DNA of 64,000 bases from Rathayibacter sp. VKM Ac-2857 (GTDB taxonomy: Bacteria > Actinomycetota > Actinomycetes > Actinomycetales > Microbacteriaceae). The number at the start of each line of letters is the position of its first letter. The first letter of the stretch is position 1. This document shows positions 1 to 64,000 of this stretch, in pieces. The position numbers and the translations under genes were made by a program. The stretch is taken from the NCBI RefSeq assembly GCF_013205025.1, contig NZ_JABMLE010000003.1, forward strand, positions 124,001 to 188,000. Reading direction: 5' to 3'. The notes under the pieces were generated by a model, which was not told the origin of the DNA, made no database searches, and saw only the letters and a program-made list of their open reading frames with translations.

Positions 1-1430
1 GCGGCGTCACGGGTCTCGTCGAAGAAGGGGAACTGCAGGATCGCGGCGGGGAAGACGATCTCGTTGAAGCCGGGGTTGTAGTACGCGTTGATGGTCTGCG
101 GCGTCATGAACCACTCGTCGCGGTCCAGCGGCTTCCCGATCTTGCCGAGCTCGCGGTCGAACTCGAAGGCGGCGACGCGGCGGGCGTTGCCGACCAGGTC
201 GGCCGGGTCGATCGAGAGGGCGGAGTAGTCGCGCCAGCGGACCGGGTAGCCGATCTTCGGGGTGAACTTCGCGAGCTTCTCCAGCGCGCGCTCGCGGGTG
301 TCGGCGCCCATCCACTCCAGGTCCACGATCGAGCGGCGGTAGGCCTCGATCAGGTTGGCGACGAGGACGTCCATCGCGGCCTTCGCGGTCTCGGGGAAGT
401 GCCGCTCGACGTAGATGCGGCCGACGGCCTCGCCGAGCGAGCCCTCGACGAGCGAGACGGCGCGCTTCCAGCGCTCGCGCTTCTGCGGGGTGCCGGTGAG
501 GGTGCGGCCGTAGAAGTCGAAGTTGGCGTCGACGAAGTCGCTGGAGAGGTAGGCCGCGGCGCCGCGGATCACCTGCCAGGACAGCCAGTCGCGCCAGGCG
601 GGGAGGCGGTCGTCGGTCAGGAGGCCGGCGAGCCCCTCGAGGAAGCTCGGCTGACGCACGACGACCTCGGCGAGCGCCCCCTCCGGAGCGCCCATCGCGG
701 TCAGCCAGACGTCGAGGTCGATGCCGGCGGCGAGCTCGGTCGTCTCGGCCCAGGAGCGGAGGTTGTAGGTGGCCTGGCTGTCGCGGCTGCGCACCTTGTC
801 CCAGTGCACGGCGGCGATGTCCGTCTCGAGCTCGACGATGCGCCGGGCGCGGGCCTCGGGGGCGTCGATGCCGGCGAGCTCGAGCATCCGGGCGACGAAG
901 GGCAGGTACGCCTCGCGGACGGAGGCGAACTCCTCCTCGCGGTAGTAGCTCTCGTCGGGCAGGCCGAGGCCGCCCTGGTTGACGAAGACGAGGTAGCGCT
1001 CGGGGTCGCCCGGGTCGTTGTCGACGAAGAGGCCGAAGAGGCCGGGGACGCCCGCGCGCTCGAAGGCGCCGACGGCCTGCAGCAGCCCGGCGATCGAGTC
1101 GACGCGCTGCACGGCGGCGAGGTCGTCCGCGAGCGGAGTGGCGCCGAGCTCCTCGGCGCGCGCCTCGTCGAGGAAGGAGGTGTAGAGGTCGCCGAACATC
1201 CGCGCCTCGGTGCCGCTCGCGGCGGACTGCGCCTCGACGATGATGTCGCGGACGGCCTTCTCCGCCTCCTCCTGGAGCACGTGGAAGGAGCCGTAGCGCG
1301 CCTTGTCGCTCGGGATCTCGGTGCGGTCGATCCACAGGCCGTTCACGTGGCGGTAGAGGTCGTCCTGCGGACGCGTCGCCGGGTCGAGTTCGGGGAGGTC
1401 GATACCGGAGCGAGGCGTCGTCGAGGTCAT
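1..1430 (-). CDS. M13-family metallopeptidase (neprilysin/PepO-like), 3' end beyond the window
   Basis: Zinc endopeptidase of the neprilysin family, cut by the left window edge after about 476 residues. The N-terminus reads MTSTTPRSGIDLPELDP and continues with the family-typical stretch around DDLYRHVNGLWI, then FGLFVDNDP and a QGGLGLPDESYY motif. The last readable residues (NAYYNPGFNEIVFPAAILQ) lie just before the place where M13 enzymes carry HExxH, so the catalytic zinc site itself is not visible. No signal peptide is present, consistent with the cytoplasmic or leaderless actinobacterial members. The ATG at 1430 is preceded by a TAGGCT box seven bases upstream. Family assignment is firm; substrate is unknown. 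Confidence 0.9.
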   Translation of the reverse strand, partial: MTSTTPRSGIDLPELDPATRPQDDLYRHVNGLWIDRTEIPSDKARYGSFHVLQEEAEKAVRDIIVEAQSAASGTEARMFGDLYTSFLDEARAEELGATPLADDLAAVQRVDSIAGLLQAVGAFERAGVPGLFGLFVDNDPGDPERYLVFVNQGGLGLPDESYYREEEFASVREAYLPFVARMLELAGIDAPEARARRIVELETDIAAVHWDKVRSRDSQATYNLRSWAETTELAAGIDLDVWLTAMGAPEGALAEVVVRQPSFLEGLAGLLTDDRLPAWRDWLSWQVIRGAAAYLSSDFVDANFDFYGRTLTGTPQKRERWKRAVSLVEGSLGEAVGRIYVERHFPETAKAAMDVLVANLIEAYRRSIVDLEWMGADTRERALEKLAKFTPKIGYPVRWRDYSALSIDPADLVGNARRVAAFEFDRELGKIGKPLDRDEWFMTPQTINAYYNPGFNEIVFPAAILQFPFFDETRDA

Positions 1431-1437
1431 GGCGGTA

Positions 1438-1443
1438 AGCCTA
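1438..1443 (-). promoter_or_regulatory. -10 box TAGGCT of a leaderless-type promoter for the M13 peptidase
   Basis: TAGGCT on the minus strand lies seven bases from the ATG at 1430 and there is no purine-rich ribosome binding site. This is the geometry of actinobacterial leaderless transcripts. Inference from position only. Confidence 0.45.
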
Positions 1444-1483
1444 CGTCGGGGGTCGGACACCACGGCCCCGGGGCGCGTCCTCG

Positions 1484-1556
1484 GCTCGTGGAACGGCCTC
1501 CGGCTCGCGGGAACCGGCTGATCCGGCGAGCCGGAGCGGATTCCGCGAGCCGGAGG
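1484..1556. repeat. Palindromic intergenic repeat, second family, copy A
   Basis: This stretch contains CTCCGGCTCGC at 1498-1508 and its exact reverse complement GCGAGCCGGAG at 1526-1536 and again at 1545-1555. The 16-mer GCGAGCCGGAGCGGAT (1526-1541) recurs exactly, in reverse complement, at 49182-49197. It lies between the M13 gene start and the NmrA gene stop, so it may act as a hairpin terminator, but the alternation of arms suggests a dispersed repeat. Confidence 0.6.
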
Positions 1557-1582
1557 TCAGCCGGTCGGCAGCAGGCCGCAGC

Positions 1583-2443
1583 TCAGCGGGCGAGCTGCTC
1601 CTCGACGTAGGCGCGGATCGGGGTGGTCGGGCGGCCGATCAGGCGGGCGAGCGAGCCGTCGGTCTCGCCGAGCAGGCCGTCGGCGATGTTCGCGTCGAGG
1701 CCGACGACGAAGCCGACGCCGCCCTCGGGGACGCCGGCCTCGGTGAGGATGCGGGCGTGCTCGGCGGAGTCGACGTGCGTGATCGCGGCGTCGCGGCCGG
1801 CGACCTCGCCGACGAGGGTCGCGAGCTCGTCGAAGCTCCAGGCGGTGTCGCCGGAGAGCTCGTGCACGGAGCCGATGAGCGAGGCGTCGAGCAGCGCGAC
1901 GGCGGCCGCCTCGGCGTAGTCGGTGCGGGCGGCGCTGGAGACGCGGCCGTCGCCGGCGCTGGAGAGGGTGGTGCCGGTCGAGGCGAGCTCGGTGACCGTC
2001 TGCGCGTAGTTCTCGTTGTACCAGCCGTTGCGGAGGATTACGGCGGGGATGCCGGCGGCGGCGATCGCCTCCTCCGTCGCCTTGTGCTCGGGGGCCAGGA
2101 TCAGCGGGCTGGTCGTCGCCTTCGGCGCGCTCGTGTAGACCAGGCGCGCGCCGGCGCGGGCTGCGGCCTCGATCGCGGCGGTGTGCTGCGCGACGCGCTT
2201 GCCCACCTCGGAGCCGGAGACGAGCAGCACGGCCTCGGCGCCGGAGAAGGCGGCGTCGAGCGAGGCCGGGTCCTCGAAGTCGGCGACGGCGGTGCGGACG
2301 CCGAGGTCGGCGGCGAGCGCCTCGAGCTTGGCGGCGTCGCGGCCAGTGGCGACGATGTCGGAGGCGGCGGTGCCGCGGGCGAGCAGGTGCTCGACGGCGA
2401 GACGGCCGAGGTGGCCGGTGGCTCCGGTGACGACGAGGGTCAT
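1583..2443 (-). CDS. NmrA-family NAD(P)-binding oxidoreductase (QorB-like)
   Basis: A 286-residue atypical short-chain dehydrogenase. The N-terminal Rossmann motif GATGHLG (residues 7-13) follows the first beta strand MTLVVT, and the acidic stretch VADFEDPASLDAAF follows. HNGW-like RNGWYNENY near residue 140 is typical of the QorB/NmrA group that reduces quinones or senses NADP. A ribosome binding site (GGAAGGA) precedes the ATG at 2443. It is divergent from an HxlR regulator, an arrangement known for quinone- or electrophile-responsive oxidoreductases, so control by that regulator is likely. The substrate cannot be read from sequence. Confidence 0.88.
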   Translation of the reverse strand: MTLVVTGATGHLGRLAVEHLLARGTAASDIVATGRDAAKLEALAADLGVRTAVADFEDPASLDAAFSGAEAVLLVSGSEVGKRVAQHTAAIEAAARAGARLVYTSAPKATTSPLILAPEHKATEEAIAAAGIPAVILRNGWYNENYAQTVTELASTGTTLSSAGDGRVSSAARTDYAEAAAVALLDASLIGSVHELSGDTAWSFDELATLVGEVAGRDAAITHVDSAEHARILTEAGVPEGGVGFVVGLDANIADGLLGETDGSLARLIGRPTTPIRAYVEEQLAR

Positions 2444-2536
2444 GAGGGTGGTCCTTCCGTTCGTGGACGGCGCGTGGAGTGCCGACGGAGAGGGGAACCG
2501 GACCGCACCGTCGGAACTTCCCGGAATGCAGTACCC

Positions 2537-2550
2537 ACTATTTCGTTAGT
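2537..2550. promoter_or_regulatory. Candidate HxlR operator, ACTA-N6-TAGT
   Basis: A perfect inverted repeat ACTA (2537-2540) and TAGT (2547-2550) lies six bases before the HxlR start codon, in the gap between the divergent regulator and oxidoreductase genes. HxlR proteins such as YodB bind short inverted repeats of this general form (TACT...AGTA). The site is visible; the binding is inferred. Confidence 0.5.
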
Positions 2551-2556
2551 ACCTGC

Positions 2557-2940
2557 ATGAGCATCACCGCGAGCCCCCTCCTCACCGGCGACGTCTACTC
2601 CGCCGACTGCCCGAGCCGCGAGGTCTTCGGGCACGTGACGAGCAAGTGGGGCGTGCTCGTGCTCGCCGCCCTGGCCGAGCGGGGGCTGCGCTGGGGCGAG
2701 CTGCGGCGGCGGATCGGCGGCATCAGCGAGAAGATGCTGGCGCAGACCCTCCGCACCCTAGAGCAGGACGGCTTCGTCCAGCGCGAGGCGCACCCCGTCA
2801 TCCCGCCGCGGGTCGACTACGCGCTGACGCCGCTCGGGGCCGAGCTGGCCGAGCGGCTGCTGCCCGTGGTCGAGTGGATCGCGGACAACGTCGGCGCAGT
2901 CCTGGCGGCCCGGGACGCCCGCCGGAGCGACGAAGGGTAG
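2557..2940 (+). CDS. HxlR-family transcriptional regulator
   Basis: A 127-residue winged-helix regulator. The conserved Cys18 in DCPSR, followed by HVTSKWGVLVLAAL and RRRIGGISEKMLAQTLRTLEQDG, is diagnostic of HxlR/MarR-like proteins. The N-terminal cysteine is the redox- or electrophile-sensing residue in relatives such as YodB. I chose the ATG at 2557 over an upstream in-frame start because family similarity begins there and the operator-like repeat lies directly before it. It probably represses itself and the divergent NmrA-type oxidoreductase in response to quinones or other thiol-reactive compounds. Confidence 0.9.
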   Translation: MSITASPLLTGDVYSADCPSREVFGHVTSKWGVLVLAALAERGLRWGELRRRIGGISEKMLAQTLRTLEQDGFVQREAHPVIPPRVDYALTPLGAELAERLLPVVEWIADNVGAVLAARDARRSDEG

Positions 2941-2960
2941 CCTCACCTTCTTGTGAGAAC

Positions 2961-2982
2961 GTTCATGTTCCGTTCAGGGAGG
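2961..2982 (+). promoter_or_regulatory. PHO-box-like direct repeat upstream of phoX
   Basis: Two adjacent 11-bp units begin with GTTCA: GTTCATGTTCC (2961-2971) and GTTCAGGGAGG (2972-2982). This matches the actinobacterial PhoP box layout (GTTCA-type units repeated every 11 bp) and lies 77 bases before a phosphatase gene, where such control is expected. An inverted repeat CTCAC-N6-GTGAG sits just upstream at 2942-2957. Confidence 0.6.
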
Positions 2983-3058
2983 GGTCTCCGCTGAGCGGCG
3001 TGCGCGTCCCCTCGCCCTGGTCGACTCGGTCGCACTGCTGCCGATCGAAGGACATCGC

Positions 3059-5455
3059 ATGACCGACACCGCCCGCCGCCCGCTCCTCCTCCCCATGGCG
3101 GGGCACGTGCGCGGCAAGCGCAGCCCCGTCACCTGCGCCCTCAAGTGCGCCAACGCGTGCTCGACCGCCGCCTGCAACACCTCGCACAACAGCTCGTTCC
3201 GCGACATCGTCGCCCGGCAGATCTCGCGCCGCAGCGCGCTCGGCCTCGGCCTCGCCGGCGCGGTCACCGTCGCCGTCGCCTCGGCCGGCGGCGCCCCCAG
3301 CGCGGAAGCGGCCGTCGCCGGCGCCGCGGTCGGCGGCTCCCCGCTCGCCTTCACCCCGATCGCCCCGGTGCCGTACACGGTCGACGAGTTCACGGTCCCC
3401 GAGGGCTTCGCCTGGCAGCCGATCATCCGCTGGGGCGACCCGCTCTTCGCCGACAGCCCCGCGTTCGACATCCGGAACCAGACGGAGGCGGCCCAGGCCG
3501 CGCAGTTCGGCTACAACAACGACTACACCGACATCGTCGAGATCCCCGGCTCGAAGCGCCTGCGCGCCCTGCTGGTCGTGAACCACGAGTACACGAACGA
3601 GTCGATCATGTTCCCGGCCGCGCAGCTCGAGTCCGAGCCCGAGCGCGTGCGCGCCGTCGGCCGCGCCGCCCACGGCCTCAGCGTCGTCGAGCTGGTCCGC
3701 ACCGCCGTCGACCGCCCCTGGGCCTACGTGCAGGGCGGCGAGCACAACCGCCGCTACCTGCTGGACACCCCGTACGAGGTCACCGGCGCCGCGGCGGGCT
3801 CGGCGCTGCTGAAGACCGTCGCCGACCCCACGGGACGCTCCGTCCTCGGCACGCTGGGCAACTGCTCCGGCGGGACCACGCCGTGGGGCACGATCCTCTC
3901 CGGCGAGGAGAACTTCAACGGATACTTCCGCGCCACCGCGACCAGCGACGCGGAGAAGCGCTACGGTCTGACCGACGCCGAGACCGCCCGCCTGTGGGAG
4001 CTCGACGACCCCCGCTTCGACGCCCGCACGCCCGGCTACGAGAACGAGCCGAACCGCTTCGGCTGGATCGTCGAGTTCGACCCCTTCGAGCCGGAGTCCA
4101 CGCCGAAGAAGCACACGGCGCTCGGCCGCCTCAAGCACGAGGGCGCGAACGTCGTCGTCGCCCCCGACGGCCGCGTGGTCGCCTACCAGGGCGACGACGA
4201 GCGCTTCGACTACCTCTACAAGTTCGTCTCGAAGAAGCGCTACATCGAGGGCGACCGCGCGCACAACAAGACGCTGCTGGAGGAGGGCGACCTCTTCGTC
4301 GCGAGCTTCACCGGCGACTCCCCCGTCGCTGAGATCACCGGCACCGGCGCGGTCCCCTCCGACGGCGGCTTCGACGGCATCGGCGCCTGGCTGCCGCTCG
4401 TCCTCGACGGCGCGTCGATGATCGCCGGCATGAGCGTCGAGGAGGTGCTCGTGCACACCCGCACGGCCGCCGACATCGCCGGCGCGACCAAGATGGACCG
4501 CTGCGAGGACGTGCAGCCGAGCCTGGTCAGCGGCCGGATCTACGTGGCCTGCACCAACAACTCCAACCGCGGCACCGAGGGCAAGGAGGGGCCGACCGAG
4601 GTCAACCCGCGCACCGAGAACCGCGACGGCCACATCGTCGAGATCATCGAGGACGGCGGCGACCAGACCGGCCGCACCTTCACCTGGAACCTGCTGATGC
4701 TGTGCGGCGACGTCGCGCAGGGCGACACGGTCTACTTCTCCGGCTTCCCGGTCGACCAGGTCTCACCGATCTCCTGCCCGGACAACCTCGCCTTCGACTC
4801 CGTCGGGAACCTCTGGATCTCGACCGACGGCGCGCCCAGCGGCATCGGCTACAACGACGGCCTCTTCAAGGTGGCGCTCGAGGGCGCCGACCGCGGCCGG
4901 GTGGAGCAGTTCCTCTCGGTCCCGCGCGACGCCGAGACCTGCGGCCCGATCGTGCACGACCAGGACCAGCACGTGTTCGTGGCCGTCCAGCACCCGGGCG
5001 AGGAGGGCACCTTCGAGGCGCCGAGCTCGTACTTCCCGGACTTCGCGGCCACCGGCACCCTCGCGGCCGGGGCCGTCGCGGCGCCGCGTCCGACGATCGT
5101 GCAGATCCTGCCGGCGTCGCAGCTCGTCACGCCGACGCCCACGCCGACCGCGGGGCCGACCACGGCGCCGACCGCGACCCCGACGGCTGCGCCCACCGCG
5201 GGCCCGACCGCCGCGCCGACGACGGCGCCCACCGCCGGGCCGACGGCCGGACCGACCGCGGTTCCGACCGTTGCGCCGACCGGCACGCCCGTCCCTCTGC
5301 CCGTGGGCGGGAGCGGCGGCGGACTCGCCTCGACCGGTGTCGAGAGCGTGGGCCTCGTCGCCGGTGCCGCCGCGCTGCTGACCGCGGGCGCCGCGGCGCT
5401 CGGACTCGGCGCGCGCCGCCGCGCTGCCGGCACGGACGCCGAGCCCGAGGCCTGA
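3059..5455 (+). CDS. phoX: PhoX-type alkaline phosphatase with Tat signal and sortase-like C-terminal anchor
   Basis: A 798-residue member of the DUF839/PhoX family, which are calcium/iron-dependent secreted phosphomonoesterases. The long n-region carries four cysteines (C26, C30, C34, C39), then the twin-arginine motif SRRSALGLGL (RR at 57-58) and a hydrophobic stretch. The PhoX core spans about residues 95-680, with GNCSGGTTPWGT and LSGEENFNGYF motifs. A Thr/Pro/Ala-rich linker of PT repeats (about 690-745) leads to LASTG at 756-760, a transmembrane segment and an Arg cluster, i.e. a class-E-type sortase signal. Most PhoX proteins lack such an anchor. RBS AAGGA precedes the ATG. Phosphate-starvation control is likely from the PHO-box-like repeat. 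Confidence 0.92.
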   Translation: MTDTARRPLLLPMAGHVRGKRSPVTCALKCANACSTAACNTSHNSSFRDIVARQISRRSALGLGLAGAVTVAVASAGGAPSAEAAVAGAAVGGSPLAFTPIAPVPYTVDEFTVPEGFAWQPIIRWGDPLFADSPAFDIRNQTEAAQAAQFGYNNDYTDIVEIPGSKRLRALLVVNHEYTNESIMFPAAQLESEPERVRAVGRAAHGLSVVELVRTAVDRPWAYVQGGEHNRRYLLDTPYEVTGAAAGSALLKTVADPTGRSVLGTLGNCSGGTTPWGTILSGEENFNGYFRATATSDAEKRYGLTDAETARLWELDDPRFDARTPGYENEPNRFGWIVEFDPFEPESTPKKHTALGRLKHEGANVVVAPDGRVVAYQGDDERFDYLYKFVSKKRYIEGDRAHNKTLLEEGDLFVASFTGDSPVAEITGTGAVPSDGGFDGIGAWLPLVLDGASMIAGMSVEEVLVHTRTAADIAGATKMDRCEDVQPSLVSGRIYVACTNNSNRGTEGKEGPTEVNPRTENRDGHIVEIIEDGGDQTGRTFTWNLLMLCGDVAQGDTVYFSGFPVDQVSPISCPDNLAFDSVGNLWISTDGAPSGIGYNDGLFKVALEGADRGRVEQFLSVPRDAETCGPIVHDQDQHVFVAVQHPGEEGTFEAPSSYFPDFAATGTLAAGAVAAPRPTIVQILPASQLVTPTPTPTAGPTTAPTATPTAAPTAGPTAAPTTAPTAGPTAGPTAVPTVAPTGTPVPLPVGGSGGGLASTGVESVGLVAGAAALLTAGAAALGLGARRRAAGTDAEPEA

Positions 5456-5767
5456 TCCGGGGGGCGTCTCGAGATCCACCGTCGTCCGGTGGTGGATCTC
5501 GATACGCCCGCTCCGCGGGCTACTCGATCAGCATGAAGAGGACCCGCTCCGGACCACGGCCGCGGCCCATCACATGCTGGTCGAGTAGCCCCGCAGGGGC
5601 GTATCGAGACCCCGCATCCTCAGCAGGGCAGATCTGCAGACTCCACTCCTGACGCCGGTGGATCTCGATACGCCCGCTCCGCGGGCTACTCGATCAGCAT
5701 GAAGAGTGCGCTCCCCCCTCCATGTTGGTCGAGCGGCCCCGCAGGGGCGCCTCGAGACCCCGCGTCC
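5456..5767. repeat. Palindromic repeat cluster A (four copies) between phoX and the response regulator
   Basis: No gene is present here. Repeat copies lie at 5494-5534 (plus form), 5573-5611 (minus form), 5660-5700 (plus) and 5721-5759 (minus, degenerate). The core is TCGATACGCCC-hairpin-GGGC-TACTCGA, with either a GCTCCGC or a CCTGCGG centre. The pair 5573-5700 with its TCTGCAGA-containing spacer makes one composite element of about 130 bp. GAGATCCACC (5471-5480) pairs with GGTGGATCTC (5491-5500). The cluster separates convergent genes and may also end transcription. Confidence 0.85.
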
Positions 5768-6415
5768 TCAGAGGAGGCGGCGGGCCGAGGCCCAGGCGGT
5801 CAGCTCGTAGCGGGAGGAGAGCTGGAGCTTGCGGAGGACCGCGGAGACGTGGGACTCGACGGTCTTGACCGAGATGAAGAGCTCGGCGGCGGCCTCCTTG
5901 TAGGCGTAGCCGCGGGCGATGAGGCGCATCACCTCGCGCTCACGGGCCGAGAGGCGGTCGAGCTCGTCGACGGACTCCGCCTGCTCGCCGCTGAGGGCGC
6001 CGAAGGCGTCGAGGACGAAGCCGGCCAGGCGCGGCGAGAAGACGGCGTCGCCGCCGGCCACCGCGAGCACCGCGCGGCTGACCTCGGCGCCGGAGCTCGC
6101 CTTGGTGATGTAGCCGCGGGCGCCGGCGCGGATGACGCCGACCACGTCCTCCGCCGCGTCCGAGACGCTCAGAGCGAGGAAGCGCACCGCGTCGAGGTGC
6201 GCGGCGCTGCGGCGCAGGACCTCGGCGCCGCCCCCGCCCGCGCCGCCCGGCAGGTGCACGTCGAGCAGCACGACGTCGGGGCGCTCGGCCGCGACCAGCG
6301 CGACGGCGGAGTCGACGTCGGCCGCCTCGCCCACGACGTCGAGCTCGGGAGCGAGGTCGGCGCGCAGCCCGGAGCGGAAGATCGAGTGGTCGTCGACCAG
6401 CACGACGCGGGTCAC
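5768..6415 (-). CDS. NarL/LuxR-family response regulator
   Basis: A 215-residue two-component response regulator. The receiver domain begins VTRVVLVDDHSIFRSGLRADL and has the phosphoacceptor Asp52 in VVLLDVHLPG. The C-terminal LuxR helix-turn-helix includes LSAREREVMRLIARGYAYKEAAAELFISVKT-like sequence near residues 150-200. A GTG start at 6415 overlaps the kinase stop codon by four bases (GTGA), so translation is probably coupled and the cognate sensor is the PspC-fused kinase. The receiver has a glycine-rich insert (GGAGGGGAE) after the Asp strand. Likely targets include the divergent PspC gene pair. Confidence 0.93.
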   Translation of the reverse strand: MTRVVLVDDHSIFRSGLRADLAPELDVVGEAADVDSAVALVAAERPDVVLLDVHLPGGAGGGGAEVLRRSAAHLDAVRFLALSVSDAAEDVVGVIRAGARGYITKASSGAEVSRAVLAVAGGDAVFSPRLAGFVLDAFGALSGEQAESVDELDRLSAREREVMRLIARGYAYKEAAAELFISVKTVESHVSAVLRKLQLSSRYELTAWASARRLL

Positions 6416-7689
6416 CGCTCGGCCCCCGCCGGCAGGCGCAGGTGGACCTCGGTGCCCGAGCCGCCCGCTCCGGGCCGCACGGTCGCGCTGCCGCCGGCGC
6501 GCGCCATCCGCCCGACGATCGACTCGCGGATGCCGAGGCGGTCGCCGGGGAGGGCGCCGAGGTCGACTCCGGGGCCGCGGTCTCGCACGAAGACGTCGAC
6601 GCCGGCGTCCGACGACTCGACGTAGACCGACACCTCGCCGCCCGCGTGCCGTGCGGCGTTGAGCATCGCCTCGCGGGTGGCGGCGAGGACGGGGGCGGCG
6701 CCCGGCACCGAGGCCCCCACCGCGACCACCTCGAGCGTCGCCGGCCAGTCGAGCTCGATCGCGGCGGCGATGGCCCGGATCTCGGCCGCGAGGTCGTTCG
6801 CGACCGGGACGTCGCGCTCGAACAGCCAGTCGCGCAGCTCCCGCTCCTGCGCGCGGGCGATGCGGGCGACCTCGCTCGAGGCGCCCGCGCGGTTCTGGAT
6901 CAGGGCCAGGGTCTGCAGCACGGAGTCGTGCAGGTGCGCGGCGATCTCGGCGCGCTGCTCCTCGCGCACCCGCGCCGCCCGCTCGCCCATCAGCTCGGTC
7001 CACAGCGTGACGACCCGGGGCGCAGCGAGCACGCCCGCGGCGACGAGCAGGACCGCGACGGCGAGCACGGCGTTGACGGCGCTCGGCCGGGCCGTGAGCA
7101 CGACGGCCCCGGCGACGACGAGCACGGCGCAGGAGGCGAGGCGCACGAGGACGGAGGAGCGCGCCGAGCGCGAGGGATCGCCGCGGTCGAAGCCCAGGCT
7201 CCAGGCGACCGCGCCGCCCGAGAGCAGCGCGACGGCGGCGAGCGCCCGGGTGACCTCGGCGTCCTCTCCTCCGCGCAGCGCCACCCCGACCGAGAGCGTC
7301 GCCGCGCCTGCGACGCCGACGAGCAGCGCGGCGACCGGGACGGAGCGCCGCACACCGCCCGCCTCGTCGCCGGCGTCGCGCAGGGGCACCAGCGCCCAGA
7401 GCCACAGGTAGAGGAGCCCGCCGCCGCCGCCCAGCAGCGTCGCGACGATCGTGAGGAAGCGCACCGTCCCGACGCGCAGGCGCAGGTGCTCGGCGAGCCC
7501 CGCGCACACGCCGCCGAGCACGACCCGGCGTGGCCGGCGCAGGGGCGGCCGGCCCGCGGGGACCGGACCCGAGGGGAGTGAGCCCGAGGGGAGTGAGCCC
7601 GAGGGGAGCCGCCCCGCGGGCGCTCGGCCCGGGGACGGCCGACCGCGCGGCGGGTGCGCCGCGCTGCTCGGGAGGGTGGGTGTGCTCAC
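6412..7689 (-). CDS. PspC-domain-fused sensor histidine kinase (DesK/LiaS-like)
   Basis: A 425-residue membrane histidine kinase. A Pro/Ser-rich N-terminus with repeated LPSGS is followed by a PspC domain (RRVVLGGVCAGLAEHL... about 45-100), several hydrophobic segments, a HisKA_3 dimerisation domain with the phosphoacceptor His254 in HLHDSVLQTL, and a HATPase domain (REAMLNAARHA as N box, DRGPGVDL as G1). I took GTG at 7689 because upstream sequence is low-complexity; a TTGGAT box lies six bases before it. It probably senses envelope stress through the PspC module and phosphorylates the overlapping LuxR-type regulator. Confidence 0.9.
   Translation of the reverse strand: MSTPTLPSSAAHPPRGRPSPGRAPAGRLPSGSLPSGSLPSGPVPAGRPPLRRPRRVVLGGVCAGLAEHLRLRVGTVRFLTIVATLLGGGGGLLYLWLWALVPLRDAGDEAGGVRRSVPVAALLVGVAGAATLSVGVALRGGEDAEVTRALAAVALLSGGAVAWSLGFDRGDPSRSARSSVLVRLASCAVLVVAGAVVLTARPSAVNAVLAVAVLLVAAGVLAAPRVVTLWTELMGERAARVREEQRAEIAAHLHDSVLQTLALIQNRAGASSEVARIARAQERELRDWLFERDVPVANDLAAEIRAIAAAIELDWPATLEVVAVGASVPGAAPVLAATREAMLNAARHAGGEVSVYVESSDAGVDVFVRDRGPGVDLGALPGDRLGIRESIVGRMARAGGSATVRPGAGGSGTEVHLRLPAGAER
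7568..7607. repeat. Tandem 15-bp repeat inside the kinase N-terminus
   Basis: The unit CCCGAGGGGAGTGAG occurs at 7568-7582 and 7583-7597, with a partial third copy from 7598. It encodes the iterated LPSGS peptide on the minus strand. In-frame length variation between strains is plausible. Confidence 0.8.
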
Positions 7690-7793
7690 CCCTGCATCCA
7701 AACAGGTCGTCGGGGTCGGCGGGGCGGGAGTCGGGGTCGGATCAGGGGTTCCCCCGATGGTCGGCGGCTGTGGAGGAGGGTCACACTCGAGCC

Positions 7794-9521
7794 ATGACAG
7801 CAGCGAGCACGACCCCGCCGGACCCGGCGCAGGAGACGGCGGGCGATCCGCCGACGCCGGACCCGACCGCCTCAGGACCCGGCGCGTCCGAGACCGGCGC
7901 GTCCGGATCCGGCGCACCCGAGACCGGCGCCCCCGGCCCCGACGCCCCCTCCGAGAACCGCTTCCTCCTCTGGCTGCGCTCGCTCGACCTCGCGCGCCGG
8001 CCCGGCTGGGTCGGCGGAGTCTGCGCCGGCGTCGCCGACCGCCTCGGCATCGACCCGCTGATCGTCCGCGGCGTCTTCGTCGTGGTCGCCGTCCTCGGCG
8101 GCCCGGCCTTCCTCTTCTATGCGGCCGCCTGGCTGCTGCTGCCCGACGAGGACGGCGTGCTGCCGGTCGAGGAGCTGCTCCGCGGTCGCCTGACCCGCGT
8201 GCACGCCGGCATCGGCGCCCTGGTGCTCGCCTCGATGCTGCCCGTCGCGCAGGGCTTCTGGTCGCTCGGCGGCGCCTACACGGGAGCTGCGCCCTGGGCG
8301 CCCGCCACCGGCCGCGCCCTCTGGACCGTCGTCGTCCTGGTGCTCACCGTGCTCTTCGTGGTCTGGATCGCCCGCCGGGCCGGCCGCGCCGAAAGGACGC
8401 CACCGCCGCCGTACGGCAGCCCGGAGGGACCCGGTGCCTCGACCGCCGGCTACCCCGCCCCCACCGGCGACCCGGCGAGCACCGCTCCCCTCCTCCCCCC
8501 GCAGCGCCCGACCGAGGCGCGGCCGAGCACCCCGGAGGACCTCGCGCGGTGGCGCGAGCGCCAGGAGGAGTGGAAGGCCGAGCGGGAGGCGTTCCGCGCC
8601 CAGGAGAGCGCGACCGCCCGCGAGACCGCACGAGCCCGCGCCGAGGAGTCGAGACTCCGGGCCGCCGCGATCACCGCGGCCCGCCTCGAGCGCCGCCGGC
8701 TGCACCGCGAGGCGAACCCGCGGCTGCGGAGGAGCGTCACTCTGCTGGTGCTCGGCCTGGCGGCCGTCGCCGGCGCGATCGCGTCGCTCACCGTCTCCGG
8801 CTCGACCGCGACGGTCGTGGGCTTCAGCGTCGCGACCCTGGTGCTCGGGCTCGCGATCGTGGCGGCCGGGCTGCTCCGCCGGCGCGCGATCCTCCTGATC
8901 GCGGTCTCGGTGATCACGGTGCTGACGGCCTCGACGGCGTCGCTCGTCCCGCCGGAGCGCCAGCTGCTGCCCCTCCTCAGCTCCTACGGCGTCTCGAACG
9001 CGACGCCCGGCAGCTACGCGATGGTGGCGGGCGACCTGCAGATCACGATCGACCCGTCGCTGGGTGATCCGGGTGCGGTGATCGACGTCTGGCAGGGCGC
9101 CGGGAACATCACCGTCATGCCGATGGAGGGGGCGGCGGTCCGCCTCGAGGCGTCCACGGCGAACGGCTACTACTGGCTGACCACCGCCTTCGCCGACGGC
9201 GACGTGGGTTCCGACCCGGAGGACGTCGCGTACAGCCGCGACGGAGCCACCTGGACGCAGACCTTCGGCGACCCGGACGCCGAGCCGGTCGTCGTCCGGA
9301 TCGCGCAGGGCCGCGGCGGGGTCACCGTCTACGACCGGACCTCCGAGGACTCGACCAGCGGCGCCGCACTCGACCCGGACGGCACTGCGACCGCGGAGCC
9401 GACGTCGGAGGCGACCGCGACCGCGACCGACCTCCCCGCCCCGACGGACCCCACCACCACGACAGACCCCGGCGTCACGCCCGGAACCGAGAGCACGACC
9501 CCGACGGAGGCAGGACGATGA
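7794..9521 (+). CDS. PspC-domain membrane protein
   Basis: A 575-residue protein. A Pro/Ala/Gly-rich disordered N-terminus (1-55) precedes a PspC domain (ARRPGWVGGVCAGVADRLGIDPLIVRGVFVV..., about 70-130), two transmembrane helices, a charged and probably coiled-coil stretch rich in Arg/Glu/Ala (about 240-310), a cluster of about three membrane helices (about 315-390), an extracytoplasmic domain without recognised motifs, and a Thr-rich tail. ATG at 7794 is preceded by GGAGGAGGG. It is divergent from the PspC-kinase operon and overlaps the next gene by ATGA, so it is a candidate target and partner of the two-component system in envelope stress. Confidence 0.8.
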   Translation: MTAASTTPPDPAQETAGDPPTPDPTASGPGASETGASGSGAPETGAPGPDAPSENRFLLWLRSLDLARRPGWVGGVCAGVADRLGIDPLIVRGVFVVVAVLGGPAFLFYAAAWLLLPDEDGVLPVEELLRGRLTRVHAGIGALVLASMLPVAQGFWSLGGAYTGAAPWAPATGRALWTVVVLVLTVLFVVWIARRAGRAERTPPPPYGSPEGPGASTAGYPAPTGDPASTAPLLPPQRPTEARPSTPEDLARWRERQEEWKAEREAFRAQESATARETARARAEESRLRAAAITAARLERRRLHREANPRLRRSVTLLVLGLAAVAGAIASLTVSGSTATVVGFSVATLVLGLAIVAAGLLRRRAILLIAVSVITVLTASTASLVPPERQLLPLLSSYGVSNATPGSYAMVAGDLQITIDPSLGDPGAVIDVWQGAGNITVMPMEGAAVRLEASTANGYYWLTTAFADGDVGSDPEDVAYSRDGATWTQTFGDPDAEPVVVRIAQGRGGVTVYDRTSEDSTSGAALDPDGTATAEPTSEATATATDLPAPTDPTTTTDPGVTPGTESTTPTEAGR

Positions 9522-9790
9522 CCGCGCAGAGCACCACCGCCACGCAGACCAGCACCGCCACCGAGACCGCAAAGCGGCCCAGGATCCGCGCCGGCGCGAT
9601 CGTCTGGGGGCTGGTCCAGGCCGTCGTCGCGGTCCTCCTGCTCCTCCTCGCCGCCGACGCCGGTCTGCGCAGCGCCGTCGTCGACTGGGCGCTCTCGCTC
9701 GGTCCGGCCGGCGCCGCCGCGATCGCGATCGCCGCGCTCGGCACGATCGCCCTCCTGATCGGCCTCGTCCGGGTCCTCGACCGGCGCTGA
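9518..9790 (+). CDS. Small two-helix membrane protein
   Basis: A 90-residue protein with a Thr-rich cytoplasmic start (MTAQSTTATQTSTATET) and two predicted transmembrane helices (about 30-50 and 62-85), ending in RVLDRR. It overlaps the upstream PspC gene by four bases (ATGA), so the two are probably made together. I do not recognise the family; a structural partner of the PspC protein is the simplest reading. Confidence 0.75.
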   Translation: MTAQSTTATQTSTATETAKRPRIRAGAIVWGLVQAVVAVLLLLLAADAGLRSAVVDWALSLGPAGAAAIAIAALGTIALLIGLVRVLDRR

Positions 9791-10362
9791 CGCGCGGCAG
9801 GGCAGGGAGGCGACCGACGTCCGTGGGGTGACGGGTCTCCTACGAAAGATCACCTAGTCCGTATGGGAAACCCATGCTGATCGAGTAGCCCGCGGAGCGG
9901 GCGTATCGAGATCCACGAGCGTCAGAAGGACGAGTCTGCAGACCCGCCCTTGCTGGTGACGGTGGGTCTCGATACGCCCCTGCGGGGCTACTCGACCAAC
10001 ATGACGCGGCGCAGCCGCGTCCTTTCCCTCACCACCGAGACGCGAAGCGGCTTCGCCGCTCGATACGCCCCTGCGGGGCTGCTCGACCAGCATGCAGAGA
10101 CGCCCCTGCGGGACTACTCGACCAGCATGCAGAGACGCCGGGGCTGCTCGACCGGCATGCAGGCGGGCGTCTCCTCCCAGGAGATCGGGCCCGGAGCGGC
10201 GCACCCGTGCACCCGCAACCCCCTAGGCCGAGGCCGGACTCGAGCGCAGACTCGCAGTCCGGCCTCCGCTGCGTGCCCGGGCTCCGGCCCGCCCGCGGAC
10301 AGGCGCTCCCCCTCCCCCGAATCGAGACCGCCGATGCCCCACGCCGCCCGCAGGACGCTCCG
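9791..10362. repeat. Palindromic repeat cluster B, including an inverted composite element and a tandem degenerate array
   Basis: No convincing gene lies here. A composite element runs 9873-10003: minus-form copy 9873-9914, conserved spacer, plus-form copy 9965-10003. Its half-element order is the reverse complement of the composites near 5.6, 34.2 and 43.6 kb. Further plus-form copies at 10059-10094, 10099-10129 and 10133-10159 form a decaying array with a period of about 36 bp. From 10161 to 10362 I see only the leader of the antiporter gene. Confidence 0.85.
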
Positions 10363-12084
10363 ATGGAGCTGAGCATCGCCGCCGTCATCGGCGTAGCGGT
10401 CCTCGTGGCCGTCGCCGCGTTCGCCCGCCGCCTCGGGGTCGCCGCCCCCATCGCGCTGGTGCTCGCCGGCGTCGGGCTGTCCTTCCTCCCCGGGGTCCCC
10501 GAGGTCGTCGTGCCGCACGAGTGGGTGCTCGACGGCGTGCTGCCGCCGCTGCTCTACGCCGCGGCGATCAGCGTGCCGTTCGTCGACTTCCGCCGGAACA
10601 TCGCCACGATCAGCGGCCTCTCGGTCGTGCTCGTGCTGATCTCGGCCGCCGGGATCGGCGCGCTGCTGTTCGTCCTGCTGCCCGAGCTGGGCCTGCCGCT
10701 CGCGATCGCGGTCGGCGCGATCATCAGCCCGCCCGACGCGGTGGCCGCCACGAGCGTCGGGCGGCGCCTCGGCCTGCCGCCGAGGCTGCTGACCCTGCTC
10801 GAGGGCGAGGGGCTGATCAACGACGCGACGGCCCTGGTGCTGCTGCGCTCGGCCCTCGCCGCCGCGGCCGGCACCCTCGCGACGCCGTGGGCGGCGGCCG
10901 GCGACTTCCTCTACGCCGTGGTGGTGGCCGTGATCGTCGGCCTGGTCGCGAGCATCGTCACCGTCTTCGTCCGCTCGCGCCTGGAGGACCCGGTGCTCAA
11001 CACCGTCGTCTCCTTCGTCGTGCCGTTCGTCGCCTTCATCCCGGCCGAGAGCCTCGGCGCCTCGGGCGTGCTCGCGGTCGTCGTCGCCGGCCTGCACACC
11101 GGGCACGCCTCCTCGCGCGCCTTCACCGCGCAGTCGCGGGTGAACGACCGCATCAACTGGCGCACCGTGCAGTTCCTGCTCGAGAACGGCGTCTTCCTGC
11201 TGATCGGGCTCGAGATCCGCAGCCTGATCCAGGACGCCGACAGCGCCGCCCTGACCATCCCGGCCGCGGTCGGCATCGGGCTCGTCGCCACCGCTGGGCT
11301 GATCGTGGTGCGCTTCGCCTGGGTGGGGCCGGTGCTGCTCGGCGAGCGCTGGCAGACGCGCCGGGCCGAGCGGCGGGCGCGCGAGCAGAAGGAGCTGCTC
11401 GAGTCGACGGACGGCGTGCGGCTGCCGCGCGAGGAGCTCGGCCGGGCCAGGCGCCGCTACCAGCTGCGCCGCTCCGACTACCGCCACTTCAGCAGTAACG
11501 GCCTGGGCTGGCGAGGCGGCCTGGTGCTGGGCTGGTCGGGCATGCGCGGCGTGGTCACCCTCGCCGCCGCGCAGTCGCTGCCGGAGGACATCCCCTACCG
11601 CCCGCAGCTGGTGCTGATCGCCTTCACGGTGGCGGTGTCGACGCTGCTGATCCAGGGCAGCACCTTGCCGCTGCTGATCCGCGCCACCGGGATCCGCGGG
11701 GTCGACGTGCCGGAGGACCAGCGCGAGCTCGCGGGCCTGCTCGACGAGATCACCGAGAAAGGGCTCTCGATCCTCGAGACGCCCGGCGAGGTGGTCGAGG
11801 GCGTCGACGAGGTCGATCCCGATGTGCTCGAGCGCGTGCGCCAGACCTCGTTCCTCCGCTCGGAGGCGGCCTGGGAGCGGGCGCGCGGCTCCCGGCGCGA
11901 CGCGGCCGACACCCCGCACCGCCTCTACCGGGCGCTGCGGCTCGCGGTCGTCTCGGCCGAGCGCGAGGCCCTGCTCGACGCGCGGTCGCGGCGGGCGTAC
12001 CCGCAGCGGATCCTCGGCCAGGCGCAGGCGCTGCTCGACCTCGAGGAGACCCGGCTGCGGCTGCGGCGCGGCTCGACCTCATAG
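10363..12084 (+). CDS. CPA1-family Na+/H+ (cation/proton) antiporter
   Basis: A 573-residue integral membrane exchanger. About a dozen transmembrane segments run from residue 4 to about 460. The family motifs IISPPDAVAATSVGRRL (about 118-134) and EGEGLINDATALVLLRSAL (about 145-163) hold the aspartates of the ion-binding core. An unusually charged cytoplasmic loop (ERWQTRRAERRAREQKE..., about 325-380) separates two late helices, and a hydrophilic C-terminal domain of about 110 residues follows, with RR/DE-rich helices. The start at 10363 has AGGA upstream and the hydrophobic N-terminus begins at once. Role: pH and sodium homeostasis. No regulatory partner is adjacent. Confidence 0.92.
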   Translation: MELSIAAVIGVAVLVAVAAFARRLGVAAPIALVLAGVGLSFLPGVPEVVVPHEWVLDGVLPPLLYAAAISVPFVDFRRNIATISGLSVVLVLISAAGIGALLFVLLPELGLPLAIAVGAIISPPDAVAATSVGRRLGLPPRLLTLLEGEGLINDATALVLLRSALAAAAGTLATPWAAAGDFLYAVVVAVIVGLVASIVTVFVRSRLEDPVLNTVVSFVVPFVAFIPAESLGASGVLAVVVAGLHTGHASSRAFTAQSRVNDRINWRTVQFLLENGVFLLIGLEIRSLIQDADSAALTIPAAVGIGLVATAGLIVVRFAWVGPVLLGERWQTRRAERRAREQKELLESTDGVRLPREELGRARRRYQLRRSDYRHFSSNGLGWRGGLVLGWSGMRGVVTLAAAQSLPEDIPYRPQLVLIAFTVAVSTLLIQGSTLPLLIRATGIRGVDVPEDQRELAGLLDEITEKGLSILETPGEVVEGVDEVDPDVLERVRQTSFLRSEAAWERARGSRRDAADTPHRLYRALRLAVVSAEREALLDARSRRAYPQRILGQAQALLDLEETRLRLRRGSTS

Positions 12085-12342
12085 GCGCGGAGACGAGGGC
12101 CGTCCGCGCGCTCCCACTCCGCGTGCCCCCCTGGCCACCGATGCGATTCGACGCTCGTCCACGCCACCGACTGCGAGCGGAAGCACCCCCGTCCGGGGGA
12201 CAGGCGGGCCCCCCTGTCGGGGTACTCGGCCTTCTCGGCCCGGAGGAGAGCCGAGGAGCCCGCGGGTCTGTCAAGATCGGACTGCTCTCGCGCATCGCCA
12301 GGGTCCGCCGCGCGGACTCACGACTCGACAGGATCGGCACCA

Positions 12343-13674
12343 GTGGGAATTCGCGAATACGGACGCCTCCTCCGCCGGGGCTGGCTCATCATCTCGGTCT
12401 GCGTCGCCCTCGGGCTCGCCATCGCGTCCGCGGCGACGGTCGCCTCCGACGCCGAGTACCGCGCGCAGACGACCGTGTTCGTCTCGGTCGCGACCGTCAC
12501 CAACCAGTCGAGCGCCGAGGTCGGCGCGTCCTTCACGAGCGCGGAGGCGCGCGTCGCCTCCTACGTCGCCCTCGTCGACTCGAGCTCGGTGCTGCAGCCC
12601 GTGATCGACCGGCTCCAGCTCGACCTCTCGGTCGGCGACCTCGCCGACGAGGTCACCGCCGCCGCCCTGCCCGGAACGGTCATCATGAGCATCGACGTCG
12701 TCGACGACGAGGCCCAGCGCGCGGCCGACATCGCCGACGCGGTCGCGCAGAGCCTCAGCGCCTACGTCGCCCAGATCGAGGCGCCGGCCGACGGCGGTCC
12801 GAGCCGCGTCGACGTGAAGGTCCTCGAGTCGGCCGTGGCGCCCAGCTCGCCGCTCAGCCCCGACCTGCTGGTCTACCTGATCCTGGGCGGCGCCACCGGA
12901 CTGATCGTGGGCGTCGGCATCGTCGTCCTGCGCTCGCTCGGCGACGGGAGGATCCGCTCGGCGAAGGACGTCGCGAGCGGCACCTCGCTGCCGGTGCTCG
13001 AGTCGATCCCGTACGACGCCGCGATCCGCCGGACGCCGCTGGTCGTGGACGGCCGCAGCGCCGTCGCCGAGTCGTTCCGGATGCTGCGCACCACCATCCT
13101 CTTCGGCTCCGGCGCCCGCGAGCGCACCCTGCTCGTGACGTCGGCGCGGGACGGCGACGGCAAGAGCACCGTCGTGGCCAACCTCGCCGCCTCGATCGCC
13201 CAGGTCGGCCGGACCGTCGTCGTCATCGACGCCGATCTGCGCGCCCCCGCCCAGGCCGGCCTCTTCGGCATCCCCGACGGCGGCCCCACCCTCGGCGAGC
13301 TGCTGCGCTCGGGCAGCCTCCCCGTCGACGCCGAGCTGTCGGTGAGCGCCGGCGGCGTGACCGTCCTCCCCGCGGGCACCGCCACCGCGAACCCCAGCGA
13401 CCTGCTCGGCACGCCGACGATGGAGCGCGTCGTCCGCTACCTCTCCCGCCACTTCGACCACGTCGTCATCGACGCCCCCGCGATCCTCACCGCGACCGAC
13501 GCCGTGCTCCTCAGCACCCTCGTGGGCACGACGGTGCTGGTGGCGGGAGCCGGTGTGTCGTCCTCGGCCGACCTCGCCTCGGCCGCCGACCGCCTACGCG
13601 ATGTGGGTGGCGACGTGCTCGGTGCCGTCGTCGCCCGCGCCCCCAGCGGCGCGCCGGTCGCGACGCCGGCCTGA
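12343..13674 (+). CDS. Wzz/BY-kinase-like exopolysaccharide chain-length protein
   Basis: A 443-residue polysaccharide co-polymerase fused to a tyrosine-autokinase-type ATPase. Transmembrane helices lie at about 14-36 and 175-197, with an extracytoplasmic Wzz domain between. The ATPase has Walker A SARDGDGKST (about 268-277), Walker A' VVVIDADLR and Walker B HVVIDAPA. The C-terminus ends SGAPVATPA and has no tyrosine cluster, so autophosphorylation of the usual type is doubtful. GTG start with AGGA nine bases upstream. It converges on, and overlaps by 81 bp, the polymerase gene. Role: control of exopolysaccharide length and export with the flippase and polymerase opposite. Confidence 0.88.
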   Translation: MGIREYGRLLRRGWLIISVCVALGLAIASAATVASDAEYRAQTTVFVSVATVTNQSSAEVGASFTSAEARVASYVALVDSSSVLQPVIDRLQLDLSVGDLADEVTAAALPGTVIMSIDVVDDEAQRAADIADAVAQSLSAYVAQIEAPADGGPSRVDVKVLESAVAPSSPLSPDLLVYLILGGATGLIVGVGIVVLRSLGDGRIRSAKDVASGTSLPVLESIPYDAAIRRTPLVVDGRSAVAESFRMLRTTILFGSGARERTLLVTSARDGDGKSTVVANLAASIAQVGRTVVVIDADLRAPAQAGLFGIPDGGPTLGELLRSGSLPVDAELSVSAGGVTVLPAGTATANPSDLLGTPTMERVVRYLSRHFDHVVIDAPAILTATDAVLLSTLVGTTVLVAGAGVSSSADLASAADRLRDVGGDVLGAVVARAPSGAPVATPA

Positions 13675-15345
13675 GCCCGGCCCGCCCGTCGTCCGCGTCC
13701 CGCGGCGGCCGGCGACGGCGTCCGGAGCCGGAGTCGCGACGGGTGCTCCCGAGGCGCGGCGGCCGCTGCCGACCGCCCCGTCCGCGGCCCTGCGGCCGTG
13801 CGGAGCTCCGGAGTCGCCGTCCGCGCCGTCGACGGCCGGACCCGAGGCGGCGGACCGGCCCGCCGAGCGCGAGGGCGCCCCTGCGGCCGCAGCCTCCGCG
13901 GGCCCGGCATGCGCACCGAGGGGCGCGCCCTCGACGCGCTCGCCCTCCGCGGCAGGATCGGCGGGCCCGCCGCCGGACTGCGCCGCGCCGGCCGGACGCT
14001 CCCCCGCGCCGGCGCCCCGCACAGCGACGAGCCCCATGCCGCAGACGATCCAGAGCGTGTACGCCACCGGCCCCTCCTGCAGCGTGGGCAGCACCGTGTA
14101 GCTGACCAGCGTGCCCGCCACCGCGGCCGTCACCAGGAAGCCGTCGAGGGTGCGGGCGCGCAGCCCGCTGACGAACAGGTAGACCAGCAGCGCCGCGAAC
14201 AGCAGCATCACCAGGATCCCCGACTCGATCGCGAGCACGAGGAAGAAGCTCTCGACCAGCACCGCATCCGTCGAGTACAGCTGCGCCCGCGGGCCCACCT
14301 TGCCCAGGCCGAAGCCGAACGGATGCGACACCAGGAACGGCAGATTCTCGATGAGGCTGTCGCTGTGCCCGATCAGCGACGGGTCGGCGACGTGCGAGAT
14401 GACCTTGTCGATGTAGAGGTAGAGCGTGACTCCGCCGATCGCCGCGGCGGTCGAGACGGTGAGCATCGCCCAGACGAGCATCGGCCGGCTCCGGAACAGC
14501 GCCCACGCGACGAGCACGACCGCCAGGATCGCGAGCCCGATGTAGCCGCTGCGCGACTGGGTCAGGTAGATCGCGACGAGCGGCAGGAGGGTGAGCGCGC
14601 CCTTCAGCCAGATCGGCCAGCGCGGCCGCGTCCAGAGCACCGCGAGCGCGATCGTGGTCGCGACGGCGCTCTCGTTCGGCGCGCTGTACGGGCTGAAGCC
14701 CCGGGGCACGATGCTGCCGGCGACGAAGAGGGAGGAGGGGAACGGCGCGTCGGGAGCGAGCGGGAAGACGCCGAGGGTGAACAGCCAGTCGAGCCCCTGG
14801 TTCCAGGTGAGGATCGTCGTGATCGAGGCGGCCTGCGAGACGACGACGAAGGCGGTGGCGACGATCGCGAGGTGGCGCCGCTCGAGCACCGCTGGCGTGA
14901 CGATCAGCGCCAGGAACGGCAGGAAGTCGTTGCGCCAGCCGTACGCGGCCTGGATCGGGTTCGGCGTCCAGACCGCCGACACCGCGCCGAGCGCGACGAT
15001 CATCAGCACCAGGACCACGACCGGCACCGGCACGCGCCGGATCCGCCCGGTGACCACGACGAGGATGAAGAGACCGAGGATCACCGCGTCCTTGATCGCG
15101 CCGAACGCCGTCGCCACGACGCCGTCCAGGAAGGCGGAGGTGACGCCGTTGGCGGGCAGCACGGCCACCAGCAGGAGGATCCCGAGCCAGGGCAGGTCGA
15201 GTCCCTGGCCGTCGCTGCGGCCGAGGAGGCGCCGGAGCACACCGGGCACCGCCTGGCGCCGCGCGCTCGACGCGACGGCGGCCGACGGCCCCGCGCTCGG
15301 CCGCGGCGCGCCCGCGCGACGCGACGCCGGCGCGCTCCGGGTCAC
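13594..15345 (-). CDS. O-antigen ligase/polymerase-like membrane protein (Wzy-type) with long disordered tail
   Basis: A 583-residue protein with about ten to twelve transmembrane helices between residues 50 and 440. The large extracytoplasmic loop includes FSPYSAPNESAVATTIALAV and QSRSGYIGLAI, and HPFGFGLGKVG resembles the O-antigen ligase/polymerase signature. The last 140 residues are Gly/Ala/Arg-rich and probably disordered. The gene starts with GTG overlapping the flippase stop (GTGA). Its 3' end overlaps the convergent chain-length gene (13594-13674), and both proteins contain the peptide SGAPVATPA there. Role: polymerisation of exopolysaccharide repeat units. Ligase versus polymerase cannot be decided from sequence. 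Confidence 0.82.
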   Translation of the reverse strand: MTRSAPASRRAGAPRPSAGPSAAVASSARRQAVPGVLRRLLGRSDGQGLDLPWLGILLLVAVLPANGVTSAFLDGVVATAFGAIKDAVILGLFILVVVTGRIRRVPVPVVVLVLMIVALGAVSAVWTPNPIQAAYGWRNDFLPFLALIVTPAVLERRHLAIVATAFVVVSQAASITTILTWNQGLDWLFTLGVFPLAPDAPFPSSLFVAGSIVPRGFSPYSAPNESAVATTIALAVLWTRPRWPIWLKGALTLLPLVAIYLTQSRSGYIGLAILAVVLVAWALFRSRPMLVWAMLTVSTAAAIGGVTLYLYIDKVISHVADPSLIGHSDSLIENLPFLVSHPFGFGLGKVGPRAQLYSTDAVLVESFFLVLAIESGILVMLLFAALLVYLFVSGLRARTLDGFLVTAAVAGTLVSYTVLPTLQEGPVAYTLWIVCGMGLVAVRGAGAGERPAGAAQSGGGPADPAAEGERVEGAPLGAHAGPAEAAAAGAPSRSAGRSAASGPAVDGADGDSGAPHGRRAADGAVGSGRRASGAPVATPAPDAVAGRRGTRTTGGPGSGRRRDRRAAGGAGDDGTEHVATHIA

Positions 15346-16616
15346 GCCGCCCCGCCCCTGGTGGTCAGCCGACGGACGACGAGCGGGACGTCGGAGGGCC
15401 GGGGCACGATCGTGCGAGCCGGCGGGCGGATCGCCAGGAGCATCACGATCAGCGCCATCAGGATCCCGCTCGCGTTCGCGATCGCGGCGGCGACCGCTCC
15501 GTTCGCCGGCCCGAAGGTGAGCAGCAGCACCAGGCAGGTGATCAGGCCCGCTCCCTGCGCCAGCGTCAGTCGGAGCCCGCTGTTGCGCGCCGACAGCACC
15601 TCGCCGGCGCTGACGGTTACCACCACGAAGATCGAGCCGACGATCGCGAACATCACCGCGGGCAGCGCCTCCTCGAAGGCGGAGCCGAACAGGAACGGCA
15701 CTCCCCAGGGCGAGATCACGGCGAGGAACACGGCGGAGGCGAGGCCGACGACGAACGCCGAGCGCAGCGCGTCGCCGGTCGCGGTGATGCGCGCGCGCCC
15801 CTCCGTCCGGGTGATGTCGGAGAAGACCGGCGCCGCGACCGCGTGCGCGAGGAAGACCGGCAGCGTGCCGATCGTGACGGCGACCGAGTAGAGCCCCGCC
15901 TGGTGCGCGCCGATCAGGGGCAGCATGATCACCTGGTCGAGCCGCTGGTACGCGGCGTCGGACGCCTGCGCCCCGTAGAAGGTCGCGCTGCCGCGCAGGA
16001 GCGGCCGCCACGGTGCGGGCCGGGAGCCGCGGGTGCGGTTGAGCAGCGAGCCGATGACGGCCGTCATCAGCGACCCGGCGAAGTTCGCCCAGATCACCCC
16101 GGCGACGGTGATGGAGTCGAGGAGGAAGAGCAGCAGGATCCCGCCGACGTAGACCACCGGCTGGGTCGCCTGCAGCAGCGCCACCGCGCCGAAGCGGCGC
16201 TGCGCCCCCACCACGCCGATGTCGACCATCCAGCTCACCATCAGGGGCGTGCCGGTGATCGCGACGAAGACCGCGACGGTCGCCGCCTCGTCGAGGGAGG
16301 AGAGAAAGGTGGAGGTGACCAGCCAGGCCACCAGCGCGGCCGGCACCGCGGTCAGCAGCGCGAGGCGCCGTGCCGTGCGCACCGCACCCAGGTCGCCCGC
16401 GGCCAGCACGCGCCGGCGGATCTCGAGGGGCATGCCGAAGGCGAGGACGATCGGGATCAGGTACATCGCCGCGAGGGACGCGGCGGTCTCGCCGCGCCCG
16501 CTCGGGCCGAGCGACTGCGCGATGATCGGCGCGCTCACGAGTCCGAGCGCCGCGACCGAGAGCCGGCTCGCCAGCATCGCGATGGGCGAGTTGAGCAGTC
16601 GCAGCAGGCCGCTCAC
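15342..16616 (-). CDS. Polysaccharide flippase (Wzx/MurJ-like, MOP superfamily)
   Basis: A 424-residue protein with about 12 transmembrane segments. The N-terminus MSGLLRLLNSPIAMLASRLSVAALGLVSAPIIAQSLGPSGRGE-like pattern, with the helix-turn LGPSGRGE, is typical of lipopolysaccharide or capsule repeat-unit flippases of the MOP superfamily. It starts with GTG overlapping the upstream acyltransferase stop by four bases and is itself overlapped by the polymerase gene, so four genes form one tightly coupled operon. Role: export of lipid-linked repeat units across the membrane. Confidence 0.87.
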   Translation of the reverse strand: MSGLLRLLNSPIAMLASRLSVAALGLVSAPIIAQSLGPSGRGETAASLAAMYLIPIVLAFGMPLEIRRRVLAAGDLGAVRTARRLALLTAVPAALVAWLVTSTFLSSLDEAATVAVFVAITGTPLMVSWMVDIGVVGAQRRFGAVALLQATQPVVYVGGILLLFLLDSITVAGVIWANFAGSLMTAVIGSLLNRTRGSRPAPWRPLLRGSATFYGAQASDAAYQRLDQVIMLPLIGAHQAGLYSVAVTIGTLPVFLAHAVAAPVFSDITRTEGRARITATGDALRSAFVVGLASAVFLAVISPWGVPFLFGSAFEEALPAVMFAIVGSIFVVVTVSAGEVLSARNSGLRLTLAQGAGLITCLVLLLTFGPANGAVAAAIANASGILMALIVMLLAIRPPARTIVPRPSDVPLVVRRLTTRGGAA

Positions 16617-17893
16617 GACTGACCCGCCGAGGCCGACGCGACCGCGGCCAGCAGCCGCTCCTCGAAGCCGTCGAGGTCGAAGGCGCCGGTCTCGTCCTGC
16701 ACGGTGAGGTGCAGGCAGTCCCGCATCGGGGCGAGCTCGACCCAGACCCCGAGCGGGAGGTGCAGGTGCGTGGGCAGCCCGCCGATGATCGTGTCGGGCT
16801 CGATCCGCGGGAGCAGCTCCTCCGCGACCGCGACCTCGCCGGTGGGCAGCGAGACGTGGATCTCGAGCGGGACCCGCGGAGTCTGGGCGGGGACGCGCCG
16901 CGTGGAGAGCGGGTGGCGCACCGCGTTCTTCACGGCGAGCAGCACGCTCGCGAGCAGCCAGGTGACGGGCAGCCCCGACTTGGTCGCCGCGGTCACGCGC
17001 TCGGCGAGCGCCGTCGCGGACCAGTCGTCGACGAGCAGGCGGCCCATCGGCAGCGACGGCGAGAAGTTGCCGTCGACGTCGTGGCCCTTGGCCAGCCAGC
17101 GCCGCGCGTCCACCGGGATCACCACGCGGAAGTCGGCGCCGTCGCGGGAGCAGTCCCGCAGGCAGCGCAGGACGAGGCTCGCGGTCTTGAGCGAGAGCGG
17201 CGGGCGGGCGGGGCGGCGGTCGCCGCGGGCCTGCTCGGGGGTCGCGGCGATGCTCCGGAGCGTCTCGGCGGTCAGCACGGTCGTGACCAGCTGGTTGCGG
17301 GCGACCGACTCCGCCTTGGTCAGGGTGCGCTCGAACGGATAGGCGGTGGCGGTCTCGGCTGTCACCGTGCGGAAGGTGTCGCGCGCCGTCCGGACGCCGG
17401 CGAGCCCGGTCAGCGAGAAGCGGCGCATCAGCTCGAGCAGGGGGCGCGGCGAGCGCGGCCGCTCCGGCGCGTTGTCGGGCCCCGGAGCGCCGAGCTTCTC
17501 GATCACGAGCCGGATGATCTCGGTCGCGCCCGTCCCGTCGAAGAGCCCGTGCGGGAGGCAGAAGCCGACCGTGGGCCCGTCCACGAGGAGGCGGACGGGG
17601 AGCTCGCCCGCGGCGAAGCCGGACTCGAGGAGCCGCCGGAACAGCTCCGGGCGCGGGAGCGGCGCGTCCTCGACCACCTCGACGGCGCGATCGACGGCGG
17701 CCAGCGCGGTCGCGCGGTCGACGCTCCGCCAGCCGGAGGCGCCGGTGCGCAGGCGGAGCAGCGGCCGGCCCCGCGGCGAGGAGATCACGTCGCGCAGGGC
17801 GGTGCGCACCTTCGCCGGGGTGACGCCGGTCAGCGGACCGACGAGGTAGCTGATGAGGAGCGGGTCGTAGCCGAGGTCGCGCAGGAGGGTCAC
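16613..17893 (-). CDS. Condensation-domain-type acyltransferase (PapA/NRPS-C-like)
   Basis: A 426-residue protein that carries the condensation/acyltransferase signature HxxxDG as H115-G-L-F-D119-G120, in a sequence context like that of PapA acyltransferases, where the histidine is the general base. A later DVDGNFSPSLPMG segment resembles the second conserved region of that fold. No carrier-protein or adenylation domain is adjacent. It lies between a glycosyltransferase and a flippase with GTGA overlaps on both sides, so it most probably acylates the exopolysaccharide repeat unit or its lipid carrier. Fold assignment is fairly firm; acyl donor and acceptor are unknown. Confidence 0.72.
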   Translation of the reverse strand: MTLLRDLGYDPLLISYLVGPLTGVTPAKVRTALRDVISSPRGRPLLRLRTGASGWRSVDRATALAAVDRAVEVVEDAPLPRPELFRRLLESGFAAGELPVRLLVDGPTVGFCLPHGLFDGTGATEIIRLVIEKLGAPGPDNAPERPRSPRPLLELMRRFSLTGLAGVRTARDTFRTVTAETATAYPFERTLTKAESVARNQLVTTVLTAETLRSIAATPEQARGDRRPARPPLSLKTASLVLRCLRDCSRDGADFRVVIPVDARRWLAKGHDVDGNFSPSLPMGRLLVDDWSATALAERVTAATKSGLPVTWLLASVLLAVKNAVRHPLSTRRVPAQTPRVPLEIHVSLPTGEVAVAEELLPRIEPDTIIGGLPTHLHLPLGVWVELAPMRDCLHLTVQDETGAFDLDGFEERLLAAVASASAGQS

Positions 17894-19029
17894 GCCCGCC
17901 TCGCGCTCTCCACCGAGCGGGACCGGCGCCGGGAGGCGATGGCGCCGAGCAGGGACTGCTCGTACGCGGCGTTCACCTCGGCCCAGGCGTAGGAGGTGAT
18001 CGCCCGCTCCAGCCCGAGGCGCGCCCGGCGCTCCTGCTCCTCGCTGTCCTCGAGCAGCGCCAGCACGCCGTCGGCGATCGCGTCGGCCTCGGGAGCCACG
18101 AAGCCGCCGGCCTCGCGGAGCACCTCGCGGTTGAAGACCGTGTCGCGGGCCACCACCGGCGCGCCGCAGGCCATCGCCTGCACCAGCGCGGGGTTCGTGC
18201 CGCCGACGCTGTGACCGTGGAAGTAGGCCCCGGCGTGCTGCCAGAGCGAGTGCAGCCGGACGTCGTCGTTCACGTGGCCGAACCAGTGCACCCGCGGGTT
18301 CGCGGTGGCGAGCGCGCGGACCGCGTCCTCGAGAGGACCGCCGTAACCGGAGGAGCCGACGATCACGACGTCGTGCGTGCGCGAGATGCGCGCCGCGGCC
18401 TCGACGAACTCGGGGACGGTGTTCTCGGGGACGAACCGCGCCACGAGGAGGGCGTAGCCGCGGTGGGTCAGCCCCGGCTCGACCGGGTGGTCCGGCGGCA
18501 CGTCGCCGCCGTAGGGGATGACGTCGCCCTCGCGCCCGAACTCGCTCTGCCAGCGCGCCTCGATCGCCTCGGCGTCGTAGATGATGCGGTCCGCGTGGCG
18601 AGCCGTCCAGACCGCTCCCTGGTGGAAGACGGACTTCGCGAACCGCCCCCACTTCGCGCGGTCCCACTCGATGCCGTCGACGTTGACGACGGTCGGGATC
18701 CCGCGCATCTTCAGCAGCGGCAGCCAGAAGCCGTTCGCGCAGTTGAGCACCAGCGCCACGTCCGGCTTGCGCAGCACCGCGTCCATGCTCGAGGTCAGCC
18801 CGTAGGAGAGCGTGCTGAGCGAGCGCGACTCGATGCCGTGCGTGATCCGGGTCCGCACCCGCGCATCGCGGTCGACGTCGTCCAGCGTCGTGGTGCCGGG
18901 GCGGCCGTAGACGAGGACGTCCCAGCCCTGCTCGGCGAGATAGGGCGCCAACCGGCGGACCGCTGTCTCGAATCCGCCGTAATAGCTCGGATATCCCCGT
19001 GTGCCGATGATCGCGACGGTTCTGACCAT
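17890..19029 (-). CDS. GT4 glycosyltransferase with DUF1972 N-terminus
   Basis: A 379-residue GT-B glycosyltransferase. The start VAIIGTRGYPSYYGGFETAVRRLAPYLAEQG-type motif is that of DUF1972 rhamnosyl- or mannosyltransferases. The C-terminal domain has PENTVPEFVEAAARI and the donor-binding region GHSVGGTNPALVQAMACGAPVVARDT (about 275-300). It is the first gene of the four-gene overlapping exopolysaccharide operon. ATG at 19029 has a GGA-rich stretch upstream. It probably adds an early sugar to the lipid-linked unit. The sugar is not predictable here. Confidence 0.88.
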   Translation of the reverse strand: MVRTVAIIGTRGYPSYYGGFETAVRRLAPYLAEQGWDVLVYGRPGTTTLDDVDRDARVRTRITHGIESRSLSTLSYGLTSSMDAVLRKPDVALVLNCANGFWLPLLKMRGIPTVVNVDGIEWDRAKWGRFAKSVFHQGAVWTARHADRIIYDAEAIEARWQSEFGREGDVIPYGGDVPPDHPVEPGLTHRGYALLVARFVPENTVPEFVEAAARISRTHDVVIVGSSGYGGPLEDAVRALATANPRVHWFGHVNDDVRLHSLWQHAGAYFHGHSVGGTNPALVQAMACGAPVVARDTVFNREVLREAGGFVAPEADAIADGVLALLEDSEEQERRARLGLERAITSYAWAEVNAAYEQSLLGAIASRRRSRSVESARRA

Positions 19030-19166
19030 GTCCCGGAACTTCCCCTCATCGAGTGGGCGCGCTACCTGCAGAAGGCCCGCCGGTCATCGCCGATGCACTG
19101 CGTCGCACTGCAATGGCGCATGGCTATCCTGTGTGGTCCACGACCCTCGGGTCGGGGTATTCCCAG

Positions 19167-19844
19167 TCATGCCGATGCCCCCGTCCGGGTGACACGCCAG
19201 CGCTGAGCAGAGAGGACCGCGACTCCGATGAGGAAGAACATCGACAGGATGAAGGCCGTCATCGCGAGAGCGGTCCCGCCCGCCCCCTCCCCCGCCGGAT
19301 CGAGGAATTCGTAGACGTACCGCGAGGTCAGCGCACCGCGCACGGCGGTGTAGGCGAACCAGAGCACCGGGAAGACCAGCACGAGCCAGAAGGCCGCGCG
19401 GGGGAAGGGCACGGGTCCGGGCCGGAGCAGCCAGTCGAGCAGCCCGAGCACCGGGATCACGAGGTGCAGCACGATCGTGTTCGGGTTCAGCTGCGAGGGA
19501 TCGCCGAGCACCGTCGGCCCGTAGATGACCAGGAACAGCGCGGACATGCTGGTGAGAGTCGCCGCATTCACGCCTCTGAGCAGGGTCAGTCCCCGCGAAT
19601 GCGGGACCGCGCGCGGCTTGCTGCGTCGGCCCGTCCGCTCCGGCGATCGCCACGCGGCGGCTCCGGCGATCGCCAGGACGACGATCGAGAGGATGTTGGA
19701 GAGGGCCGTCACCGAGCTGAGGAAGTCGATCGTGGCGGGAGTGCCGGCCGAGATCTGGGCGACCGCGATCGCGTCCACGACGACCACCGCGCCGAGGAGC
19801 GCCGTTCCCCAGCGCAGCAGTGCGATCACGCGGTGTGCTCTCAT
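19167..19844 (-). CDS. Pr6Pr-like integral membrane protein
   Basis: A 225-residue protein with six predicted membrane helices. It resembles the Pr6Pr/FAR-17a-type membrane family (motifs FLSSVTALSNILSIVVL and LNPNTIVLHLVIPVLGLLDWLL). An upstream in-frame ATG exists at 19895, but GGGAGG sits six bases before the ATG at 19844, so the shorter form is preferred. It stands between two exopolysaccharide glycosyltransferases and is transcribed with the first operon's strand. No enzymatic motif is visible and its role is unknown. Confidence 0.75.
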   Translation of the reverse strand: MRAHRVIALLRWGTALLGAVVVVDAIAVAQISAGTPATIDFLSSVTALSNILSIVVLAIAGAAAWRSPERTGRRSKPRAVPHSRGLTLLRGVNAATLTSMSALFLVIYGPTVLGDPSQLNPNTIVLHLVIPVLGLLDWLLRPGPVPFPRAAFWLVLVFPVLWFAYTAVRGALTSRYVYEFLDPAGEGAGGTALAMTAFILSMFFLIGVAVLSAQRWRVTRTGASA

Positions 19845-20097
19845 CCGGGCCTCCCGTTTCTGCGGCGCGCGTCTCTCCGAGAGGATCGGCGGCACTCGTC
19901 GTCTTCGCTACAGTCTGAATCACGCCGACTGATCGGATCCCGCGATCGGGACGCGACCAGCCGTTCCGATGCGGCAGCCGACTCGATGATCACGTGACCA
20001 CTGCCGCTTCGGAGAGAAGTCGTTCGCGGTCGTCCCGCGAATCCTTCGGCCCGGTCGCACCACCTCATCGAAGACGACCTTTCCAGAGAGGCGCCGA

Positions 20098-21192
20098 ATG
20101 CTCGACACGACGACACGGCGCCCCCTCCGCATCCTGTTCGACGGCACGTGGTGGCTCTCCGGGCCGATATCGAATCGAGAGGTGCAGCGCGAGATAGTCC
20201 TCACCTGGCGGGCGGAGTTCCCGGAGGACTCCCTCGCTCTCGCCGTTCCCCGGAAGGGGGTGGCGGCGGCGCGCGCCGAGCTCGGCTCCTCGATCGCCGT
20301 GGTCGGCACCCGGCTGCGGCCGCACGGCGTCAGCGCGATCCTCGAGCTCGGCCTCCTCGCCGCCCGGCACCGGCCCGACATCACGATCAGCCACAACTTC
20401 ACCCCGCTGATCGGGCGCTCGGCGGTCTTCGTCCACGACTTCCTCTTCCGGAGCGACCCGCAGTGGTTCACCCGCAAGGAGCGGGCCTACTTCGCGCTGA
20501 TGCCCGCGACGGTGCGGCGCGCGGCCCTGGTCGCGACGAGCAGCGCGTCGGAGGCGGGGCGGATCGTCCGCACCTCGGCGGCGCGCTCCGCCGTCCCGAT
20601 CGGCCTGGGCCTCGCCCGCGGCTTCCAGTCGGCGGAGGCGACGGCCCCGGCCGGGCTCGACGAGCTCGACGGCTTCCTGCTCGCCGTCGGACGCCTCAAC
20701 GCCCGCAAGAACCTCGTGACCACGATCGAGGCGGCCCTCGACTCGGGAGTCCTCTCCCCCACCTTCCCGCTGCTCGTGGTCGGCGAGGCGTCCGGTCTCG
20801 GTGTCCGGCTGAGCCCCGCGGCCGAGGCGGCCCGCGCCGACGGCTCGGTCCGCCTGCTCGGCCGGGTGTCCACCGAGGAGCTCCGCTGGCTCTACGAGAG
20901 CACCGCCCTCTTCGTGTTCCTCACCCTCGACGAGGGGTTCGGGATGCCGACACTCGAGGCCCTCGCGGCCGGGGCGCCGATCCTCGCGAGCGACATCCCG
21001 GTCTTCCGCGAGATCCTCGGCGACCAGGCGCGCCTGGTCGACCCGCTGGACCGGCGGGCGATCGCCGCCGCGATGCGCGAGCTCGTCGCGGATCCGCAGC
21101 CGCCCGCCGACCCGGCGGCGGTGCTCGAGCGCTACACCTGGGAGAGCGTCGTGCACCGCCTGCGCGCCGCCGTGCTGGAGGTCCTGCCGTGA
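20098..21192 (+). CDS. GT4 family glycosyltransferase
   Basis: A 364-residue GT-B glycosyltransferase. The N-terminal domain starts RRPLRILFDGTWWLSGP. The C-terminal domain shows LLAVGRLNARKNLVTTIEA (about 198-216) and the donor motif FVFLTLDEGFGMPTLEALAAGAPILASD (about 270-300, EGFGMPTLE with the EX7E glutamates). RBS GAGAGG lies eight bases before the ATG. The following GT2 gene overlaps by GTGA. Role: exopolysaccharide assembly at the cytoplasmic face. Confidence 0.9.
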   Translation: MLDTTTRRPLRILFDGTWWLSGPISNREVQREIVLTWRAEFPEDSLALAVPRKGVAAARAELGSSIAVVGTRLRPHGVSAILELGLLAARHRPDITISHNFTPLIGRSAVFVHDFLFRSDPQWFTRKERAYFALMPATVRRAALVATSSASEAGRIVRTSAARSAVPIGLGLARGFQSAEATAPAGLDELDGFLLAVGRLNARKNLVTTIEAALDSGVLSPTFPLLVVGEASGLGVRLSPAAEAARADGSVRLLGRVSTEELRWLYESTALFVFLTLDEGFGMPTLEALAAGAPILASDIPVFREILGDQARLVDPLDRRAIAAAMRELVADPQPPADPAAVLERYTWESVVHRLRAAVLEVLP

Positions 21193-22178
21193 CGACACCG
21201 CCCGCCGTCTCCGTCGTCGTCGTCACCTACAACAGCGTCGGCGTGATCCGCTCCTGCTTCGACGCGCTGGCCGACGGCGGCGAGCCGCCCGCCGGACTCG
21301 AGGTCCTCGTCGTCGACAACCTGTCCCGCGACGACACCGTCGCGGTCCTCCGCGCCGAGTACCCGTGGGTGCGCATCATCGAGAACACCGAGAACGCCGG
21401 ATTCTCGCGCGCCGTGAATCTCGGCGCCGCTCACGCCTCCGGACGGCACCTGCTGCTGCTCAACCCCGACGCGCAGATCTCCGCCTCGGCCGTGTCCGGC
21501 CTCGCCTCCCTGCTCGACGCGGATCCGTCGATCGGCGCCGTCTCGCCGCTGCTCGAGAACGAGGGCGAGGACGTGGTGATCGTCGCCGCCGGTCACGCCC
21601 CCACCATCGCGAAGATGCTCCTGCACCAGACGGGGCTGTCGCGCCTCGGCCGCCGCGTCCCGGCGCTCGAGGGCCACTACCTCTTCACCGCCGATCTGGA
21701 CGGCGGACCGCGCGACGTCGACTGGGTCAGCGGCGGCTGCCTGATGGTGCCCCTCGAGCTCTGGCGGCGCCTCGACGGGCTCACGGACCGCTGGTTCATG
21801 TACGCCGAGGACGTCGAGCTGTGCCTGCGGATCCGGGCCGAGGGGCTGCGCGTCGTCCTCGACCCGCGGCTGCACGCGCTGCACGCGATGGGCGGCTCGT
21901 CGAGCGACGTCGACGGCCGGGTCGGCACCGACTGGATCGTCAACCTGTTCGACCTCTACGGCTGGCGGATGGCGCGGAGCGGGCTGCAGCAGCGGTTCTG
22001 GCGCGCCGTGGTCCTCGCCGGCATGCGCAGCCGGATGCTCTGGTTCGCCGTCTCGGGCCACCGGCCCGGACGAGCGGCGAGCGCCGCCGCGCAGATCCAC
22101 CGGTACCGGATCTACACGGCGGCGCTCCGGGCCGCACCGCTGACGCCCGACCGGGAGCCCCTCCTCCGCGCGAGGTGA
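21189..22178 (+). CDS. GT2 family glycosyltransferase (rhamnosyltransferase-like)
   Basis: A 329-residue GT-A enzyme. The N-terminus VSVVVVTYNSVGVIRSCFDAL, VVDNLSRDDT and NAGFSRAVNLGAAHASG are typical of GT2 rhamnosyl- and galactofuranosyltransferases. The nucleotide-sugar motif is LLLNPDAQ, and WVSGGCLMVPLELWRRLDG followed by YAEDVELCLRIR carries the catalytic base region. GTG at 21189 overlaps the upstream stop. It ends 15 bases from the convergent hydrolase gene. Role: adds a sugar to the lipid-linked exopolysaccharide unit. Confidence 0.92.
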   Translation: MTTPPAVSVVVVTYNSVGVIRSCFDALADGGEPPAGLEVLVVDNLSRDDTVAVLRAEYPWVRIIENTENAGFSRAVNLGAAHASGRHLLLLNPDAQISASAVSGLASLLDADPSIGAVSPLLENEGEDVVIVAAGHAPTIAKMLLHQTGLSRLGRRVPALEGHYLFTADLDGGPRDVDWVSGGCLMVPLELWRRLDGLTDRWFMYAEDVELCLRIRAEGLRVVLDPRLHALHAMGGSSSDVDGRVGTDWIVNLFDLYGWRMARSGLQQRFWRAVVLAGMRSRMLWFAVSGHRPGRAASAAAQIHRYRIYTAALRAAPLTPDREPLLRAR

Positions 22179-22193
22179 GGCCCCGGCCCGGCG

Positions 22194-25100
22194 TCAGGTG
22201 AGGGTGAACGGCACCTTCGTGACGACGGTGCGGCCGTCGAGCGTGACGGTCGTGATCCGCATCAGGTAGCCGCCCGCCGGGGCGATCGTCTGGTTCGACA
22301 GCCTGCCGTCCCAGCTGAGGACCTGCCGGCCCGACAGGTACTCCTTGTTCGAGGTCAGCGTCCTGACCGCGGAGCCGTTCGCCTTGACCACCACGACGGC
22401 GGTGACCGTCGCGTCGGCGGTCAGCCAGTCCAGGGTGACGGTGCTCCCCCTCGGCGCGGTCCCCGGCGTCAGCCCGAAGGCCGAGGCGACGAAGACCGGC
22501 CGCGTCCCGAGGGTCACCGTCGCGTGCGAGTCGGAGACGGTGAGCGCGGAGCGGCCGCCCGCGGTGCGCACCGCGGCCTGCGTCCCCGAGACCTGCAGCG
22601 AGGCCGTCGCCGGGCCGGCGGTGTAGACCGCCTGGATCGTCTCGGTCGGCGTGTGGAAGACCGTGCCGTGGATGTTCACGCCGTAGTCGGCCGTGAGGTC
22701 GTCGATCAGGACGGTGCCGGAGTCGACCCCCGAGGTGCTCTTGTAGACGAACATGTCGGTGAGCTTGACCGGGTAGTCCCACACCCCGTCGTCGTCACCG
22801 CCCGAGTGGGTGTAGTTGGGGTTCAGGCCGTCCGAGAAGAGGGTCATCTTCTCCCAGCCCGGCGCTCCCACGTTGCCCACCAGGCCCTGGAAGGTCTCAC
22901 CGGTGGCGTCGGTGATCTTGAGGTAGACCGGGCTCGCGCTCGCGTCCCCGTTCACCCAGACGGAGACCGCGGTCGGCGAGCCCGTCACCGGTCGGCTGGT
23001 CTGGATCTGGGCCCCCCTCGACGAGCCGGAGAAGTCGTAGTCGAGCTCGAGCGAGGCGGCTCCGGAGTAGTTGGACGCCGTCGTGCCCAGCGTGGCGCTC
23101 CCGCCGCCGATCGTCGACACCGCGAACTTCGACAGCGTGCCGAAGTCGTCGACCCTGACCGGCGCCGAGGCCGCCGTCGCCCCCGCGCGTCCGACCGCCG
23201 TGCCCTCGGCGAGGATCGCGCCGACGTCCTTCAGCGCCGTGTAGGCGGGCTTCAGCCGGCCCGACTTCTCCGTCACCGCGTAGGTGTCGAGGAAGTTCTC
23301 CTGGTCCGACCCGCCGACGAGGTTGTACCAGGCGATCGCCCGGATCCCCCTGGCCGCCGCGTCGAGGTAGGAGCGGGAGAGGAAGGCGGCCTGATCGGCC
23401 TCGCTCGTCGCATGGGCGCAGCTCCCGCAGGTCGCCCAGCTCACCTCGGTGATCCACAGGCCCCGCTCCGGCGAGGTGCGGGCGAGGAAGGCCTCCGCGG
23501 CGTCGAGGTAGGTGGGGATCGCGCTCACCTCGGGCGCTCCGGACACCGCGTAGGTGTGGATGGCGAGCCCGTCGTAGGAGTCGCCCGCCCCGGCGTCCAG
23601 CACGCCCTGCATGAAGGGGTCGCTGAACTGGTCCAGCCCGCCCACCAGCACGGTCGCGGTGGGGTCGGCCGCCTTGATCGCGCTGTACGCCGCCCTGAGG
23701 AGCGCGCCGTACTGCTGCGCCGTCCCGCCGCGCCAGTAGTAGTCGGTGTTCGGCTCGTTCCAGACCTCCCAGACGTGCACGCGGTCCTTGTAGCGCTCGA
23801 CGGTCGCCGCCGCGTAGGCGGCGAAGGCGGCCGTGTCCGACGGCGGGTAGTACTGCGCGACGTCGGCCGCGGTCCCGGCCGGAGCGGACGAGGCCCACGG
23901 TGCCGAGTAGGCGAGCTTGCCGATCATGTCGACGTTGCGCGCCCGGCTGATCGCGACGGCCTGGTCGAACTTCGCCCAGTCGTAGAAGCCGCGGCGCGGC
24001 TCGATCCGCTTCCACTCGAACTCCTCGCGGGCCCAGCGGACCGAGGCGTCCTCGAGCAGCGCCGCCTGGCGGTCGGCCTCGACGGGCGAGTCCTGCTCGG
24101 TGAGGAAGCTGTTGATCCCGCTGATCGAGGTCGGGCTCGCCTCCGTCACCTGAGCGCTGACACCGGTGAGCCAGGGCTGCCCGGCGGTGGCCGGGGTGGT
24201 CAGCGTGCCGTCGGGAGTGGAGTCCCAGCTCAGCCGGCCGGAGATGCTGCCGGCCATGCCGGCGCCGGAGGAGTCCGTGCCGTCCCAGGTGATGCTCACC
24301 GGGCCCGCCGCGGAGGCGGTGCCGGAGTAGGTGCGCGTGCGACCGCTGTTGTCGGCGAGCCTCAGCGCGTAATCGCCCGGCGCTCCCGCGGCGAAGCGGA
24401 TCGTCGTGGTCGCCGCGTTCTCCCGCGAGAACCGCTCGCGGCTCGCGGTCGGCAGCGTCCAGTCCTTGTCGACGACGCGCAGGTCGTCGAGCACGACCGA
24501 GCCGGTGGCGGGCGCCGAGGCCCCGTTCCGGACGATGTTGATCCGCACGAGCGACACCGGGTAGTCGAGGACGCCGTCCTCGTTGCCCAGGTGCGTGTCC
24601 GCCGCGGGCGCCCGCAGGTCGATGGTCGCCGTCGTCCACCGCGAGAGGCTCAGCGCGTCCACGCGGTAGAGGAACATCTCGCCGGTCGCATCGCGGAGCT
24701 TGAGGAAGACGGTGTTCCAGCTGCCGTCGCCGAGCACGTCGAGCTTGAGCGCGGAGGCGGGAGCGGTGAGCAGGGCCTCGGGAGTGGTCTTCGACTCCGT
24801 CTCCGCGTCGCCCTTCGTCAGGTCGTACGTCAGCTTGAGCGCCCCGGATCCCTCGGTCCGCGTGGTCGTCGTGGACGGCGTGACGGTGCCCGCGGCGCGG
24901 ACCCAGTCGGCGCCGCCCGTGTCGAACGACTCGGCGACCGCGGAGTCGGAGTCGGTGTCGGCGACGGTGAGGAGCACCGGCGTCCCGCTGCGCGCGGCGT
25001 TCGAGGCCATCGTCCCGTCGGCGGAGTCGTCATGGGCGAAGACCGCCGAGAGGTCCCCGCGCATCATCGCTCCCGTGTCGTCGGCGCCGTCCATCGGCAC

Positions 25101-27461
25101 CGAGACCGGGCCGGCCGCCGCCGCCTCGCCGGTCACGGTCCTGGTGCGGCCGTCCGCGTCGCCGAGCCGGAGCTCGTAGTCCCCCGGACCGGCCGTCGTG
25201 AAATCGACCGACATGGTCTGGTCCGTGGCCGGAGTGAAGAAGTCGGTGGAGGAGACGGGCATCGACCAGCCGGTGGTCACGGCGCGCAGGTTGTCCAGCA
25301 CCACCGATCCGACGGCCGGCCGGTCGCCGTTGCGCACGACCAGGAAGCCGCTCAGCACGACGGGCAGGTCGAGCACCTGGTCGCCGTCACCGCCCTCGAC
25401 CGCCGCCGGGGCGGCCGTGAGATCGACGTCGACCGTCGTCCACGCCGTGGAGCGCATCGCGTCGAGCCGGTAGGTGAAGCTCTCGCCGGTGGCGTCGTGC
25501 AGCCGGGCGTAGACGGTGTTGTAGCTCGCGTCGCCGCGCAGATCGATCCGGAGCCCGCGGGCCGGTGCGGTCAGCACGGTCACCGGGGGGCTCTGCACGG
25601 TCTCGAGCAGACCGGAGGAGAGGTCGTAGTCGATCCGCTGCGCCTGCGCGCCCTGGGTGCGCTGCGTCGTCGTCGCGATCGAGCCGCTGCCGAGGGCGAC
25701 CTGCCAGCCCGAGGCCGACTCGAAGCCCTCGACGAGGCTCGCCGTGGCGGGGTCCGCCGCCGCGGCCGTCAGCAGGACCGGCGTCGCGGAGCGGGTCCTG
25801 CCGCCGTCGAGGGTGCCGTCGGGCGTGGCGTCCTGGAGGAAGACGCTGCTGATCGGCCCCTGCATCGCCGTGCCGTCGCCGGCCGTGCCGTCCCAGGTCG
25901 TCGAGACCTCGCCGGCCGCCGCCTCGGTGCCGGTGATCGCCCGCTCGCGGCCCTGGCCGTCGCGGAGCTCGATCCGCCAGTCGCCGCCGCCGCCCGCGGT
26001 GAAGCCGAGCTCCGCCGCGGCGCCGGGCTCGAGGAACTCGGTGTCGGAGACCGGCAGGGTCCAGCCGCTGCCGACGATCCGCAGGTTGTCCAGCAGGAAG
26101 GTGCCCGTCGCCGGCTGCTGCCCGTTGCGGACGACCGAGAAGCCGGCGAGCGTCAGCGGCAGATCGAGCACCGAGTCGGCGTCGCCGCCCTCGGCGAGCG
26201 CCGGATCCTGGGTGAGGTCGACCGCGATCGTGGCCCAGCTCGAGTGCCGCATCGCGTCGAGGCGGTAGGTGAACACCTCACCGGTCGCGTCGGCGAGCCG
26301 GACGTAGACGGTGTTGTAGCTGCCGTCGCCCCGCAGATCGACCTTGAGGCCGGTCACCGGTGCGTCGGCGACGGCGAGCGGAGCCGTCCGGCTGATCTGC
26401 GTCATGCCGGCGCCGAGGTCGTAGTCGACCGCCAGCGCGTCCGTCCCCTGGGTGCGCCCGGCGGCGGCGGGACCGGTGGCGGTGCCGCGGCGCAGCACGG
26501 CCGAGCCGGAGGCGACGCCCCAGCCGTCGGGGCCGGCGTCGAAGCTCTCGACGAGCTCGGTGAGCGCCGCATCGTCCGCGGCGGCCAGCGTGACGAGCAG
26601 CGGGATCCCGGTCGTGGTCGCCGAGCCGAGGGCGCCGTCGGCGGTGGAGTCCTGGCGGAAGACGCCGCTGACCTCGCCGGTGATCGGCCGGCCCTGGTCG
26701 TCGTCGCCGTCCCAGTCGAGGCTCACCGTGCCGGCCGAGCCGGCCGTTCCGGAGAGGACGCGAGAGCGGTCGTCCGCGCCGGTCAGGCGCAGCTCCCAGT
26801 CGCCCGGCGTCGCGGCCTCGAAGGAGAACGACGCCTCTTCGCCGGCCGACGGCGAGACGAACGGCGTCGCCGCGACGGGCAGCGTCCAGCCGGTCGTCAC
26901 CGCACGGACGTCGTCGAGCACGAAGGAGCCGACGGGCGGCTGCTCGCCGTTGCGCACCACGAGGACGCCCGCGAGGGTGAGCGGGGCGTCGAGCACGCCG
27001 TCGGCGTCGCCGCCCTCCCGCGCGGCGGGCTCCGCGGTGAGATCGACGGTGAGGGTCTGGTACTCGGTCGAGCGCATCGCGTCGACGCGGTGCACGAAGG
27101 TCTCGCCGGTCGCGTCGCGCACCCGCAGGTAGACGGTGTTGTACGAGCCGTCGCCCCGGAGGTCGACGGTGAGCGCCGTCGCCGGGGTCGGGACGACCGG
27201 CGCGACGGCGGGGTCGTAGGCGAGCTCGGCCAGTCCGGCCGTGACGTCGTAGTCGACGGCGAGGGCGGAGCCGCCCTCCGACGCCTCCGCGGAGGCCGAC
27301 GCCGACGCCGTGCCGGCGACGACCGAGAGGCCGGGATCCGCCCGCTCGAAGCCGTCGATCTGGGTCGTGGGAGCGGGGTCCGCTCCCGCCCAGGACGGCA
27401 CGACCAGCGTGCCCGCGATCAGGGCGGCGGTCAGGGTGAGGACGGTTCGGGCACGCGACAT
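22194..27461 (-). CDS. Giant secreted modular glycoside hydrolase (clan GH-A-like) with repeated CBM and FlgD-Ig modules
   Basis: A 1755-residue exported protein with a signal peptide (1-27, ending PSWAGA). Four repeats of about 270 residues each hold a carbohydrate-binding-like module with DLRGDGSYNTVYLRVRDATG-type cores at about residues 100, 373, 637 and 905, then a FlgD-Ig-like module. The catalytic (beta/alpha)8-like domain spans about 1125-1420, with WNEPN (acid/base E1236) and ITEVSW (nucleophile E1339), as in GH39/GH5-type clan A enzymes. A fifth CBM-like module (about 1500) and a C-terminal FlgD-Ig module follow. There is no anchor. It closes the exopolysaccharide locus and may trim or release the polymer. 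Confidence 0.85.
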   Translation of the reverse strand: MSRARTVLTLTAALIAGTLVVPSWAGADPAPTTQIDGFERADPGLSVVAGTASASASAEASEGGSALAVDYDVTAGLAELAYDPAVAPVVPTPATALTVDLRGDGSYNTVYLRVRDATGETFVHRVDAMRSTEYQTLTVDLTAEPAAREGGDADGVLDAPLTLAGVLVVRNGEQPPVGSFVLDDVRAVTTGWTLPVAATPFVSPSAGEEASFSFEAATPGDWELRLTGADDRSRVLSGTAGSAGTVSLDWDGDDDQGRPITGEVSGVFRQDSTADGALGSATTTGIPLLVTLAAADDAALTELVESFDAGPDGWGVASGSAVLRRGTATGPAAAGRTQGTDALAVDYDLGAGMTQISRTAPLAVADAPVTGLKVDLRGDGSYNTVYVRLADATGEVFTYRLDAMRHSSWATIAVDLTQDPALAEGGDADSVLDLPLTLAGFSVVRNGQQPATGTFLLDNLRIVGSGWTLPVSDTEFLEPGAAAELGFTAGGGGDWRIELRDGQGRERAITGTEAAAGEVSTTWDGTAGDGTAMQGPISSVFLQDATPDGTLDGGRTRSATPVLLTAAAADPATASLVEGFESASGWQVALGSGSIATTTQRTQGAQAQRIDYDLSSGLLETVQSPPVTVLTAPARGLRIDLRGDASYNTVYARLHDATGESFTYRLDAMRSTAWTTVDVDLTAAPAAVEGGDGDQVLDLPVVLSGFLVVRNGDRPAVGSVVLDNLRAVTTGWSMPVSSTDFFTPATDQTMSVDFTTAGPGDYELRLGDADGRTRTVTGEAAAAGPVSVPMDGADDTGAMMRGDLSAVFAHDDSADGTMASNAARSGTPVLLTVADTDSDSAVAESFDTGGADWVRAAGTVTPSTTTTRTEGSGALKLTYDLTKGDAETESKTTPEALLTAPASALKLDVLGDGSWNTVFLKLRDATGEMFLYRVDALSLSRWTTATIDLRAPAADTHLGNEDGVLDYPVSLVRINIVRNGASAPATGSVVLDDLRVVDKDWTLPTASRERFSRENAATTTIRFAAGAPGDYALRLADNSGRTRTYSGTASAAGPVSITWDGTDSSGAGMAGSISGRLSWDSTPDGTLTTPATAGQPWLTGVSAQVTEASPTSISGINSFLTEQDSPVEADRQAALLEDASVRWAREEFEWKRIEPRRGFYDWAKFDQAVAISRARNVDMIGKLAYSAPWASSAPAGTAADVAQYYPPSDTAAFAAYAAATVERYKDRVHVWEVWNEPNTDYYWRGGTAQQYGALLRAAYSAIKAADPTATVLVGGLDQFSDPFMQGVLDAGAGDSYDGLAIHTYAVSGAPEVSAIPTYLDAAEAFLARTSPERGLWITEVSWATCGSCAHATSEADQAAFLSRSYLDAAARGIRAIAWYNLVGGSDQENFLDTYAVTEKSGRLKPAYTALKDVGAILAEGTAVGRAGATAASAPVRVDDFGTLSKFAVSTIGGGSATLGTTASNYSGAASLELDYDFSGSSRGAQIQTSRPVTGSPTAVSVWVNGDASASPVYLKITDATGETFQGLVGNVGAPGWEKMTLFSDGLNPNYTHSGGDDDGVWDYPVKLTDMFVYKSTSGVDSGTVLIDDLTADYGVNIHGTVFHTPTETIQAVYTAGPATASLQVSGTQAAVRTAGGRSALTVSDSHATVTLGTRPVFVASAFGLTPGTAPRGSTVTLDWLTADATVTAVVVVKANGSAVRTLTSNKEYLSGRQVLSWDGRLSNQTIAPAGGYLMRITTVTLDGRTVVTKVPFTLT

Positions 27462-27792
27462 GGGGTACTCCGCAGAGAGCGTCAGAAGAACAGGTCGCTC
27501 GGCGGGGGAGGCCGAGCAGACGCGTCACGGGGGCGACGTGGACGTCACGCTAAGCCGCTGGAGCGGGCCGTCAAGACGGAGGAGGAAGCCTCGGTCTGAG
27601 AGGACCCTGAGAGGGGGCAGCACGCTCGGATGCGGCGGGGGCGGGACTTCTTCCGCACTACAGGGCGGAAGGTCCGGGCGCCAGGGCTTGCCGTGGCGTG
27701 AATCGACGGAGAGCCGTTGCCACGATATCGCCTCCGCCGCCGATCCGCGCATCACCTCACGGCGCGTCTCGGCGAGGGTCGCGAAGCTGTGC

Positions 27793-27798
27793 CACCGT
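27793..27798 (+). promoter_or_regulatory. Weak leaderless-type -10 box CACCGT for the DUF1801 gene
   Basis: CACCGT lies exactly six bases before the ATG at 27805. It has the same spacing as the stronger TAnnnT boxes elsewhere in the window but lacks the first T. Confidence 0.3.
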
Positions 27799-27804
27799 GG
27801 CGGC

Positions 27805-28188
27805 ATGGCCCGACTCGACGCCTCCGTCACCGCACACGTCGACGCGATGCACCACCCTCGCCGCGAGCAGATCGAGCGCACCCGCGAGGCCGTGCTCGCC
27901 GCCGACGAGCGCCTCGTCGAGTCGGTGAAGTGGAACGCCCCGAGCTACGCGATCGGCGCGCACCTCGTGACCCTCCGCCTCCGCCCGGGCGACCGCGTCG
28001 AGGCGATCCTGCACCGCGGAGCCGCGGCCGTCCCGGAGCGCCCCCTCGCCGACGCGCTCTCCGACCCCGACGGCCGCCTCGACTGGCGCGCCCCCGACCA
28101 CGCCGTCCTCGTCCTCACCCCCGGCGAGGACCCGAACTGGCTGACCGCCCTCGTCGAGCAGTGGCTCGCGGCGGTCGCCCCCCGCTGA
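27805..28188 (+). CDS. DUF1801 domain protein
   Basis: A 127-residue protein of the DUF1801/YdhG-like fold. VESVKWNAPSYAIGAHLVTLRL near residues 38-60 is the conserved core. The start at 27805 is the first ATG consistent with the family length. It stands alone between the hydrolase of the exopolysaccharide locus and a convergent aldo/keto reductase. Function is not established. Confidence 0.82.
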   Translation: MARLDASVTAHVDAMHHPRREQIERTREAVLAADERLVESVKWNAPSYAIGAHLVTLRLRPGDRVEAILHRGAAAVPERPLADALSDPDGRLDWRAPDHAVLVLTPGEDPNWLTALVEQWLAAVAPR

Positions 28189-28212
28189 CCCGCACCCGCC
28201 CGCCGCCGCCCC

Positions 28213-28275
28213 ACCTCCGGCACGCCAGAACCCGCCGATCCCACGAGCCGGACGCCGTTTCACGTGCCGGAGCTC
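28213..28275. repeat. Second-family intergenic repeat, degenerate copy C
   Basis: Alternating CTCCGGC / GCCGGAG arms (CTCCGGCACG, CACGAGCCGG, CACGTGCCGGAG) resemble the copies at about 1.5 kb and 49.2 kb without a long exact match. The stretch sits between convergent genes and may fold as a terminator hairpin. Confidence 0.4.
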
Positions 28276-28292
28276 CTCCGACCGCCCGCGCG

Positions 28293-29210
28293 TCAGCGCC
28301 AGGCGAGGGCGGACCGCTCGGCCCAGTACTCCCCGGGTTCCTGCGCCGGCAGCCCCTCCGGCACGGCGACGGCCCGCGCCCGCAGGTTCTCCCGCAGCTG
28401 CCCGGGGGTCGCCGCCCCGCTCAGCACGACATCCGCCCACGGCTGCGCCAGCGCTGCGCCGAGCGCAGCGTCCTCCGGCGCCCCGGGCAGCCCCCGCAGC
28501 AGCTCCGGCGCCCGGTCGCCGACCAGCCGCCCGTTCGCGAGCGCCTCCTTGACCACCACCGTCCAGCCCGCGTCGTGCGCCTCGGCGAGCGCGGCCCCGG
28601 CCGAGCGCTCGAGCAGGTTCCACGTCGTCTGCACCGTGCTGAACGGCGAGTCCGGGATCGCCAGGGCGAGCCGGATCGTCCGCGCCTGCTCCGCTCCGCT
28701 GGTCGAGAGCCCGACCGCGACGCCGGACCCGGCGAGCCCGCGCAGCCGGTCGAGCAGCACCCGGTCGACGAGCGCCGGGCTCTCGGGAGTGATCGAGTGC
28801 ACGAGGTAGCGGTCGGGCGCGCTGCCCAGCGCCGCGAGCGTCGCCGACCACTGGCGCTCGAGCATCGCGACCGAGTGCTCCTTGCGCTCGTGCACGTCCG
28901 CGTCCATCGCCCACGCGCCGACGTACTCGTAGCCCCACTTCGACTCGACGGCCAGCTCGCCGCGCCGCTCCGGATGCTCCGCGAGCCAGCCGCCGAGGAA
29001 CTCCTCGGCGCGGCCGTAGGAGCGGGCGACGTCGAAGAAGCGGACGCCGAGGTCCCACGCGGTGTCGAGCAGCTCGTGCGAGCGCGCGCGCAACGCGTCG
29101 ACGCTGCGCCCCTCCGGCGGCCCGAGGTCGCCGTCGCGCCCCGCGGTGATGTAGGCCGGTCGCCCGACGGCGGCCAGGCCGAGGCCGAGGCGAGGAGTGC
29201 GGGATGCCAT
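28293..29210 (-). CDS. Aldo/keto reductase
   Basis: A 305-residue TIM-barrel oxidoreductase. The active-site residues are visible as Asp and Tyr in RFFDVARSYGRAEEFLGGWL, Lys in VESKWGYE and His in YLVHSI. The NADP-binding end is SGVAVGLSTSG...VQTTWNLLER. The protein lies in the YghZ/D-threo-aldose-dehydrogenase-like region of the family. It is a single gene convergent with DUF1801 and divergent from the MATE gene. Natural substrate unknown. Confidence 0.9.
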   Translation of the reverse strand: MASRTPRLGLGLAAVGRPAYITAGRDGDLGPPEGRSVDALRARSHELLDTAWDLGVRFFDVARSYGRAEEFLGGWLAEHPERRGELAVESKWGYEYVGAWAMDADVHERKEHSVAMLERQWSATLAALGSAPDRYLVHSITPESPALVDRVLLDRLRGLAGSGVAVGLSTSGAEQARTIRLALAIPDSPFSTVQTTWNLLERSAGAALAEAHDAGWTVVVKEALANGRLVGDRAPELLRGLPGAPEDAALGAALAQPWADVVLSGAATPGQLRENLRARAVAVPEGLPAQEPGEYWAERSALAWR

Positions 29211-29286
29211 GGTGCTCGTTCCGTCCGGGGTGCCTCCACCGTAGCCACCGCCCGCGAGACCCGCCCGCGCGCCCCGCCCGTCCCGC

Positions 29287-29292
29287 TACCGT
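29287..29292 (+). promoter_or_regulatory. Leaderless-type -10 box TACCGT for the MATE gene
   Basis: TACCGT is followed by exactly six bases (CGAGCG) and then the GTG start at 29299, with no Shine-Dalgarno sequence between. Confidence 0.6.
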
Positions 29293-29298
29293 CGAGCG

Positions 29299-30612
29299 GT
29301 GACCACCACCGACCGCCGCACGCTCGACCGCAGCATCCTGCGGCTCGCCGTGCCCGCGCTCGGGGCGCTGATCGCCGAGCCGCTGTTCCTGCTCACCGAC
29401 TCCGCCCTCGTCGGCCACCTCGGCGCGGTGCCGCTCGCCGGCCTCGCCCTCGGCGGCGCGGTGCTGCAGACGATCGTCGGCCTGATGGTCTTCCTCGCGT
29501 ACAGCACCACGCCCCGGGTCGGCCGCGCGCTCGGCGAGGGCGACGAGCGCCGGGCCGTGGCCGCCGGGATCGACGGCGGCTGGCTCGCGCTCGCCCTCGG
29601 CGCGGTGATCGCCGTCGCCGGAGCGATCGCCGCCCCCGCCCTCATCGGCCTCTTCGGCGCGGAGCCCGCGGTCGCCGACGCGGGCGTCCGCTACCTCTCG
29701 GTGAGCATGGCCGGGATCCCCGCGATGCTCGGCGTCTTCGCCCTCACCGGGCTGCTCCGCGGCTTCCAGGACACCCGCACTCCGCTGATCATCGCGGGCG
29801 GCGGATTCGCGGTGAACGCGGCCCTGAACGCCGTGCTGATCTACCCCGCCGGCCTGGGGATAACCGGGTCCGCCCTGGGGACGGTCGTGGCCCAGTGGGG
29901 GATGTTCGGCGCCTACGCGGTGATCGCGCTGCGACTCGCCCGCCGCGTCGGGGCGCCGCTGCGGCCGCACCCGGCCGGGCTGCGCGCCTCCGCGGGGTCG
30001 GGCGGCTGGCTGCTGCTCCGCACCGCCTCGCTGCGCGCCGCCATCCTGCTCGCCGTCGCCGTCGCGGGCTCGCTCGGCGCCGAGGAGCTCGGCGCCTTCC
30101 AGGTGGCGATGACGCTGTTCTCCACGGTCGCCTTCGCCCTGGACGCGGTGGCCATCGCGGCGCAGGCGCTGCTCGGCCGCCTCCTCGGCGAGGGCGACCC
30201 CGCCCGCGCCCGCGCGGTGGCGAAACGGTGTGTGACCTGGGGAATCGGTGCCGGAGTCGCCCTCGGAGCGGTGATCGTCGCGACCAGCGGAGTGCTGCCG
30301 TTCGTCTTCTCGAGCGACCCCGAGGTGCTCCGTCTGCTCCCCGCCGCCCTCGTCGTGGTCGGCCTGACGGCTCCGCTCGGCGGCTGCGTGTTCGTCCTCG
30401 ACGGCGTCCTGATCGGCGCCGGCGACGGCCGCTACCTCGCGCTGAGCGGCCTCGCGAACCTCGCCGTCCTCGCCCCGCTGGCCCTGCTCGCGCCCCTCGC
30501 GCCCGAGGACTGGCGCCTCCTGGCCCTCTGGATCGCCTATGCCGTCGGCTTCCTCGGCGCCCGCGCGCTCACTCTCGGCCTCCGCTTCCGCGGCGACGTC
30601 TGGCTCCGCTGA
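29299..30612 (+). CDS. MATE-family multidrug/DinF-like efflux transporter
   Basis: A 437-residue protein with 12 predicted transmembrane helices in two related halves. It starts with GTG, and the first helix follows RSILRLAVPALGALIAEPLFLLTDSALVGHLG, the typical MATE beginning. The DinF subgroup is supported by GLLRGFQDTRTPLIIAGGGFAVN around residue 155. It exports cationic compounds using a proton or sodium gradient. It is monocistronic with a leaderless-type promoter. Confidence 0.92.
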   Translation: MTTTDRRTLDRSILRLAVPALGALIAEPLFLLTDSALVGHLGAVPLAGLALGGAVLQTIVGLMVFLAYSTTPRVGRALGEGDERRAVAAGIDGGWLALALGAVIAVAGAIAAPALIGLFGAEPAVADAGVRYLSVSMAGIPAMLGVFALTGLLRGFQDTRTPLIIAGGGFAVNAALNAVLIYPAGLGITGSALGTVVAQWGMFGAYAVIALRLARRVGAPLRPHPAGLRASAGSGGWLLLRTASLRAAILLAVAVAGSLGAEELGAFQVAMTLFSTVAFALDAVAIAAQALLGRLLGEGDPARARAVAKRCVTWGIGAGVALGAVIVATSGVLPFVFSSDPEVLRLLPAALVVVGLTAPLGGCVFVLDGVLIGAGDGRYLALSGLANLAVLAPLALLAPLAPEDWRLLALWIAYAVGFLGARALTLGLRFRGDVWLR

Positions 30613-30687
30613 CCCTCGAACGAAGTTTCGAACACCCTGTGGACAACCCTGTGCACAACTCCCGGCGACCCCCGCCCCCGCCCCTCC

Positions 30688-30750
30688 CCGCGAGATGCCA
30701 CATATGAGCCCGACACGCCGCAGAATCCGCTCATATGTGGCATCTCGCGG
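30688..30750. terminator. Long 22-bp inverted repeat between convergent MATE and LacI genes
   Basis: Perfect arms of 22 bp at 30688-30709 and 30729-30750 flank a 19-base loop. Each arm contains GATGCCACATATGAGC or its complement. There is no T tract. It lies in the 144-bp gap between convergent stops, so bidirectional termination is likely, but the CATATG core and arm length are unusual for a terminator in such GC-rich DNA. Confidence 0.6.
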
Positions 30751-30756
30751 AGGGAG

Positions 30757-31836
30757 TCAGCGCGGCGGGGCGCTCGTCGTGCCGCGGTGGAAGACGGCCT
30801 CGAAGCGCACGGGCTCGGCCTCGTCGCCGGCGATCAGCGCGAGCACGGCGCGGGCCGCGGCCCGGCCCTTCTCGACCGCCGGCTGCGCCATCGTCGTCAG
30901 GTCGTACTCGGCGGCGAGCCCCGGCACCTGCACGCCGTCGAAGCCGACCACCGACACGTCGCCCGGCACCCGCAGCCCGAGCCTCTCTGCGGCCAGGATC
31001 ACGCCGGCCGCCAGCAGATCGCTCTGCGCGATCACGGCCGTCGGCGGCTCGTCCGCGCCGAGCAGCGCCTGCCCCGCCGCGACCCCCTCGTCGACCGTGC
31101 TCGCGCCCGCCGCCACCACGTCCAGGTCGCCGAACACGTCCTGCGCCCCCAGCAGCCGCTCGACCGCCGTGATGCTCGGGCTCGAGCGCCAGTCGGCCGG
31201 GATCGGGCCGCGCCGGCGGTCCTTCGCGAACGGCAGCGAGACCACGGCGACGCGCTCGTGCCCCAGCTCCCGCAGATGCTCGGCCAGCGTCCGCGTCGCC
31301 TCCCGGTTGTCGAGCGAGACCACGGCCGCACCGAGGTCGGAGACCCCCTCGACCACCACGACCGGCACGCCGCGCCGGCGCAGCACGGCCACGGAGTCGT
31401 CGACGGAGGGACTGCAGCCGACCAGGATCATCGCGTCCACCGGCGCCGTCGCCAGCAGCCCCGAGCCGCCCTCGGTCTCGGTGAGCAGCAGGATGCCCGC
31501 GTCGGCCCCGCCGAGCACGTCCGCGATGCCGTCGAGCATCGCGATCTTGATCGGATCGCGGAAGGCGTGCAGCACCCGCTCGTCGACGACGACCCCGACG
31601 ATCCCCGAGCGCCCGCGCCGCAGCGACTGCGCGCGCGGATCGGGCCCGGCGTAGTCGAGCTCGGCGGCGGCCAGCAGCACCCGCTCCCGGGTCGCGGCCG
31701 CGACGGGGCCGGCGCCGCTGAAGACGAGGGAGGCGGTCGAGGGCGACACTCCCGCCCGGCTCGCGACCCGCGCGAGGGTCGGGCGCGACGCCGGCGATCC
31801 GGCGCTCTTCGACTCCACGGCCTTGCTCGACTCCAC
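30757..31836 (-). CDS. LacI-family transcriptional regulator
   Basis: A 359-residue repressor. The helix-turn-helix and hinge read RPTLARVASRAGVSPSTASLVFSGAGPVAAATRERVLLAAAELDY (about 18-62). The periplasmic-binding-like effector domain contains VVGVVVDERV, VSLDNREATRTLAEHLRELGHERVAVV and the C-terminal VSVVGFDGVQVPGLAAEYDLTTMAQP. It is divergent from an MFS transporter and an SDR, and a 14-bp perfect palindrome lies in the gap, so it probably represses those genes. Effector unknown; an imported sugar or related metabolite is likely. Confidence 0.92.
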   Translation of the reverse strand: MESSKAVESKSAGSPASRPTLARVASRAGVSPSTASLVFSGAGPVAAATRERVLLAAAELDYAGPDPRAQSLRRGRSGIVGVVVDERVLHAFRDPIKIAMLDGIADVLGGADAGILLLTETEGGSGLLATAPVDAMILVGCSPSVDDSVAVLRRRGVPVVVVEGVSDLGAAVVSLDNREATRTLAEHLRELGHERVAVVSLPFAKDRRRGPIPADWRSSPSITAVERLLGAQDVFGDLDVVAAGASTVDEGVAAGQALLGADEPPTAVIAQSDLLAAGVILAAERLGLRVPGDVSVVGFDGVQVPGLAAEYDLTTMAQPAVEKGRAAARAVLALIAGDEAEPVRFEAVFHRGTTSAPPR

Positions 31837-31926
31837 GGTGCTCCTCGTCCCCGACCCGGCCGGCCGGCGTCCGGCGACTCGTCCTTGACCGGTCCGGGCG
31901 TTCCGGATAGCTTAGACCGGCCCGCG

Positions 31927-31940
31927 TCGAATCGATTCGA
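31927..31940. promoter_or_regulatory. Candidate LacI operator, 14-bp palindrome
   Basis: TCGAATCGATTCGA is a perfect palindrome with a central CG, the usual symmetry for LacI-family sites. It lies 54 bases before the MFS start and 90 bases from the LacI start. Confidence 0.6.
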
Positions 31941-31993
31941 TCGCCATCGATCAGGCCCCCCACGACCGCCCCGCGATCAGCCAGGACCCCCGC

Positions 31994-33238
31994 ATGACCT
32001 CGACCTCCGCCCTCACCCGCCCGCAGCTCGTCGCCTGGCGGAACGCCGTCTTCACGATCTTCGTGCTGAGCGGCCTCTCGATCGCCACCTGGGTCTCGCG
32101 CACGCCCGCCATCCGCGACGAGCTGCAGCTCTCCACCTCCGGCGTGGGCCTGCTGATCCTCTCGATGTCGATCGGCGCCATCGTCGGCCTCAGCCTCTCG
32201 ACCGTGATCATGTCGCTGCTCGGCGCCCGCCGCGGCATGGTCGCCGGGCTCGTCGTCTGCTCCTCCGGTCTCGCGCTCCTCGGCCTGGCGGCCGACGCGT
32301 TCGGCGCCCTCCCGCTCGCCTTCGCGGGCATGGTGCTGCTCGGCTTCGGCAACGGCGCGGTCGACGTGATGATGAACGTCGAGGGCGCCGCGAACGAGAA
32401 GGCCTTCGGCAAGACGCTGCTCCCGCTCTTCCACGCCTTCTTCAGCCTCGGCACCGTCCTCGGCGCGATCCTCGGCGCCGCCGCCTCCGCCCTCGCCGTG
32501 CCGGTCGCCGCGCACCTCTGCGGCGTCGCCGTCGTCGTGGTGCTCACCGTCGCGGTCGCAATCCGCTTCGTCCCCGTCCGCGACGAGCTCGACACCGCGG
32601 GCGTCGCGACCGTCGTCAAGGCACCGGTGCGCGAGCGCGTCGCAGCCTCGCTCGGCGTCTGGCGCGACGGCCGCCTCGTCCTGATCGGCCTGATCATGCT
32701 GGGCATGGCCTTCGCGGAGGGCTCGGCCAACGACTGGCTGACCCTCGCGATGGTCGACGGCCACGGTACCGACAAGACCACCGCCGCCGTCGTCTTCGGC
32801 GTCTTCGTCGCGGCGATGACCGTCGGCCGCGTGCTCGGCGGGCCCGTGCTCGACCGCTTCGGCCGGGTGCCCGTGCTGCGCGCCTCCGCCGGCCTGGCCA
32901 TCGTCGGCATCCTGCTCTTCATCCTCGCGCCGGTCGACGGCCTCGTGATCGCCGGAGCGGTCGCCTGGGGCCTGGGCTGCTCGCTCGGCTTCCCGGTCGG
33001 CATGTCGGCCGCGGCCGAGGGCCCGCACTCGGCGGCCCGGGTCAGCGCCGTCGCGATGCTCGGCTACGTCGCCTTCCTGGTCGGCCCGCCCGCGATCGGC
33101 TTCCTCGGCGAGCACTTTGGCCTCCTCAACGCCCTGTTCCTGGTGCTCGCGCTCGTCGTCGTCGCCGGCATCGCCTCGCCGGCCGCCCGGTCGCCGAAGG
33201 CGCCGGCGGAGCGCGTGCAGGACGGAGCGTCCGCGTGA
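31994..33238 (+). CDS. MFS transporter (YbjJ-like)
   Basis: A 414-residue protein with 12 predicted helices. The N-terminal half has WVSRTPAIRDELQLSTSGVGLL, and GFGNGAVDVMMNVEGAANEKAFGK is characteristic of the YbjJ/fucose-permease-like MFS branch. The second half begins RDGRLVLIGLIMLGMAFAEGSANDWLTLA. The downstream SDR overlaps by GTGA. The LacI regulator and operator upstream suggest an inducible uptake or export step coupled to oxidation or reduction of the same compound. Confidence 0.9.
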   Translation: MTSTSALTRPQLVAWRNAVFTIFVLSGLSIATWVSRTPAIRDELQLSTSGVGLLILSMSIGAIVGLSLSTVIMSLLGARRGMVAGLVVCSSGLALLGLAADAFGALPLAFAGMVLLGFGNGAVDVMMNVEGAANEKAFGKTLLPLFHAFFSLGTVLGAILGAAASALAVPVAAHLCGVAVVVVLTVAVAIRFVPVRDELDTAGVATVVKAPVRERVAASLGVWRDGRLVLIGLIMLGMAFAEGSANDWLTLAMVDGHGTDKTTAAVVFGVFVAAMTVGRVLGGPVLDRFGRVPVLRASAGLAIVGILLFILAPVDGLVIAGAVAWGLGCSLGFPVGMSAAAEGPHSAARVSAVAMLGYVAFLVGPPAIGFLGEHFGLLNALFLVLALVVVAGIASPAARSPKAPAERVQDGASA

Positions 33239-34047
33239 GCACCCCCGGCCTCGAGCCCTGCCGCGTCGCGGTCGTGACCGGCGCCAACCACGGCATCGGC
33301 GCCGCGATCGCCGAGCGCCTGGCCGCCGACGGGCTCGCCGTGCTGGTCGCCTTCCTCGCCGAGGAGCTGCCGGAGTACAAGCCCGAGCGCCAGCGCCTCG
33401 CCCACCGCACCGACGGCGAGCAGGTCGCCGAACGGATCCGCGCCGCGGGTGGCCGCGCCCGCGCCGTCTCCGCCGACCTCCGCGACGCCGCCTCCGCCGC
33501 CCTGCTCCTCGACGCCGCGGAGGAGTCGCTCGGCCCGGTCGACGTGCTCGTCCACAACGCCACCGGCTCGGTCATCGACACCTTCCGCACCCGCCCGAAC
33601 GACTGGATGGGCCGCCCGCAGCGCCGGGTCGACGCCGCGAGCATCGACCGGGTGCTCGACATCGACGCCCGCGCCGGCGCGCTGCTGATCGCCGAGCTCG
33701 CCGAGCGCCTGGAGCGCCGCGGCGGGCACGGCGGCCGCATCGTCACGCTCACCTCGGGCGGCGAGCGCGGCTTCCCCGGCGAGGTCTCCTACGGCGCCGC
33801 GAAGGCCGCGCTGGTGAACTACACGATCTCCGCCTCGCTCGAGCTCAGCCCGCTCGGCGTCACGGCCAACGCCGTCCACCCGCCCGTGACCGACACCGGC
33901 TGGGTGACCGACGACGTCCGCGAGGCCGTCGCCGCGGACGACTCCTTCTTCGACGTCGCCCGCCCCGACGAGGTCGCCGACCTCGTCTCCTACCTCGTCT
34001 CCCCCGCCGGCCGCCGCGTCACCGGCAACGTCCTCCGCATGGCCTGA
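33235..34047 (+). CDS. Short-chain dehydrogenase/reductase
   Basis: A 270-residue classical SDR. The cofactor motif is VVTGANHGIGAAIAERL (TGxxxGIG, about 13-29), the NAG-equivalent is LVHNATGS, and the active site has Ser in VTLTSGG and YGAAK (Tyr and Lys). An insertion after the second strand (AEELPEYKPERQRLAHRTDG) is longer than usual. GTG at 33235 overlaps the MFS stop codon, so the pair is co-translated and probably acts on the MFS substrate. Confidence 0.9.
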   Translation: MSTPGLEPCRVAVVTGANHGIGAAIAERLAADGLAVLVAFLAEELPEYKPERQRLAHRTDGEQVAERIRAAGGRARAVSADLRDAASAALLLDAAEESLGPVDVLVHNATGSVIDTFRTRPNDWMGRPQRRVDAASIDRVLDIDARAGALLIAELAERLERRGGHGGRIVTLTSGGERGFPGEVSYGAAKAALVNYTISASLELSPLGVTANAVHPPVTDTGWVTDDVREAVAADDSFFDVARPDEVADLVSYLVSPAGRRVTGNVLRMA

Positions 34048-34473
34048 CGCCGGCGGATCTCGATACGCCCGCTCCGCGGGCTACTCGATCAGCAAAGAGG
34101 ACCGCTCCGCGGGCTGCCCGATCAGCAAAGGGGGCCGCTCCACGGGCCGCTCGACAGCGAAGAGGTCCGCTCCGCGGGCTGCTCGACAAGCGGCAGAGCC
34201 ACCTCCCGCGCAGGCGCGCCCGCCCCATGCTGGTCGAGTAGCCCCGCAGGGGCGTATCGAGACCCGCCGTCCCCAGCAGGGCGGGTCTGCAGACTCAGGT
34301 TCTGACGTCGGTGGATCTCGATACGCCCGCTCCGCGGCCCACTCGATCAGCAAGGAAGGCCGGCAGCGCGAGCACATGCTGCTCGAGTAGCCGCGCAGCG
34401 GCGTATCGAGACCCCGCGCCCCTAAGCTGCCCCTGATCCGCGCGCACCACCGCGCGCAGGAGGGGCCCGCACC
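34048..34473. repeat. Palindromic repeat cluster C (seven copies, one composite element)
   Basis: No gene is seen. Copies: 34055-34094 (plus form), partial plus forms at 34102-34127, 34134-34158 and 34166-34191 in tandem with a period of about 32 bp, then minus form 34226-34264, plus form 34313-34352 and minus form 34375-34413. 34226-34352 is a composite element with spacer motif GCAGGGCGGGTCTGCAGACT at 34276-34295, identical to 43617-43636. A TAAGCT box near 34424 may be the promoter of the next gene. Confidence 0.85.
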
Positions 34474-35358
34474 ATGCGCTTCACCGCCCGCGACGGCGCC
34501 GTGCTCCACGTCGACGAGCTCGGCACGGCCGACGCGCCACCGCTCGTCGTCCTGTCCGGCGGCCCGGGCCGCCACCCCGCCTACCTCGGCGCCTTCGAGC
34601 CCGTCGCGGGCATGCGCCGGGTGCTCGTGCTGCACCCCCGCGGGGTCGGCGGCTCCGCGGCCGTCCCGCCCCGCTCCTTCGCCGACGCCGCCGACGACGT
34701 CGAGGACCTCCGCCGCCACCTCGGCGTCCCCGCGATCGACCTCCTCGCCCACGCCACCGGCTGCCGCACCGCCCTGGTGCACGCCGCCCGCGCGCCGGAG
34801 CACGTCGCGCACCTCCTGCTGGTGGCCCCCGCGACCGCCTGGCTCGGGATCCACGACGACGACGACGACCGCGCCGTCATCGCCGAGCGCCACCGGCACG
34901 AGTCCTGGTTCGACTCCGCCCTCGAGGCCGCCCTGCTCCTCGCCGACGAGCGCGACCCGGAGCGGCGCATCGCCCTCTACCCGCGTGCCGCGCCGCTCGC
35001 CTGGTCGACCTGGGACGCCCGCGCCCTCGCCTACGAGAGCGCCGCCGTCTGGTACCCCGACGCGGTCGCGGCCTTCTTCGCCCCGTTCGACCCGGAGCCG
35101 TTGCGCGCGGCGCTCCCCCGGATCAGCTGCCCGGTCGTGATCGTCGGCGGCGAGGACGACCCCTTCGTCGGCTTCCGCCCACTGGAGGTGCTCACCGCCC
35201 TCCTCCCGCAGGGCAGCCTGGCCGCGATCGAGAGCTGCGGCCACTACCCGTGGGTCGAGGCGCCCGCCGAGTTCGCGATCGCCCTCCGCGCCTTCCTCGG
35301 CTCCGCGCCGCCCGCACCGCCGATCGGACGGCGGCGCCCCACCACCCGCCCCGCCTGA
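34474..35358 (+). CDS. Alpha/beta-hydrolase-fold protein lacking the nucleophile serine
   Basis: A 294-residue alpha/beta-hydrolase resembling proline iminopeptidases: oxyanion-region [11 protein letters not shown] (27-37), HPRGVGGSA (54-62), acid Asp in [10 protein letters not shown] and His in [13 protein letters not shown]. At the nucleophile elbow, where relatives have GHSWGG, this protein has AHATGC (92-97), with Ala94 in place of the catalytic Ser. The codon is GCC at 34753. It may be a non-hydrolytic member, or use another residue such as Thr95. Downstream is nucS; any link is unknown. Confidence 0.82.
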
Positions 35359-35368
35359 GCGACCGCCT

Positions 35369-35427
35369 CTCCTCCACAGGTCACTCCAGCCCCTCCTCCA
35401 CAGCTCGCGCCGGCCTCTCCTCCACAG
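35369..35427. repeat. Three tandem CTCCTCCACAG repeats, 24-bp period
   Basis: CTCCTCCACAG occurs at 35369-35379, 35393-35403 and 35417-35427, spaced exactly 24 bp apart, between the hydrolase stop and the nucS promoter. Confidence 0.75.
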
Positions 35428-35473
35428 GCCCCGCCTGACCGCCGCCGATCGCCGGGCGCCTCCCGCCGCGCCG

Positions 35474-35479
35474 TATCCT
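35474..35479 (+). promoter_or_regulatory. Leaderless-type -10 box TATCCT for nucS
   Basis: TATCCT, then six bases (CGACGG), then GTG at 35486. Confidence 0.6.
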
Positions 35480-35485
35480 CGACGG

Positions 35486-36181
35486 GTGCGTCTCGTCATC
35501 GCGCGCTGCTCCGTCGACTACACCGGCCGTCTCAGCGCCCACCTCCCCCTCGCCACCCGACTCCTGCTGGTCAAGGCCGACGGCAGCGTCCTCGTCCACT
35601 CCGACGGCGGCTCCTACAAGCCGCTGAACTGGATGAGCCCCCCGTGCACCCTCAGCACCGGCGAGCCCGACGAGGACGCGCGCGCGATCGGCGTCCTCGA
35701 GCAGTGGACCGTCTCGCACCGCAAGACCGGCGACGCGCTCGTCGTCTCGATCCACGAGGTCCTGCACGACTCGGCGCACGAACTCGGCGTCGATCCCGGC
35801 CTGATCAAGGACGGCGTCGAGGCGCATCTGCAGCGCCTCCTGGCCGAGCAGATCGACCTGCTCGGCGAGGGCCACACCCTCGTCCGCCGCGAGTACATGA
35901 CGGCGATCGGGCCGGTCGACATCCTCGCGCGCGATTCCTCGGGCGCCGCCGTGGCGGTCGAGATCAAGCGCCGCGGAGAGATCGACGGCGTCGAGCAGCT
36001 GACCCGCTATCTCGAGCTGATGAATCGCGATCCGCACCTCTCGCCGGTGACGGGAGTCTTCGCCGCGCAGGAGATCAAGCCGCAGGCGAGGACCCTCGCG
36101 CAGGACCGTGGAATCCGCTGCGTCGTGCTCGACTACGAGTCGATGCGCGGCGTCGACGATTCGCACACGCGCCTCTTCTAG
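35486..36181 (+). CDS. nucS: Endonuclease NucS (mismatch-specific)
   Basis: A 231-residue enzyme of non-canonical mismatch repair in actinobacteria and archaea. It cuts both strands at mismatches. The N-terminal DNA-binding part has [23 protein letters not shown] and YKPLNWM. The C-terminal RecB-like nuclease has Asp145 in GPVDILARD, and Glu159 and Lys161 in [19 protein letters not shown]. The protein ends DSHTRLF, a short C-terminal motif of the kind that contacts the sliding clamp. GTG start with a leaderless-type promoter. A strong hairpin terminator follows at 36245-36280. Confidence 0.96.
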
Positions 36182-36244
36182 CGCTCGCGTCCCCCTTTGC
36201 AGGGGCTCTGCGAGAAACCCTGCGCGGTCGCACGAATCCGCACG

Positions 36245-36280
36245 CGAAAGGCCCCGTCGACGGATCGACGGGGCCTTTCG
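36245..36280. terminator. Bidirectional intrinsic terminator between nucS and lsr2
   Basis: Arms 36245-36260 and 36265-36280 form a perfect 16-bp stem (CGAAAGGCCCCGTCGA and its complement) with a 4-base loop. A-rich and T-rich ends on both sides suit termination of both convergent genes. Confidence 0.9.
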
Positions 36281-36320
36281 ACGGTGCGGGCGCGACCTCT
36301 CGGTGCGCCGAGGCGCGACT

Positions 36321-36662
36321 CTACTTGTGCGCGGCGGCGTAGGCCGCCTGGACCTCCGCGGGGATGCGTCCGCGGTCGGACACCTGGTGTCCGTTGGCGT
36401 TCGCCCACTCGCGGACGGCCTTGAGCTGCTTGGGGTCGCTCTTCGACGCCGAGGCGACGGATGCGGCAGCAGCCGGACGCGATCCGACGCGGCGGCCGTT
36501 CGAGACGAACTTCTCGAGAGCGGAGTGCAGCTCGGCGATGTTGTCCGGACCGAGGTCGATCTCGTAGTTGGCTCCGTCGATGCTGAAGCGGACGGTGCCG
36601 CCGTCACCGGAGTCGATAGGCGTTCCGTCGATATCGTCGACAAGCGTGATCTTCTGGGCCAC
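36321..36662 (-). CDS. lsr2: Lsr2-family nucleoid-associated protein
   Basis: A 113-residue histone-like silencer. The N-terminal dimerisation domain is MAQKITLVDDIDGTPIDSGDGGTVRFSIDGANYEIDL. A linker with NGRRVGSRPA leads to the DNA-binding domain with LKAVREWANANGHQVSDRGRIPAEVQ..., where RGR is the minor-groove AT-binding motif. The ATG at 36662 follows a GGAGG-containing stretch. Role: silencing of AT-rich and acquired DNA and chromosome organisation. Confidence 0.96.
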   Translation of the reverse strand: MAQKITLVDDIDGTPIDSGDGGTVRFSIDGANYEIDLGPDNIAELHSALEKFVSNGRRVGSRPAAAASVASASKSDPKQLKAVREWANANGHQVSDRGRIPAEVQAAYAAAHK

Positions 36663-36897
36663 TTTTCCTCCTGGATGTCACTGACAGGAGAAGACATTAC
36701 CCCTCCTTGCTGCCTCGGCGAGCACTTATCGCCGCCATTCGCGCGATTCATCGCCATGATCTGCGCCGATACTCAGGATAAGCACGCGGATTGCGCCTGA
36801 GAATCGGCTCATCTCTCCGCCATCCGTCGTATATCGCATGCGGTCGACGAATGCGCGCGATTGTCGCGACAGATTCGATTGATGGCGCGAACCCGGA

Positions 36898-36903
36898 TAC
36901 CGT
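36898..36903 (+). promoter_or_regulatory. Leaderless-type -10 box TACCGT for the SseB-like gene
   Basis: TACCGT, then six bases (GAAGGC), then ATG at 36910. The 247-bp gap back to lsr2 holds nothing else I can name, apart from the lsr2 leader. Confidence 0.6.
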
Positions 36904-36909
36904 GAAGGC

Positions 36910-37347
36910 ATGCCCCGGAGGAACGGACCCCCTGCCCGCCCGTCGCGACCCGGCCCGTACCGCAACACGGCGGCGCGCGACGCGCTCGAGGCGCTGGTCG
37001 CCGACGCCACCGCGGAGGGCGTGGAGCGCCTCCTCGCCGCCTGCCTCGAGGGGTCGCTCGTCGTCGACGTGACCGGCTCGCAGCCGGGCGGAGTGCCGCA
37101 CGTGCGGGTGGTCGCCGCCACCACCGGCGAGCAGGTGCTCCCGCTCTTCACCTCGACCGACGAGCTGCGCGCCGCCGTCCCCCGGCAGCAGCACCCGCGC
37201 GTGCAGATGCTGGTCCTGCCCGGCCGCGAGGCGTTCGCCCTGATCCGCACCGCCGACTTCGTCGCCGTCCAGCTCGACGCGGGCTCGATCGCCCAGGTCG
37301 TCGCCCGGTCGTTCATCGAGCAGTCCCTCGACGCCCCGGCACCGTAG
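36910..37347 (+). CDS. SseB-family protein
   Basis: A 145-residue protein resembling the SseB N-terminal domain. The core is LEGSLVVDVTGSQPGGVPHVRVVAATTGEQVLPLFTSTDELRAAVP, followed by VQMLVLPGREAFALI. A basic, Pro-rich N-terminus precedes it. The function of actinobacterial SseB-like proteins is not known. It is followed 64 bases later by the HAD gene in the same direction. Confidence 0.82.
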   Translation: MPRRNGPPARPSRPGPYRNTAARDALEALVADATAEGVERLLAACLEGSLVVDVTGSQPGGVPHVRVVAATTGEQVLPLFTSTDELRAAVPRQQHPRVQMLVLPGREAFALIRTADFVAVQLDAGSIAQVVARSFIEQSLDAPAP

Positions 37348-37411
37348 AGTGTTCCCCCCGACGGGGCACACCGCCGGGATCACCTTCGTCCCTCGAGGGC
37401 AGGAGCCCGCC

Positions 37412-38107
37412 ATGTCCGACACCACTCTCGCGCCCGATGCGCAGCCAGGCCTCGCAGCGACCTGGAGCTGCATCCTCTTCGACCTCGACGGCACGATCAC
37501 CGACTCCGCGCCCGGCATCACCGGCACCCTCGTCGACACCTTCGTCGAGCTCGGCCGCCCGGTGCCGACGCCCGCCGAGCTGCTCGCCTACGTCGGCCCG
37601 CCGCTGCTCGACGCGTTCCGCGAGCTGGGCGGGATGAGCGTCGACGAGGCGCAGGCGGCCCTCGTGGTCTATCGCCGCCGCTACAACGCGGGCGGGCTCT
37701 TCGACTCCAGCGTCTACCCCGGGCTGCCGGAGCTGCTGGCGGGCATCGCCGCCTCGGGCATCCCGCTCTCGCTCGCCACCTCGAAGCCGGAGTCGGCCGC
37801 ACGCCGGGTCCTCGAGCACTACGGCCTCGCCCAGCACTTCACGATCATCTGCGGCGCCTCCGAGGACGAGGTCCGCAGCGCGAAGGCGGACGTGGTCGAG
37901 GAGGCGCTGCGCCGGCTCCGCGAGATCGGCGTCGACCTCTCGACGCCCGTCATGGTCGGCGACCGCGAGCACGACGTGCACGGTGCCGCCGCCCACGGGG
38001 TGCCGACGATCATGGTCGAGTGGGGCTACGGCTCGCCGCTCGAGGCGGTCGGCACGATCGCGGTGGCCTCGGGCGCGGACGAGCTGCGGACGCTCCTGCT
38101 GCCCTGA
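37412..38107 (+). CDS. HAD-superfamily hydrolase (Gph-like)
   Basis: A 231-residue phosphatase with nucleophile Asp24 and acid/base Asp26 in LFDLDGTITDSAPG, Thr/Ser motif II in LSLATSKPESAARRVLEH, Lys in the ADVVEEAL region and the acidic motif MVGDREHDVHGAAAHGV. The small helical cap is that of phosphoglycolate phosphatase/5'-nucleotidase-like members. The ATG at 37412 is preceded by AGGAG at six bases and is preferred over an upstream ATG at 37349. Substrate is probably a small phosphate ester or nucleotide. Confidence 0.9.
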   Translation: MSDTTLAPDAQPGLAATWSCILFDLDGTITDSAPGITGTLVDTFVELGRPVPTPAELLAYVGPPLLDAFRELGGMSVDEAQAALVVYRRRYNAGGLFDSSVYPGLPELLAGIAASGIPLSLATSKPESAARRVLEHYGLAQHFTIICGASEDEVRSAKADVVEEALRRLREIGVDLSTPVMVGDREHDVHGAAAHGVPTIMVEWGYGSPLEAVGTIAVASGADELRTLLLP

Positions 38108-38167
38108 GCCGAGCGAGGGCGGGCCGGGCGCTCGCCCTCGGGCGCCTCCTTCCCGTCGTGCGCCCCG

Positions 38168-38173
38168 TACGAT
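38168..38173 (+). promoter_or_regulatory. Leaderless-type -10 box TACGAT for the small membrane ORF
   Basis: TACGAT, then six bases (GAGGGC), then ATG at 38180. This supports expression of the short ORF. Confidence 0.6.
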
Positions 38174-38179
38174 GAGGGC

Positions 38180-38350
38180 ATGACTGGTCTGGGCGTCGTC
38201 CTCTCTTTCGTGCTCTTCCTCGGCGGCATCCTGGTGCTCGGCAACTCGTTCCTGCTGCCCGACCTCGCCGGCTTCCTCTTCTTCGGCGGGATCCTGATGA
38301 TCTCGGCGTCGCTCGGGCTCGCCTTCCACCTGCTGCCGAAGTCGGAGTAG
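38180..38350 (+). CDS. Small two-helix membrane protein (56 residues)
   Basis: The sequence MTGLGVVLSFVLFLGGILVL begins the first of two hydrophobic helices (about 3-20 and 30-50), and the protein ends HLLPKSE. The ORF is short but has a well-placed -10 box, a clean stop and codon use like its neighbours. I do not recognise a family. Confidence 0.7.
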   Translation: MTGLGVVLSFVLFLGGILVLGNSFLLPDLAGFLFFGGILMISASLGLAFHLLPKSE

Positions 38351-38407
38351 CGCTCCGCGCCTCGCGAGCGGGCCGTGCCGCGCGGCCACTCGGGCCGGCG
38401 CGGTCGC

Positions 38408-38875
38408 TCAGCCCAGGTAGTTCGCGTCGAGGTTGATGACGTTGCCGATGTAGACCGCCTCGCCCGCCCCCGCGACCCCGGGGTTCATCCGCAGCAGCTG
38501 CTGCACCGGAATCCCGAAGCGCTGCGCGATGTCGAAGAACGAGTCGCCCTCCACCACGGTGTAGGTGACGATGTCCCCCGCGGCGTTCGTGGCCGGCTCG
38601 CCGCTCGCCCCCGGGACCGCGCCGTTGTCGACGGCGAAGGCCGTCTCGGGGATCACGGGCACGTCGTTCGGGGTGAAGGTCACCGTCGCCTCCGGCACCG
38701 GCACGAAGACCGTGGCCGTCGACTGCGGGAGCGCGGCCGTCACGGTCGGATCGGGAGTCGGCGTCGCCGTGGCGAAGACCGTCACCGTGGGGGCCGGAGC
38801 CGGTGCGGAGCAGCCGGCGAGCCCCGCCGACAGCGCGAGCACGACCAGCGCGCCTCCGAGTACCCGTGCGCGCAT
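38408..38875 (-). CDS. LysM-domain lipoprotein
   Basis: A 155-residue exported protein with a lipobox LAGC near residue 22. A Thr/Pro-rich linker (about 25-100) precedes a LysM domain (VTYTVVEGDSFFDIAQRFGIPVQQLLRMNPGV, about 103-135), which binds peptidoglycan. Ribosome site GGGGAG lies before the ATG. It probably sits on the membrane and holds the cell wall. Confidence 0.9.
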   Translation of the reverse strand: MRARVLGGALVVLALSAGLAGCSAPAPAPTVTVFATATPTPDPTVTAALPQSTATVFVPVPEATVTFTPNDVPVIPETAFAVDNGAVPGASGEPATNAAGDIVTYTVVEGDSFFDIAQRFGIPVQQLLRMNPGVAGAGEAVYIGNVINLDANYLG

Positions 38876-38972
38876 CTGCTCCCCCTCGTCGCGCCCACCC
38901 CCGGACGCACTGCTCCACCCTAGGAGACGCGCGGGGCGGGTCGTCGCCGGACGACGCTCCGGACGGGCGACG

Positions 38973-39008
38973 CGGCGCGGATCAGGCGTGCGGCGCGGAT
39001 CAGGCGTG
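38973..39008. repeat. Tandem 18-bp duplication covering the stop codon of the DUF7882 gene
   Basis: CGGCGCGGATCAGGCGTG occurs at 38973-38990 and 38991-39008. The gene's TGA (39000-39002) lies in the second unit, and the first unit repeats it in frame downstream. Confidence 0.8.
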
Positions 39009-39302
39009 CGGCTCGGGCAGGAGCCGCAGCCCGCCGCCGCCGTTCGCCGCGTCCATCAGCAGCTCGACCCAGGACGGGTTGATCGTGGGCTGGCGGCTGC
39101 CGGCGAAGTGGAACTGCAGCGCGATGTTCGGATTCATCCAGAACGAGTGGCGACCGCGTGCGCCCTCGGGCATCGAGTCGAGGGTGAGGCTGAAGCGCTC
39201 GTCGCGCCGGAACTTCGCGTAGACCACGATCTGCAGGTGCGCGAGGGTCCGATCCTCGATCTCGAGCACGGCCGGCGGTGTGCCGTAGAGGAATTGACCC
39301 AT
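39000..39302 (-). CDS. DUF7882-type small protein
   Basis: A 100-residue protein starting MGQFLYGTPPAVLEIEDRTLAHLQIVVYAKFRR and with SFWMNPNIALQFHFAG, matching the short Microbacteriaceae family often annotated as DUF7882 or, wrongly, as ATP-dependent DNA ligase. A leaderless-type promoter and a CTAGT-N10-ACTAG site just upstream suggest control by the adjacent MarR regulator. Function unknown. Confidence 0.78.
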   Translation of the reverse strand: MGQFLYGTPPAVLEIEDRTLAHLQIVVYAKFRRDERFSLTLDSMPEGARGRHSFWMNPNIALQFHFAGSRQPTINPSWVELLMDAANGGGGLRLLPEPHA

Positions 39303-39308
39303 GGAGCC

Positions 39309-39314
39309 AGCCTA
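39309..39314 (-). promoter_or_regulatory. Leaderless-type -10 box TAGGCT for DUF7882
   Basis: On the minus strand TAGGCT is followed by six bases (GGCTCC) and then ATG at 39302. Confidence 0.6.
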
Positions 39315-39317
39315 TCC

Positions 39318-39337
39318 CTAGTCCGGCTCTTTACTAG
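39318..39337. promoter_or_regulatory. Candidate MarR operator, CTAGT-N10-ACTAG
   Basis: Perfect inverted repeat CTAGT (39318-39322) and ACTAG (39333-39337), placed between the -10 box and the expected -35 of DUF7882. Two more CTAG tetramers follow at 39343-39350. CTAG is rare in GC-rich genomes. Confidence 0.5.
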
Positions 39338-39346
39338 AAGGTCTAG

Positions 39347-39889
39347 CTAGTTCTCGGCTTCGTCGGAGGCAGGGACCGACTCGGCCTCGTCCGCATCGAT
39401 CTCGTCGACCGCGGCCCCCATCCGCCGGAGGAAGTTGACGACCACCTCGGCCTCGCCCGGGTCGAGGTCCTCCGCGATCTCGAGCATCCGGCGGTGCATC
39501 TGCTGCAGCGTCTCGCGGACCTCCTGGTCGCTGTCGACCGTGGCCTCGACGACGATGCCGCGCCGATCGCTCGGGTGCGGCTTGCGCACCAGGTGCCCGC
39601 TGCGGACGAGGCGGTCGATCAGCACCGTGGTCGAGGCGGACGAGATCGAGAGGTGGGCGGCGAGGTCCTTCGCGCTGACGAGGTCGCCCTCGCGCTGCCG
39701 GCGGAGCAGGAACTGGATCGCGATGAGGTCGGTCTCGCCCATCGCCATCTTCTCGCGCGTGCGGCGGCGCATCGCGACCTCGGAGACGCGGTACCCGCGC
39801 ATCGCGCTCAGCACCTCGACGGCACGACGCGTCGACGACTCGTCCGGGTACCAGTAGCCCGCGCCGCCCCGGACCGTCGTCTCGCTCAT
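39347..39889 (-). CDS. MarR-family transcriptional regulator
   Basis: A 180-residue winged-helix regulator. The DNA-binding part reads LVSAKDLAAHLSISSASTTVLIDRLVRSGHLVRKPHPSDRRGIVVEAT (about 75-125, with the wing DRR), and the flanking helices form the dimer. An N-terminal extension of about 50 residues (TRRAVEVLSAMRGYRVSEVAMRRRTREKMAMGE) is present. Its own promoter is leaderless-type with an inverted repeat over it, so autoregulation is likely. Targets are probably DUF7882 and the divergent ABC-F gene. Confidence 0.9.
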   Translation of the reverse strand: MSETTVRGGAGYWYPDESSTRRAVEVLSAMRGYRVSEVAMRRRTREKMAMGETDLIAIQFLLRRQREGDLVSAKDLAAHLSISSASTTVLIDRLVRSGHLVRKPHPSDRRGIVVEATVDSDQEVRETLQQMHRRMLEIAEDLDPGEAEVVVNFLRRMGAAVDEIDADEAESVPASDEAEN

Positions 39890-39895
39890 CCGGCC

Positions 39896-39901
39896 ATCCT
39901 A
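39896..39901 (-). promoter_or_regulatory. Leaderless-type -10 box TAGGAT for marR
   Basis: On the minus strand TAGGAT is followed by six bases (GGCCGG) and then ATG at 39889. The box overlaps the inverted repeat at 39899-39927. Confidence 0.6.
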
Positions 39902-39927
39902 GACGGGCGTGCAATCAGGCCGTCTAG
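39899..39927. promoter_or_regulatory. Candidate MarR operator, CTAGACGG-N13-CCGTCTAG
   Basis: Perfect 8-bp arms lie in the 76-bp gap between the divergent marR and ABC-F genes, spanning from the marR -10 to its -35 region and abutting the ABC-F -35 region. Confidence 0.6.
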
Positions 39928-39953
39928 CGAGATCGAGCCCCCGCGCGCCCGCC

Positions 39954-39959
39954 TACGCT
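39954..39959 (+). promoter_or_regulatory. Leaderless-type -10 box TACGCT for the ABC-F gene
   Basis: TACGCT, then six bases (GGACCG), then GTG at 39966. Confidence 0.6.
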
Positions 39960-39965
39960 GGACCG

Positions 39966-41636
<1,671 letters not shown>

Positions 41637-41651
41637 CCCGCGCGCTCGACC

Positions 41652-42896
41652 TCACAGCGACGCGGCGCGCGCCAGCAGCAGCGCGCGGGTGCGCTCGTTG
41701 CCGGCCAGCGCGGCGGCCGTCGCGAGCTCCGCCCGCGCCTCCTCCCGCCGGCCCAGGCGCGCGAGCAGCTCGCCGCGCACGCTCGGCAGCAGGTGCGAGC
41801 CCCGCAGGGCGCCCTCGGTCGCGAGCCGGTCGACGACGAGCAGCGCGGAGGCGGGACCGGTCGCCATCGAGACCGCGACGGCGCGGTTCAGCTCGACGAC
41901 CGGGCTCGGCGACACCCGCCCGAGGATCTCGTACAGCAGCACGATGCGCTCCCAGTCGGTCGCCGCCACGCTCGGCGCGACCGCGTGGCACTCGGCGATC
42001 GCCGCCTGCAGTCCGTAGGAGCCGCGCCCCCTGCCCACGCGATCGGCGCGCCGCAGCGCCTCCCGGCCGCGCTCGATCTGACCGCGGTCCCAGCGGGTGC
42101 GGTCCTGGTCCTCGAGCAGCACCGGAGAGCCGTCGGGCGCGGTCCGCGCCGCGAACCGCGAGGCCTGCAGCTCCATCAGGGCGAGCAGCCCCAGCACCTC
42201 GGGCTCGCGCGGCAGGAGCGCGGCGAGCACCCGGCCGAGCCGCAGCGCCTCCCCTGCCACCTCCGTGCGCAGCCAGCGGTCCCCCGAGGTCGCCGCGTAG
42301 CCCTCCGTGAAGATCAGGTAGACGACCCCGAGCACCGCGTCGAGCCGCGCCTTCCACTCCGCCGGCTCCGGGACCTCGAACGGCACGCCCGAGGCCGCGA
42401 GCGACTTCTTCGCCCGGACGATCCGCTGCTGGACGGTCGCGACCGGCACCAGGAACAGCCGTGCGATCGCCTCCGTCCCGAGCCCGCCGACGAGGCGCAG
42501 GGTGAGCGCGATGCTCGCCTCCCGCGACAGGACGGGGTGGCAGGCGGTGAAGACCAGCCGGAGCACGTCGTCCTCGATCGGCCGCCACTCGTCGTCGACG
42601 GTCTCCTCGAGGGTGCGCGCGAGCAGGCGGTAGCGGTCGTCGAGCGCGGTCCTGCGCCGCCAGCCGTCGATCGCCCGGCGCTTGGCCACCGCCGTCAGCC
42701 AGGCCCCGGCGTTGCGCGGGACACCGGTCGTCGGCCACTGCTCGAGCGCCTCGACGAGGGCCTCCTGCGCCAGGTCCTCGGCGAGGCCGACGTCACCGGT
42801 GACCCGGGCGAGCGTCGCGACGATGCGCGCGCTCTCGATCCGCCAGACGGCGGCGACCCGCGCGCGGGTCCCCTCCGCGTCGGCCGGGCCGTCCAT
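41652..42896 (-). CDS. ECF sigma factor with C-terminal extension (ECF42-like)
   Basis: A 414-residue sigma factor. Region 2 is WRIESARIVATLARVTGDVGLAEDLAQEALVEALEQWP...AWLTAVAKRRAIDGWRR and region 4 is TLRLVGGLGTEAIARLFLVPVATVQQRIVRAKKSL. A long helical C-terminal domain of about 220 residues (DUF6596/TPR-like) follows. This architecture, and the adjacent DGPF/YCII gene, are the hallmarks of group ECF42, where the extension controls activity and no anti-sigma factor is needed. The ATG at 42896 is two bases after the YCII stop. Convergent with the ABC-F gene, 15 bp apart. Confidence 0.9.
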   Translation of the reverse strand: MDGPADAEGTRARVAAVWRIESARIVATLARVTGDVGLAEDLAQEALVEALEQWPTTGVPRNAGAWLTAVAKRRAIDGWRRRTALDDRYRLLARTLEETVDDEWRPIEDDVLRLVFTACHPVLSREASIALTLRLVGGLGTEAIARLFLVPVATVQQRIVRAKKSLAASGVPFEVPEPAEWKARLDAVLGVVYLIFTEGYAATSGDRWLRTEVAGEALRLGRVLAALLPREPEVLGLLALMELQASRFAARTAPDGSPVLLEDQDRTRWDRGQIERGREALRRADRVGRGRGSYGLQAAIAECHAVAPSVAATDWERIVLLYEILGRVSPSPVVELNRAVAVSMATGPASALLVVDRLATEGALRGSHLLPSVRGELLARLGRREEARAELATAAALAGNERTRALLLARAASL

Positions 42897-42898
42897 CT

Positions 42899-43339
42899 TC
42901 AGTCCCCCGCGGCGCGGGCCTTCTCGTCCTCGCGCCAGCCGGCCTCCTTCTGCAGGTACTCGTTGTCGGCGAAGTCCGCGAAGTCGCTCTCGTCGGTGAC
43001 GCGGCGCACCTCGAGCGTGTTGCCGGGGACGAGCGGGCAGCGCAGCGCCCACTCCTTCGCCTCCTCCTTCGAGGAGACCTGGATGATCCAGAAGCCGTTG
43101 AACAGCTCGTGCGTCTCGCCGTAGGGGCCGTCGGTGATCGCGGCCGGCTCGGAGGAGAAGTCGACCACGAACCCGGAGGTCGCGACGTCGTCGGAGAGGC
43201 CCTCGCCCGCGAGCAGGACGCCCGCGGTGATCATCGCCTCGTTGTACTGCCCCATCCGAGTGATGATCTCGTCGAACGGGATCGCCTCGTAGGCGGCCTT
43301 GGCGGCGTCGGTCGCGCGCATGATCAGCATGTACTTCAC
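42899..43339 (-). CDS. DGPF/YCII-family protein, ECF42 partner
   Basis: A 146-residue YCII-related protein. VKYMLIMRATDAAKAAYEAIP begins the fold and ITDGPYGETHELFNGFWIIQVSS carries the DGPF motif as DGPY. GTG at 43339 has AGGAG six bases upstream and is preferred over an in-frame ATG 28 codons earlier. It is the first gene of a two-gene operon with the sigma factor and is a likely target of it. Biochemical function of DGPF proteins is not settled. Confidence 0.9.
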   Translation of the reverse strand: MKYMLIMRATDAAKAAYEAIPFDEIITRMGQYNEAMITAGVLLAGEGLSDDVATSGFVVDFSSEPAAITDGPYGETHELFNGFWIIQVSSKEEAKEWALRCPLVPGNTLEVRRVTDESDFADFADNEYLQKEAGWREDEKARAAGD

Positions 43340-43825
43340 GGTGTTCTCCTCGAGAGTCGCGGGCGCTGTCTGCGCCCTCCTACTATCGCGTCGAACGGCG
43401 CCCCCCGATATCGACACCCCCACCGAGAAGAATCGGAATCATGCCGGTCGGCGTCTCGGTGGTGAGCGAAAGGACCCGCGGCGGCCCGTTCATGCTGGTC
43501 GAGTAGCCCCGAAGGGGCGTGTCGGCACCATGCTGGTCGAGTAGCCCAGCAGGGGCGCTTCAGCATCATGCTGGTCGAGTAGCCCCGCAGGGGCGTATCG
43601 AGACCCGCCGTCACCAGCAGGGCGGGTCTGCAGACTCGACTTCTGACGCAGGTGGATCTCGATACGCCCGCTCCGCGAGCTACTCGATCACCATGGACCG
43701 TCGGCGCGCCTGCCGCCGGCCGAGCAGCCCAGCAGGGGCGCTTCGGCATCATGCTGGTCGAGTAGCCCCGCAGGGGCGTATCGAGACCCACCCACCCAGC
43801 ACGCCGACCCGCCGCCCCCGCAGCC
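43340..43825. repeat. Palindromic repeat cluster D (six copies, one composite element)
   Basis: No gene is seen. Copies: minus forms 43491-43524, 43529-43558 and 43567-43605, plus form 43654-43695, partial minus 43718-43741, and minus 43750-43788. 43567-43695 is a composite element whose spacer 20-mer at 43617-43636 is identical to that at 34276-34295. Confidence 0.85.
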
Positions 43826-44209
43826 CTACTTCCGCCCGCGCGCCGCCCGCTTCGCCGCGTTGAACGCGATCGCCGCGCGCACGAGCCCCGCGAGCGCCTC
43901 CTCCTGGATCGCGTCGCCCTCGGCGAACTCCACCGAGCGGCGCTGGTTCCCGCCGAGCTCCCCGTTGAAGATCCCGGCCGGATCCTCGAGCGACGCCCCG
44001 TACAGGAAGCCCAGCTTCACCTTCTTCTGGAAGATGTTGCCGACCACGAGGATGCCGTCGAGCTCCCAGACCGGCGCCCCCCTCCACTTCCACTCCTCGA
44101 CGATGCCCGGATCGACGCCGAGGACGATCCGCCGCGCCTCGGCGAGCAGTTCCCCCCGCCAGTCGGGATGCTTCGCGATCAGGCCGTCGATCTCCTCGCC
44201 GGGCGTCAC
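43826..44209 (-). CDS. DUF1801-type protein, second copy
   Basis: A 127-residue protein with the DUF1801 core VDPGIVEEWKWRGAPVWELDGILVVGNIFQKKVKLGFLYGASLEDPAGIFNG. GTG at 44209 overlaps the mtnN stop by four bases, so it is the last gene of a luxS-mtnN-DUF1801 operon. It differs clearly from the DUF1801 protein at 27.8 kb. Function unknown. Confidence 0.85.
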   Translation of the reverse strand: MTPGEEIDGLIAKHPDWRGELLAEARRIVLGVDPGIVEEWKWRGAPVWELDGILVVGNIFQKKVKLGFLYGASLEDPAGIFNGELGGNQRRSVEFAEGDAIQEEALAGLVRAAIAFNAAKRAARGRK

Positions 44210-44922
44210 GCGGTCACGCCGGCGGGCACCGCGTCGAGCAGCGCCCGCACCACCGCGGCCGAGCGATCGGCCGCGTCGTCGACGTGCGCCTCGAACGAGC
44301 CCGGCTCGCAGAGGTCCGAGATGCCGCGCACCGACACGAACGGCAGCCCGTGCACGAAGGCGGTCTGCGCGAGCGAGACCGACTCCATGTCGGTCGCCAG
44401 CGCCCTGTCGTAGAGGCCGCGCACCCGCGCGACGTGATCACCGGACACGAAGACGTCCCCGGAGACGATCAGCCCGCGCCGCACCGTGATCCCGCCGCCG
44501 TCCGGCAGCGACGCCGTGAGCTCCGCGGCGAGCGCCGGCCCGTGCCCCGAGTAGCGCGCCGGCATCCCCGGCACCTGCCCCATCGCGTAGCCGAACGCCT
44601 GCGCGTCCGCGTCGGTCTGCACGTACTCGTCGCCGACGATCACGTCCCCGACGCGCACCTCGGCTCCGAGTCCGCCCGCCGACCCGGCGCTGATCACGAG
44701 CGGCGCACCGCCGACACGGAGGATCGCCGCCGTCAGTCCGCCGGCCGCGTTCACGAGTCCCACGCCGGTGCGCACGAGCAGCACCGGGTGGCCGCCGACC
44801 TCGAGCGACCACTGCAGGGCGTTGCCCACCGCGACCGGCTCCGGGGCGCCGCCCGCCGCCGCGAGGAACGGCTCGGCCTCCTCGTCCATCGCGACGAGGA
44901 CGATCGCCTCGACCGCACTCAC
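44206..44922 (-). CDS. mtnN: 5'-methylthioadenosine/S-adenosylhomocysteine nucleosidase
   Basis: A 238-residue enzyme that releases adenine from MTA, SAH and 5'-deoxyadenosine. [10 protein letters not shown] holds the N-terminal catalytic Glu, [31 protein letters not shown] is the phosphorylase-fold core, and [26 protein letters not shown] holds the purine-binding Met-Glu and the catalytic Asp. GTG at 44922 overlaps the luxS stop. With LuxS it makes the two steps of SAH recycling to homocysteine, adenine and DPD (the AI-2 precursor). Confidence 0.92.
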
Positions 44923-45386
44923 GCGGTGACCTGCTCCCACTGGTCGCGCTGCGCGAGGAACGTGCGCGCCGCGTCCTGGGCGCCCTCGAGCGAGTGGTTC
45001 GCCCCCCAGCCGCACTGCGTCTCGTTCGCCGCGGGGACCTCGGTGGCCTCGGTGATGTCGCGGAGGGTCGACTCGACCAGGTCGAGCACCTCGGCGAGCT
45101 CGGGCTCGCCCTGGAGGATCAGGTAGAAGCCGGTCTGGCAGCCCATCGGCGAGAAGTCGACGACGCGGTCGGAGTGGTTGCGCGACTTCTCGGCGAACAG
45201 GTGCTCGAGCGAGTGCACGGTCGGCATCTCGAGGTGGCCGCGGTTGGGCTGGGTGAAGCGCACGTCGTACTTGACGAGGTGGTCCCCGGCCGGGAGCGTC
45301 TTCGCATCGGCCAGGCGCACGTAGGGCGCGGCGACGGTGCGGTGATCGAGGTTGAACGACTCGACGTTCATGCGCGGCTGATCCAC
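44919..45386 (-). CDS. luxS: S-ribosylhomocysteine lyase LuxS
   Basis: A 155-residue metalloenzyme that cleaves S-ribosylhomocysteine to homocysteine and DPD, the AI-2 precursor. Metal ligands His58 and His62 with Glu61 are in HSLEH, Cys83 lies in PMGCQTGFY and Cys125 in [18 protein letters not shown] at 45386 has AAGGAG six bases upstream, so I preferred it to an ATG ten codons earlier; the resulting length matches the family. It is the first gene of an operon with mtnN and DUF1801. Confidence 0.95.
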
Positions 45387-45706
45387 GGTGGTCTCCTTCT
45401 CCTGGGGTCCCTCCATTGTCCCCCCGCTCAGCAGGCGCGTCGGGATCCGCAGCCCCGCCGTGCTGACGGTGGGCGGGTCTACTTGGAAGAGACGCTCGCA
45501 GACATGCTGGTCGAGTAGCCCCGTAGGGGCGTATCGAGACCCACCACCGCATGAACGTCGGCCTCTTCCCCGCCCCGCGGTGGTGCCGGAGGCGCCCTCT
45601 CCGCTCGATACGCCCCTGCGGGCTACTCGACCAGCATGCAATCGCCCTCAGCTGCCGTCCTCCAGCGCCCGAGCGGCTGCATGCTGATCGAGCAGCCCCG
45701 CAGCGC
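45387..45706. repeat. Palindromic repeat cluster E between luxS and the RHH gene
   Basis: No other gene is seen. Copies: minus form 45503-45541, plus form 45602-45639 and a truncated double minus form 45680-45720. The last copy supplies the ATG of the downstream ribbon-helix-helix ORF. Confidence 0.8.
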
Positions 45707-45904
45707 ATGCTGATCGAGTACGACGCCGTCATCATCGCCAGGGGCCGCCCGCAGCTCGACGGCGGGGAGCCCGCCGGCCCGGTGTGGAAGGTCCGCTCGA
45801 CCAGAGGACTGGACCAGAAGGTGAGCCGGCTCGCGAAGAGCCGCGGCGTCAGCAAGTCGCAGATCCTCCGCGAGGCCGCTGCGGCCTACGTCGAGGCGTC
45901 CTGA
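45707..45904 (+). CDS. Small ribbon-helix-helix (CopG-like) protein
   Basis: A 65-residue ORF whose C-terminal half reads WKVRSTRGLDQKVSRLAKSRGVSKSQILREAAAAYVEAS, a ribbon-helix-helix DNA-binding domain like those of antitoxins and small repressors. If ATG 45707 is the start, its first codons (MLIEY) lie in a palindromic repeat copy. GTG at 45782 with GGGGAG upstream is an alternative start. No toxin gene is adjacent. Its stop is 25 bp from the convergent kdpE stop. Confidence 0.6.
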   Translation: MLIEYDAVIIARGRPQLDGGEPAGPVWKVRSTRGLDQKVSRLAKSRGVSKSQILREAAAAYVEAS

Positions 45905-45929
45905 TCCGCCCCCGCCACCGCCGGCACCA

Positions 45930-46622
45930 CTAGCGCGCCGGCGCGTCCTCGCCCGGCACGAAGCGGTAGCCCATGCCCGCCTCGGTCAGCAGGAAGCGCG
46001 GGTGCGCGGGGTCGGGCTCGAGCTTCTTGCGCAGCTGCGCCAGGTAGAGGCGGAGGTAGCCGGTGTCGGTCACGTGCGCCGGTCCCCAGATCTCGTCGAG
46101 CAGCGAGCGCCGGGTGACCAGCTTCCCCGCGTTGCGCACCAGGATCTCGAGCACCTGCCACTCCGTCGGCGTCAGCCGCACCGAGGCGCCGTCGCGCGTC
46201 GCGCTCTTCGCGACCAGATCCACGGTCACGTCGCCGATCACCACCAGCGGCTCGCCCTCGGCCGGCTGCACGCGCCGCGAGAGCGCCCGGATCCGCGCGA
46301 GCACCTCGTCCATCGAGAACGGCTTGGTCACGTAGTCGTCCGCGCCGGCGTCGAGGGCGCCCACCTTGTCCGCCGAGCCCGTCCGCCCCGACACCACGAG
46401 CACCGGCGCGCTCGTCCAGCCGCGCAGGGCGTGGATCACCTCGATCCCGTCGAGCCGCGGCATGCCCAGGTCGATCATGTAGAGGTCCGGCCGCTCGTCG
46501 ATCGCGCGGTTGATCGCCTCGGTCCCGTCGCCCGCGGTGACCACGTCGTAGCCGCGCGCGGTCAGCGTGATCCGCAGCGCGCGCAGGATCTGCGGGTCGT
46601 CGTCGGCGATCAGGATCTTCAT
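45930..46622 (-). CDS. kdpE: Response regulator KdpE
   Basis: A 230-residue OmpR-family regulator. The receiver starts MKILIADDDPQILRALRITL with the phosphoacceptor Asp51 in MIDLGMPRLDG and Lys in YVTKPFS. The winged-helix effector ends LRLYLAQLRKKLEPDPAHPRFLLTEAGMGYRF. ATG overlaps the kdpD stop (ATGA). It activates the kdp operon, probably through the tandem CGTGAGG repeat upstream of the first gene. Confidence 0.95.
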   Translation of the reverse strand: MKILIADDDPQILRALRITLTARGYDVVTAGDGTEAINRAIDERPDLYMIDLGMPRLDGIEVIHALRGWTSAPVLVVSGRTGSADKVGALDAGADDYVTKPFSMDEVLARIRALSRRVQPAEGEPLVVIGDVTVDLVAKSATRDGASVRLTPTEWQVLEILVRNAGKLVTRRSLLDEIWGPAHVTDTGYLRLYLAQLRKKLEPDPAHPRFLLTEAGMGYRFVPGEDAPAR

Positions 46623-49153
46623 GCGGCTCCTCCGGAGGCGTCGGTCTGCGCGGCCCGGGTCCCGGCGGCGTCGGTCCCGGCGGCCGCCACCACCGGCAGC
46701 GTCACCACCATCGTCAGCCCGCCGCCCGGGGTGTCCTCGGTCTCCAGCGTCCCGCCCATCCCCTCGGTGAACCCCTTCGACAGCGCCAGGCCCAGCCCCA
46801 GCCCGGTCGTGTTGTCGTCGTCGCCGAGGCGCTGAAACGGCACGAAGATCTCCTCCCGGCGCTCGGGAGCGACCCCGGGGCCGTGGTCGACGATCCGGAT
46901 CTGCGCCGTCCCGCCGAACACGCTGGTCGAGACGCGCACCCGGGTCCCGGACGGCGCGTAGCGCACCGCGTTCGCCAGCAGGTTCACCACGACCCGCTGC
47001 AGCAGCACTCCGTCGGCGAGCAGCTCCGGGCCGTCCAGGTCCAGGTCGAGGTCGACCTCGCCCGGCCCGAGCCCCAGCTCGTCGAGCGCGGGCAGCACGA
47101 CGTCGGCCGCGTCGAGCGGAGCCAGCGACACGGCGAGCGCCCCCGCCTCGAGCCGGGTCACGTCGAGCAGATCGGTGACCAGCGCGCCCAGAGTGGTCAG
47201 GCTCTCGTCCGCGGTCGCGAGCAGCTCCGCCCGGTCGCGGTCGCTCCACTCGACGTCGCGCGAGCGCAGCCCCGAGACGGCGGCGGTCGCGGCCGCCAGC
47301 GGCCGGCGCAGGTCGTGGCTGACCGCCGAGAGCAGCGCGCTGCGCACCCGGTCGGTCTCCGCCAGCGGAGCCAGCGAGCTCGCCGTCTCGCTCAGCGCCG
47401 CGTTCTCCAGGACGGAGTCCAGCTGCGCGGCCACCACCTGCAGCAGGCGCCGCTCGCTGCCCTCGAGCTCGCGGCCGTGCAGCTCCAGCTCCGCGTGGGC
47501 GCCGACCGGGATCCGCACCGGCTCCCCGTCGGGCCGCGGCTCGCCGTCGGCCGCGACGACAGCGCCGTCGCGCACCAGCCGCACGCCGGTCAGACCGAAC
47601 GCCTCGCGCGAGCGCTCCAGGATCGCCTGCAGCGCCCCCTGCCCGCGGATCACCCCGCCGGCGATGGTCGCGAGCAGCTCCGCCTCCGCCCCCGACCGCT
47701 TCGCCGCCCGCGAGCGCCGCGCCGCGCGGTCCACCACCGCGCTCACCAGCGCGGCGTTCAGCACGTAGAGCACGAGCGCCAGCGCGTGCAGCGGCTCGTC
47801 GACGGTGATCGTGTAGAGCGGATCGACGAAGAAGTAGTCGAGGGTCAGCCCCGAGAGCACGGCCGCGAACAGCGCCGGCCAGAGCCCGCCGACCAGCGCG
47901 ACGAGCACCACGAGCAGCTGGTACGAGAGCACGTCGCTCGTGATCGACTCGTCGCTGCGCAGGCTCGAGAGCAGCCAGGTGACCAGCGGCCCGCCCACCA
48001 GCGCGAGCGCCGTTCCGAGGACCCGGCGCCGCAGGGTCAGCGCGCCGTCCAGCCGCGGCAGCACCGCCGTCCGCCCGGCCGCCGAGTGGTTGACGATGTG
48101 GACGTCGATGTTGCCCGACTCGCGGATCACCGTCGCCCCGATCCCCGGGGTGAGCGCCGCGGCGAGGCGGCTGCGCCGGCTCACGCCGAGCACCAGCTGC
48201 GTGGCGTTCACCGAGCGGGCGAACTCGACGAGCGTCCGCGGCACGTCCTCGCCGACCACCTGGTGATAGCTCCCGCCGAGCGACTCGACCAGTGCGCGCT
48301 GCGCCTCGAGCACCTGCGGCCGCGGCGTGCGCAGCCCGTCGGGCGTCACCACGTGCACGGCCAGCAGGTCACCGGCGGAGGCGCGTGCGGCGATCCGCGC
48401 ACCGCGGCGGAGCAGCGTCTCCCCCTCCGACCCGCCGGTGAGCGTCACGACGACCCGCTCGCGGGCCTCCCAGGTGCTGTCGATCCCGTGCTCGCCGCGG
48501 TAGTCGCGCAGTGCGCTGTCGACCTCGTCGGCGAGCCACAGCAGAGCGAGCTCGCGCAGCGCGGTGAGGTTGCCGAGGCGGAAGTAGTTCGAGAGCGCGG
48601 CGTCGATCCGCTCCGGCGGGTAGACCCGGCCGTCGGCGAGACGGTCGCGCAGGGCCTGCGGGGCGAGGTCGACGACCTCGATCTGGTCGGCGGCGCGCAG
48701 CACGGCGTCGGGGATCGTCTCGCGCTGCGGCGCCCCGGTGATCGCCTGCACGACGTCGTTGAGCGAGGCGATGTGCTGGATGTTGACCGTCGAGAAGACC
48801 GTGATCCCGGCGTCGAGGAGCGCCGTCACGTCCTCCCAGCGCTTCTCGTGCCGCGAGCCGGGCGCGTTGGTGTGCGCGAGCTCGTCGACGAGCGCGACGT
48901 CGGGCCGGCGGGCGAGCACCGCCTCCAGGTCCATCTCCTCGAGCCGCACGCCGCGGTGCTCGACCGCGCGCCGCGGCACCACCTCGAGCCCCTCGACCAT
49001 CGCGGCGGTGGCGGCGCGGCCGTGCGTCTCGACGACGGCGACGACGACGTCACGGCCCTCGGCGGCGAGCCGGCGGCCCTCCTCGAGCATCGTGTAGGTC
49101 TTGCCGACGCCGGGCGCGGCCCCGAGCAGCACGCGCAGGCGGCCCTTCGTCAT
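46619..49153 (-). CDS. kdpD: Sensor histidine kinase KdpD
   Basis: An 844-residue K+ sensor. The N-terminal KdpD domain has Walker A GAAPGVGKT (11-19) and DELAHTNAPGSRHEKRW, a USP-like domain follows (about 235-360), then four close transmembrane helices (about 385-480), a GAF-like region, the HisKA domain with phosphoacceptor His613 in VSHDLRRPL and an HATPase with LLANAVRYAPSG and DHGPGVAPERREEIFVPF. The ATG at 49153 follows a 112-bp gap from kdpC that holds a second-family repeat copy. Confidence 0.95.
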   Translation of the reverse strand: MTKGRLRVLLGAAPGVGKTYTMLEEGRRLAAEGRDVVVAVVETHGRAATAAMVEGLEVVPRRAVEHRGVRLEEMDLEAVLARRPDVALVDELAHTNAPGSRHEKRWEDVTALLDAGITVFSTVNIQHIASLNDVVQAITGAPQRETIPDAVLRAADQIEVVDLAPQALRDRLADGRVYPPERIDAALSNYFRLGNLTALRELALLWLADEVDSALRDYRGEHGIDSTWEARERVVVTLTGGSEGETLLRRGARIAARASAGDLLAVHVVTPDGLRTPRPQVLEAQRALVESLGGSYHQVVGEDVPRTLVEFARSVNATQLVLGVSRRSRLAAALTPGIGATVIRESGNIDVHIVNHSAAGRTAVLPRLDGALTLRRRVLGTALALVGGPLVTWLLSSLRSDESITSDVLSYQLLVVLVALVGGLWPALFAAVLSGLTLDYFFVDPLYTITVDEPLHALALVLYVLNAALVSAVVDRAARRSRAAKRSGAEAELLATIAGGVIRGQGALQAILERSREAFGLTGVRLVRDGAVVAADGEPRPDGEPVRIPVGAHAELELHGRELEGSERRLLQVVAAQLDSVLENAALSETASSLAPLAETDRVRSALLSAVSHDLRRPLAAATAAVSGLRSRDVEWSDRDRAELLATADESLTTLGALVTDLLDVTRLEAGALAVSLAPLDAADVVLPALDELGLGPGEVDLDLDLDGPELLADGVLLQRVVVNLLANAVRYAPSGTRVRVSTSVFGGTAQIRIVDHGPGVAPERREEIFVPFQRLGDDDNTTGLGLGLALSKGFTEGMGGTLETEDTPGGGLTMVVTLPVVAAAGTDAAGTRAAQTDASGGAA

Positions 49154-49170
49154 GCTCCGGCCCCCACCCT

Positions 49171-49245
49171 CGGCTCGCGAGATCCGCTCCGGCTCGCGCG
49201 ATCGCGGCGTTCCGGCGAGCCGAGGGTGATTCTACGAGCCCGAGG
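49171..49245. repeat. Palindromic repeat, second family, copy B, inside the kdp operon
   Basis: The 16-mer ATCCGCTCCGGCTCGC (49182-49197) is the exact reverse complement of 1526-1541, and further CGAGCCGAGG-type arms follow. It fills the 112-bp kdpC-kdpD gap and may reduce read-through from the transporter genes into the kinase genes. Confidence 0.6.
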
Positions 49246-49265
49246 TGCACCCGGAGCCGCGCCGG

Positions 49266-49868
49266 TCACAGCCGCGCGAGCGCGAGGTTGAGCTCGAGCA
49301 CGTTCACCGTCTCCTCGCCGAGGACGCCGAGGTCGCGCCCCTGCACCGCCCCGTCGACGAGCGCGCGCACGCTCGCCTCCGGCAGGCCCCTGGCCGCAGC
49401 GACCCGCGCGACCTGCAGCTCGGCGTAGGCCGGGCTGATCTGCGGGTCGAGCCCCGAGGCGGAGGCGGTGAGCGCGTCGGCCGGCACCGCGGCCGGGTCC
49501 ACGCCGTCGAACGCCGCGATCGCGGCGCGGCGCTCCCGGATCGAGGCGACCAGGTCCTCGTTCGAGGGCCCGAGGTTCGAGCCGCTGGAGGCGCTCGCGT
49601 CGTAGCTGTCGCCGGCGGCGGACGGCCGCGACTGGAACCACTCCGGGAGCGGCTGCCCGTCGGCATCGGTGAAGGACTGGCCGATCAGGCTGGAGCCGAC
49701 GTCGCGGCCGTCGACCGCGAGCATCGAGCCGTTCGCCTGCCGGGGCAGGGCGAGCTGCCCGATCCCGGTGACCACGAGCGGGTAGACGACGCCGAGGGCG
49801 AGGGTGAGCACGATCAGCGCGCGCAGCGCGACGGCGTACTGCCGGAGACCGGAGCGGGGGGAGTTCAT
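49266..49868 (-). CDS. kdpC: Potassium-transporting ATPase subunit C
   Basis: A 200-residue protein with one N-terminal membrane helix (ALRALIVLTLALGVVYPLVVTGI, about 15-37), then ANGSMLAVDGRDVGSSLIGQSF, WFQSRPSAAG and GSNLGPSNEDL, all KdpC signatures. The C-terminal VNVLELNLAL is conserved. It stabilises ATP binding to KdpB. It follows kdpB after 13 bp. Confidence 0.96.
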   Translation of the reverse strand: MNSPRSGLRQYAVALRALIVLTLALGVVYPLVVTGIGQLALPRQANGSMLAVDGRDVGSSLIGQSFTDADGQPLPEWFQSRPSAAGDSYDASASSGSNLGPSNEDLVASIRERRAAIAAFDGVDPAAVPADALTASASGLDPQISPAYAELQVARVAAARGLPEASVRALVDGAVQGRDLGVLGEETVNVLELNLALARL

Positions 49869-49881
49869 CGGTGTCTGCTTT

Positions 49882-52047
49882 CTAGAAGCCGGGGAGGAGG
49901 GAGACGACGAGGTCGACGAGCTTGATCCCGACGAACGGCGCGATCACACCGCCGAGCCCGTAGACGAGGAGGTTGCGGCTGAGGATCCGCGAGGCGCTGA
50001 GCGCGCGGTAGGCGACCCCGCGCAGGGCGAGCGGGATGAGCACCACGATCACCAGCGCGTTGAAGACGATCGCCGAGAGGATCGCCGAGGCCGGCGAGTG
50101 CAGCTGCATCACGTTCAGCACCGCGAGCCCCGGGAAGGCCCCGGCGAACATCGCCGGGATGATCGCGAAGTACTTCGCGAGGTCGTTCGCGATCGAGAAG
50201 GTCGTGAGCGCCCCGCGGGTGATCAGCAGCTGCTTGCCGATCCGCACGATGTCGATCAGCTTGGTCGGGTCGGAGTCGAGGTCGACCATGTTGCCGGCCT
50301 CCTTGGCCGCCGACGTGCCGGTGTTCATCGCCACCCCGACGTCGGCCTGCGCGAGCGCCGGAGCGTCGTTGGTGCCGTCGCCGGTCATCGCGACCAGGTT
50401 CCCGCCCTCCTGCTCGCGGCGGATGTAGGCGAGCTTCTGCTCGGGCGTGGCCTCGGCGAGGTAGTCGTCGACGCCGGCCTCCGCCGCGATCGCCTTCGCG
50501 GTGAGCGGGTTGTCGCCCGTGATCATCACGGTGCGGATGCCCATCGCGCGCAGATCGGCGAAGCGCTCCTTCAGTCCCTCCTTCACCACGTCCTTGAGGT
50601 GCACGACGCCCAGGACCCGCCCGGTCCCGCCGGCGTCCTTCACCGCGACCACCAGCGGCGTCCCCCCGCTCTCGGAGACGCGGTGCACCTGCTCGTCGAG
50701 CTCGGCGGCGATCGTGCTCGCGAGGCGCGCGTCGCTCTCGAGCCAGGCGGTCACGGCCGAGCCGGCGCCCTTGCGGATCATCGACCCGTCGGCCAGGTCG
50801 AGCCCGCTCATCCGCGTCTGAGCGGTGAAGGGCACGATCTCGGCCGAGAGCGCCGCGCTCGCGAGGGCGTCCGGCTGCACTCCCCGGGCCGCGGCGAGGT
50901 CGACGATCGACTTCCCCTCCGGCGTCGGGTCGCTGAGCGAGGAGGACGCGGCGGCGCGGATCAGCTCGTCGGCGGCGGTGCCGTCGATCGCGACGAACTC
51001 CACGGCGCGGCGGTTGCCGTAGGTGATCGTGCCGGTCTTGTCGAGCAGCAGCGTGGTGACGTCGCCCGCGGCCTCGACCGCGCGGCCGGACATCGCGAGC
51101 ACGTTGCGCTGCACGAGCCGGTCCATCCCCGCGATGCCGATCGCCGAGAGCAGCGCGCCGATCGTGGTGGGGATGAGGCAGACCAGGAGCGCGACCAGCA
51201 CCGGCACGCTGACCGGGGCCGCCACGGAGGAGGCGATCGGGTTCAGCGTCAGCGTCACCACGAGGAAGACGATGGAGAGGCTCGCGAGCAGGATGTTCAG
51301 CGCGATCTCGTTCGGCGTCTTCTGCCGCGACGCCCCCTCGACCAGCGCGATCATCCGGTCGACGAAGGTCTCGCCGGGCTTCGAGGTGATCCGCACGACG
51401 ATGCGGTCCGAGAGGACGCGCGTGCCGCCGGTGACGGCGCTGCGGTCGCCGCCGGACTCGCGGACGACGGGCGCCGACTCCCCGGTGATCGCCGACTCGT
51501 CGACGGAGGCGATGCCCCAGACGATGTCGCCGTCGCCGGGCACGAGCTCGCCCGCCTCGACCACCACGTGGTCGCCGAGCTGCAGATCGGCGGAGGAGAT
51601 CTCCTCGATCCGGCTGTGCGCGGCCGATCCGTCGCCCGCGCGGTACTCGGCGAGGCGGCGGGCGGCGGTGCTGGTGCGGGTCTGCCGCAGGCTGTCGGCC
51701 TGCGCCTTGCCCCGCCCCTCGGCGACCGACTCGGCCAGGTTGGCGAAGAGCACGGTCAGCCAGAGCCAGACCGCGATCCCCGCGGTGAAGGAGGGCGGCA
51801 CCGGTGCGCCGCCCGACTCCTGCGCCCCGCCGAGGAACGGCTCGGCGACGGCGAGCGCCGTGGTCAGCGCGGCGCCGACCTCGACGAGGAACATCACGGG
51901 GTTCCGCACCATCAGGCGCGGGTCGAGCTTGCGGAGCGCGCCGGGGAGTGCCGCGGCGACCTGCTCGAGGCCGAAGCCCGAGGCGCCGCGCGGTGGCCGC
52001 TCCGCCTCGGCGGTGGGGCGTGCGGAGGTGTCGAGTGTGCTGGTCAT
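49882..52047 (-). CDS. kdpB: Potassium-transporting P-type ATPase subunit B
   Basis: A 721-residue P-type ATPase. The actuator TGES motif lies in [11 protein letters not shown] (about 184-194). The phosphorylated Asp336 is in [34 protein letters not shown] precedes it in the transmembrane region, and the hinge is [22 protein letters not shown]. It powers K+ uptake by KdpA. It begins 4 bp after the kdpA stop. Confidence 0.97.
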
Positions 52048-52051
52048 GGTG

Positions 52052-53725
52052 TTACTGGAGTCCTTCTGCGAGGGGTCCGAGTGCGAGCACGGGGAAGTAG
52101 GTGAGGGCGGTCACGATGACGGTGACGCCCACGAGCAGGCCGACGAACTGCGGCCGGTGCGTCGGCAGCGTCCCCGCGGTCGACGGAGTGACGCCCTGCC
52201 TGGCCAGCGAGCCGGCCAGGGCGAGCACCATCACGATCGGCAGGAACCGGCCGAGCAGCATCGCCACTCCCAGCGCGGCGTTGAACCACGGCGTGTTCGC
52301 CGTGAGCCCCGCGAACGCCGAGCCGTTGTTGTTGGCCGCCGAGGTGAAGGCGTAGAGCACCTCCGAGAGGCCGTGCAGCCCCGGATTCCAGATCGACGTG
52401 CTCTCCACGTCGGCCCGCACCGCGGGGATCGCGAAGCTCAGCGCCGTCCCGGCGAGCACCAGCGTCGGCGTGATCAGGATGAACAGGCTCGCCAGGGTGA
52501 TCTCGTACCGGCCGAGCTTCTTGCCCAGGTACTCCGGCGTCCGCCCGACGAGCAGCCCGCCGATGAACACGGCGAGGACAGCGAGCACGAGCATGCCGTA
52601 GAGCCCGGAGCCGACGCCGCCCGGGGCGACCTCGCCGAGCATCATGTTCAGCATCGGCAGCATCCCGCCGAGCGCCGTGTAGGAGTCGTGCATCGAGTTG
52701 ACGGCACCGGTCGAGGTGAGCGTGCTGGTCGCCCCGAAGAGGGTCGAGCCGGCGATGCCGAAGCGCACCTCCTTGCCCTCCATCGCGCCGCCCGCGGCCT
52801 GCGGGGCGGGCCCGCCGCCCGCGAGCTCGAGCAGGGTCAGCGCCGTCAGCGAGACGACGAAGATCGTCGCCATCGCCGCCACGATCGCGAGCCCCTGCTT
52901 CGGGCTGCCGACCATCCGGCCGAAGGTGCGCGGGAGCGAGAACGGGATCGCGAGCATCAGCACGATCTGCAGCGCGCTGATCGCCGCCGAGGGGTTCTCG
53001 AACGGATGCGCCGAGTTGGCGTTGAAGAAGCCGCCGCCGTTGGTGCCGAGCAGCTTGATCGCCTCCTGCGAGGCGACCGGCCCGCCGGGGATGCTCTGCG
53101 TCCCGCCGGTGAGCGTCGTCACGTCGGTGAAGCCGGCGACGTTCTGGATCACGCCGCCCGCCAGCAGCAGCACCGCCGCGATCACCGACAGCGGGAGCAG
53201 CAGGCGGAGCGTCCCGCGGGTGAGGTCGACCCAGAAGTTGCCGATCGAGTCGCTGCCGCGGCGCGCGAAGCCGCGCACCAGGGCGATGGCCACCGCGATG
53301 CCGACCCCGGCCGAGACGAAGTTCTGCACGGCCAGGCCGAGCAGCTGCACGGAGTAGCCCATCGTCACGTCCGGCGAGTACGACTGCCAGTTGGTGTTGG
53401 TGACGAACGAGACGGCCGTGTTGAACGACAGCCCCTCCGGGATCGCCGGGAAGCCGAGCGAGTACGGCAGCAGGGCCTGCGCCCGCTGCAGCGCGTAGAC
53501 GAGCAGGACCCCGACCAGCGAGAACGCGAGCACGCCGCGGAGGTAGGCCCGCCAGCTCTGCTCGCCGCGCGGGTCGACGCCGATGAGGCGGTAGAAGCCT
53601 CGCTCGACGGCGAGATCGCGGGAGGAGGAGTAGACGTGCGCCATGTAGTCGCCCAGCGGGCGGTGGAGCAGCACCAGGACGAGGGCGACCGCGGCGACCT
53701 GGAGGATCGCGGGCAGAGCGCTCAT
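52052..53725 (-). CDS. kdpA: Potassium-transporting ATPase subunit A
   Basis: A 557-residue channel-like subunit of about ten helices with the four repeated selectivity-filter regions (for example [38 protein letters not shown] and NNGSAFAGL). It selects K+ and passes it to KdpB. The ATG overlaps the kdpF stop by one base. Confidence 0.97.
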
Positions 53726-53814
53726 CAGAACCGCTCCGGCTTCACGAGGGCGACGACGAGGTAGCCGATCGCGGCGATCGCGAGGACCACGGCGAGGACG
53801 TCGAAGACGATCAT
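53725..53814 (-). CDS. kdpF: Potassium-transporting ATPase subunit F
   Basis: A 29-residue single-helix peptide ([20 protein letters not shown]..., ending KPERF), the standard small stabilising subunit of the Kdp complex. The ATG overlaps the upstream small ORF stop by four bases and its stop overlaps kdpA by one. Confidence 0.92.
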
Positions 53815-53981
53815 CGTCGGACCGCCCCGTCTCCGGCCGAGCGCGGGCCGGTGCCGTCCTCCGTCGCGGCGCGGGGGCCGGAGCCGGCGGAGCGCGGCGC
53901 GAGGGCCTCGACCCCCCTGGCGACGACGCCGATGAGCGCGAAGACGGCGAGGACGCCGATCACGGAGAGAAGGTCGAGCAC
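53811..53981 (-). CDS. Small membrane protein at the head of the kdp operon
   Basis: A 56-residue ORF with one hydrophobic helix ([23 protein letters not shown]) and a hydrophilic tail. GTG at 53981 has GGAG five bases upstream. ATGA overlap with kdpF shows it belongs to the operon. Short ORFs occupy this position in other actinobacterial kdp operons; role unknown. Confidence 0.75.
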
Positions 53982-54111
53982 GGGAACTCCATTCGGGGGC
54001 CGAGGGCACCCCGAGTGCGGAGGCGCCCGGCCGGCACCGCGACGAGCGCAGTACCGGCACGGATCCCGATGCAACACCCGGCGACGCCTCCCGACGCCGG
54101 TCCTCACGACT

Positions 54112-54151
54112 TCCCTACGGCGGCGGCGGCGACCCTCACGCTCTCCTCACG
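54112..54151 (-). promoter_or_regulatory. kdp promoter with tandem CGTGAGG KdpE-type box
   Basis: On the minus strand CGTGAGG occurs at 54145-54151 and 54134-54140, eleven bp apart, the helical spacing typical of OmpR-family sites. The proximal copy occupies the -35 position, 17 bp from a -10 box TAGGGA at 54112-54117. A third CGTGAGG lies at 54102-54108. The layout suits activation by phosphorylated KdpE. The leader to the first ORF is about 125 bases. Confidence 0.55.
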
Positions 54152-54178
54152 GGAGCGGCGCCGGAGCCGCCTCCCCGC

Positions 54179-55168
54179 TCAGCTCGTGAGCCGGTACGCC
54201 TTCCAGAACTGGCGCATCGTCAGGCCGTACTCCTTGCGGAACAGCCGAGCCGCGGTGACGTACTCGTACAGGCCGCAGCGGGCGGCCAGCACCTCGAACC
54301 CCTCGGGGCTGTCCGCCGCGCTGATCTCGGCCGCGAGCGCCGTCAGCCTGCTCGTGCGGATGTACTCGGAGAGGGTCGGTCCGTCGCTCGCGAAGAGCCG
54401 GTGGATCGTGCGGGGACTGGTGTGGAAGACCTCGGCCAGGGTGCCGACGGTGAGATCGCGCTGGGCGAGGTGGTCGCGCACGTAGCCCTCGACATGCTCC
54501 CGGGAGAGCCTGATGCGATCGAGGTCGCCGACGGCGAGGTGCGACCGGTTCGCGAGCGACGCCTCGATCAACCCGGTCAGCTGCGCGAGCTGCGCGCGGA
54601 ACGCGTCCGGTGAGATCGAGTCCTGCGAGGCGAGTTCGTGCGAGAGGGTCTGGAACAGGCGCATCAGTCGCGGCGGCGAGATCACCTCCAGCCCGTAGAG
54701 CGGGACGGAGGCCCGGAAGCGCTCGCTCAGCTGGTCGACCGGAATGCTGATGAAGATGCACTCGGTCACGTCGTAGGTCTCCGAGGACACCGGCTCGCCG
54801 CCGCCCGCGATGGCGACGGAGCCCCGCGTGAGGCGATAGCGCTGGGTGCCGACGGAAATGAAGCACTCGCCCTCGATCAGCGCCACGATCTCGATGCGAT
54901 TGCTTCTCGGGAATCCGAGGGAACTCGAATCCGGAGAGGTGAAGTAATTGGCGCGTGCCGTCATCCGCTGAGCACTCACCTGATCGATGACCACCCGCTC
55001 CGACTCCGCCTCGAACGCCTCTCGACTCCGCGGATGGAATTCACCGACTCCCATCCACTCGCTGATCGCCTTCTCAGCGCCCGGACCGCTGAAGCGCTGC
55101 CGATCGATGCGGCAGGGCGAGCTCGGCCTGAGGGGGGAGTCCGTGGACGGGAGGGTCTCTTTCATCAC
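54179..55168 (-). CDS. AraC-family transcriptional regulator
   Basis: A 329-residue regulator. The N-terminal cupin-like sensor part includes NRIEIVALIEGECFISVGTQRYRLTRGSVAIAGGG and the C-terminal double helix-turn-helix has LTVGTLAEVFHTSPRTIHRLFASDGPTLSEYIRTSRLTALAAEIS and ARCGLYEYVTAARLFRKEYGLTMRQFWKAYR. GTG 55168 or ATG 55165 can start it; GGA lies at six and nine bases respectively. It is divergent from the GH18 gene, which it may control. Its N-terminal coding half is visibly less GC-rich than its neighbours. Confidence 0.87.
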   Translation of the reverse strand: MMKETLPSTDSPLRPSSPCRIDRQRFSGPGAEKAISEWMGVGEFHPRSREAFEAESERVVIDQVSAQRMTARANYFTSPDSSSLGFPRSNRIEIVALIEGECFISVGTQRYRLTRGSVAIAGGGEPVSSETYDVTECIFISIPVDQLSERFRASVPLYGLEVISPPRLMRLFQTLSHELASQDSISPDAFRAQLAQLTGLIEASLANRSHLAVGDLDRIRLSREHVEGYVRDHLAQRDLTVGTLAEVFHTSPRTIHRLFASDGPTLSEYIRTSRLTALAAEISAADSPEGFEVLAARCGLYEYVTAARLFRKEYGLTMRQFWKAYRLTS

Positions 55169-55690
55169 TGCTGTTCCATCTCGAGGATCGGCTACGAGCG
55201 CCCGGAACGGGATCTGCTCGCCACACGTCCGCGACGGCAGGACATGTGAATTCTCAAAGCCACCACCTGCTCATCCGCACGGTGAACGGGGACTGCTGCG
55301 GGGTGACCGAGCGGTGAGTGTAACAGGAGAGAGGGTGCCGAATTCAAGTCCGGCGCCAATTGAGTGATTCCCCGCCGAATCAGCTGATCTCCGCCATCTT
55401 CGATTCCCCGTCTTTCCGCGGATGGATGTCTTTCTATACGCAAGCATCGACCTTTATATACGTCCTCATGAACGAAGAGCACTTTCAGGTTCCGGACATG
55501 GATCACCTAGCATCATCAGCCGTTCCCGCCATCTCCGATGATCCGTGCCAGAGATTTCGGGACGCCGCGCGGTCGGCTCACCATCGATGTCGACCCCGCG
55601 AAGCCCCGCCGCCGCCCACGAGGCCGGTTCGGATCGTCGTCCGCCGCGACCATCGCTCGCCCTCCCCACCCACGAAAGGGACATCCGAGA
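55169..55690. promoter_or_regulatory. Long, relatively AT-rich gap between araC and the GH18 gene
   Basis: No gene is seen in 522 bp. The stretch 55340-55530 is the most AT-rich of the window. GATTCCCCG occurs as a direct repeat at 55366-55374 and 55402-55410, and a TTTATATACG stretch lies near 55450. These could be AraC-type regulator sites and a promoter for the chitinase-like gene, but none is certain. Confidence 0.4.
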
Positions 55691-57217
55691 ATGAGACCAC
55701 GACTCCGCCGCCGGCTCCTGGCCGCCGCCGCCCTCGCCGCCGCTGTCGCCGCTCCGAGCGCCGTCGCCGTGGGCGGTGCCGCACCGGCCGCCGTCGCCGA
55801 CACCGCGACCGCCGTCCCCGAGCTCCGCGTCTCCTACCTCCAGCTCGGAGCCACCGGCTCGCTGGCGCAGATCGATCCCGCCGGCATCGCCGCCTCGAAC
55901 GTGATCGTCTTCGCGTTCGCCGACCCGGCCAGCAACACGGCCGATCCCGCGACCCTCGCGGCGATGCAGAAGGTCATCGACAACGAGGCGAAGGGCACGG
56001 TGAACCTGCTCAGCCTGGGCGGGCAGACCGTCACCCGCGACACCGTGAACACCGCCACGGCGAGCGCCGTCGGCTCCCGGCTGCTCGCGCAGATCACGGA
56101 CTACAACGCGAGGCTCTCCGGCGGGAGCATCACGGGCGTCGACCTCGACCTCGAGAACGGCATCGACGCCGAGACGATCAGCGCCCTCGGCGCGACCGTG
56201 AAGGGCGCCGGCCTCTCCCTCGCCGTCGCGCCGCAGGTCTACCTGAGCAGCGGGACCGGGGTGGACCCGGGCTCGCCCACGAACCTGACCCTCACCTCCG
56301 GTGTCCACGACGGCGCGAACGACCAGTTCTCTCCGCTCGTGAAGAGCGGCACGGTCGACTACCTGCTGGCGCAGACCTACAACACCGGCGGCTGGACGGT
56401 CGGCGGTGCCGCCGAGAAGGACCCCGGCTTCTTCAGCACGATCAGCCGGGCGCTCGACAGCGCCGTCCGCCCGGACTGCTCCGCCTCCACCTCGCTGTGC
56501 ATCGCCGAGCGCACGAAGATCGTGATCGGCCAGGTCAGCAACGCCGGCGCCAGCGGCACCGCGAACAACGTCTTCGGCGGATCGGGCGCGGCCGCGTACG
56601 ACCAGGCCGCGGTCCTCGCGGACCTCGCCGCGCAGTGGAAGGCGATGGCGGCGAAGCCGGAGCTCTACGGTCACGTGACCGGCGTGATGCAGTGGTCGCT
56701 CAACAACGACTACGCACCCGCGGCCTGGGGCGACACCTCGGCCGTCCCCGGCGCGTTCAGCGTCGCGCTCTTCGGGGCGACTCCGCCGGCACCGGCCCCG
56801 TACTTCCTCCTCCAGGTGAGCAACACCGGCCCCGACGCGCCGGACTCCGGCGCCTACGCCTCGGCCACCCTCGTGGTCGACGGCCAGTACTGGATCTTCG
56901 GGAACAAGTGGGGCTCGGCCCTCAGCCCGGGCACGAACGAGTCGTTCGGCACCTCGGCCTCGGCCGAGAACCCGGCGACGCCGTACGTGATCGACAGCAG
57001 CAACCTCGACGCGATCTTCAGCGGCGGCAAGAAGTCCTTCACCGCCTCACAGGTCTTGATCAACGGCTACTCCTCGCAGAGCGACGTCGCCGCACCGGGT
57101 GAGCAGTACGCCTGCCCCGTCGGATCGGGCTACACCTTCGAGGCCGGGCACTCCTACAACGTCCAGGTCAACGCGAACTCGGCTTTCAAGTCCTGCGCGA
57201 TCTCGAAGGTCGACTGA
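55691..57217 (+). CDS. Secreted GH18 chitinase-like protein
   Basis: A 508-residue exported protein. The Arg-rich signal peptide (1-37) is followed by a GH18 barrel (about 45-370). The catalytic motif reads TGVDLDLE, with Asp151, Asp153 and catalytic Glu155; the first Asp of the usual DGxDxDxE is Thr148. MQWSLNNDY resembles the substrate-binding MxWS segment. A C-terminal beta-rich module (about 380-508) with YWIFGNKWG may bind carbohydrate. ATG at 55691 is preceded by AAAGGGA. Chitin or a related N-acetylglucosamine polymer is the likely substrate. Confidence 0.87.
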   Translation: MRPRLRRRLLAAAALAAAVAAPSAVAVGGAAPAAVADTATAVPELRVSYLQLGATGSLAQIDPAGIAASNVIVFAFADPASNTADPATLAAMQKVIDNEAKGTVNLLSLGGQTVTRDTVNTATASAVGSRLLAQITDYNARLSGGSITGVDLDLENGIDAETISALGATVKGAGLSLAVAPQVYLSSGTGVDPGSPTNLTLTSGVHDGANDQFSPLVKSGTVDYLLAQTYNTGGWTVGGAAEKDPGFFSTISRALDSAVRPDCSASTSLCIAERTKIVIGQVSNAGASGTANNVFGGSGAAAYDQAAVLADLAAQWKAMAAKPELYGHVTGVMQWSLNNDYAPAAWGDTSAVPGAFSVALFGATPPAPAPYFLLQVSNTGPDAPDSGAYASATLVVDGQYWIFGNKWGSALSPGTNESFGTSASAENPATPYVIDSSNLDAIFSGGKKSFTASQVLINGYSSQSDVAAPGEQYACPVGSGYTFEAGHSYNVQVNANSAFKSCAISKVD

Positions 57218-57362
57218 CCCTTCCGCACTCCTCGGGCGGGCCGCGCCGTTCCCACACTCCGCCGCGGCCCGCCCGAGGTCGCGACCGGATCCCCTCCGGT
57301 CGCTCTCCCCTTTCTCCGTGACGCCCTGTCCCGGAGATCCCGAGAACGAGAGGAACACCCCC

Positions 57363-57818
57363 ATGTCCCGTCACCTGCTCCCCAAGGCGATCGTCGGAGT
57401 CGTCCTCGTCGCCGGCGTGCTCACCGGCTGCGCCCCCGCGGCCGACAAGGCCGAGACGTCGTCCACGAGCTCCAGCGCCGAGGCGAAGACCACCGCGCCG
57501 TCGACCATGGCGCCGGCCGGCGAGAGCCGCGAAGGCGCGTTCGAGGGTCTCAACGGCAAGAAGGTCGCCGGCACCGCGACCGTGTCGGGAAAGACGGTCG
57601 ACCTCAGCGGCTTCTCCTCCGACGAGGGCCCGGACCTGCACCTCTACCTCACGAACGGCACGGACGAGAAGGCCGTGAGCGCCGGTGTCGAGCTGGGCGC
57701 GGTGTCCTACGACACGAAGACGCAGAGCTTCGACGTGGGCGACGCCGCCGACTACAGCTACGTCGTCGTGCACTGCGACAAGGCGAAGGCCGTGTTCGGC
57801 GCGGCGAAGCTCTCGTGA
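57363..57818 (+). CDS. DM13-domain lipoprotein
   Basis: A 151-residue lipoprotein with lipobox LTGC near residue 22, a Ser/Thr-rich linker, and a DM13 domain (GKKVAGTATVSGKTVDLSGFSSDEGPDLHLYLTNG... to YSYVVVHCDKAKAVFG). The conserved Cys of DM13 is present in VVHC. DM13 domains are proposed to act in electron transfer. RBS GAGAGGA precedes the ATG. It overlaps the DoxX gene (GTGA). Confidence 0.87.
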   Translation: MSRHLLPKAIVGVVLVAGVLTGCAPAADKAETSSTSSSAEAKTTAPSTMAPAGESREGAFEGLNGKKVAGTATVSGKTVDLSGFSSDEGPDLHLYLTNGTDEKAVSAGVELGAVSYDTKTQSFDVGDAADYSYVVVHCDKAKAVFGAAKLS

Positions 57819-58324
57819 CGCGGCCCGGGTGGCGCTGGGCGACCGCGGCCCTGGGCACCGCCGTCCGTGTCGCCCTGGGCCTGCTCTGGATCAACGAGGG
57901 CGCGATCAAGCTGCGGTCCGGATTCGGCGCCTCCGACATCCTGCTCGTCGCCGACGGCGCCGCGGAGAACGGCCGAGTGCCCGAGTACTTCCAGCTGTTC
58001 GCGTCGACGATCCTGCACGACGCGGCCGGTCTCTTCGGTGTCGTCACCCCGCTCGTCGAGATCGGCATGGGCGTCGCGCTGATCGCGGGGATCCTCACCG
58101 CTCCCGTCGCGCTCGCCTCGCTCGCGACGCTGCTGATGTACTGGTCGGCCGATCAGCTCATCGAGGAGTACCCGGTGATGGCGCTGCTCTCGGGCCTCGT
58201 CCTCGGCTTCTCCGCCACCTGCTCGCGGATCTCCGCGACGAGCGCCGTGGTCCGCGCCCTGCGAAACCGGCACGGCACCCTCGCCGGAGTCCTGGAGCGG
58301 CCGGCCGTGCGCCGCTGGCTCTGA
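57815..58324 (+). CDS. DoxX-family membrane protein
   Basis: A 169-residue protein of four helices. ALGLLWINEGAIKLRSGF is the DoxX start, and LFGVVTPLVEIGMGVALIAGILTAPVALASLATLLMYW follows. GTG at 57815 overlaps the DM13 gene, so the two form a membrane redox-type pair. A strong bidirectional hairpin lies downstream. Confidence 0.88.
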   Translation: MTRPGWRWATAALGTAVRVALGLLWINEGAIKLRSGFGASDILLVADGAAENGRVPEYFQLFASTILHDAAGLFGVVTPLVEIGMGVALIAGILTAPVALASLATLLMYWSADQLIEEYPVMALLSGLVLGFSATCSRISATSAVVRALRNRHGTLAGVLERPAVRRWL

Positions 58325-58348
58325 CAGCCGCGCGGGAGGCGCAGACGG

Positions 58349-58397
58349 AGGCGGGGACCCCGGAGCGAGCTCAGCTCCTGTTCCGGGGTCCCCGCCT
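58349..58397. terminator. Bidirectional terminator between doxX and the Tat-exported protein
   Basis: Arms 58349-58364 and 58382-58397 form a perfect 16-bp GC-rich stem (AGGCGGGGACCCCGGA and its complement) with a 17-base loop. It sits between convergent stop codons. Confidence 0.85.
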
Positions 58398-58403
58398 TCC
58401 TCG

Positions 58404-58988
58404 TCACACCGTGATCGGGGCGCTGCTGCTGGTTCTGCCCAGCGCTCCGAAGACCGCTTCCTCCGCCCCCGGGTAGACGGGGCCCTGCGTCACGGTGGCC
58501 GTCACGGTGAAGGTTCCGGAGGGCAGCGGGGTGAAGACGCTCGGAGTCGCGGGCTGCCTGATCAGGTCGCCGACCACGAAGGTCGAGCCGTCGAGGAGAT
58601 TCGTCGCCACGTTGGTCCGGTAGACGCCGGCGGCGATCGGAACATGGGCGTTGCGCGGACCGTCGGGAACGATGCCGTCGCCCCAGGCCGCGACGTCGTG
58701 CTCCGAGACGATGTCGACGCGGGAGTCGACGGGCAGTGTCAGCGGCGTCCCGAACTCCGCCGCGGGCCCGCCGAGGCGCACCACGAGGGTGAACGCAGCG
58801 GGGACCGCGCGATCCGGTCCGAGGAAGACGCCGAGCCACGGTGCGCCGCTCGGAGTGACGGTCGAGGCGGAGGCGCCCGGGGCGCTCAGAGCGGCGGCGA
58901 CCACGGGGGCCGACCAGGCCGCGGTGAGGCCGGCCCGGCGGCTGAAGCCCCTCGTGGTTGCGCTGTCATTTTCGGAGTCGATGGGCAT
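58404..58988 (-). CDS. Tat-exported protein of unknown function
   Basis: A 194-residue protein. The N-terminus TTRGFSRRAGLTAAWSAPVVAAALSAPGASA is a twin-arginine-type signal (RR at about 16-17). The mature part is probably beta-rich, with SRVDIVSEHDVAAWGDG and a repeated FTV/TVT pattern near the end (FTPLPSGTFTVTATVTQG). GAGGA precedes the ATG at 58988, which is preferred to an ATG 38 codons upstream. No family recognised. Confidence 0.75.
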   Translation of the reverse strand: MPIDSENDSATTRGFSRRAGLTAAWSAPVVAAALSAPGASASTVTPSGAPWLGVFLGPDRAVPAAFTLVVRLGGPAAEFGTPLTLPVDSRVDIVSEHDVAAWGDGIVPDGPRNAHVPIAAGVYRTNVATNLLDGSTFVVGDLIRQPATPSVFTPLPSGTFTVTATVTQGPVYPGAEEAVFGALGRTSSSAPITV

Positions 58989-59168
58989 GGCTGGTCCTCT
59001 TCTGTGGTGGTCAGTGCTCGGTCGCACTCGCGAGCCTAGAAGCCGGAGGGGTGCACCGGCAGGTCGGAGGAGCCCCCCTTCCGCGCCACGCCGAACGATC
59101 ACGAGCGGCCCCTCCTCGGCTGCGACCAGGCGGTCCGACGCCGTCCGCCGCCGCCGGAGTACAGGAGA

Positions 59169-59184
59169 GTGAGAGCGTTCTCAC
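59169..59184. promoter_or_regulatory. Candidate LacI/ROK-type operator GTGAGAGCGTTCTCAC
   Basis: A near-palindrome of 16 bp with GTGAGA and TCTCAC arms and a central CG, of the kind bound by sugar-responsive repressors. It lies about 70 bp upstream of the -35 box of the sugar-transporter promoter and about 180 bp from the divergent Tat-protein gene. Confidence 0.45.
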
Positions 59185-59255
59185 CCAGCACTGGCGCGGA
59201 TCACCGACCGGAAGATCACGGTTCGGCAACGCCGCCGATCCGTCGCTCTCCGAGC

Positions 59256-59284
59256 TTTACAGACCGGTGCCCGCGCAATATGTT
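59256..59284 (+). promoter_or_regulatory. Promoter of the monosaccharide ABC transporter operon
   Basis: TTTACA (59256-59261) and TATGTT (59279-59284) are separated by 17 bp, a good housekeeping-type promoter. The leader to the start codon at 59413 is about 120 bases. The rest of the gap from 58989 holds the operator-like site at 59169 and nothing else I can name. Confidence 0.65.
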
Positions 59285-59412
59285 GTCTCCGTGGACAAAG
59301 CCCCTCGGGGCTCCCCCGCCCTCCCGGGCGACGACACGACGACGTGCTCCCACATGCACGCTCTCGCGCCGTCCTCACCCTCGGACACTGCTTTCAGAGA
59401 GGAATGCACTCC

Positions 59413-60540
59413 ATGAAGTTCTCCCGCAGCATCACCACGCTGGCCGCCGCCGGCATCATCTCCCTCGGCCTCGCCGCCTGTTCCGCGAGCCCCGCCAACT
59501 CGGGCGGCGCCGCTGCCGGCGCCGGCGCCGAAGGCGACTGCACCGTCGGCATCTCGATGCCCACCCGCAGCCTCGAGCGCTGGATCAACGACGGCGAGGG
59601 CCTCCAGTCCCAGCTCGAGGACGAGGGCTGCACCGTCGACCTGCAGTACGCCGACAACAAGACCGACCAGCAGATCTCGCAGATCCAGAACCAGATCGCC
59701 GGCGGCTCGAAGATCCTCGTCGTCGCGGCCATCGACGGCGAGGCGCTCGCCCCCGTCCTCGCCGAGGCGAAGAAGCAGAACGCGACCGTCATCGCCTACG
59801 ACCGCCTGATCAACGGCACCGCCGACGTCGACTACTACGCGACGTTCGACAACTACAAGGTCGGCCAGCTCCAGGGCCAGTACATCGAGTCGACCCTCGA
59901 CCTCGCGAACGCCGCGGGTCCCTTCACCCTCGAGCCCTTCGCCGGCAGCCCCGACGACAACAACGCCAAGTTCTTCTTCTCCGGCGCCTGGGACGTCCTG
60001 CAGCCCTACATCGAGAGCGGCAAGCTCGTCGTGCCGTCCGGCAAGTCGCCCGCCTCGGACGACGACTGGGCCTCGATCGGCATCCAGGGCTGGGCCTCGG
60101 ACAAGGCGCAGTCCGAGATGGACAACCGCCTCTCCTCCTTCTACACCGGCGACCAGAAGGTCGACGTGGTGCTCTCGCCCAACGACAGCCTGGCCATCGG
60201 CATCGAGGCCTCGCTGAAGTCGGCCGGCTACGCGCCCGGCGCCGACTACCCGGTCATCACCGGGCAGGACGCCGACAAGGCCAACGTCAAGGCGATCCTC
60301 GCCGACGAGCAGTCGATGACGGTCTGGAAGGACACTCGCACCCTCGGTGACCGCGTCTTCCAGATGGTGCAGTCGATCGTCGCGGGCGAGGAGCCCGAGG
60401 TCAACGACACCAAGACCTACGACAACGGCGAGAAGGTCGTCCCGTCCTTCCTCCTCGAGCCCGAGGTCGTCACGAAGGACGACGTGCAGTCGGTCCTCGT
60501 CGACTCCGGCTTCCTCAAGGCCGGCGACGTCGGACTCTGA
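59413..60540 (+). CDS. chvE: Sugar ABC transporter substrate-binding lipoprotein (ChvE-like)
   Basis: A 375-residue lipoprotein with lipobox LAACSA near residue 21. The periplasmic-binding fold of the ribose/xylose/ChvE branch is seen in [59 protein letters not shown] and [22 protein letters not shown], with [18 protein letters not shown] near the C-terminus. ATG 59413 has GAGAGGA nine bases upstream. It captures a monosaccharide (xylose-, glucose- or galactose-like) and delivers it to the MmsAB-type importer. Confidence 0.9.
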
Positions 60541-60643
60541 TCGGTCGGGCGGGGCAGGGGAGGAGCGATCCTCCCCCACCCCGCCCTTCTCCCCCTTCTT
60601 CCCCGCGTCCCACCCATCCTCTGCACAACGAAGTGAGGCCCTG

Positions 60644-62185
60644 TTGGCCAGTCCCATCCTCATCATGCGCGACATCGTCAAGGAGTTCGGCGGCGGCGTC
60701 CGCGCCCTCGACGGCGTCTCGCTCTCGGTCCAGCCGGGCGAGGTCCACGCCATCTGCGGCGAGAACGGCGCCGGCAAGTCGACGCTCATGAAGGTCCTCT
60801 CGGGCGTCTACCCCGTCGGCAGCTTCGAGGGCTCGATCGAGTTCGAGGGCCGCCAGGCGCAGTACCGCTCGATCAACGACAGCGAGTCCGACGGCGTCGT
60901 CATCATCCACCAGGAGCTCGCGCTGAGCCCCTACCTCTCGATCGCCGAGAACATCTTCCTCGGCAACGAGAAGTCCACCCGCGGCGTCATCGACTGGAAC
61001 GCCACGAACGCGGAGGCGGCCAAGCTGCTCGCCCGCGTCGGCCTCGCCGAGAGCCCGGCCACGAAGATCCTCGAGCTGGGCGTCGGCAAGCAGCAGCTCG
61101 TCGAGATCGCCAAGGCCCTCGCGAAGGAGGTGAAGCTCCTCATCCTCGACGAGCCCACCGCCGCACTCAACGACGAGGACAGCGACCACCTGCTCGGCCT
61201 GATCGACCAGCTGCGCCGCCAGGGCATCACCTGCATCATCATCAGCCACAAGCTGAAGGAGATCCGCGCCATCGCAGACACCGTGACGATCATCCGCGAC
61301 GGCCGCACCATCGAGAGCTTCGCGATGGCCGGCGAGGACGCCTCCGAGAGCCGCATCATCCGCGCGATGGTCGGCCGCGACCTCAACAGCATGTTCCCGC
61401 CGCGCGATCCGCAGATCGGCGAGGAGAAGCTCCGCGTCGAGAACTGGACGGTCCACCACCCGGTGGACATCAACAGGGTGGTCGTCGAGAACGCCTCCTT
61501 CACCGTGCGCGCCGGCGAGATCGTCGGCTTCGCGGGCCTGATGGGCGCTGGACGCACCGAGCTCGCGATGAGCATCTTCGGCCGCAGCTACGGCACCGGC
61601 ATCTCGGGCCGCGTCTTCAAGGACGGCAAGGAGATCCAGACCCGGACCGTCGACGAGGCCATCCGCAACGGCCTCGCCTACGCGACCGAGGACCGCAAGC
61701 GCTACGGCCTCAACCTGATCGGCGACATCACGGTCAACGTGTCGGCCGCCGCGCTCTCGAGGCTCGCCCGGCTCGGCGTGATCGACAAGCACCGCGAGTA
61801 CAAGGTCGCCGACTCGTACCGCTCGAAGATGAACATCAAGGCCCCGAGCGTCTCGGCCGTCACCGGCAAGCTCTCGGGCGGCAACCAGCAGAAGGTCGTC
61901 CTCTCGAAGTGGATCTTCTCCGGCCCGGACGTGCTGATCCTCGACGAGCCCACCCGGGGCATCGACGTGGGAGCCAAGTACGAGATCTACGGCATCATCA
62001 ACGAGCTCGCGGCCCAGGGCAAGGCGGTCGTCGTCATCTCGTCCGAGCTGCCCGAGCTGATCGGGCTGGCCGACCGGATCTACACCATCTCCGAGGGGCG
62101 CATCACGGGCGAGATCGACCGTGCCGACGCCACCCAGGAGCACCTCATGCACTACATGACCGCCGGAAAGGAACAGGCCCGATGA
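60644..62185 (+). CDS. mmsA: Monosaccharide ABC transporter ATP-binding protein (MmsA/GguA-like)
   Basis: A 513-residue protein with two tandem ABC domains, as in ribose/xylose transporters. First: Walker [10 protein letters not shown], signature degraded to [15 protein letters not shown], Walker [12 protein letters not shown]. Second: a degenerate Walker [10 protein letters not shown] and intact [14 protein letters not shown] and [15 protein letters not shown] at 60644 has GTGAGG six bases upstream; ATG at 60665 is an alternative. It powers uptake with the downstream permease, whose ATG overlaps by four bases. Confidence 0.93.
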
Positions 62186-63411
62186 GCGCCACGACCACGA
62201 CAGCCCCGAGCGGCACGCCGGCGACCACGCCGTCGACGCCGCCCAAGCGCGCACGCCGACTGAACATCAACCTCCGCCAGTACGGCATCCTCGCCGCGCT
62301 CGCGATCATCATCCTGCTCTTCCAGGCCCTGACGGGCGGCCGCCTCCTGCTGCCGGGCAACGTCAACAACCTGATCCAGCAGAACGCCTACGTGCTGATC
62401 CTCGCGATCGGCATGGTGATGGTGATCATCGCCGGCCACATCGACCTCTCGGTCGGCTCGGTCGTCGCCATGGTCGGCGCCATCTCCGCGATCGCGATGA
62501 ACAACTGGGGCCTGCCCTGGTGGGCCGCCGTGATCGTCGCCCTGGTCACCGGCGCCGCCGTCGGCGCCTGGCAGGGGTTCTGGGTCGCCTTCGTCGGCAT
62601 ACCGGCGTTCATCGTGACCCTCGCGGGCATGCTGATCTTCCGCGGCTTCACCCTCGTGCTGCTCACCGGCGGCACGATCAACGGCCTCCCGACCGAGTTC
62701 ACCGCGATCGGCGCCGGCTGGCTGCCGGGAGTCCTCGGCGGCATCGCCGGCCGCGACGCCCTCACCCTGCTGCTCGGGCTCCTCGTCTGCGTCGCCCTCG
62801 TGGTGCAGCAGGTGCGCACCCGCGCCACGCTGCGCCGTCTCGAGCTCCCGCGCGAGCCGATCGCCTCCTTCTACGTGAAGGCCGTCGTCGCGGTCGTCGC
62901 GATCATGGCCCTCGCCTGGCTGCTCGCCGGCTACAGCGGCACGCCGATCATCCTGATCGTGCTCGCCGTGCTGATCCTCGCCTACAGCTTCGTGCTCGGG
63001 CGGACGGTCTTCGGCCGCCACATCTACGCGATGGGCGGCAACCTGTTCGCCGCGATGATGTCGGGCGTGAAGACGAAGTGGGTCAACTTCTTCATCTTCG
63101 TCAACATGGGTGCGCTGGCCGGAGTCGCCGGCATCGTGAGCACGGCCCGCGCGGGCGGCGCCGTCGCCTCCGCCGGTCAGAACTACGAGCTCGACGCGAT
63201 CGCTGCGGTCTTCATCGGCGGCGCGGCCGTCCAGGGCGGCGTCGGCACCGTGGTCGGCGCGGTCATCGGCGGTCTCGTGATGGGCGTGCTCAACATGGGC
63301 CTGTCCATCCTCTCCGTCGACGCCGCCTGGCAGATGGCGATCAAGGGCTTCGTGCTCCTGCTGGCCGTCGCGTTCGACATCTTCAACAAGAGGCGGGCGG
63401 GCGGGCGCTAG
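62182..63411 (+). CDS. mmsB: Monosaccharide ABC transporter permease (MmsB/GguB-like)
   Basis: A 409-residue permease of about 10 helices. [22 protein letters not shown] (about 75-96) and [24 protein letters not shown] near the C-terminus mark the ribose/xylose permease family, and [31 protein letters not shown] is the EAA-like coupling region. ATG at 62182 overlaps the ATPase stop. A GC-rich hairpin follows before the ROK regulator. Confidence 0.93.
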
Positions 63412-63433
63412 CCTTCTCTCCTCCCTGCACCGT

Positions 63434-63475
63434 GCTCGGGCGCGTGCTCTCTCCGCGGAGGGCCCGCGCCCGAGC
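63434..63475. terminator. Hairpin between mmsB and the ROK regulator
   Basis: GCTCGGGCGCG (63434-63444) pairs with CGCGCCCGAGC (63465-63475) around a 20-base loop that itself holds CTC-CGCG-GAG. No T tract. It may lower expression of the regulator relative to the transporter. Confidence 0.6.
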
Positions 63476-63522
63476 GCATCCCCGGACCGGTGCCCCACCG
63501 CGCCGACGAGAGGCTGAGCAGC

Positions 63523-64000
63523 ATGGCAGGAGCGGTCGGAGCGTCGAGCAACGCTCTGCTCCGTCGGCACAACCTCGCCGCCATCGCGACCCTGGTGCAC
63601 CGCTCCGGACCGATCAGCCGGGCCGAACTGGGCCGCCTGACCGGCCTGAACCGGTCGGCGGTCGCCAACCTCGTCGGCGAGCTGAGCGAGCTCGGCTGGG
63701 TCGAGGAGGAGACCACGGCCTCCGACGGCCGCATCGGCCGCCCGAGCGCGACCGTCGTCCCCGGCCGCACGTCCGCCGTGGTCGGCGTCCATCTCGACAC
63801 CGACGCGATCATCGTCGGGCTCGTCGGCCTGCACGGCGAGCTCCTCCGCCGCGTCCGCTTCGACACCCCGAAGCCGGCGAGCCCCGCGACCGTGGTCCGC
63901 GTGGTCAGCGGCATCGTCGCCGGCTTCCGCGCGGAACGCGAGACCCACCGCGTCCTTCTCGGCGCCGGCGTCGCCGTGCCGGGCCTCGTGCAGGCCGACT
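63523..64000 (+). CDS. ROK-family transcriptional regulator, 3' end beyond the window
   Basis: The first 159 residues of a ROK repressor. The winged helix reads RHNLAAIATLVHRSGPISRAELGRLTGLNRSAVANLVGELSELGWVEE (about 16-62), then the sugar-kinase-like domain starts VVGVHLDTDAIIVGLVGLHGELLRRVRF and reaches LLGAGVAVPGLV. RBS GAGAGG lies nine bases before the ATG. Its place after the ChvE/MmsAB genes suggests it controls that operon in response to the imported sugar. Confidence 0.9.
   Translation, partial: MAGAVGASSNALLRRHNLAAIATLVHRSGPISRAELGRLTGLNRSAVANLVGELSELGWVEEETTASDGRIGRPSATVVPGRTSAVVGVHLDTDAIIVGLVGLHGELLRRVRFDTPKPASPATVVRVVSGIVAGFRAERETHRVLLGAGVAVPGLVQAD

Follow-up and report, generated by a model that had tools for sequence, protein, structure and literature searches.

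The composite units of about 130 bp that recur in the window (the whole 64,000-nucleotide stretch of DNA analysed here) are best read as non-autonomous, REPIN-like mobile elements, probably derived by internal deletion from a larger element made up of a G-half, a DUF222-HNH gene and an A-half; we assign this reading a probability of roughly 60%. The original prediction described four such units, and these are real: each consists of a half-element, a spacer containing TCTGCAGA and an inverted half-element, and the spacer 20-mer at 34276-34295 recurs letter for letter at 43617-43636. The count of four holds for units of this kind, but a fifth head-to-head unit of another composition is also present. 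The features of the window are as follows:

5497..5527, minus strand: additional A-half core
5573..5701, plus strand: composite unit 1, in the order G-half, 51-type spacer, inverted A-half
9833..9867, plus strand: variant end module adjoining the A-half of unit 2
9873..10003, minus strand: composite unit 2, inverted as a whole
34058..34088, minus strand: additional A-half core
34226..34354, plus strand: composite unit 3, whose first 127 bases (34226-34352) served as the genome-wide query
34383..34411, plus strand: additional half core
43567..43695, plus strand: composite unit 4
43758..43786, plus strand: additional G-half core
45503..45638, plus strand: fifth head-to-head unit, a G/G pair with a 61-class spacer

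A module like that at 9833..9867 also lies upstream of the DUF222-HNH gene at locus L262, where the G-half is absent.

The two kinds of half had been told apart by their hairpin centres, but the centre varies, and it is instead a covarying outer pair that separates them: GGTCGAGTAG..CGTATCGAGACC in the G-half and GATCGAGTAG..CGTATCGAGATC in the A-half. Across 200 halves this outer pair is G-C in 101, A-T in 75 and something else in 24. The stem covaries as well, with 170 of 180 positions pairing in 36 distinct 13-nt inner sequences, compared with a mean of 120 and a maximum of 131 in 300 shuffles; GNA triloops are stable in DNA. Exact half-elements number 1 047 genome-wide (525 forward and 522 reverse; none with the reversed pattern used as a control), and intergenic clusters of them are common. 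A genome-wide search with the 127-bp query returned 195 matches, with 40 of 461 first-look candidates scored, and 54 of the matches listed, the query included, are near-full-length composites (at least 124 query bases at an identity of at least 88%).

The halves are arranged according to a nearly strict heterodimer rule. Within 448 kb of the source genome (G000), G/A heterodimers make up 70 of the 72 head-to-head pairs, and spacers in the 72 pairs measure 19-22, 49-54 or 60-62 (near 20, 51 and 61 bp), with a single exception of 35, while tail-to-tail spacing varies from 7 to 147. The spacer is conserved in the form of three length classes. Unit 2 is indeed inverted as a whole, but an inverted copy is nothing exceptional, since heterodimers in the same 448 kb run G-to-A in 37 cases and A-to-G in 33, without directional bias. 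The GTAG of each half is internal and faces outward, and the 12 nt further 5' (CATGCTGRTCGA) are conserved up to a boundary at CATG.

Dimers joined head to head by conserved spacers, a tail-to-tail distance that varies, and GTAG all count as REP features in the part of PMC3733652 drawn on here, which also allows that REPtrons may be missing by deletion. One may argue that these are classical REP/BIME repeats, spread in the past by a RAYT (a Y1 HuH transposase) that was later lost, with the DUF222-HNH genes as passengers. We consider this unlikely. The RAYT profile PF01797 has no match in the source genome, in a search that was positive in 5 of 14 control genomes, and none in G616, a second genome carrying the halves; in the family it occurs in three of 398 genomes, none of which contains exact half-elements. 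The internal position of GTAG, with its 12 conserved nucleotides reaching 5' to CATG, also speaks against it, and a lost RAYT would leave unexplained the fixed arrangement of the halves with DUF222-HNH genes. The original prediction suggested searching for a gene, either a RAYT or another transposase, that these half-elements flank; no RAYT turned up in the source genome by PF01797, while a different gene so flanked, DUF222-HNH, emerged as a candidate.

Comparison with five collinear relatives (G400, G399, G116, G331 and G263) indicates that the units are not fixed. None of the five has a composite at the places orthologous to units 1 and 2, although the gap of G116 that matches unit 1 holds two single halves. 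The gap orthologous to unit 2 is without any half-element in G400, G399 and G116 and without an exact half in G331 and G263. G116 alone carries a composite in the interval of unit 3, and the gene content of the interval differs there. For unit 4 the only counterpart is in G400, where its outer half is single as opposed to three tandem half copies in the window. Neither target-site duplications nor clean insertions were seen, and the gaps inspected held no clean empty site. Fixation at the same loci in all relatives was not found, and the variable sites, together with the conserved spacer classes, support the MITE/BIME-like, non-autonomous element originally proposed.

The source genome has 16 DUF222 matches, none of them within the window. 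Half-elements lie upstream of 13 of these loci, downstream of 15 and on both sides of 13; the loci lacking an upstream half are L267 and L269, which are cut by contig ends and counted as two because their sequences differ, and L256, which is bare. Since half-elements are common in the source genome, nearness alone is weak evidence, and the nearest halves stand in outward head-to-head order at only 6 of 16 DUF222 loci. Among 156 matched control genes (over 900 bp, scored in the same windows as the DUF222 loci, which were excluded) halves flank both sides in 12 and the nearest pair is outward head-to-head in none. Where the start codon could be placed, the end of the half lies 118-119 nt 5' of it at 7 of 14 loci and 123 nt at one more. 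At the other end, 9 of 16 loci have the first base of the stop codon 13-14 nt ahead of TCTCGATACG, and L263, L264 and, in diverged form, L271 have a variant end at that place instead. At ten loci the closest half on the upstream side faces outward, and in each of them it reads as G-type (that of L271 being diverged); of ten readable 3' halves eight are A-type and two G-type (L257 and L267). The order of the locus, G-half, gene, A-half, is that of the composites.

Ordinary clustering, in which halves simply accumulate in the loose intergenic DNA where DUF222-HNH genes also sit, would account for the intergenic clusters and for a half-element density that is still raised, at 1.25 per kb, more than 350 bp from these genes. 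It predicts neither the fixed distances at both gene ends nor the outward order seen at 6 of 16 loci and 0 of 156 controls, and we regard it as very improbable. In searches that started from the halves, head-to-head halves 150-4000 bp apart enclose genes in 2 of 27 such gaps within 448 kb, which is no enrichment, one of the two being an HNH gene, and genes clustered near halves across genomes are mostly orthologues of close relatives. One gene cluster spans G000, G400 and G616, and tblastn places DUF222-HNH in all three.

In the protein of locus L265, DUF222 (PF02720, E 1.6e-17) and HNH (PF01844, E 1.2e-4) are the only Pfam domains. Residues H347, N361 and H370, together with C331, C336 and C366, are invariant in 19 chosen and aligned DUF222-HNH proteins. 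A search of solved structures gave nothing significant for DUF222-HNH (best E 0.069), and a fold model of DUF222, built from a two-sequence alignment, was discarded at a mean pLDDT of 39.

In 31 of 47 composites of the 51-type, TTCTGACG occurs with at most one mismatch within the final 24 nt of the spacer (0.7% in shuffles), and in 33 of 47 TTCTGA, also with at most one mismatch, places its TGA exactly 13 nt before TCTCGATACG. TTCTGA resembles the last codon and stop of the DUF222-HNH gene, and because this stop-codon remnant sits at the gene's own 13-nt distance, the 51-type composites are probably internal deletions. The TTCTGACG remnant is absent from 15 of 16 20-type and all six 61-type composites. 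At the left end, the 51-type shares 6 bp with the gene's 5' flank and nothing beyond the half, and an 11-bp match of the 61-type to that flank (score 22) is not above the best shuffle (26). The Pro-Phe-stop gene end also occurs without flanking class I halves, as these half-elements are termed below, in G199, G134, G303 and G224 (4 of 4 genes each), and is not universal (1 of 4 in G001, 0 of 4 in G383, 0 of 11 in G616).

Beyond the source genome, class I halves lie upstream of all four DUF222 loci in G116 and downstream of two. Upstream association is partial or missing in the others, namely G331 (11 of 21), G616 (5 of 11), G358 (4 of 9), G359 (3 of 5), G263 (2 of 4), G129 (3 of 17), G271 (2 of 10), G132 (1 of 13), G045 (1 of 12), G194 (0 of 1) and G265 (1 of 3 loci, of 11 in the genome); the lowest counts represent background, since the relaxed half pattern still matches 0.1-0.35 times per kb where a genome has no exact copies. 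Pairing in G616 is of G-halves with each other rather than with A-halves, and G276 has 75 exact halves, yet no DUF222 match. That many half-bearing genomes have unflanked DUF222 genes, and one has none, would suit a homing-type endonuclease gene that colonises palindromes already in place and dispersed in some other way, with the gene-less composite as the empty site, and HNH domains are common among homing nucleases. However, most 51-type composites have an apparent gene end at the same 13-nt distance, which fits a deletion derivative better than an empty site, and homing does not explain how the palindromes spread; we think it improbable, though less so than a lost RAYT.

Derivation from a gene-bearing element also agrees with a second palindrome, class II (CCTGAGCNTGTCGAAGG), which flanks DUF222-HNH genes in G134, G187, G303 and G224, four genomes from two further genera, upstream of 16 of 16 genes and downstream of 15 of 16. 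Its density is 7.59 per kb near DUF222-HNH and 0.14 far from it, a 54-fold enrichment that again counts against ordinary clustering. Upstream copies are oriented (39 plus, 3 minus), and downstream ones are not (28 plus, 15 minus; nearest copies 7 plus, 8 minus). When words inverted across the gene were sought without a preset motif, class I words came up in G000, the best of them at 10 of 16 loci, and class II words in G187, G224 and G303. In a tree of 156 DUF222 proteins (166 loci minus nine with a short match, a stop or an X or, in one case, L266, and minus one duplicate) palindrome class is clustered, with 23 changes against a shuffled mean of 48.9 and 0 of 200 shuffles as low, but near-copies inflate such clustering and we do not lean on it.

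In the source genome, where RAYT was not found, the candidate DUF222-HNH family, whose role is unassigned, may spread the repeats, and we infer that its protein cuts the palindromes. The unit presents two inverted hairpin halves, GTAG outward, around a short spacer; the protein would recognise the TCGAGTA/GTATCGA hairpin foot, perhaps as a folded single strand, and its HNH site would nick or cut there. Elements with and without the gene would then be copied elsewhere, mainly into intergenic DNA and often next to copies already present. The chances seem to us even that DUF222-HNH proteins form an unrecognised class of actinobacterial palindrome-mobilising nucleases, RAYT-like in role, with lineage-specific cognate hairpins (class I TCGAGTAG..CGTATCGAGA, class II CCTGAGCNTGTCGAAGG and perhaps a third) and gene-less mini-elements spread in trans.

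The units resemble REPINs and BIMEs in their short hairpins in inverted pairs, outward GTAG, conserved head-to-head and variable tail-to-tail spacing, hundreds of copies and sites differing between relatives. They differ in lacking a PF01797 match, with DUF222-HNH as the candidate partner, and in that GTAG is terminal there, whereas here the motif runs beyond it (CATGCTGRTCGAGTAG..CGTATCGAGAYC). MITEs of DDE transposons are derivatives keeping both ends of a gene-bearing parent, and here too the halves at both ends also enclose the parent candidate; this, however, encodes DUF222 and HNH and no DDE or other known transposase, and no target-site duplication was seen. IS200/IS605 elements likewise have hairpins near their ends, probably read as single-stranded DNA (PMC6006769, as far as drawn on here), but use a Y1 transposase, which was not found here, and the two ends of the present units carry a single hairpin type in opposite orientation. 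The REP13E12 or 13E12 repeat of mycobacteria shares the multicopy DUF222-HNH gene family: in the sections of PMC10589994 used here the name 13E12 is linked to DUF222-HNH, and the repeat is a repetitive element, gene-conversion hotspot and putative phage attachment site without defined function. These descriptions, the sole basis of our comparison, make no mention of palindromic ends in the sections used. Neither DUF222 nor 13E12 was found linked with palindromic repeats among the listed titles and abstracts of open-licence PMC papers.

GTAG repeats are named for Proteobacteria, Cyanobacteria, Chloroflexi and the PVC group in PMC3733652, and the word Actinobacteria is absent from its main text. 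The half-element motif also occurs at 22 loci in viral contigs whose GC content is much lower, with a host that we take to be Chloroflexota, so its reach may be wider than the source genome's family. The composite matched no named plasmid or phage, the half gave chance-level matches only, and phage-borne DUF222-HNH included nothing close and three distant matches by profile. The source genome and others of its family are rich in REP-like repeats though RAYT was not found in them, and DUF222-HNH genes, mycobacterial 13E12 repeats included, are multicopy and without assigned function in the portions of the literature cited here. If the repeats and DUF222-HNH belong together, the two puzzles merge into a single question open to experiment, and DNA movement by an HNH nuclease that has no known transposase as partner would, if the reading is true, represent a new mechanism.

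The four units in the window (contig 3, 124001-188000) have the architecture of the original prediction, each comprising a G-half, a spacer of the 51 class and an inverted A-half (the halves being class I hairpin repeats whose two types are set apart by their outer base pair), and the layout of unit 2 bears out the view that it is inverted as a whole. In a half-core scan of the window, five-mismatch matches were at chance level (three shuffles of one strand gave 20) and zero-mismatch cores were not chance. The window also contains:

45503-45638, a fifth head-to-head unit, a G/G pair with a longer spacer
about 45480-45505, before the fifth unit, a run resembling the variant 3' end CTACTTGGAAGAGACGC
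9833-9867, a variant end module (GGTCTCNTANGAAAGATCACCTNRTNCGTATGGG)

The GGTCTCNTANGAAAGATCACCTNRTNCGTATGGG module, which adjoins or substitutes for a half, also occurs at the DUF222 locus L262, whose upstream copy is similar to the one adjoining unit 2, and beside unit 4 in the relative G400; it has 4 matches in 448 kb of the own genome and 1 in 467 kb of G400.

Genome-wide, the exact core TCGAGTAGC-N6..16-GCGTATCGAGA has 525 + 522 copies (reversed-pattern control, 0), and a 127-bp query gave 195 matches, at least 54 of those listed reaching 88% identity or more over nearly the full length. A looser half pattern found 209 halves, versus 1 in reversed sequence, and 448 kb held 200 relaxed halves, whose neighbors within 150 bp were 72 head-to-head, 49 tail-to-tail and 19 head-to-tail, leaving 8 unpaired. 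A G-half is joined to an A-half in 70 of the 72 head-to-head pairs, and their spacers measure 19-22, 49-54 or 60-62 bp with a single exception of 35. Tail-to-tail spacers, by contrast, vary widely (7-147 bp), so the head-to-head pair, or composite, appears to be what spreads as a unit. Covariation is seen at the outer base pair (G-C in 101 and A-T in 75 of the 200 halves), and stem pairing is kept despite differing sequences, at 170/180 positions across 36 distinct 13-nt inners, compared with a mean of 120 and a maximum of 131 in 300 shuffles. A GNA triloop occurs in 26 of 58 distinct inners. Because the GTA/GTA step between the two TCGA arms is not palindromic, recognition of the half as a folded single strand is favored. 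In several genera the head-to-head spacers fall into classes (near 10-14, 20, 50-51 and 61 bp) that approximate whole helical turns, a possible sign of protein pairs bound to duplex DNA.

A search for a RAYT, the known REP-moving transposase, had been proposed, but its domain (PF01797) was not found in the own genome; it occurs in 3 of 398 family genomes, none of which has exact halves, and not at all in G616, a genome of another actinobacterial family. The same proposal named, as an alternative, another transposase gene flanked by the same half-elements; a gene with such flanks, and a candidate partner, is DUF222-HNH ("13E12"). The own genome has 16 DUF222 matches, none inside the window, with halves upstream of 13, downstream of 15 and on both sides of 13; the three lacking an upstream half are two loci cut by contig ends and the bare L256. 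In the same windows around 156 other genes over 900 bp, only 12 had halves on both sides, and the nearest halves stood in outward head-to-head order at 6/16 DUF222 loci versus 0/156 controls. Distances are also fixed: in 7 loci the half terminates 118-119 nt upstream of the start codon, and in 9/16 the first base of the stop codon is 13-14 nt ahead of TCTCGATACG. At L263, L264 and, diverged, L271, the variant 3' end CTACTTGGAAGAGACGC replaces the half start after the stop codon. An outward-pointing nearest upstream half is present at ten loci, always of G-type, and the ten readable 3' halves comprise 8 A-type and 2 G-type. At L266 (contig 3, about 324.2-325.6 kb), a frameshift-broken copy lies between halves, and the gene is missing from the G400 interval.

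The composites themselves carry probable traces of such a gene. The right end of the 51-type composite is TTCTGACGNTGGTGGA; 33/47 of these composites have TTCTGA (one mismatch or none) placed so that its TGA lies exactly 13 nt ahead of TCTCGATACG, and 31/47 have TTCTGACG (shuffles, 0.7%). Since the Pro-Phe-stop end is also found in DUF222-HNH genes without class I flanks (4/4 each in G199, G134, G303 and G224, though not in all genomes), we read the composite as a probable derivative of a gene-bearing element; comparison of its left side with the gene's 5' flank gave no such support.

A second palindrome, class II (CCTGAGCNTGTCGAAGG), flanks DUF222-HNH genes of G134 and G187 (one genus) and G303 and G224 (another). 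In four genes from each of these genomes, which lack exact class I halves, it lies upstream in 16/16 and downstream in 15/16, at 7.59 per kb near versus 0.14 far. Upstream copies are oriented 39 to 3, and the nearest begins at -89/-90 or between -102 and -114 relative to the start; on the downstream side both orientations occur (28 to 15; nearest copy 8 minus, 7 plus). The palindrome is itself dispersed, with exact copies in 73/398 family genomes, as many as 400 in a single genome and none in the own genome. When words inverted across the gene were sought without a preset motif, class I came back in the own genome and class II in 3/4 class II genomes; a third word, AGCGACCGAAGCCC, emerged in 3/17 DUF222 loci of G129. 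Separately, a distant DUF222-HNH protein (30% identity) is encoded on the viral contig at L422, where a repeated motif lies upstream of it.

The exact core is present in 83/398 family genomes and 33/85 genera, ranging from 0 to 1,047 copies in ten same-genus genomes of that sample; a slightly wider pattern occurs in 4/296 genomes of a phylum sample (the own genome, two family members and G616). The original prediction was of a dispersed, MITE/BIME-like element, and its sites do differ between relatives. Of five collinear genomes compared (G400 being mostly 91-96% identical in aligned blocks), none has a composite corresponding to unit 1 or unit 2; a counterpart of unit 3 occurs only in G116, in the same interval, and one of unit 4 only in G400. 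Alignment gaps with halves over 448 kb against G400 numbered 13 own-only, 2 G400-only and 42 both; half copies have accreted locally in tandem, and no clean insertion site was among the gaps printed. In G616 (L236-L239) the foot motif recurs on longer stems that form tandem arrays, all G-type, spaced 50 bp head-to-head in 19/22 neighboring pairs and 4 bp tail-to-tail in 20/21. Half-elements GGTCGAGTAG..CGTATCGAGACC also occur at 22 loci on 21 viral contigs of 50-60% GC, whose hosts are perhaps not actinobacterial (L182-L188, L192, L194, L198, L200-L202, L206, L208, L210, L212, L213, L215, L217, L219, L224), lying inside a long open frame in L183 and L186.

Among 166 DUF222 loci surveyed (one G194 gene counted twice), class I flanks outside the own genome and G116 are patchy.

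DUF222 loci with an upstream class I half, by genome
G331, 11/21
G616, 5/11
G358, 4/9
G359, 3/5
G263, 2/4
G129, 3/17
G271, 2/10
G132, 1/13
G045, 1/12

Even where exact copies are lacking, the relaxed pattern matches at a background of 0.1-0.35 per kb, and eight loci of G001 and G199 yielded one relaxed class I match upstream and none for class II. In G276, 75 exact halves occur without any DUF222 match, and G616 pairs G with G. Hence, either mobility is lacking in many DUF222 copies and some repeats persist after their enzyme is gone, or the work is shared or done by a different enzyme.

Among the open-licence PMC matches listed, none links DUF222 or 13E12 genes with palindromic repeats by title or abstract. 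PMC3733652 describes GTAG repeats, dimers and spacers, and its main text does not contain the word Actinobacteria; in passages of PMC10589994 and PMC13061034, REP13E12 figures as a repetitive element and a hotspot of gene conversion to which no function is assigned. In 19 DUF222-HNH proteins, H347, N361 and H370 of the HNH site and C331, C336 and C366 are invariant. We favor, with a probability of roughly 0.6, a mechanism in which the DUF222-HNH protein would read the foot of the hairpin, its HNH site would nick at that point, and the DNA between the halves, whether or not it includes the gene, would be copied and rejoined elsewhere.
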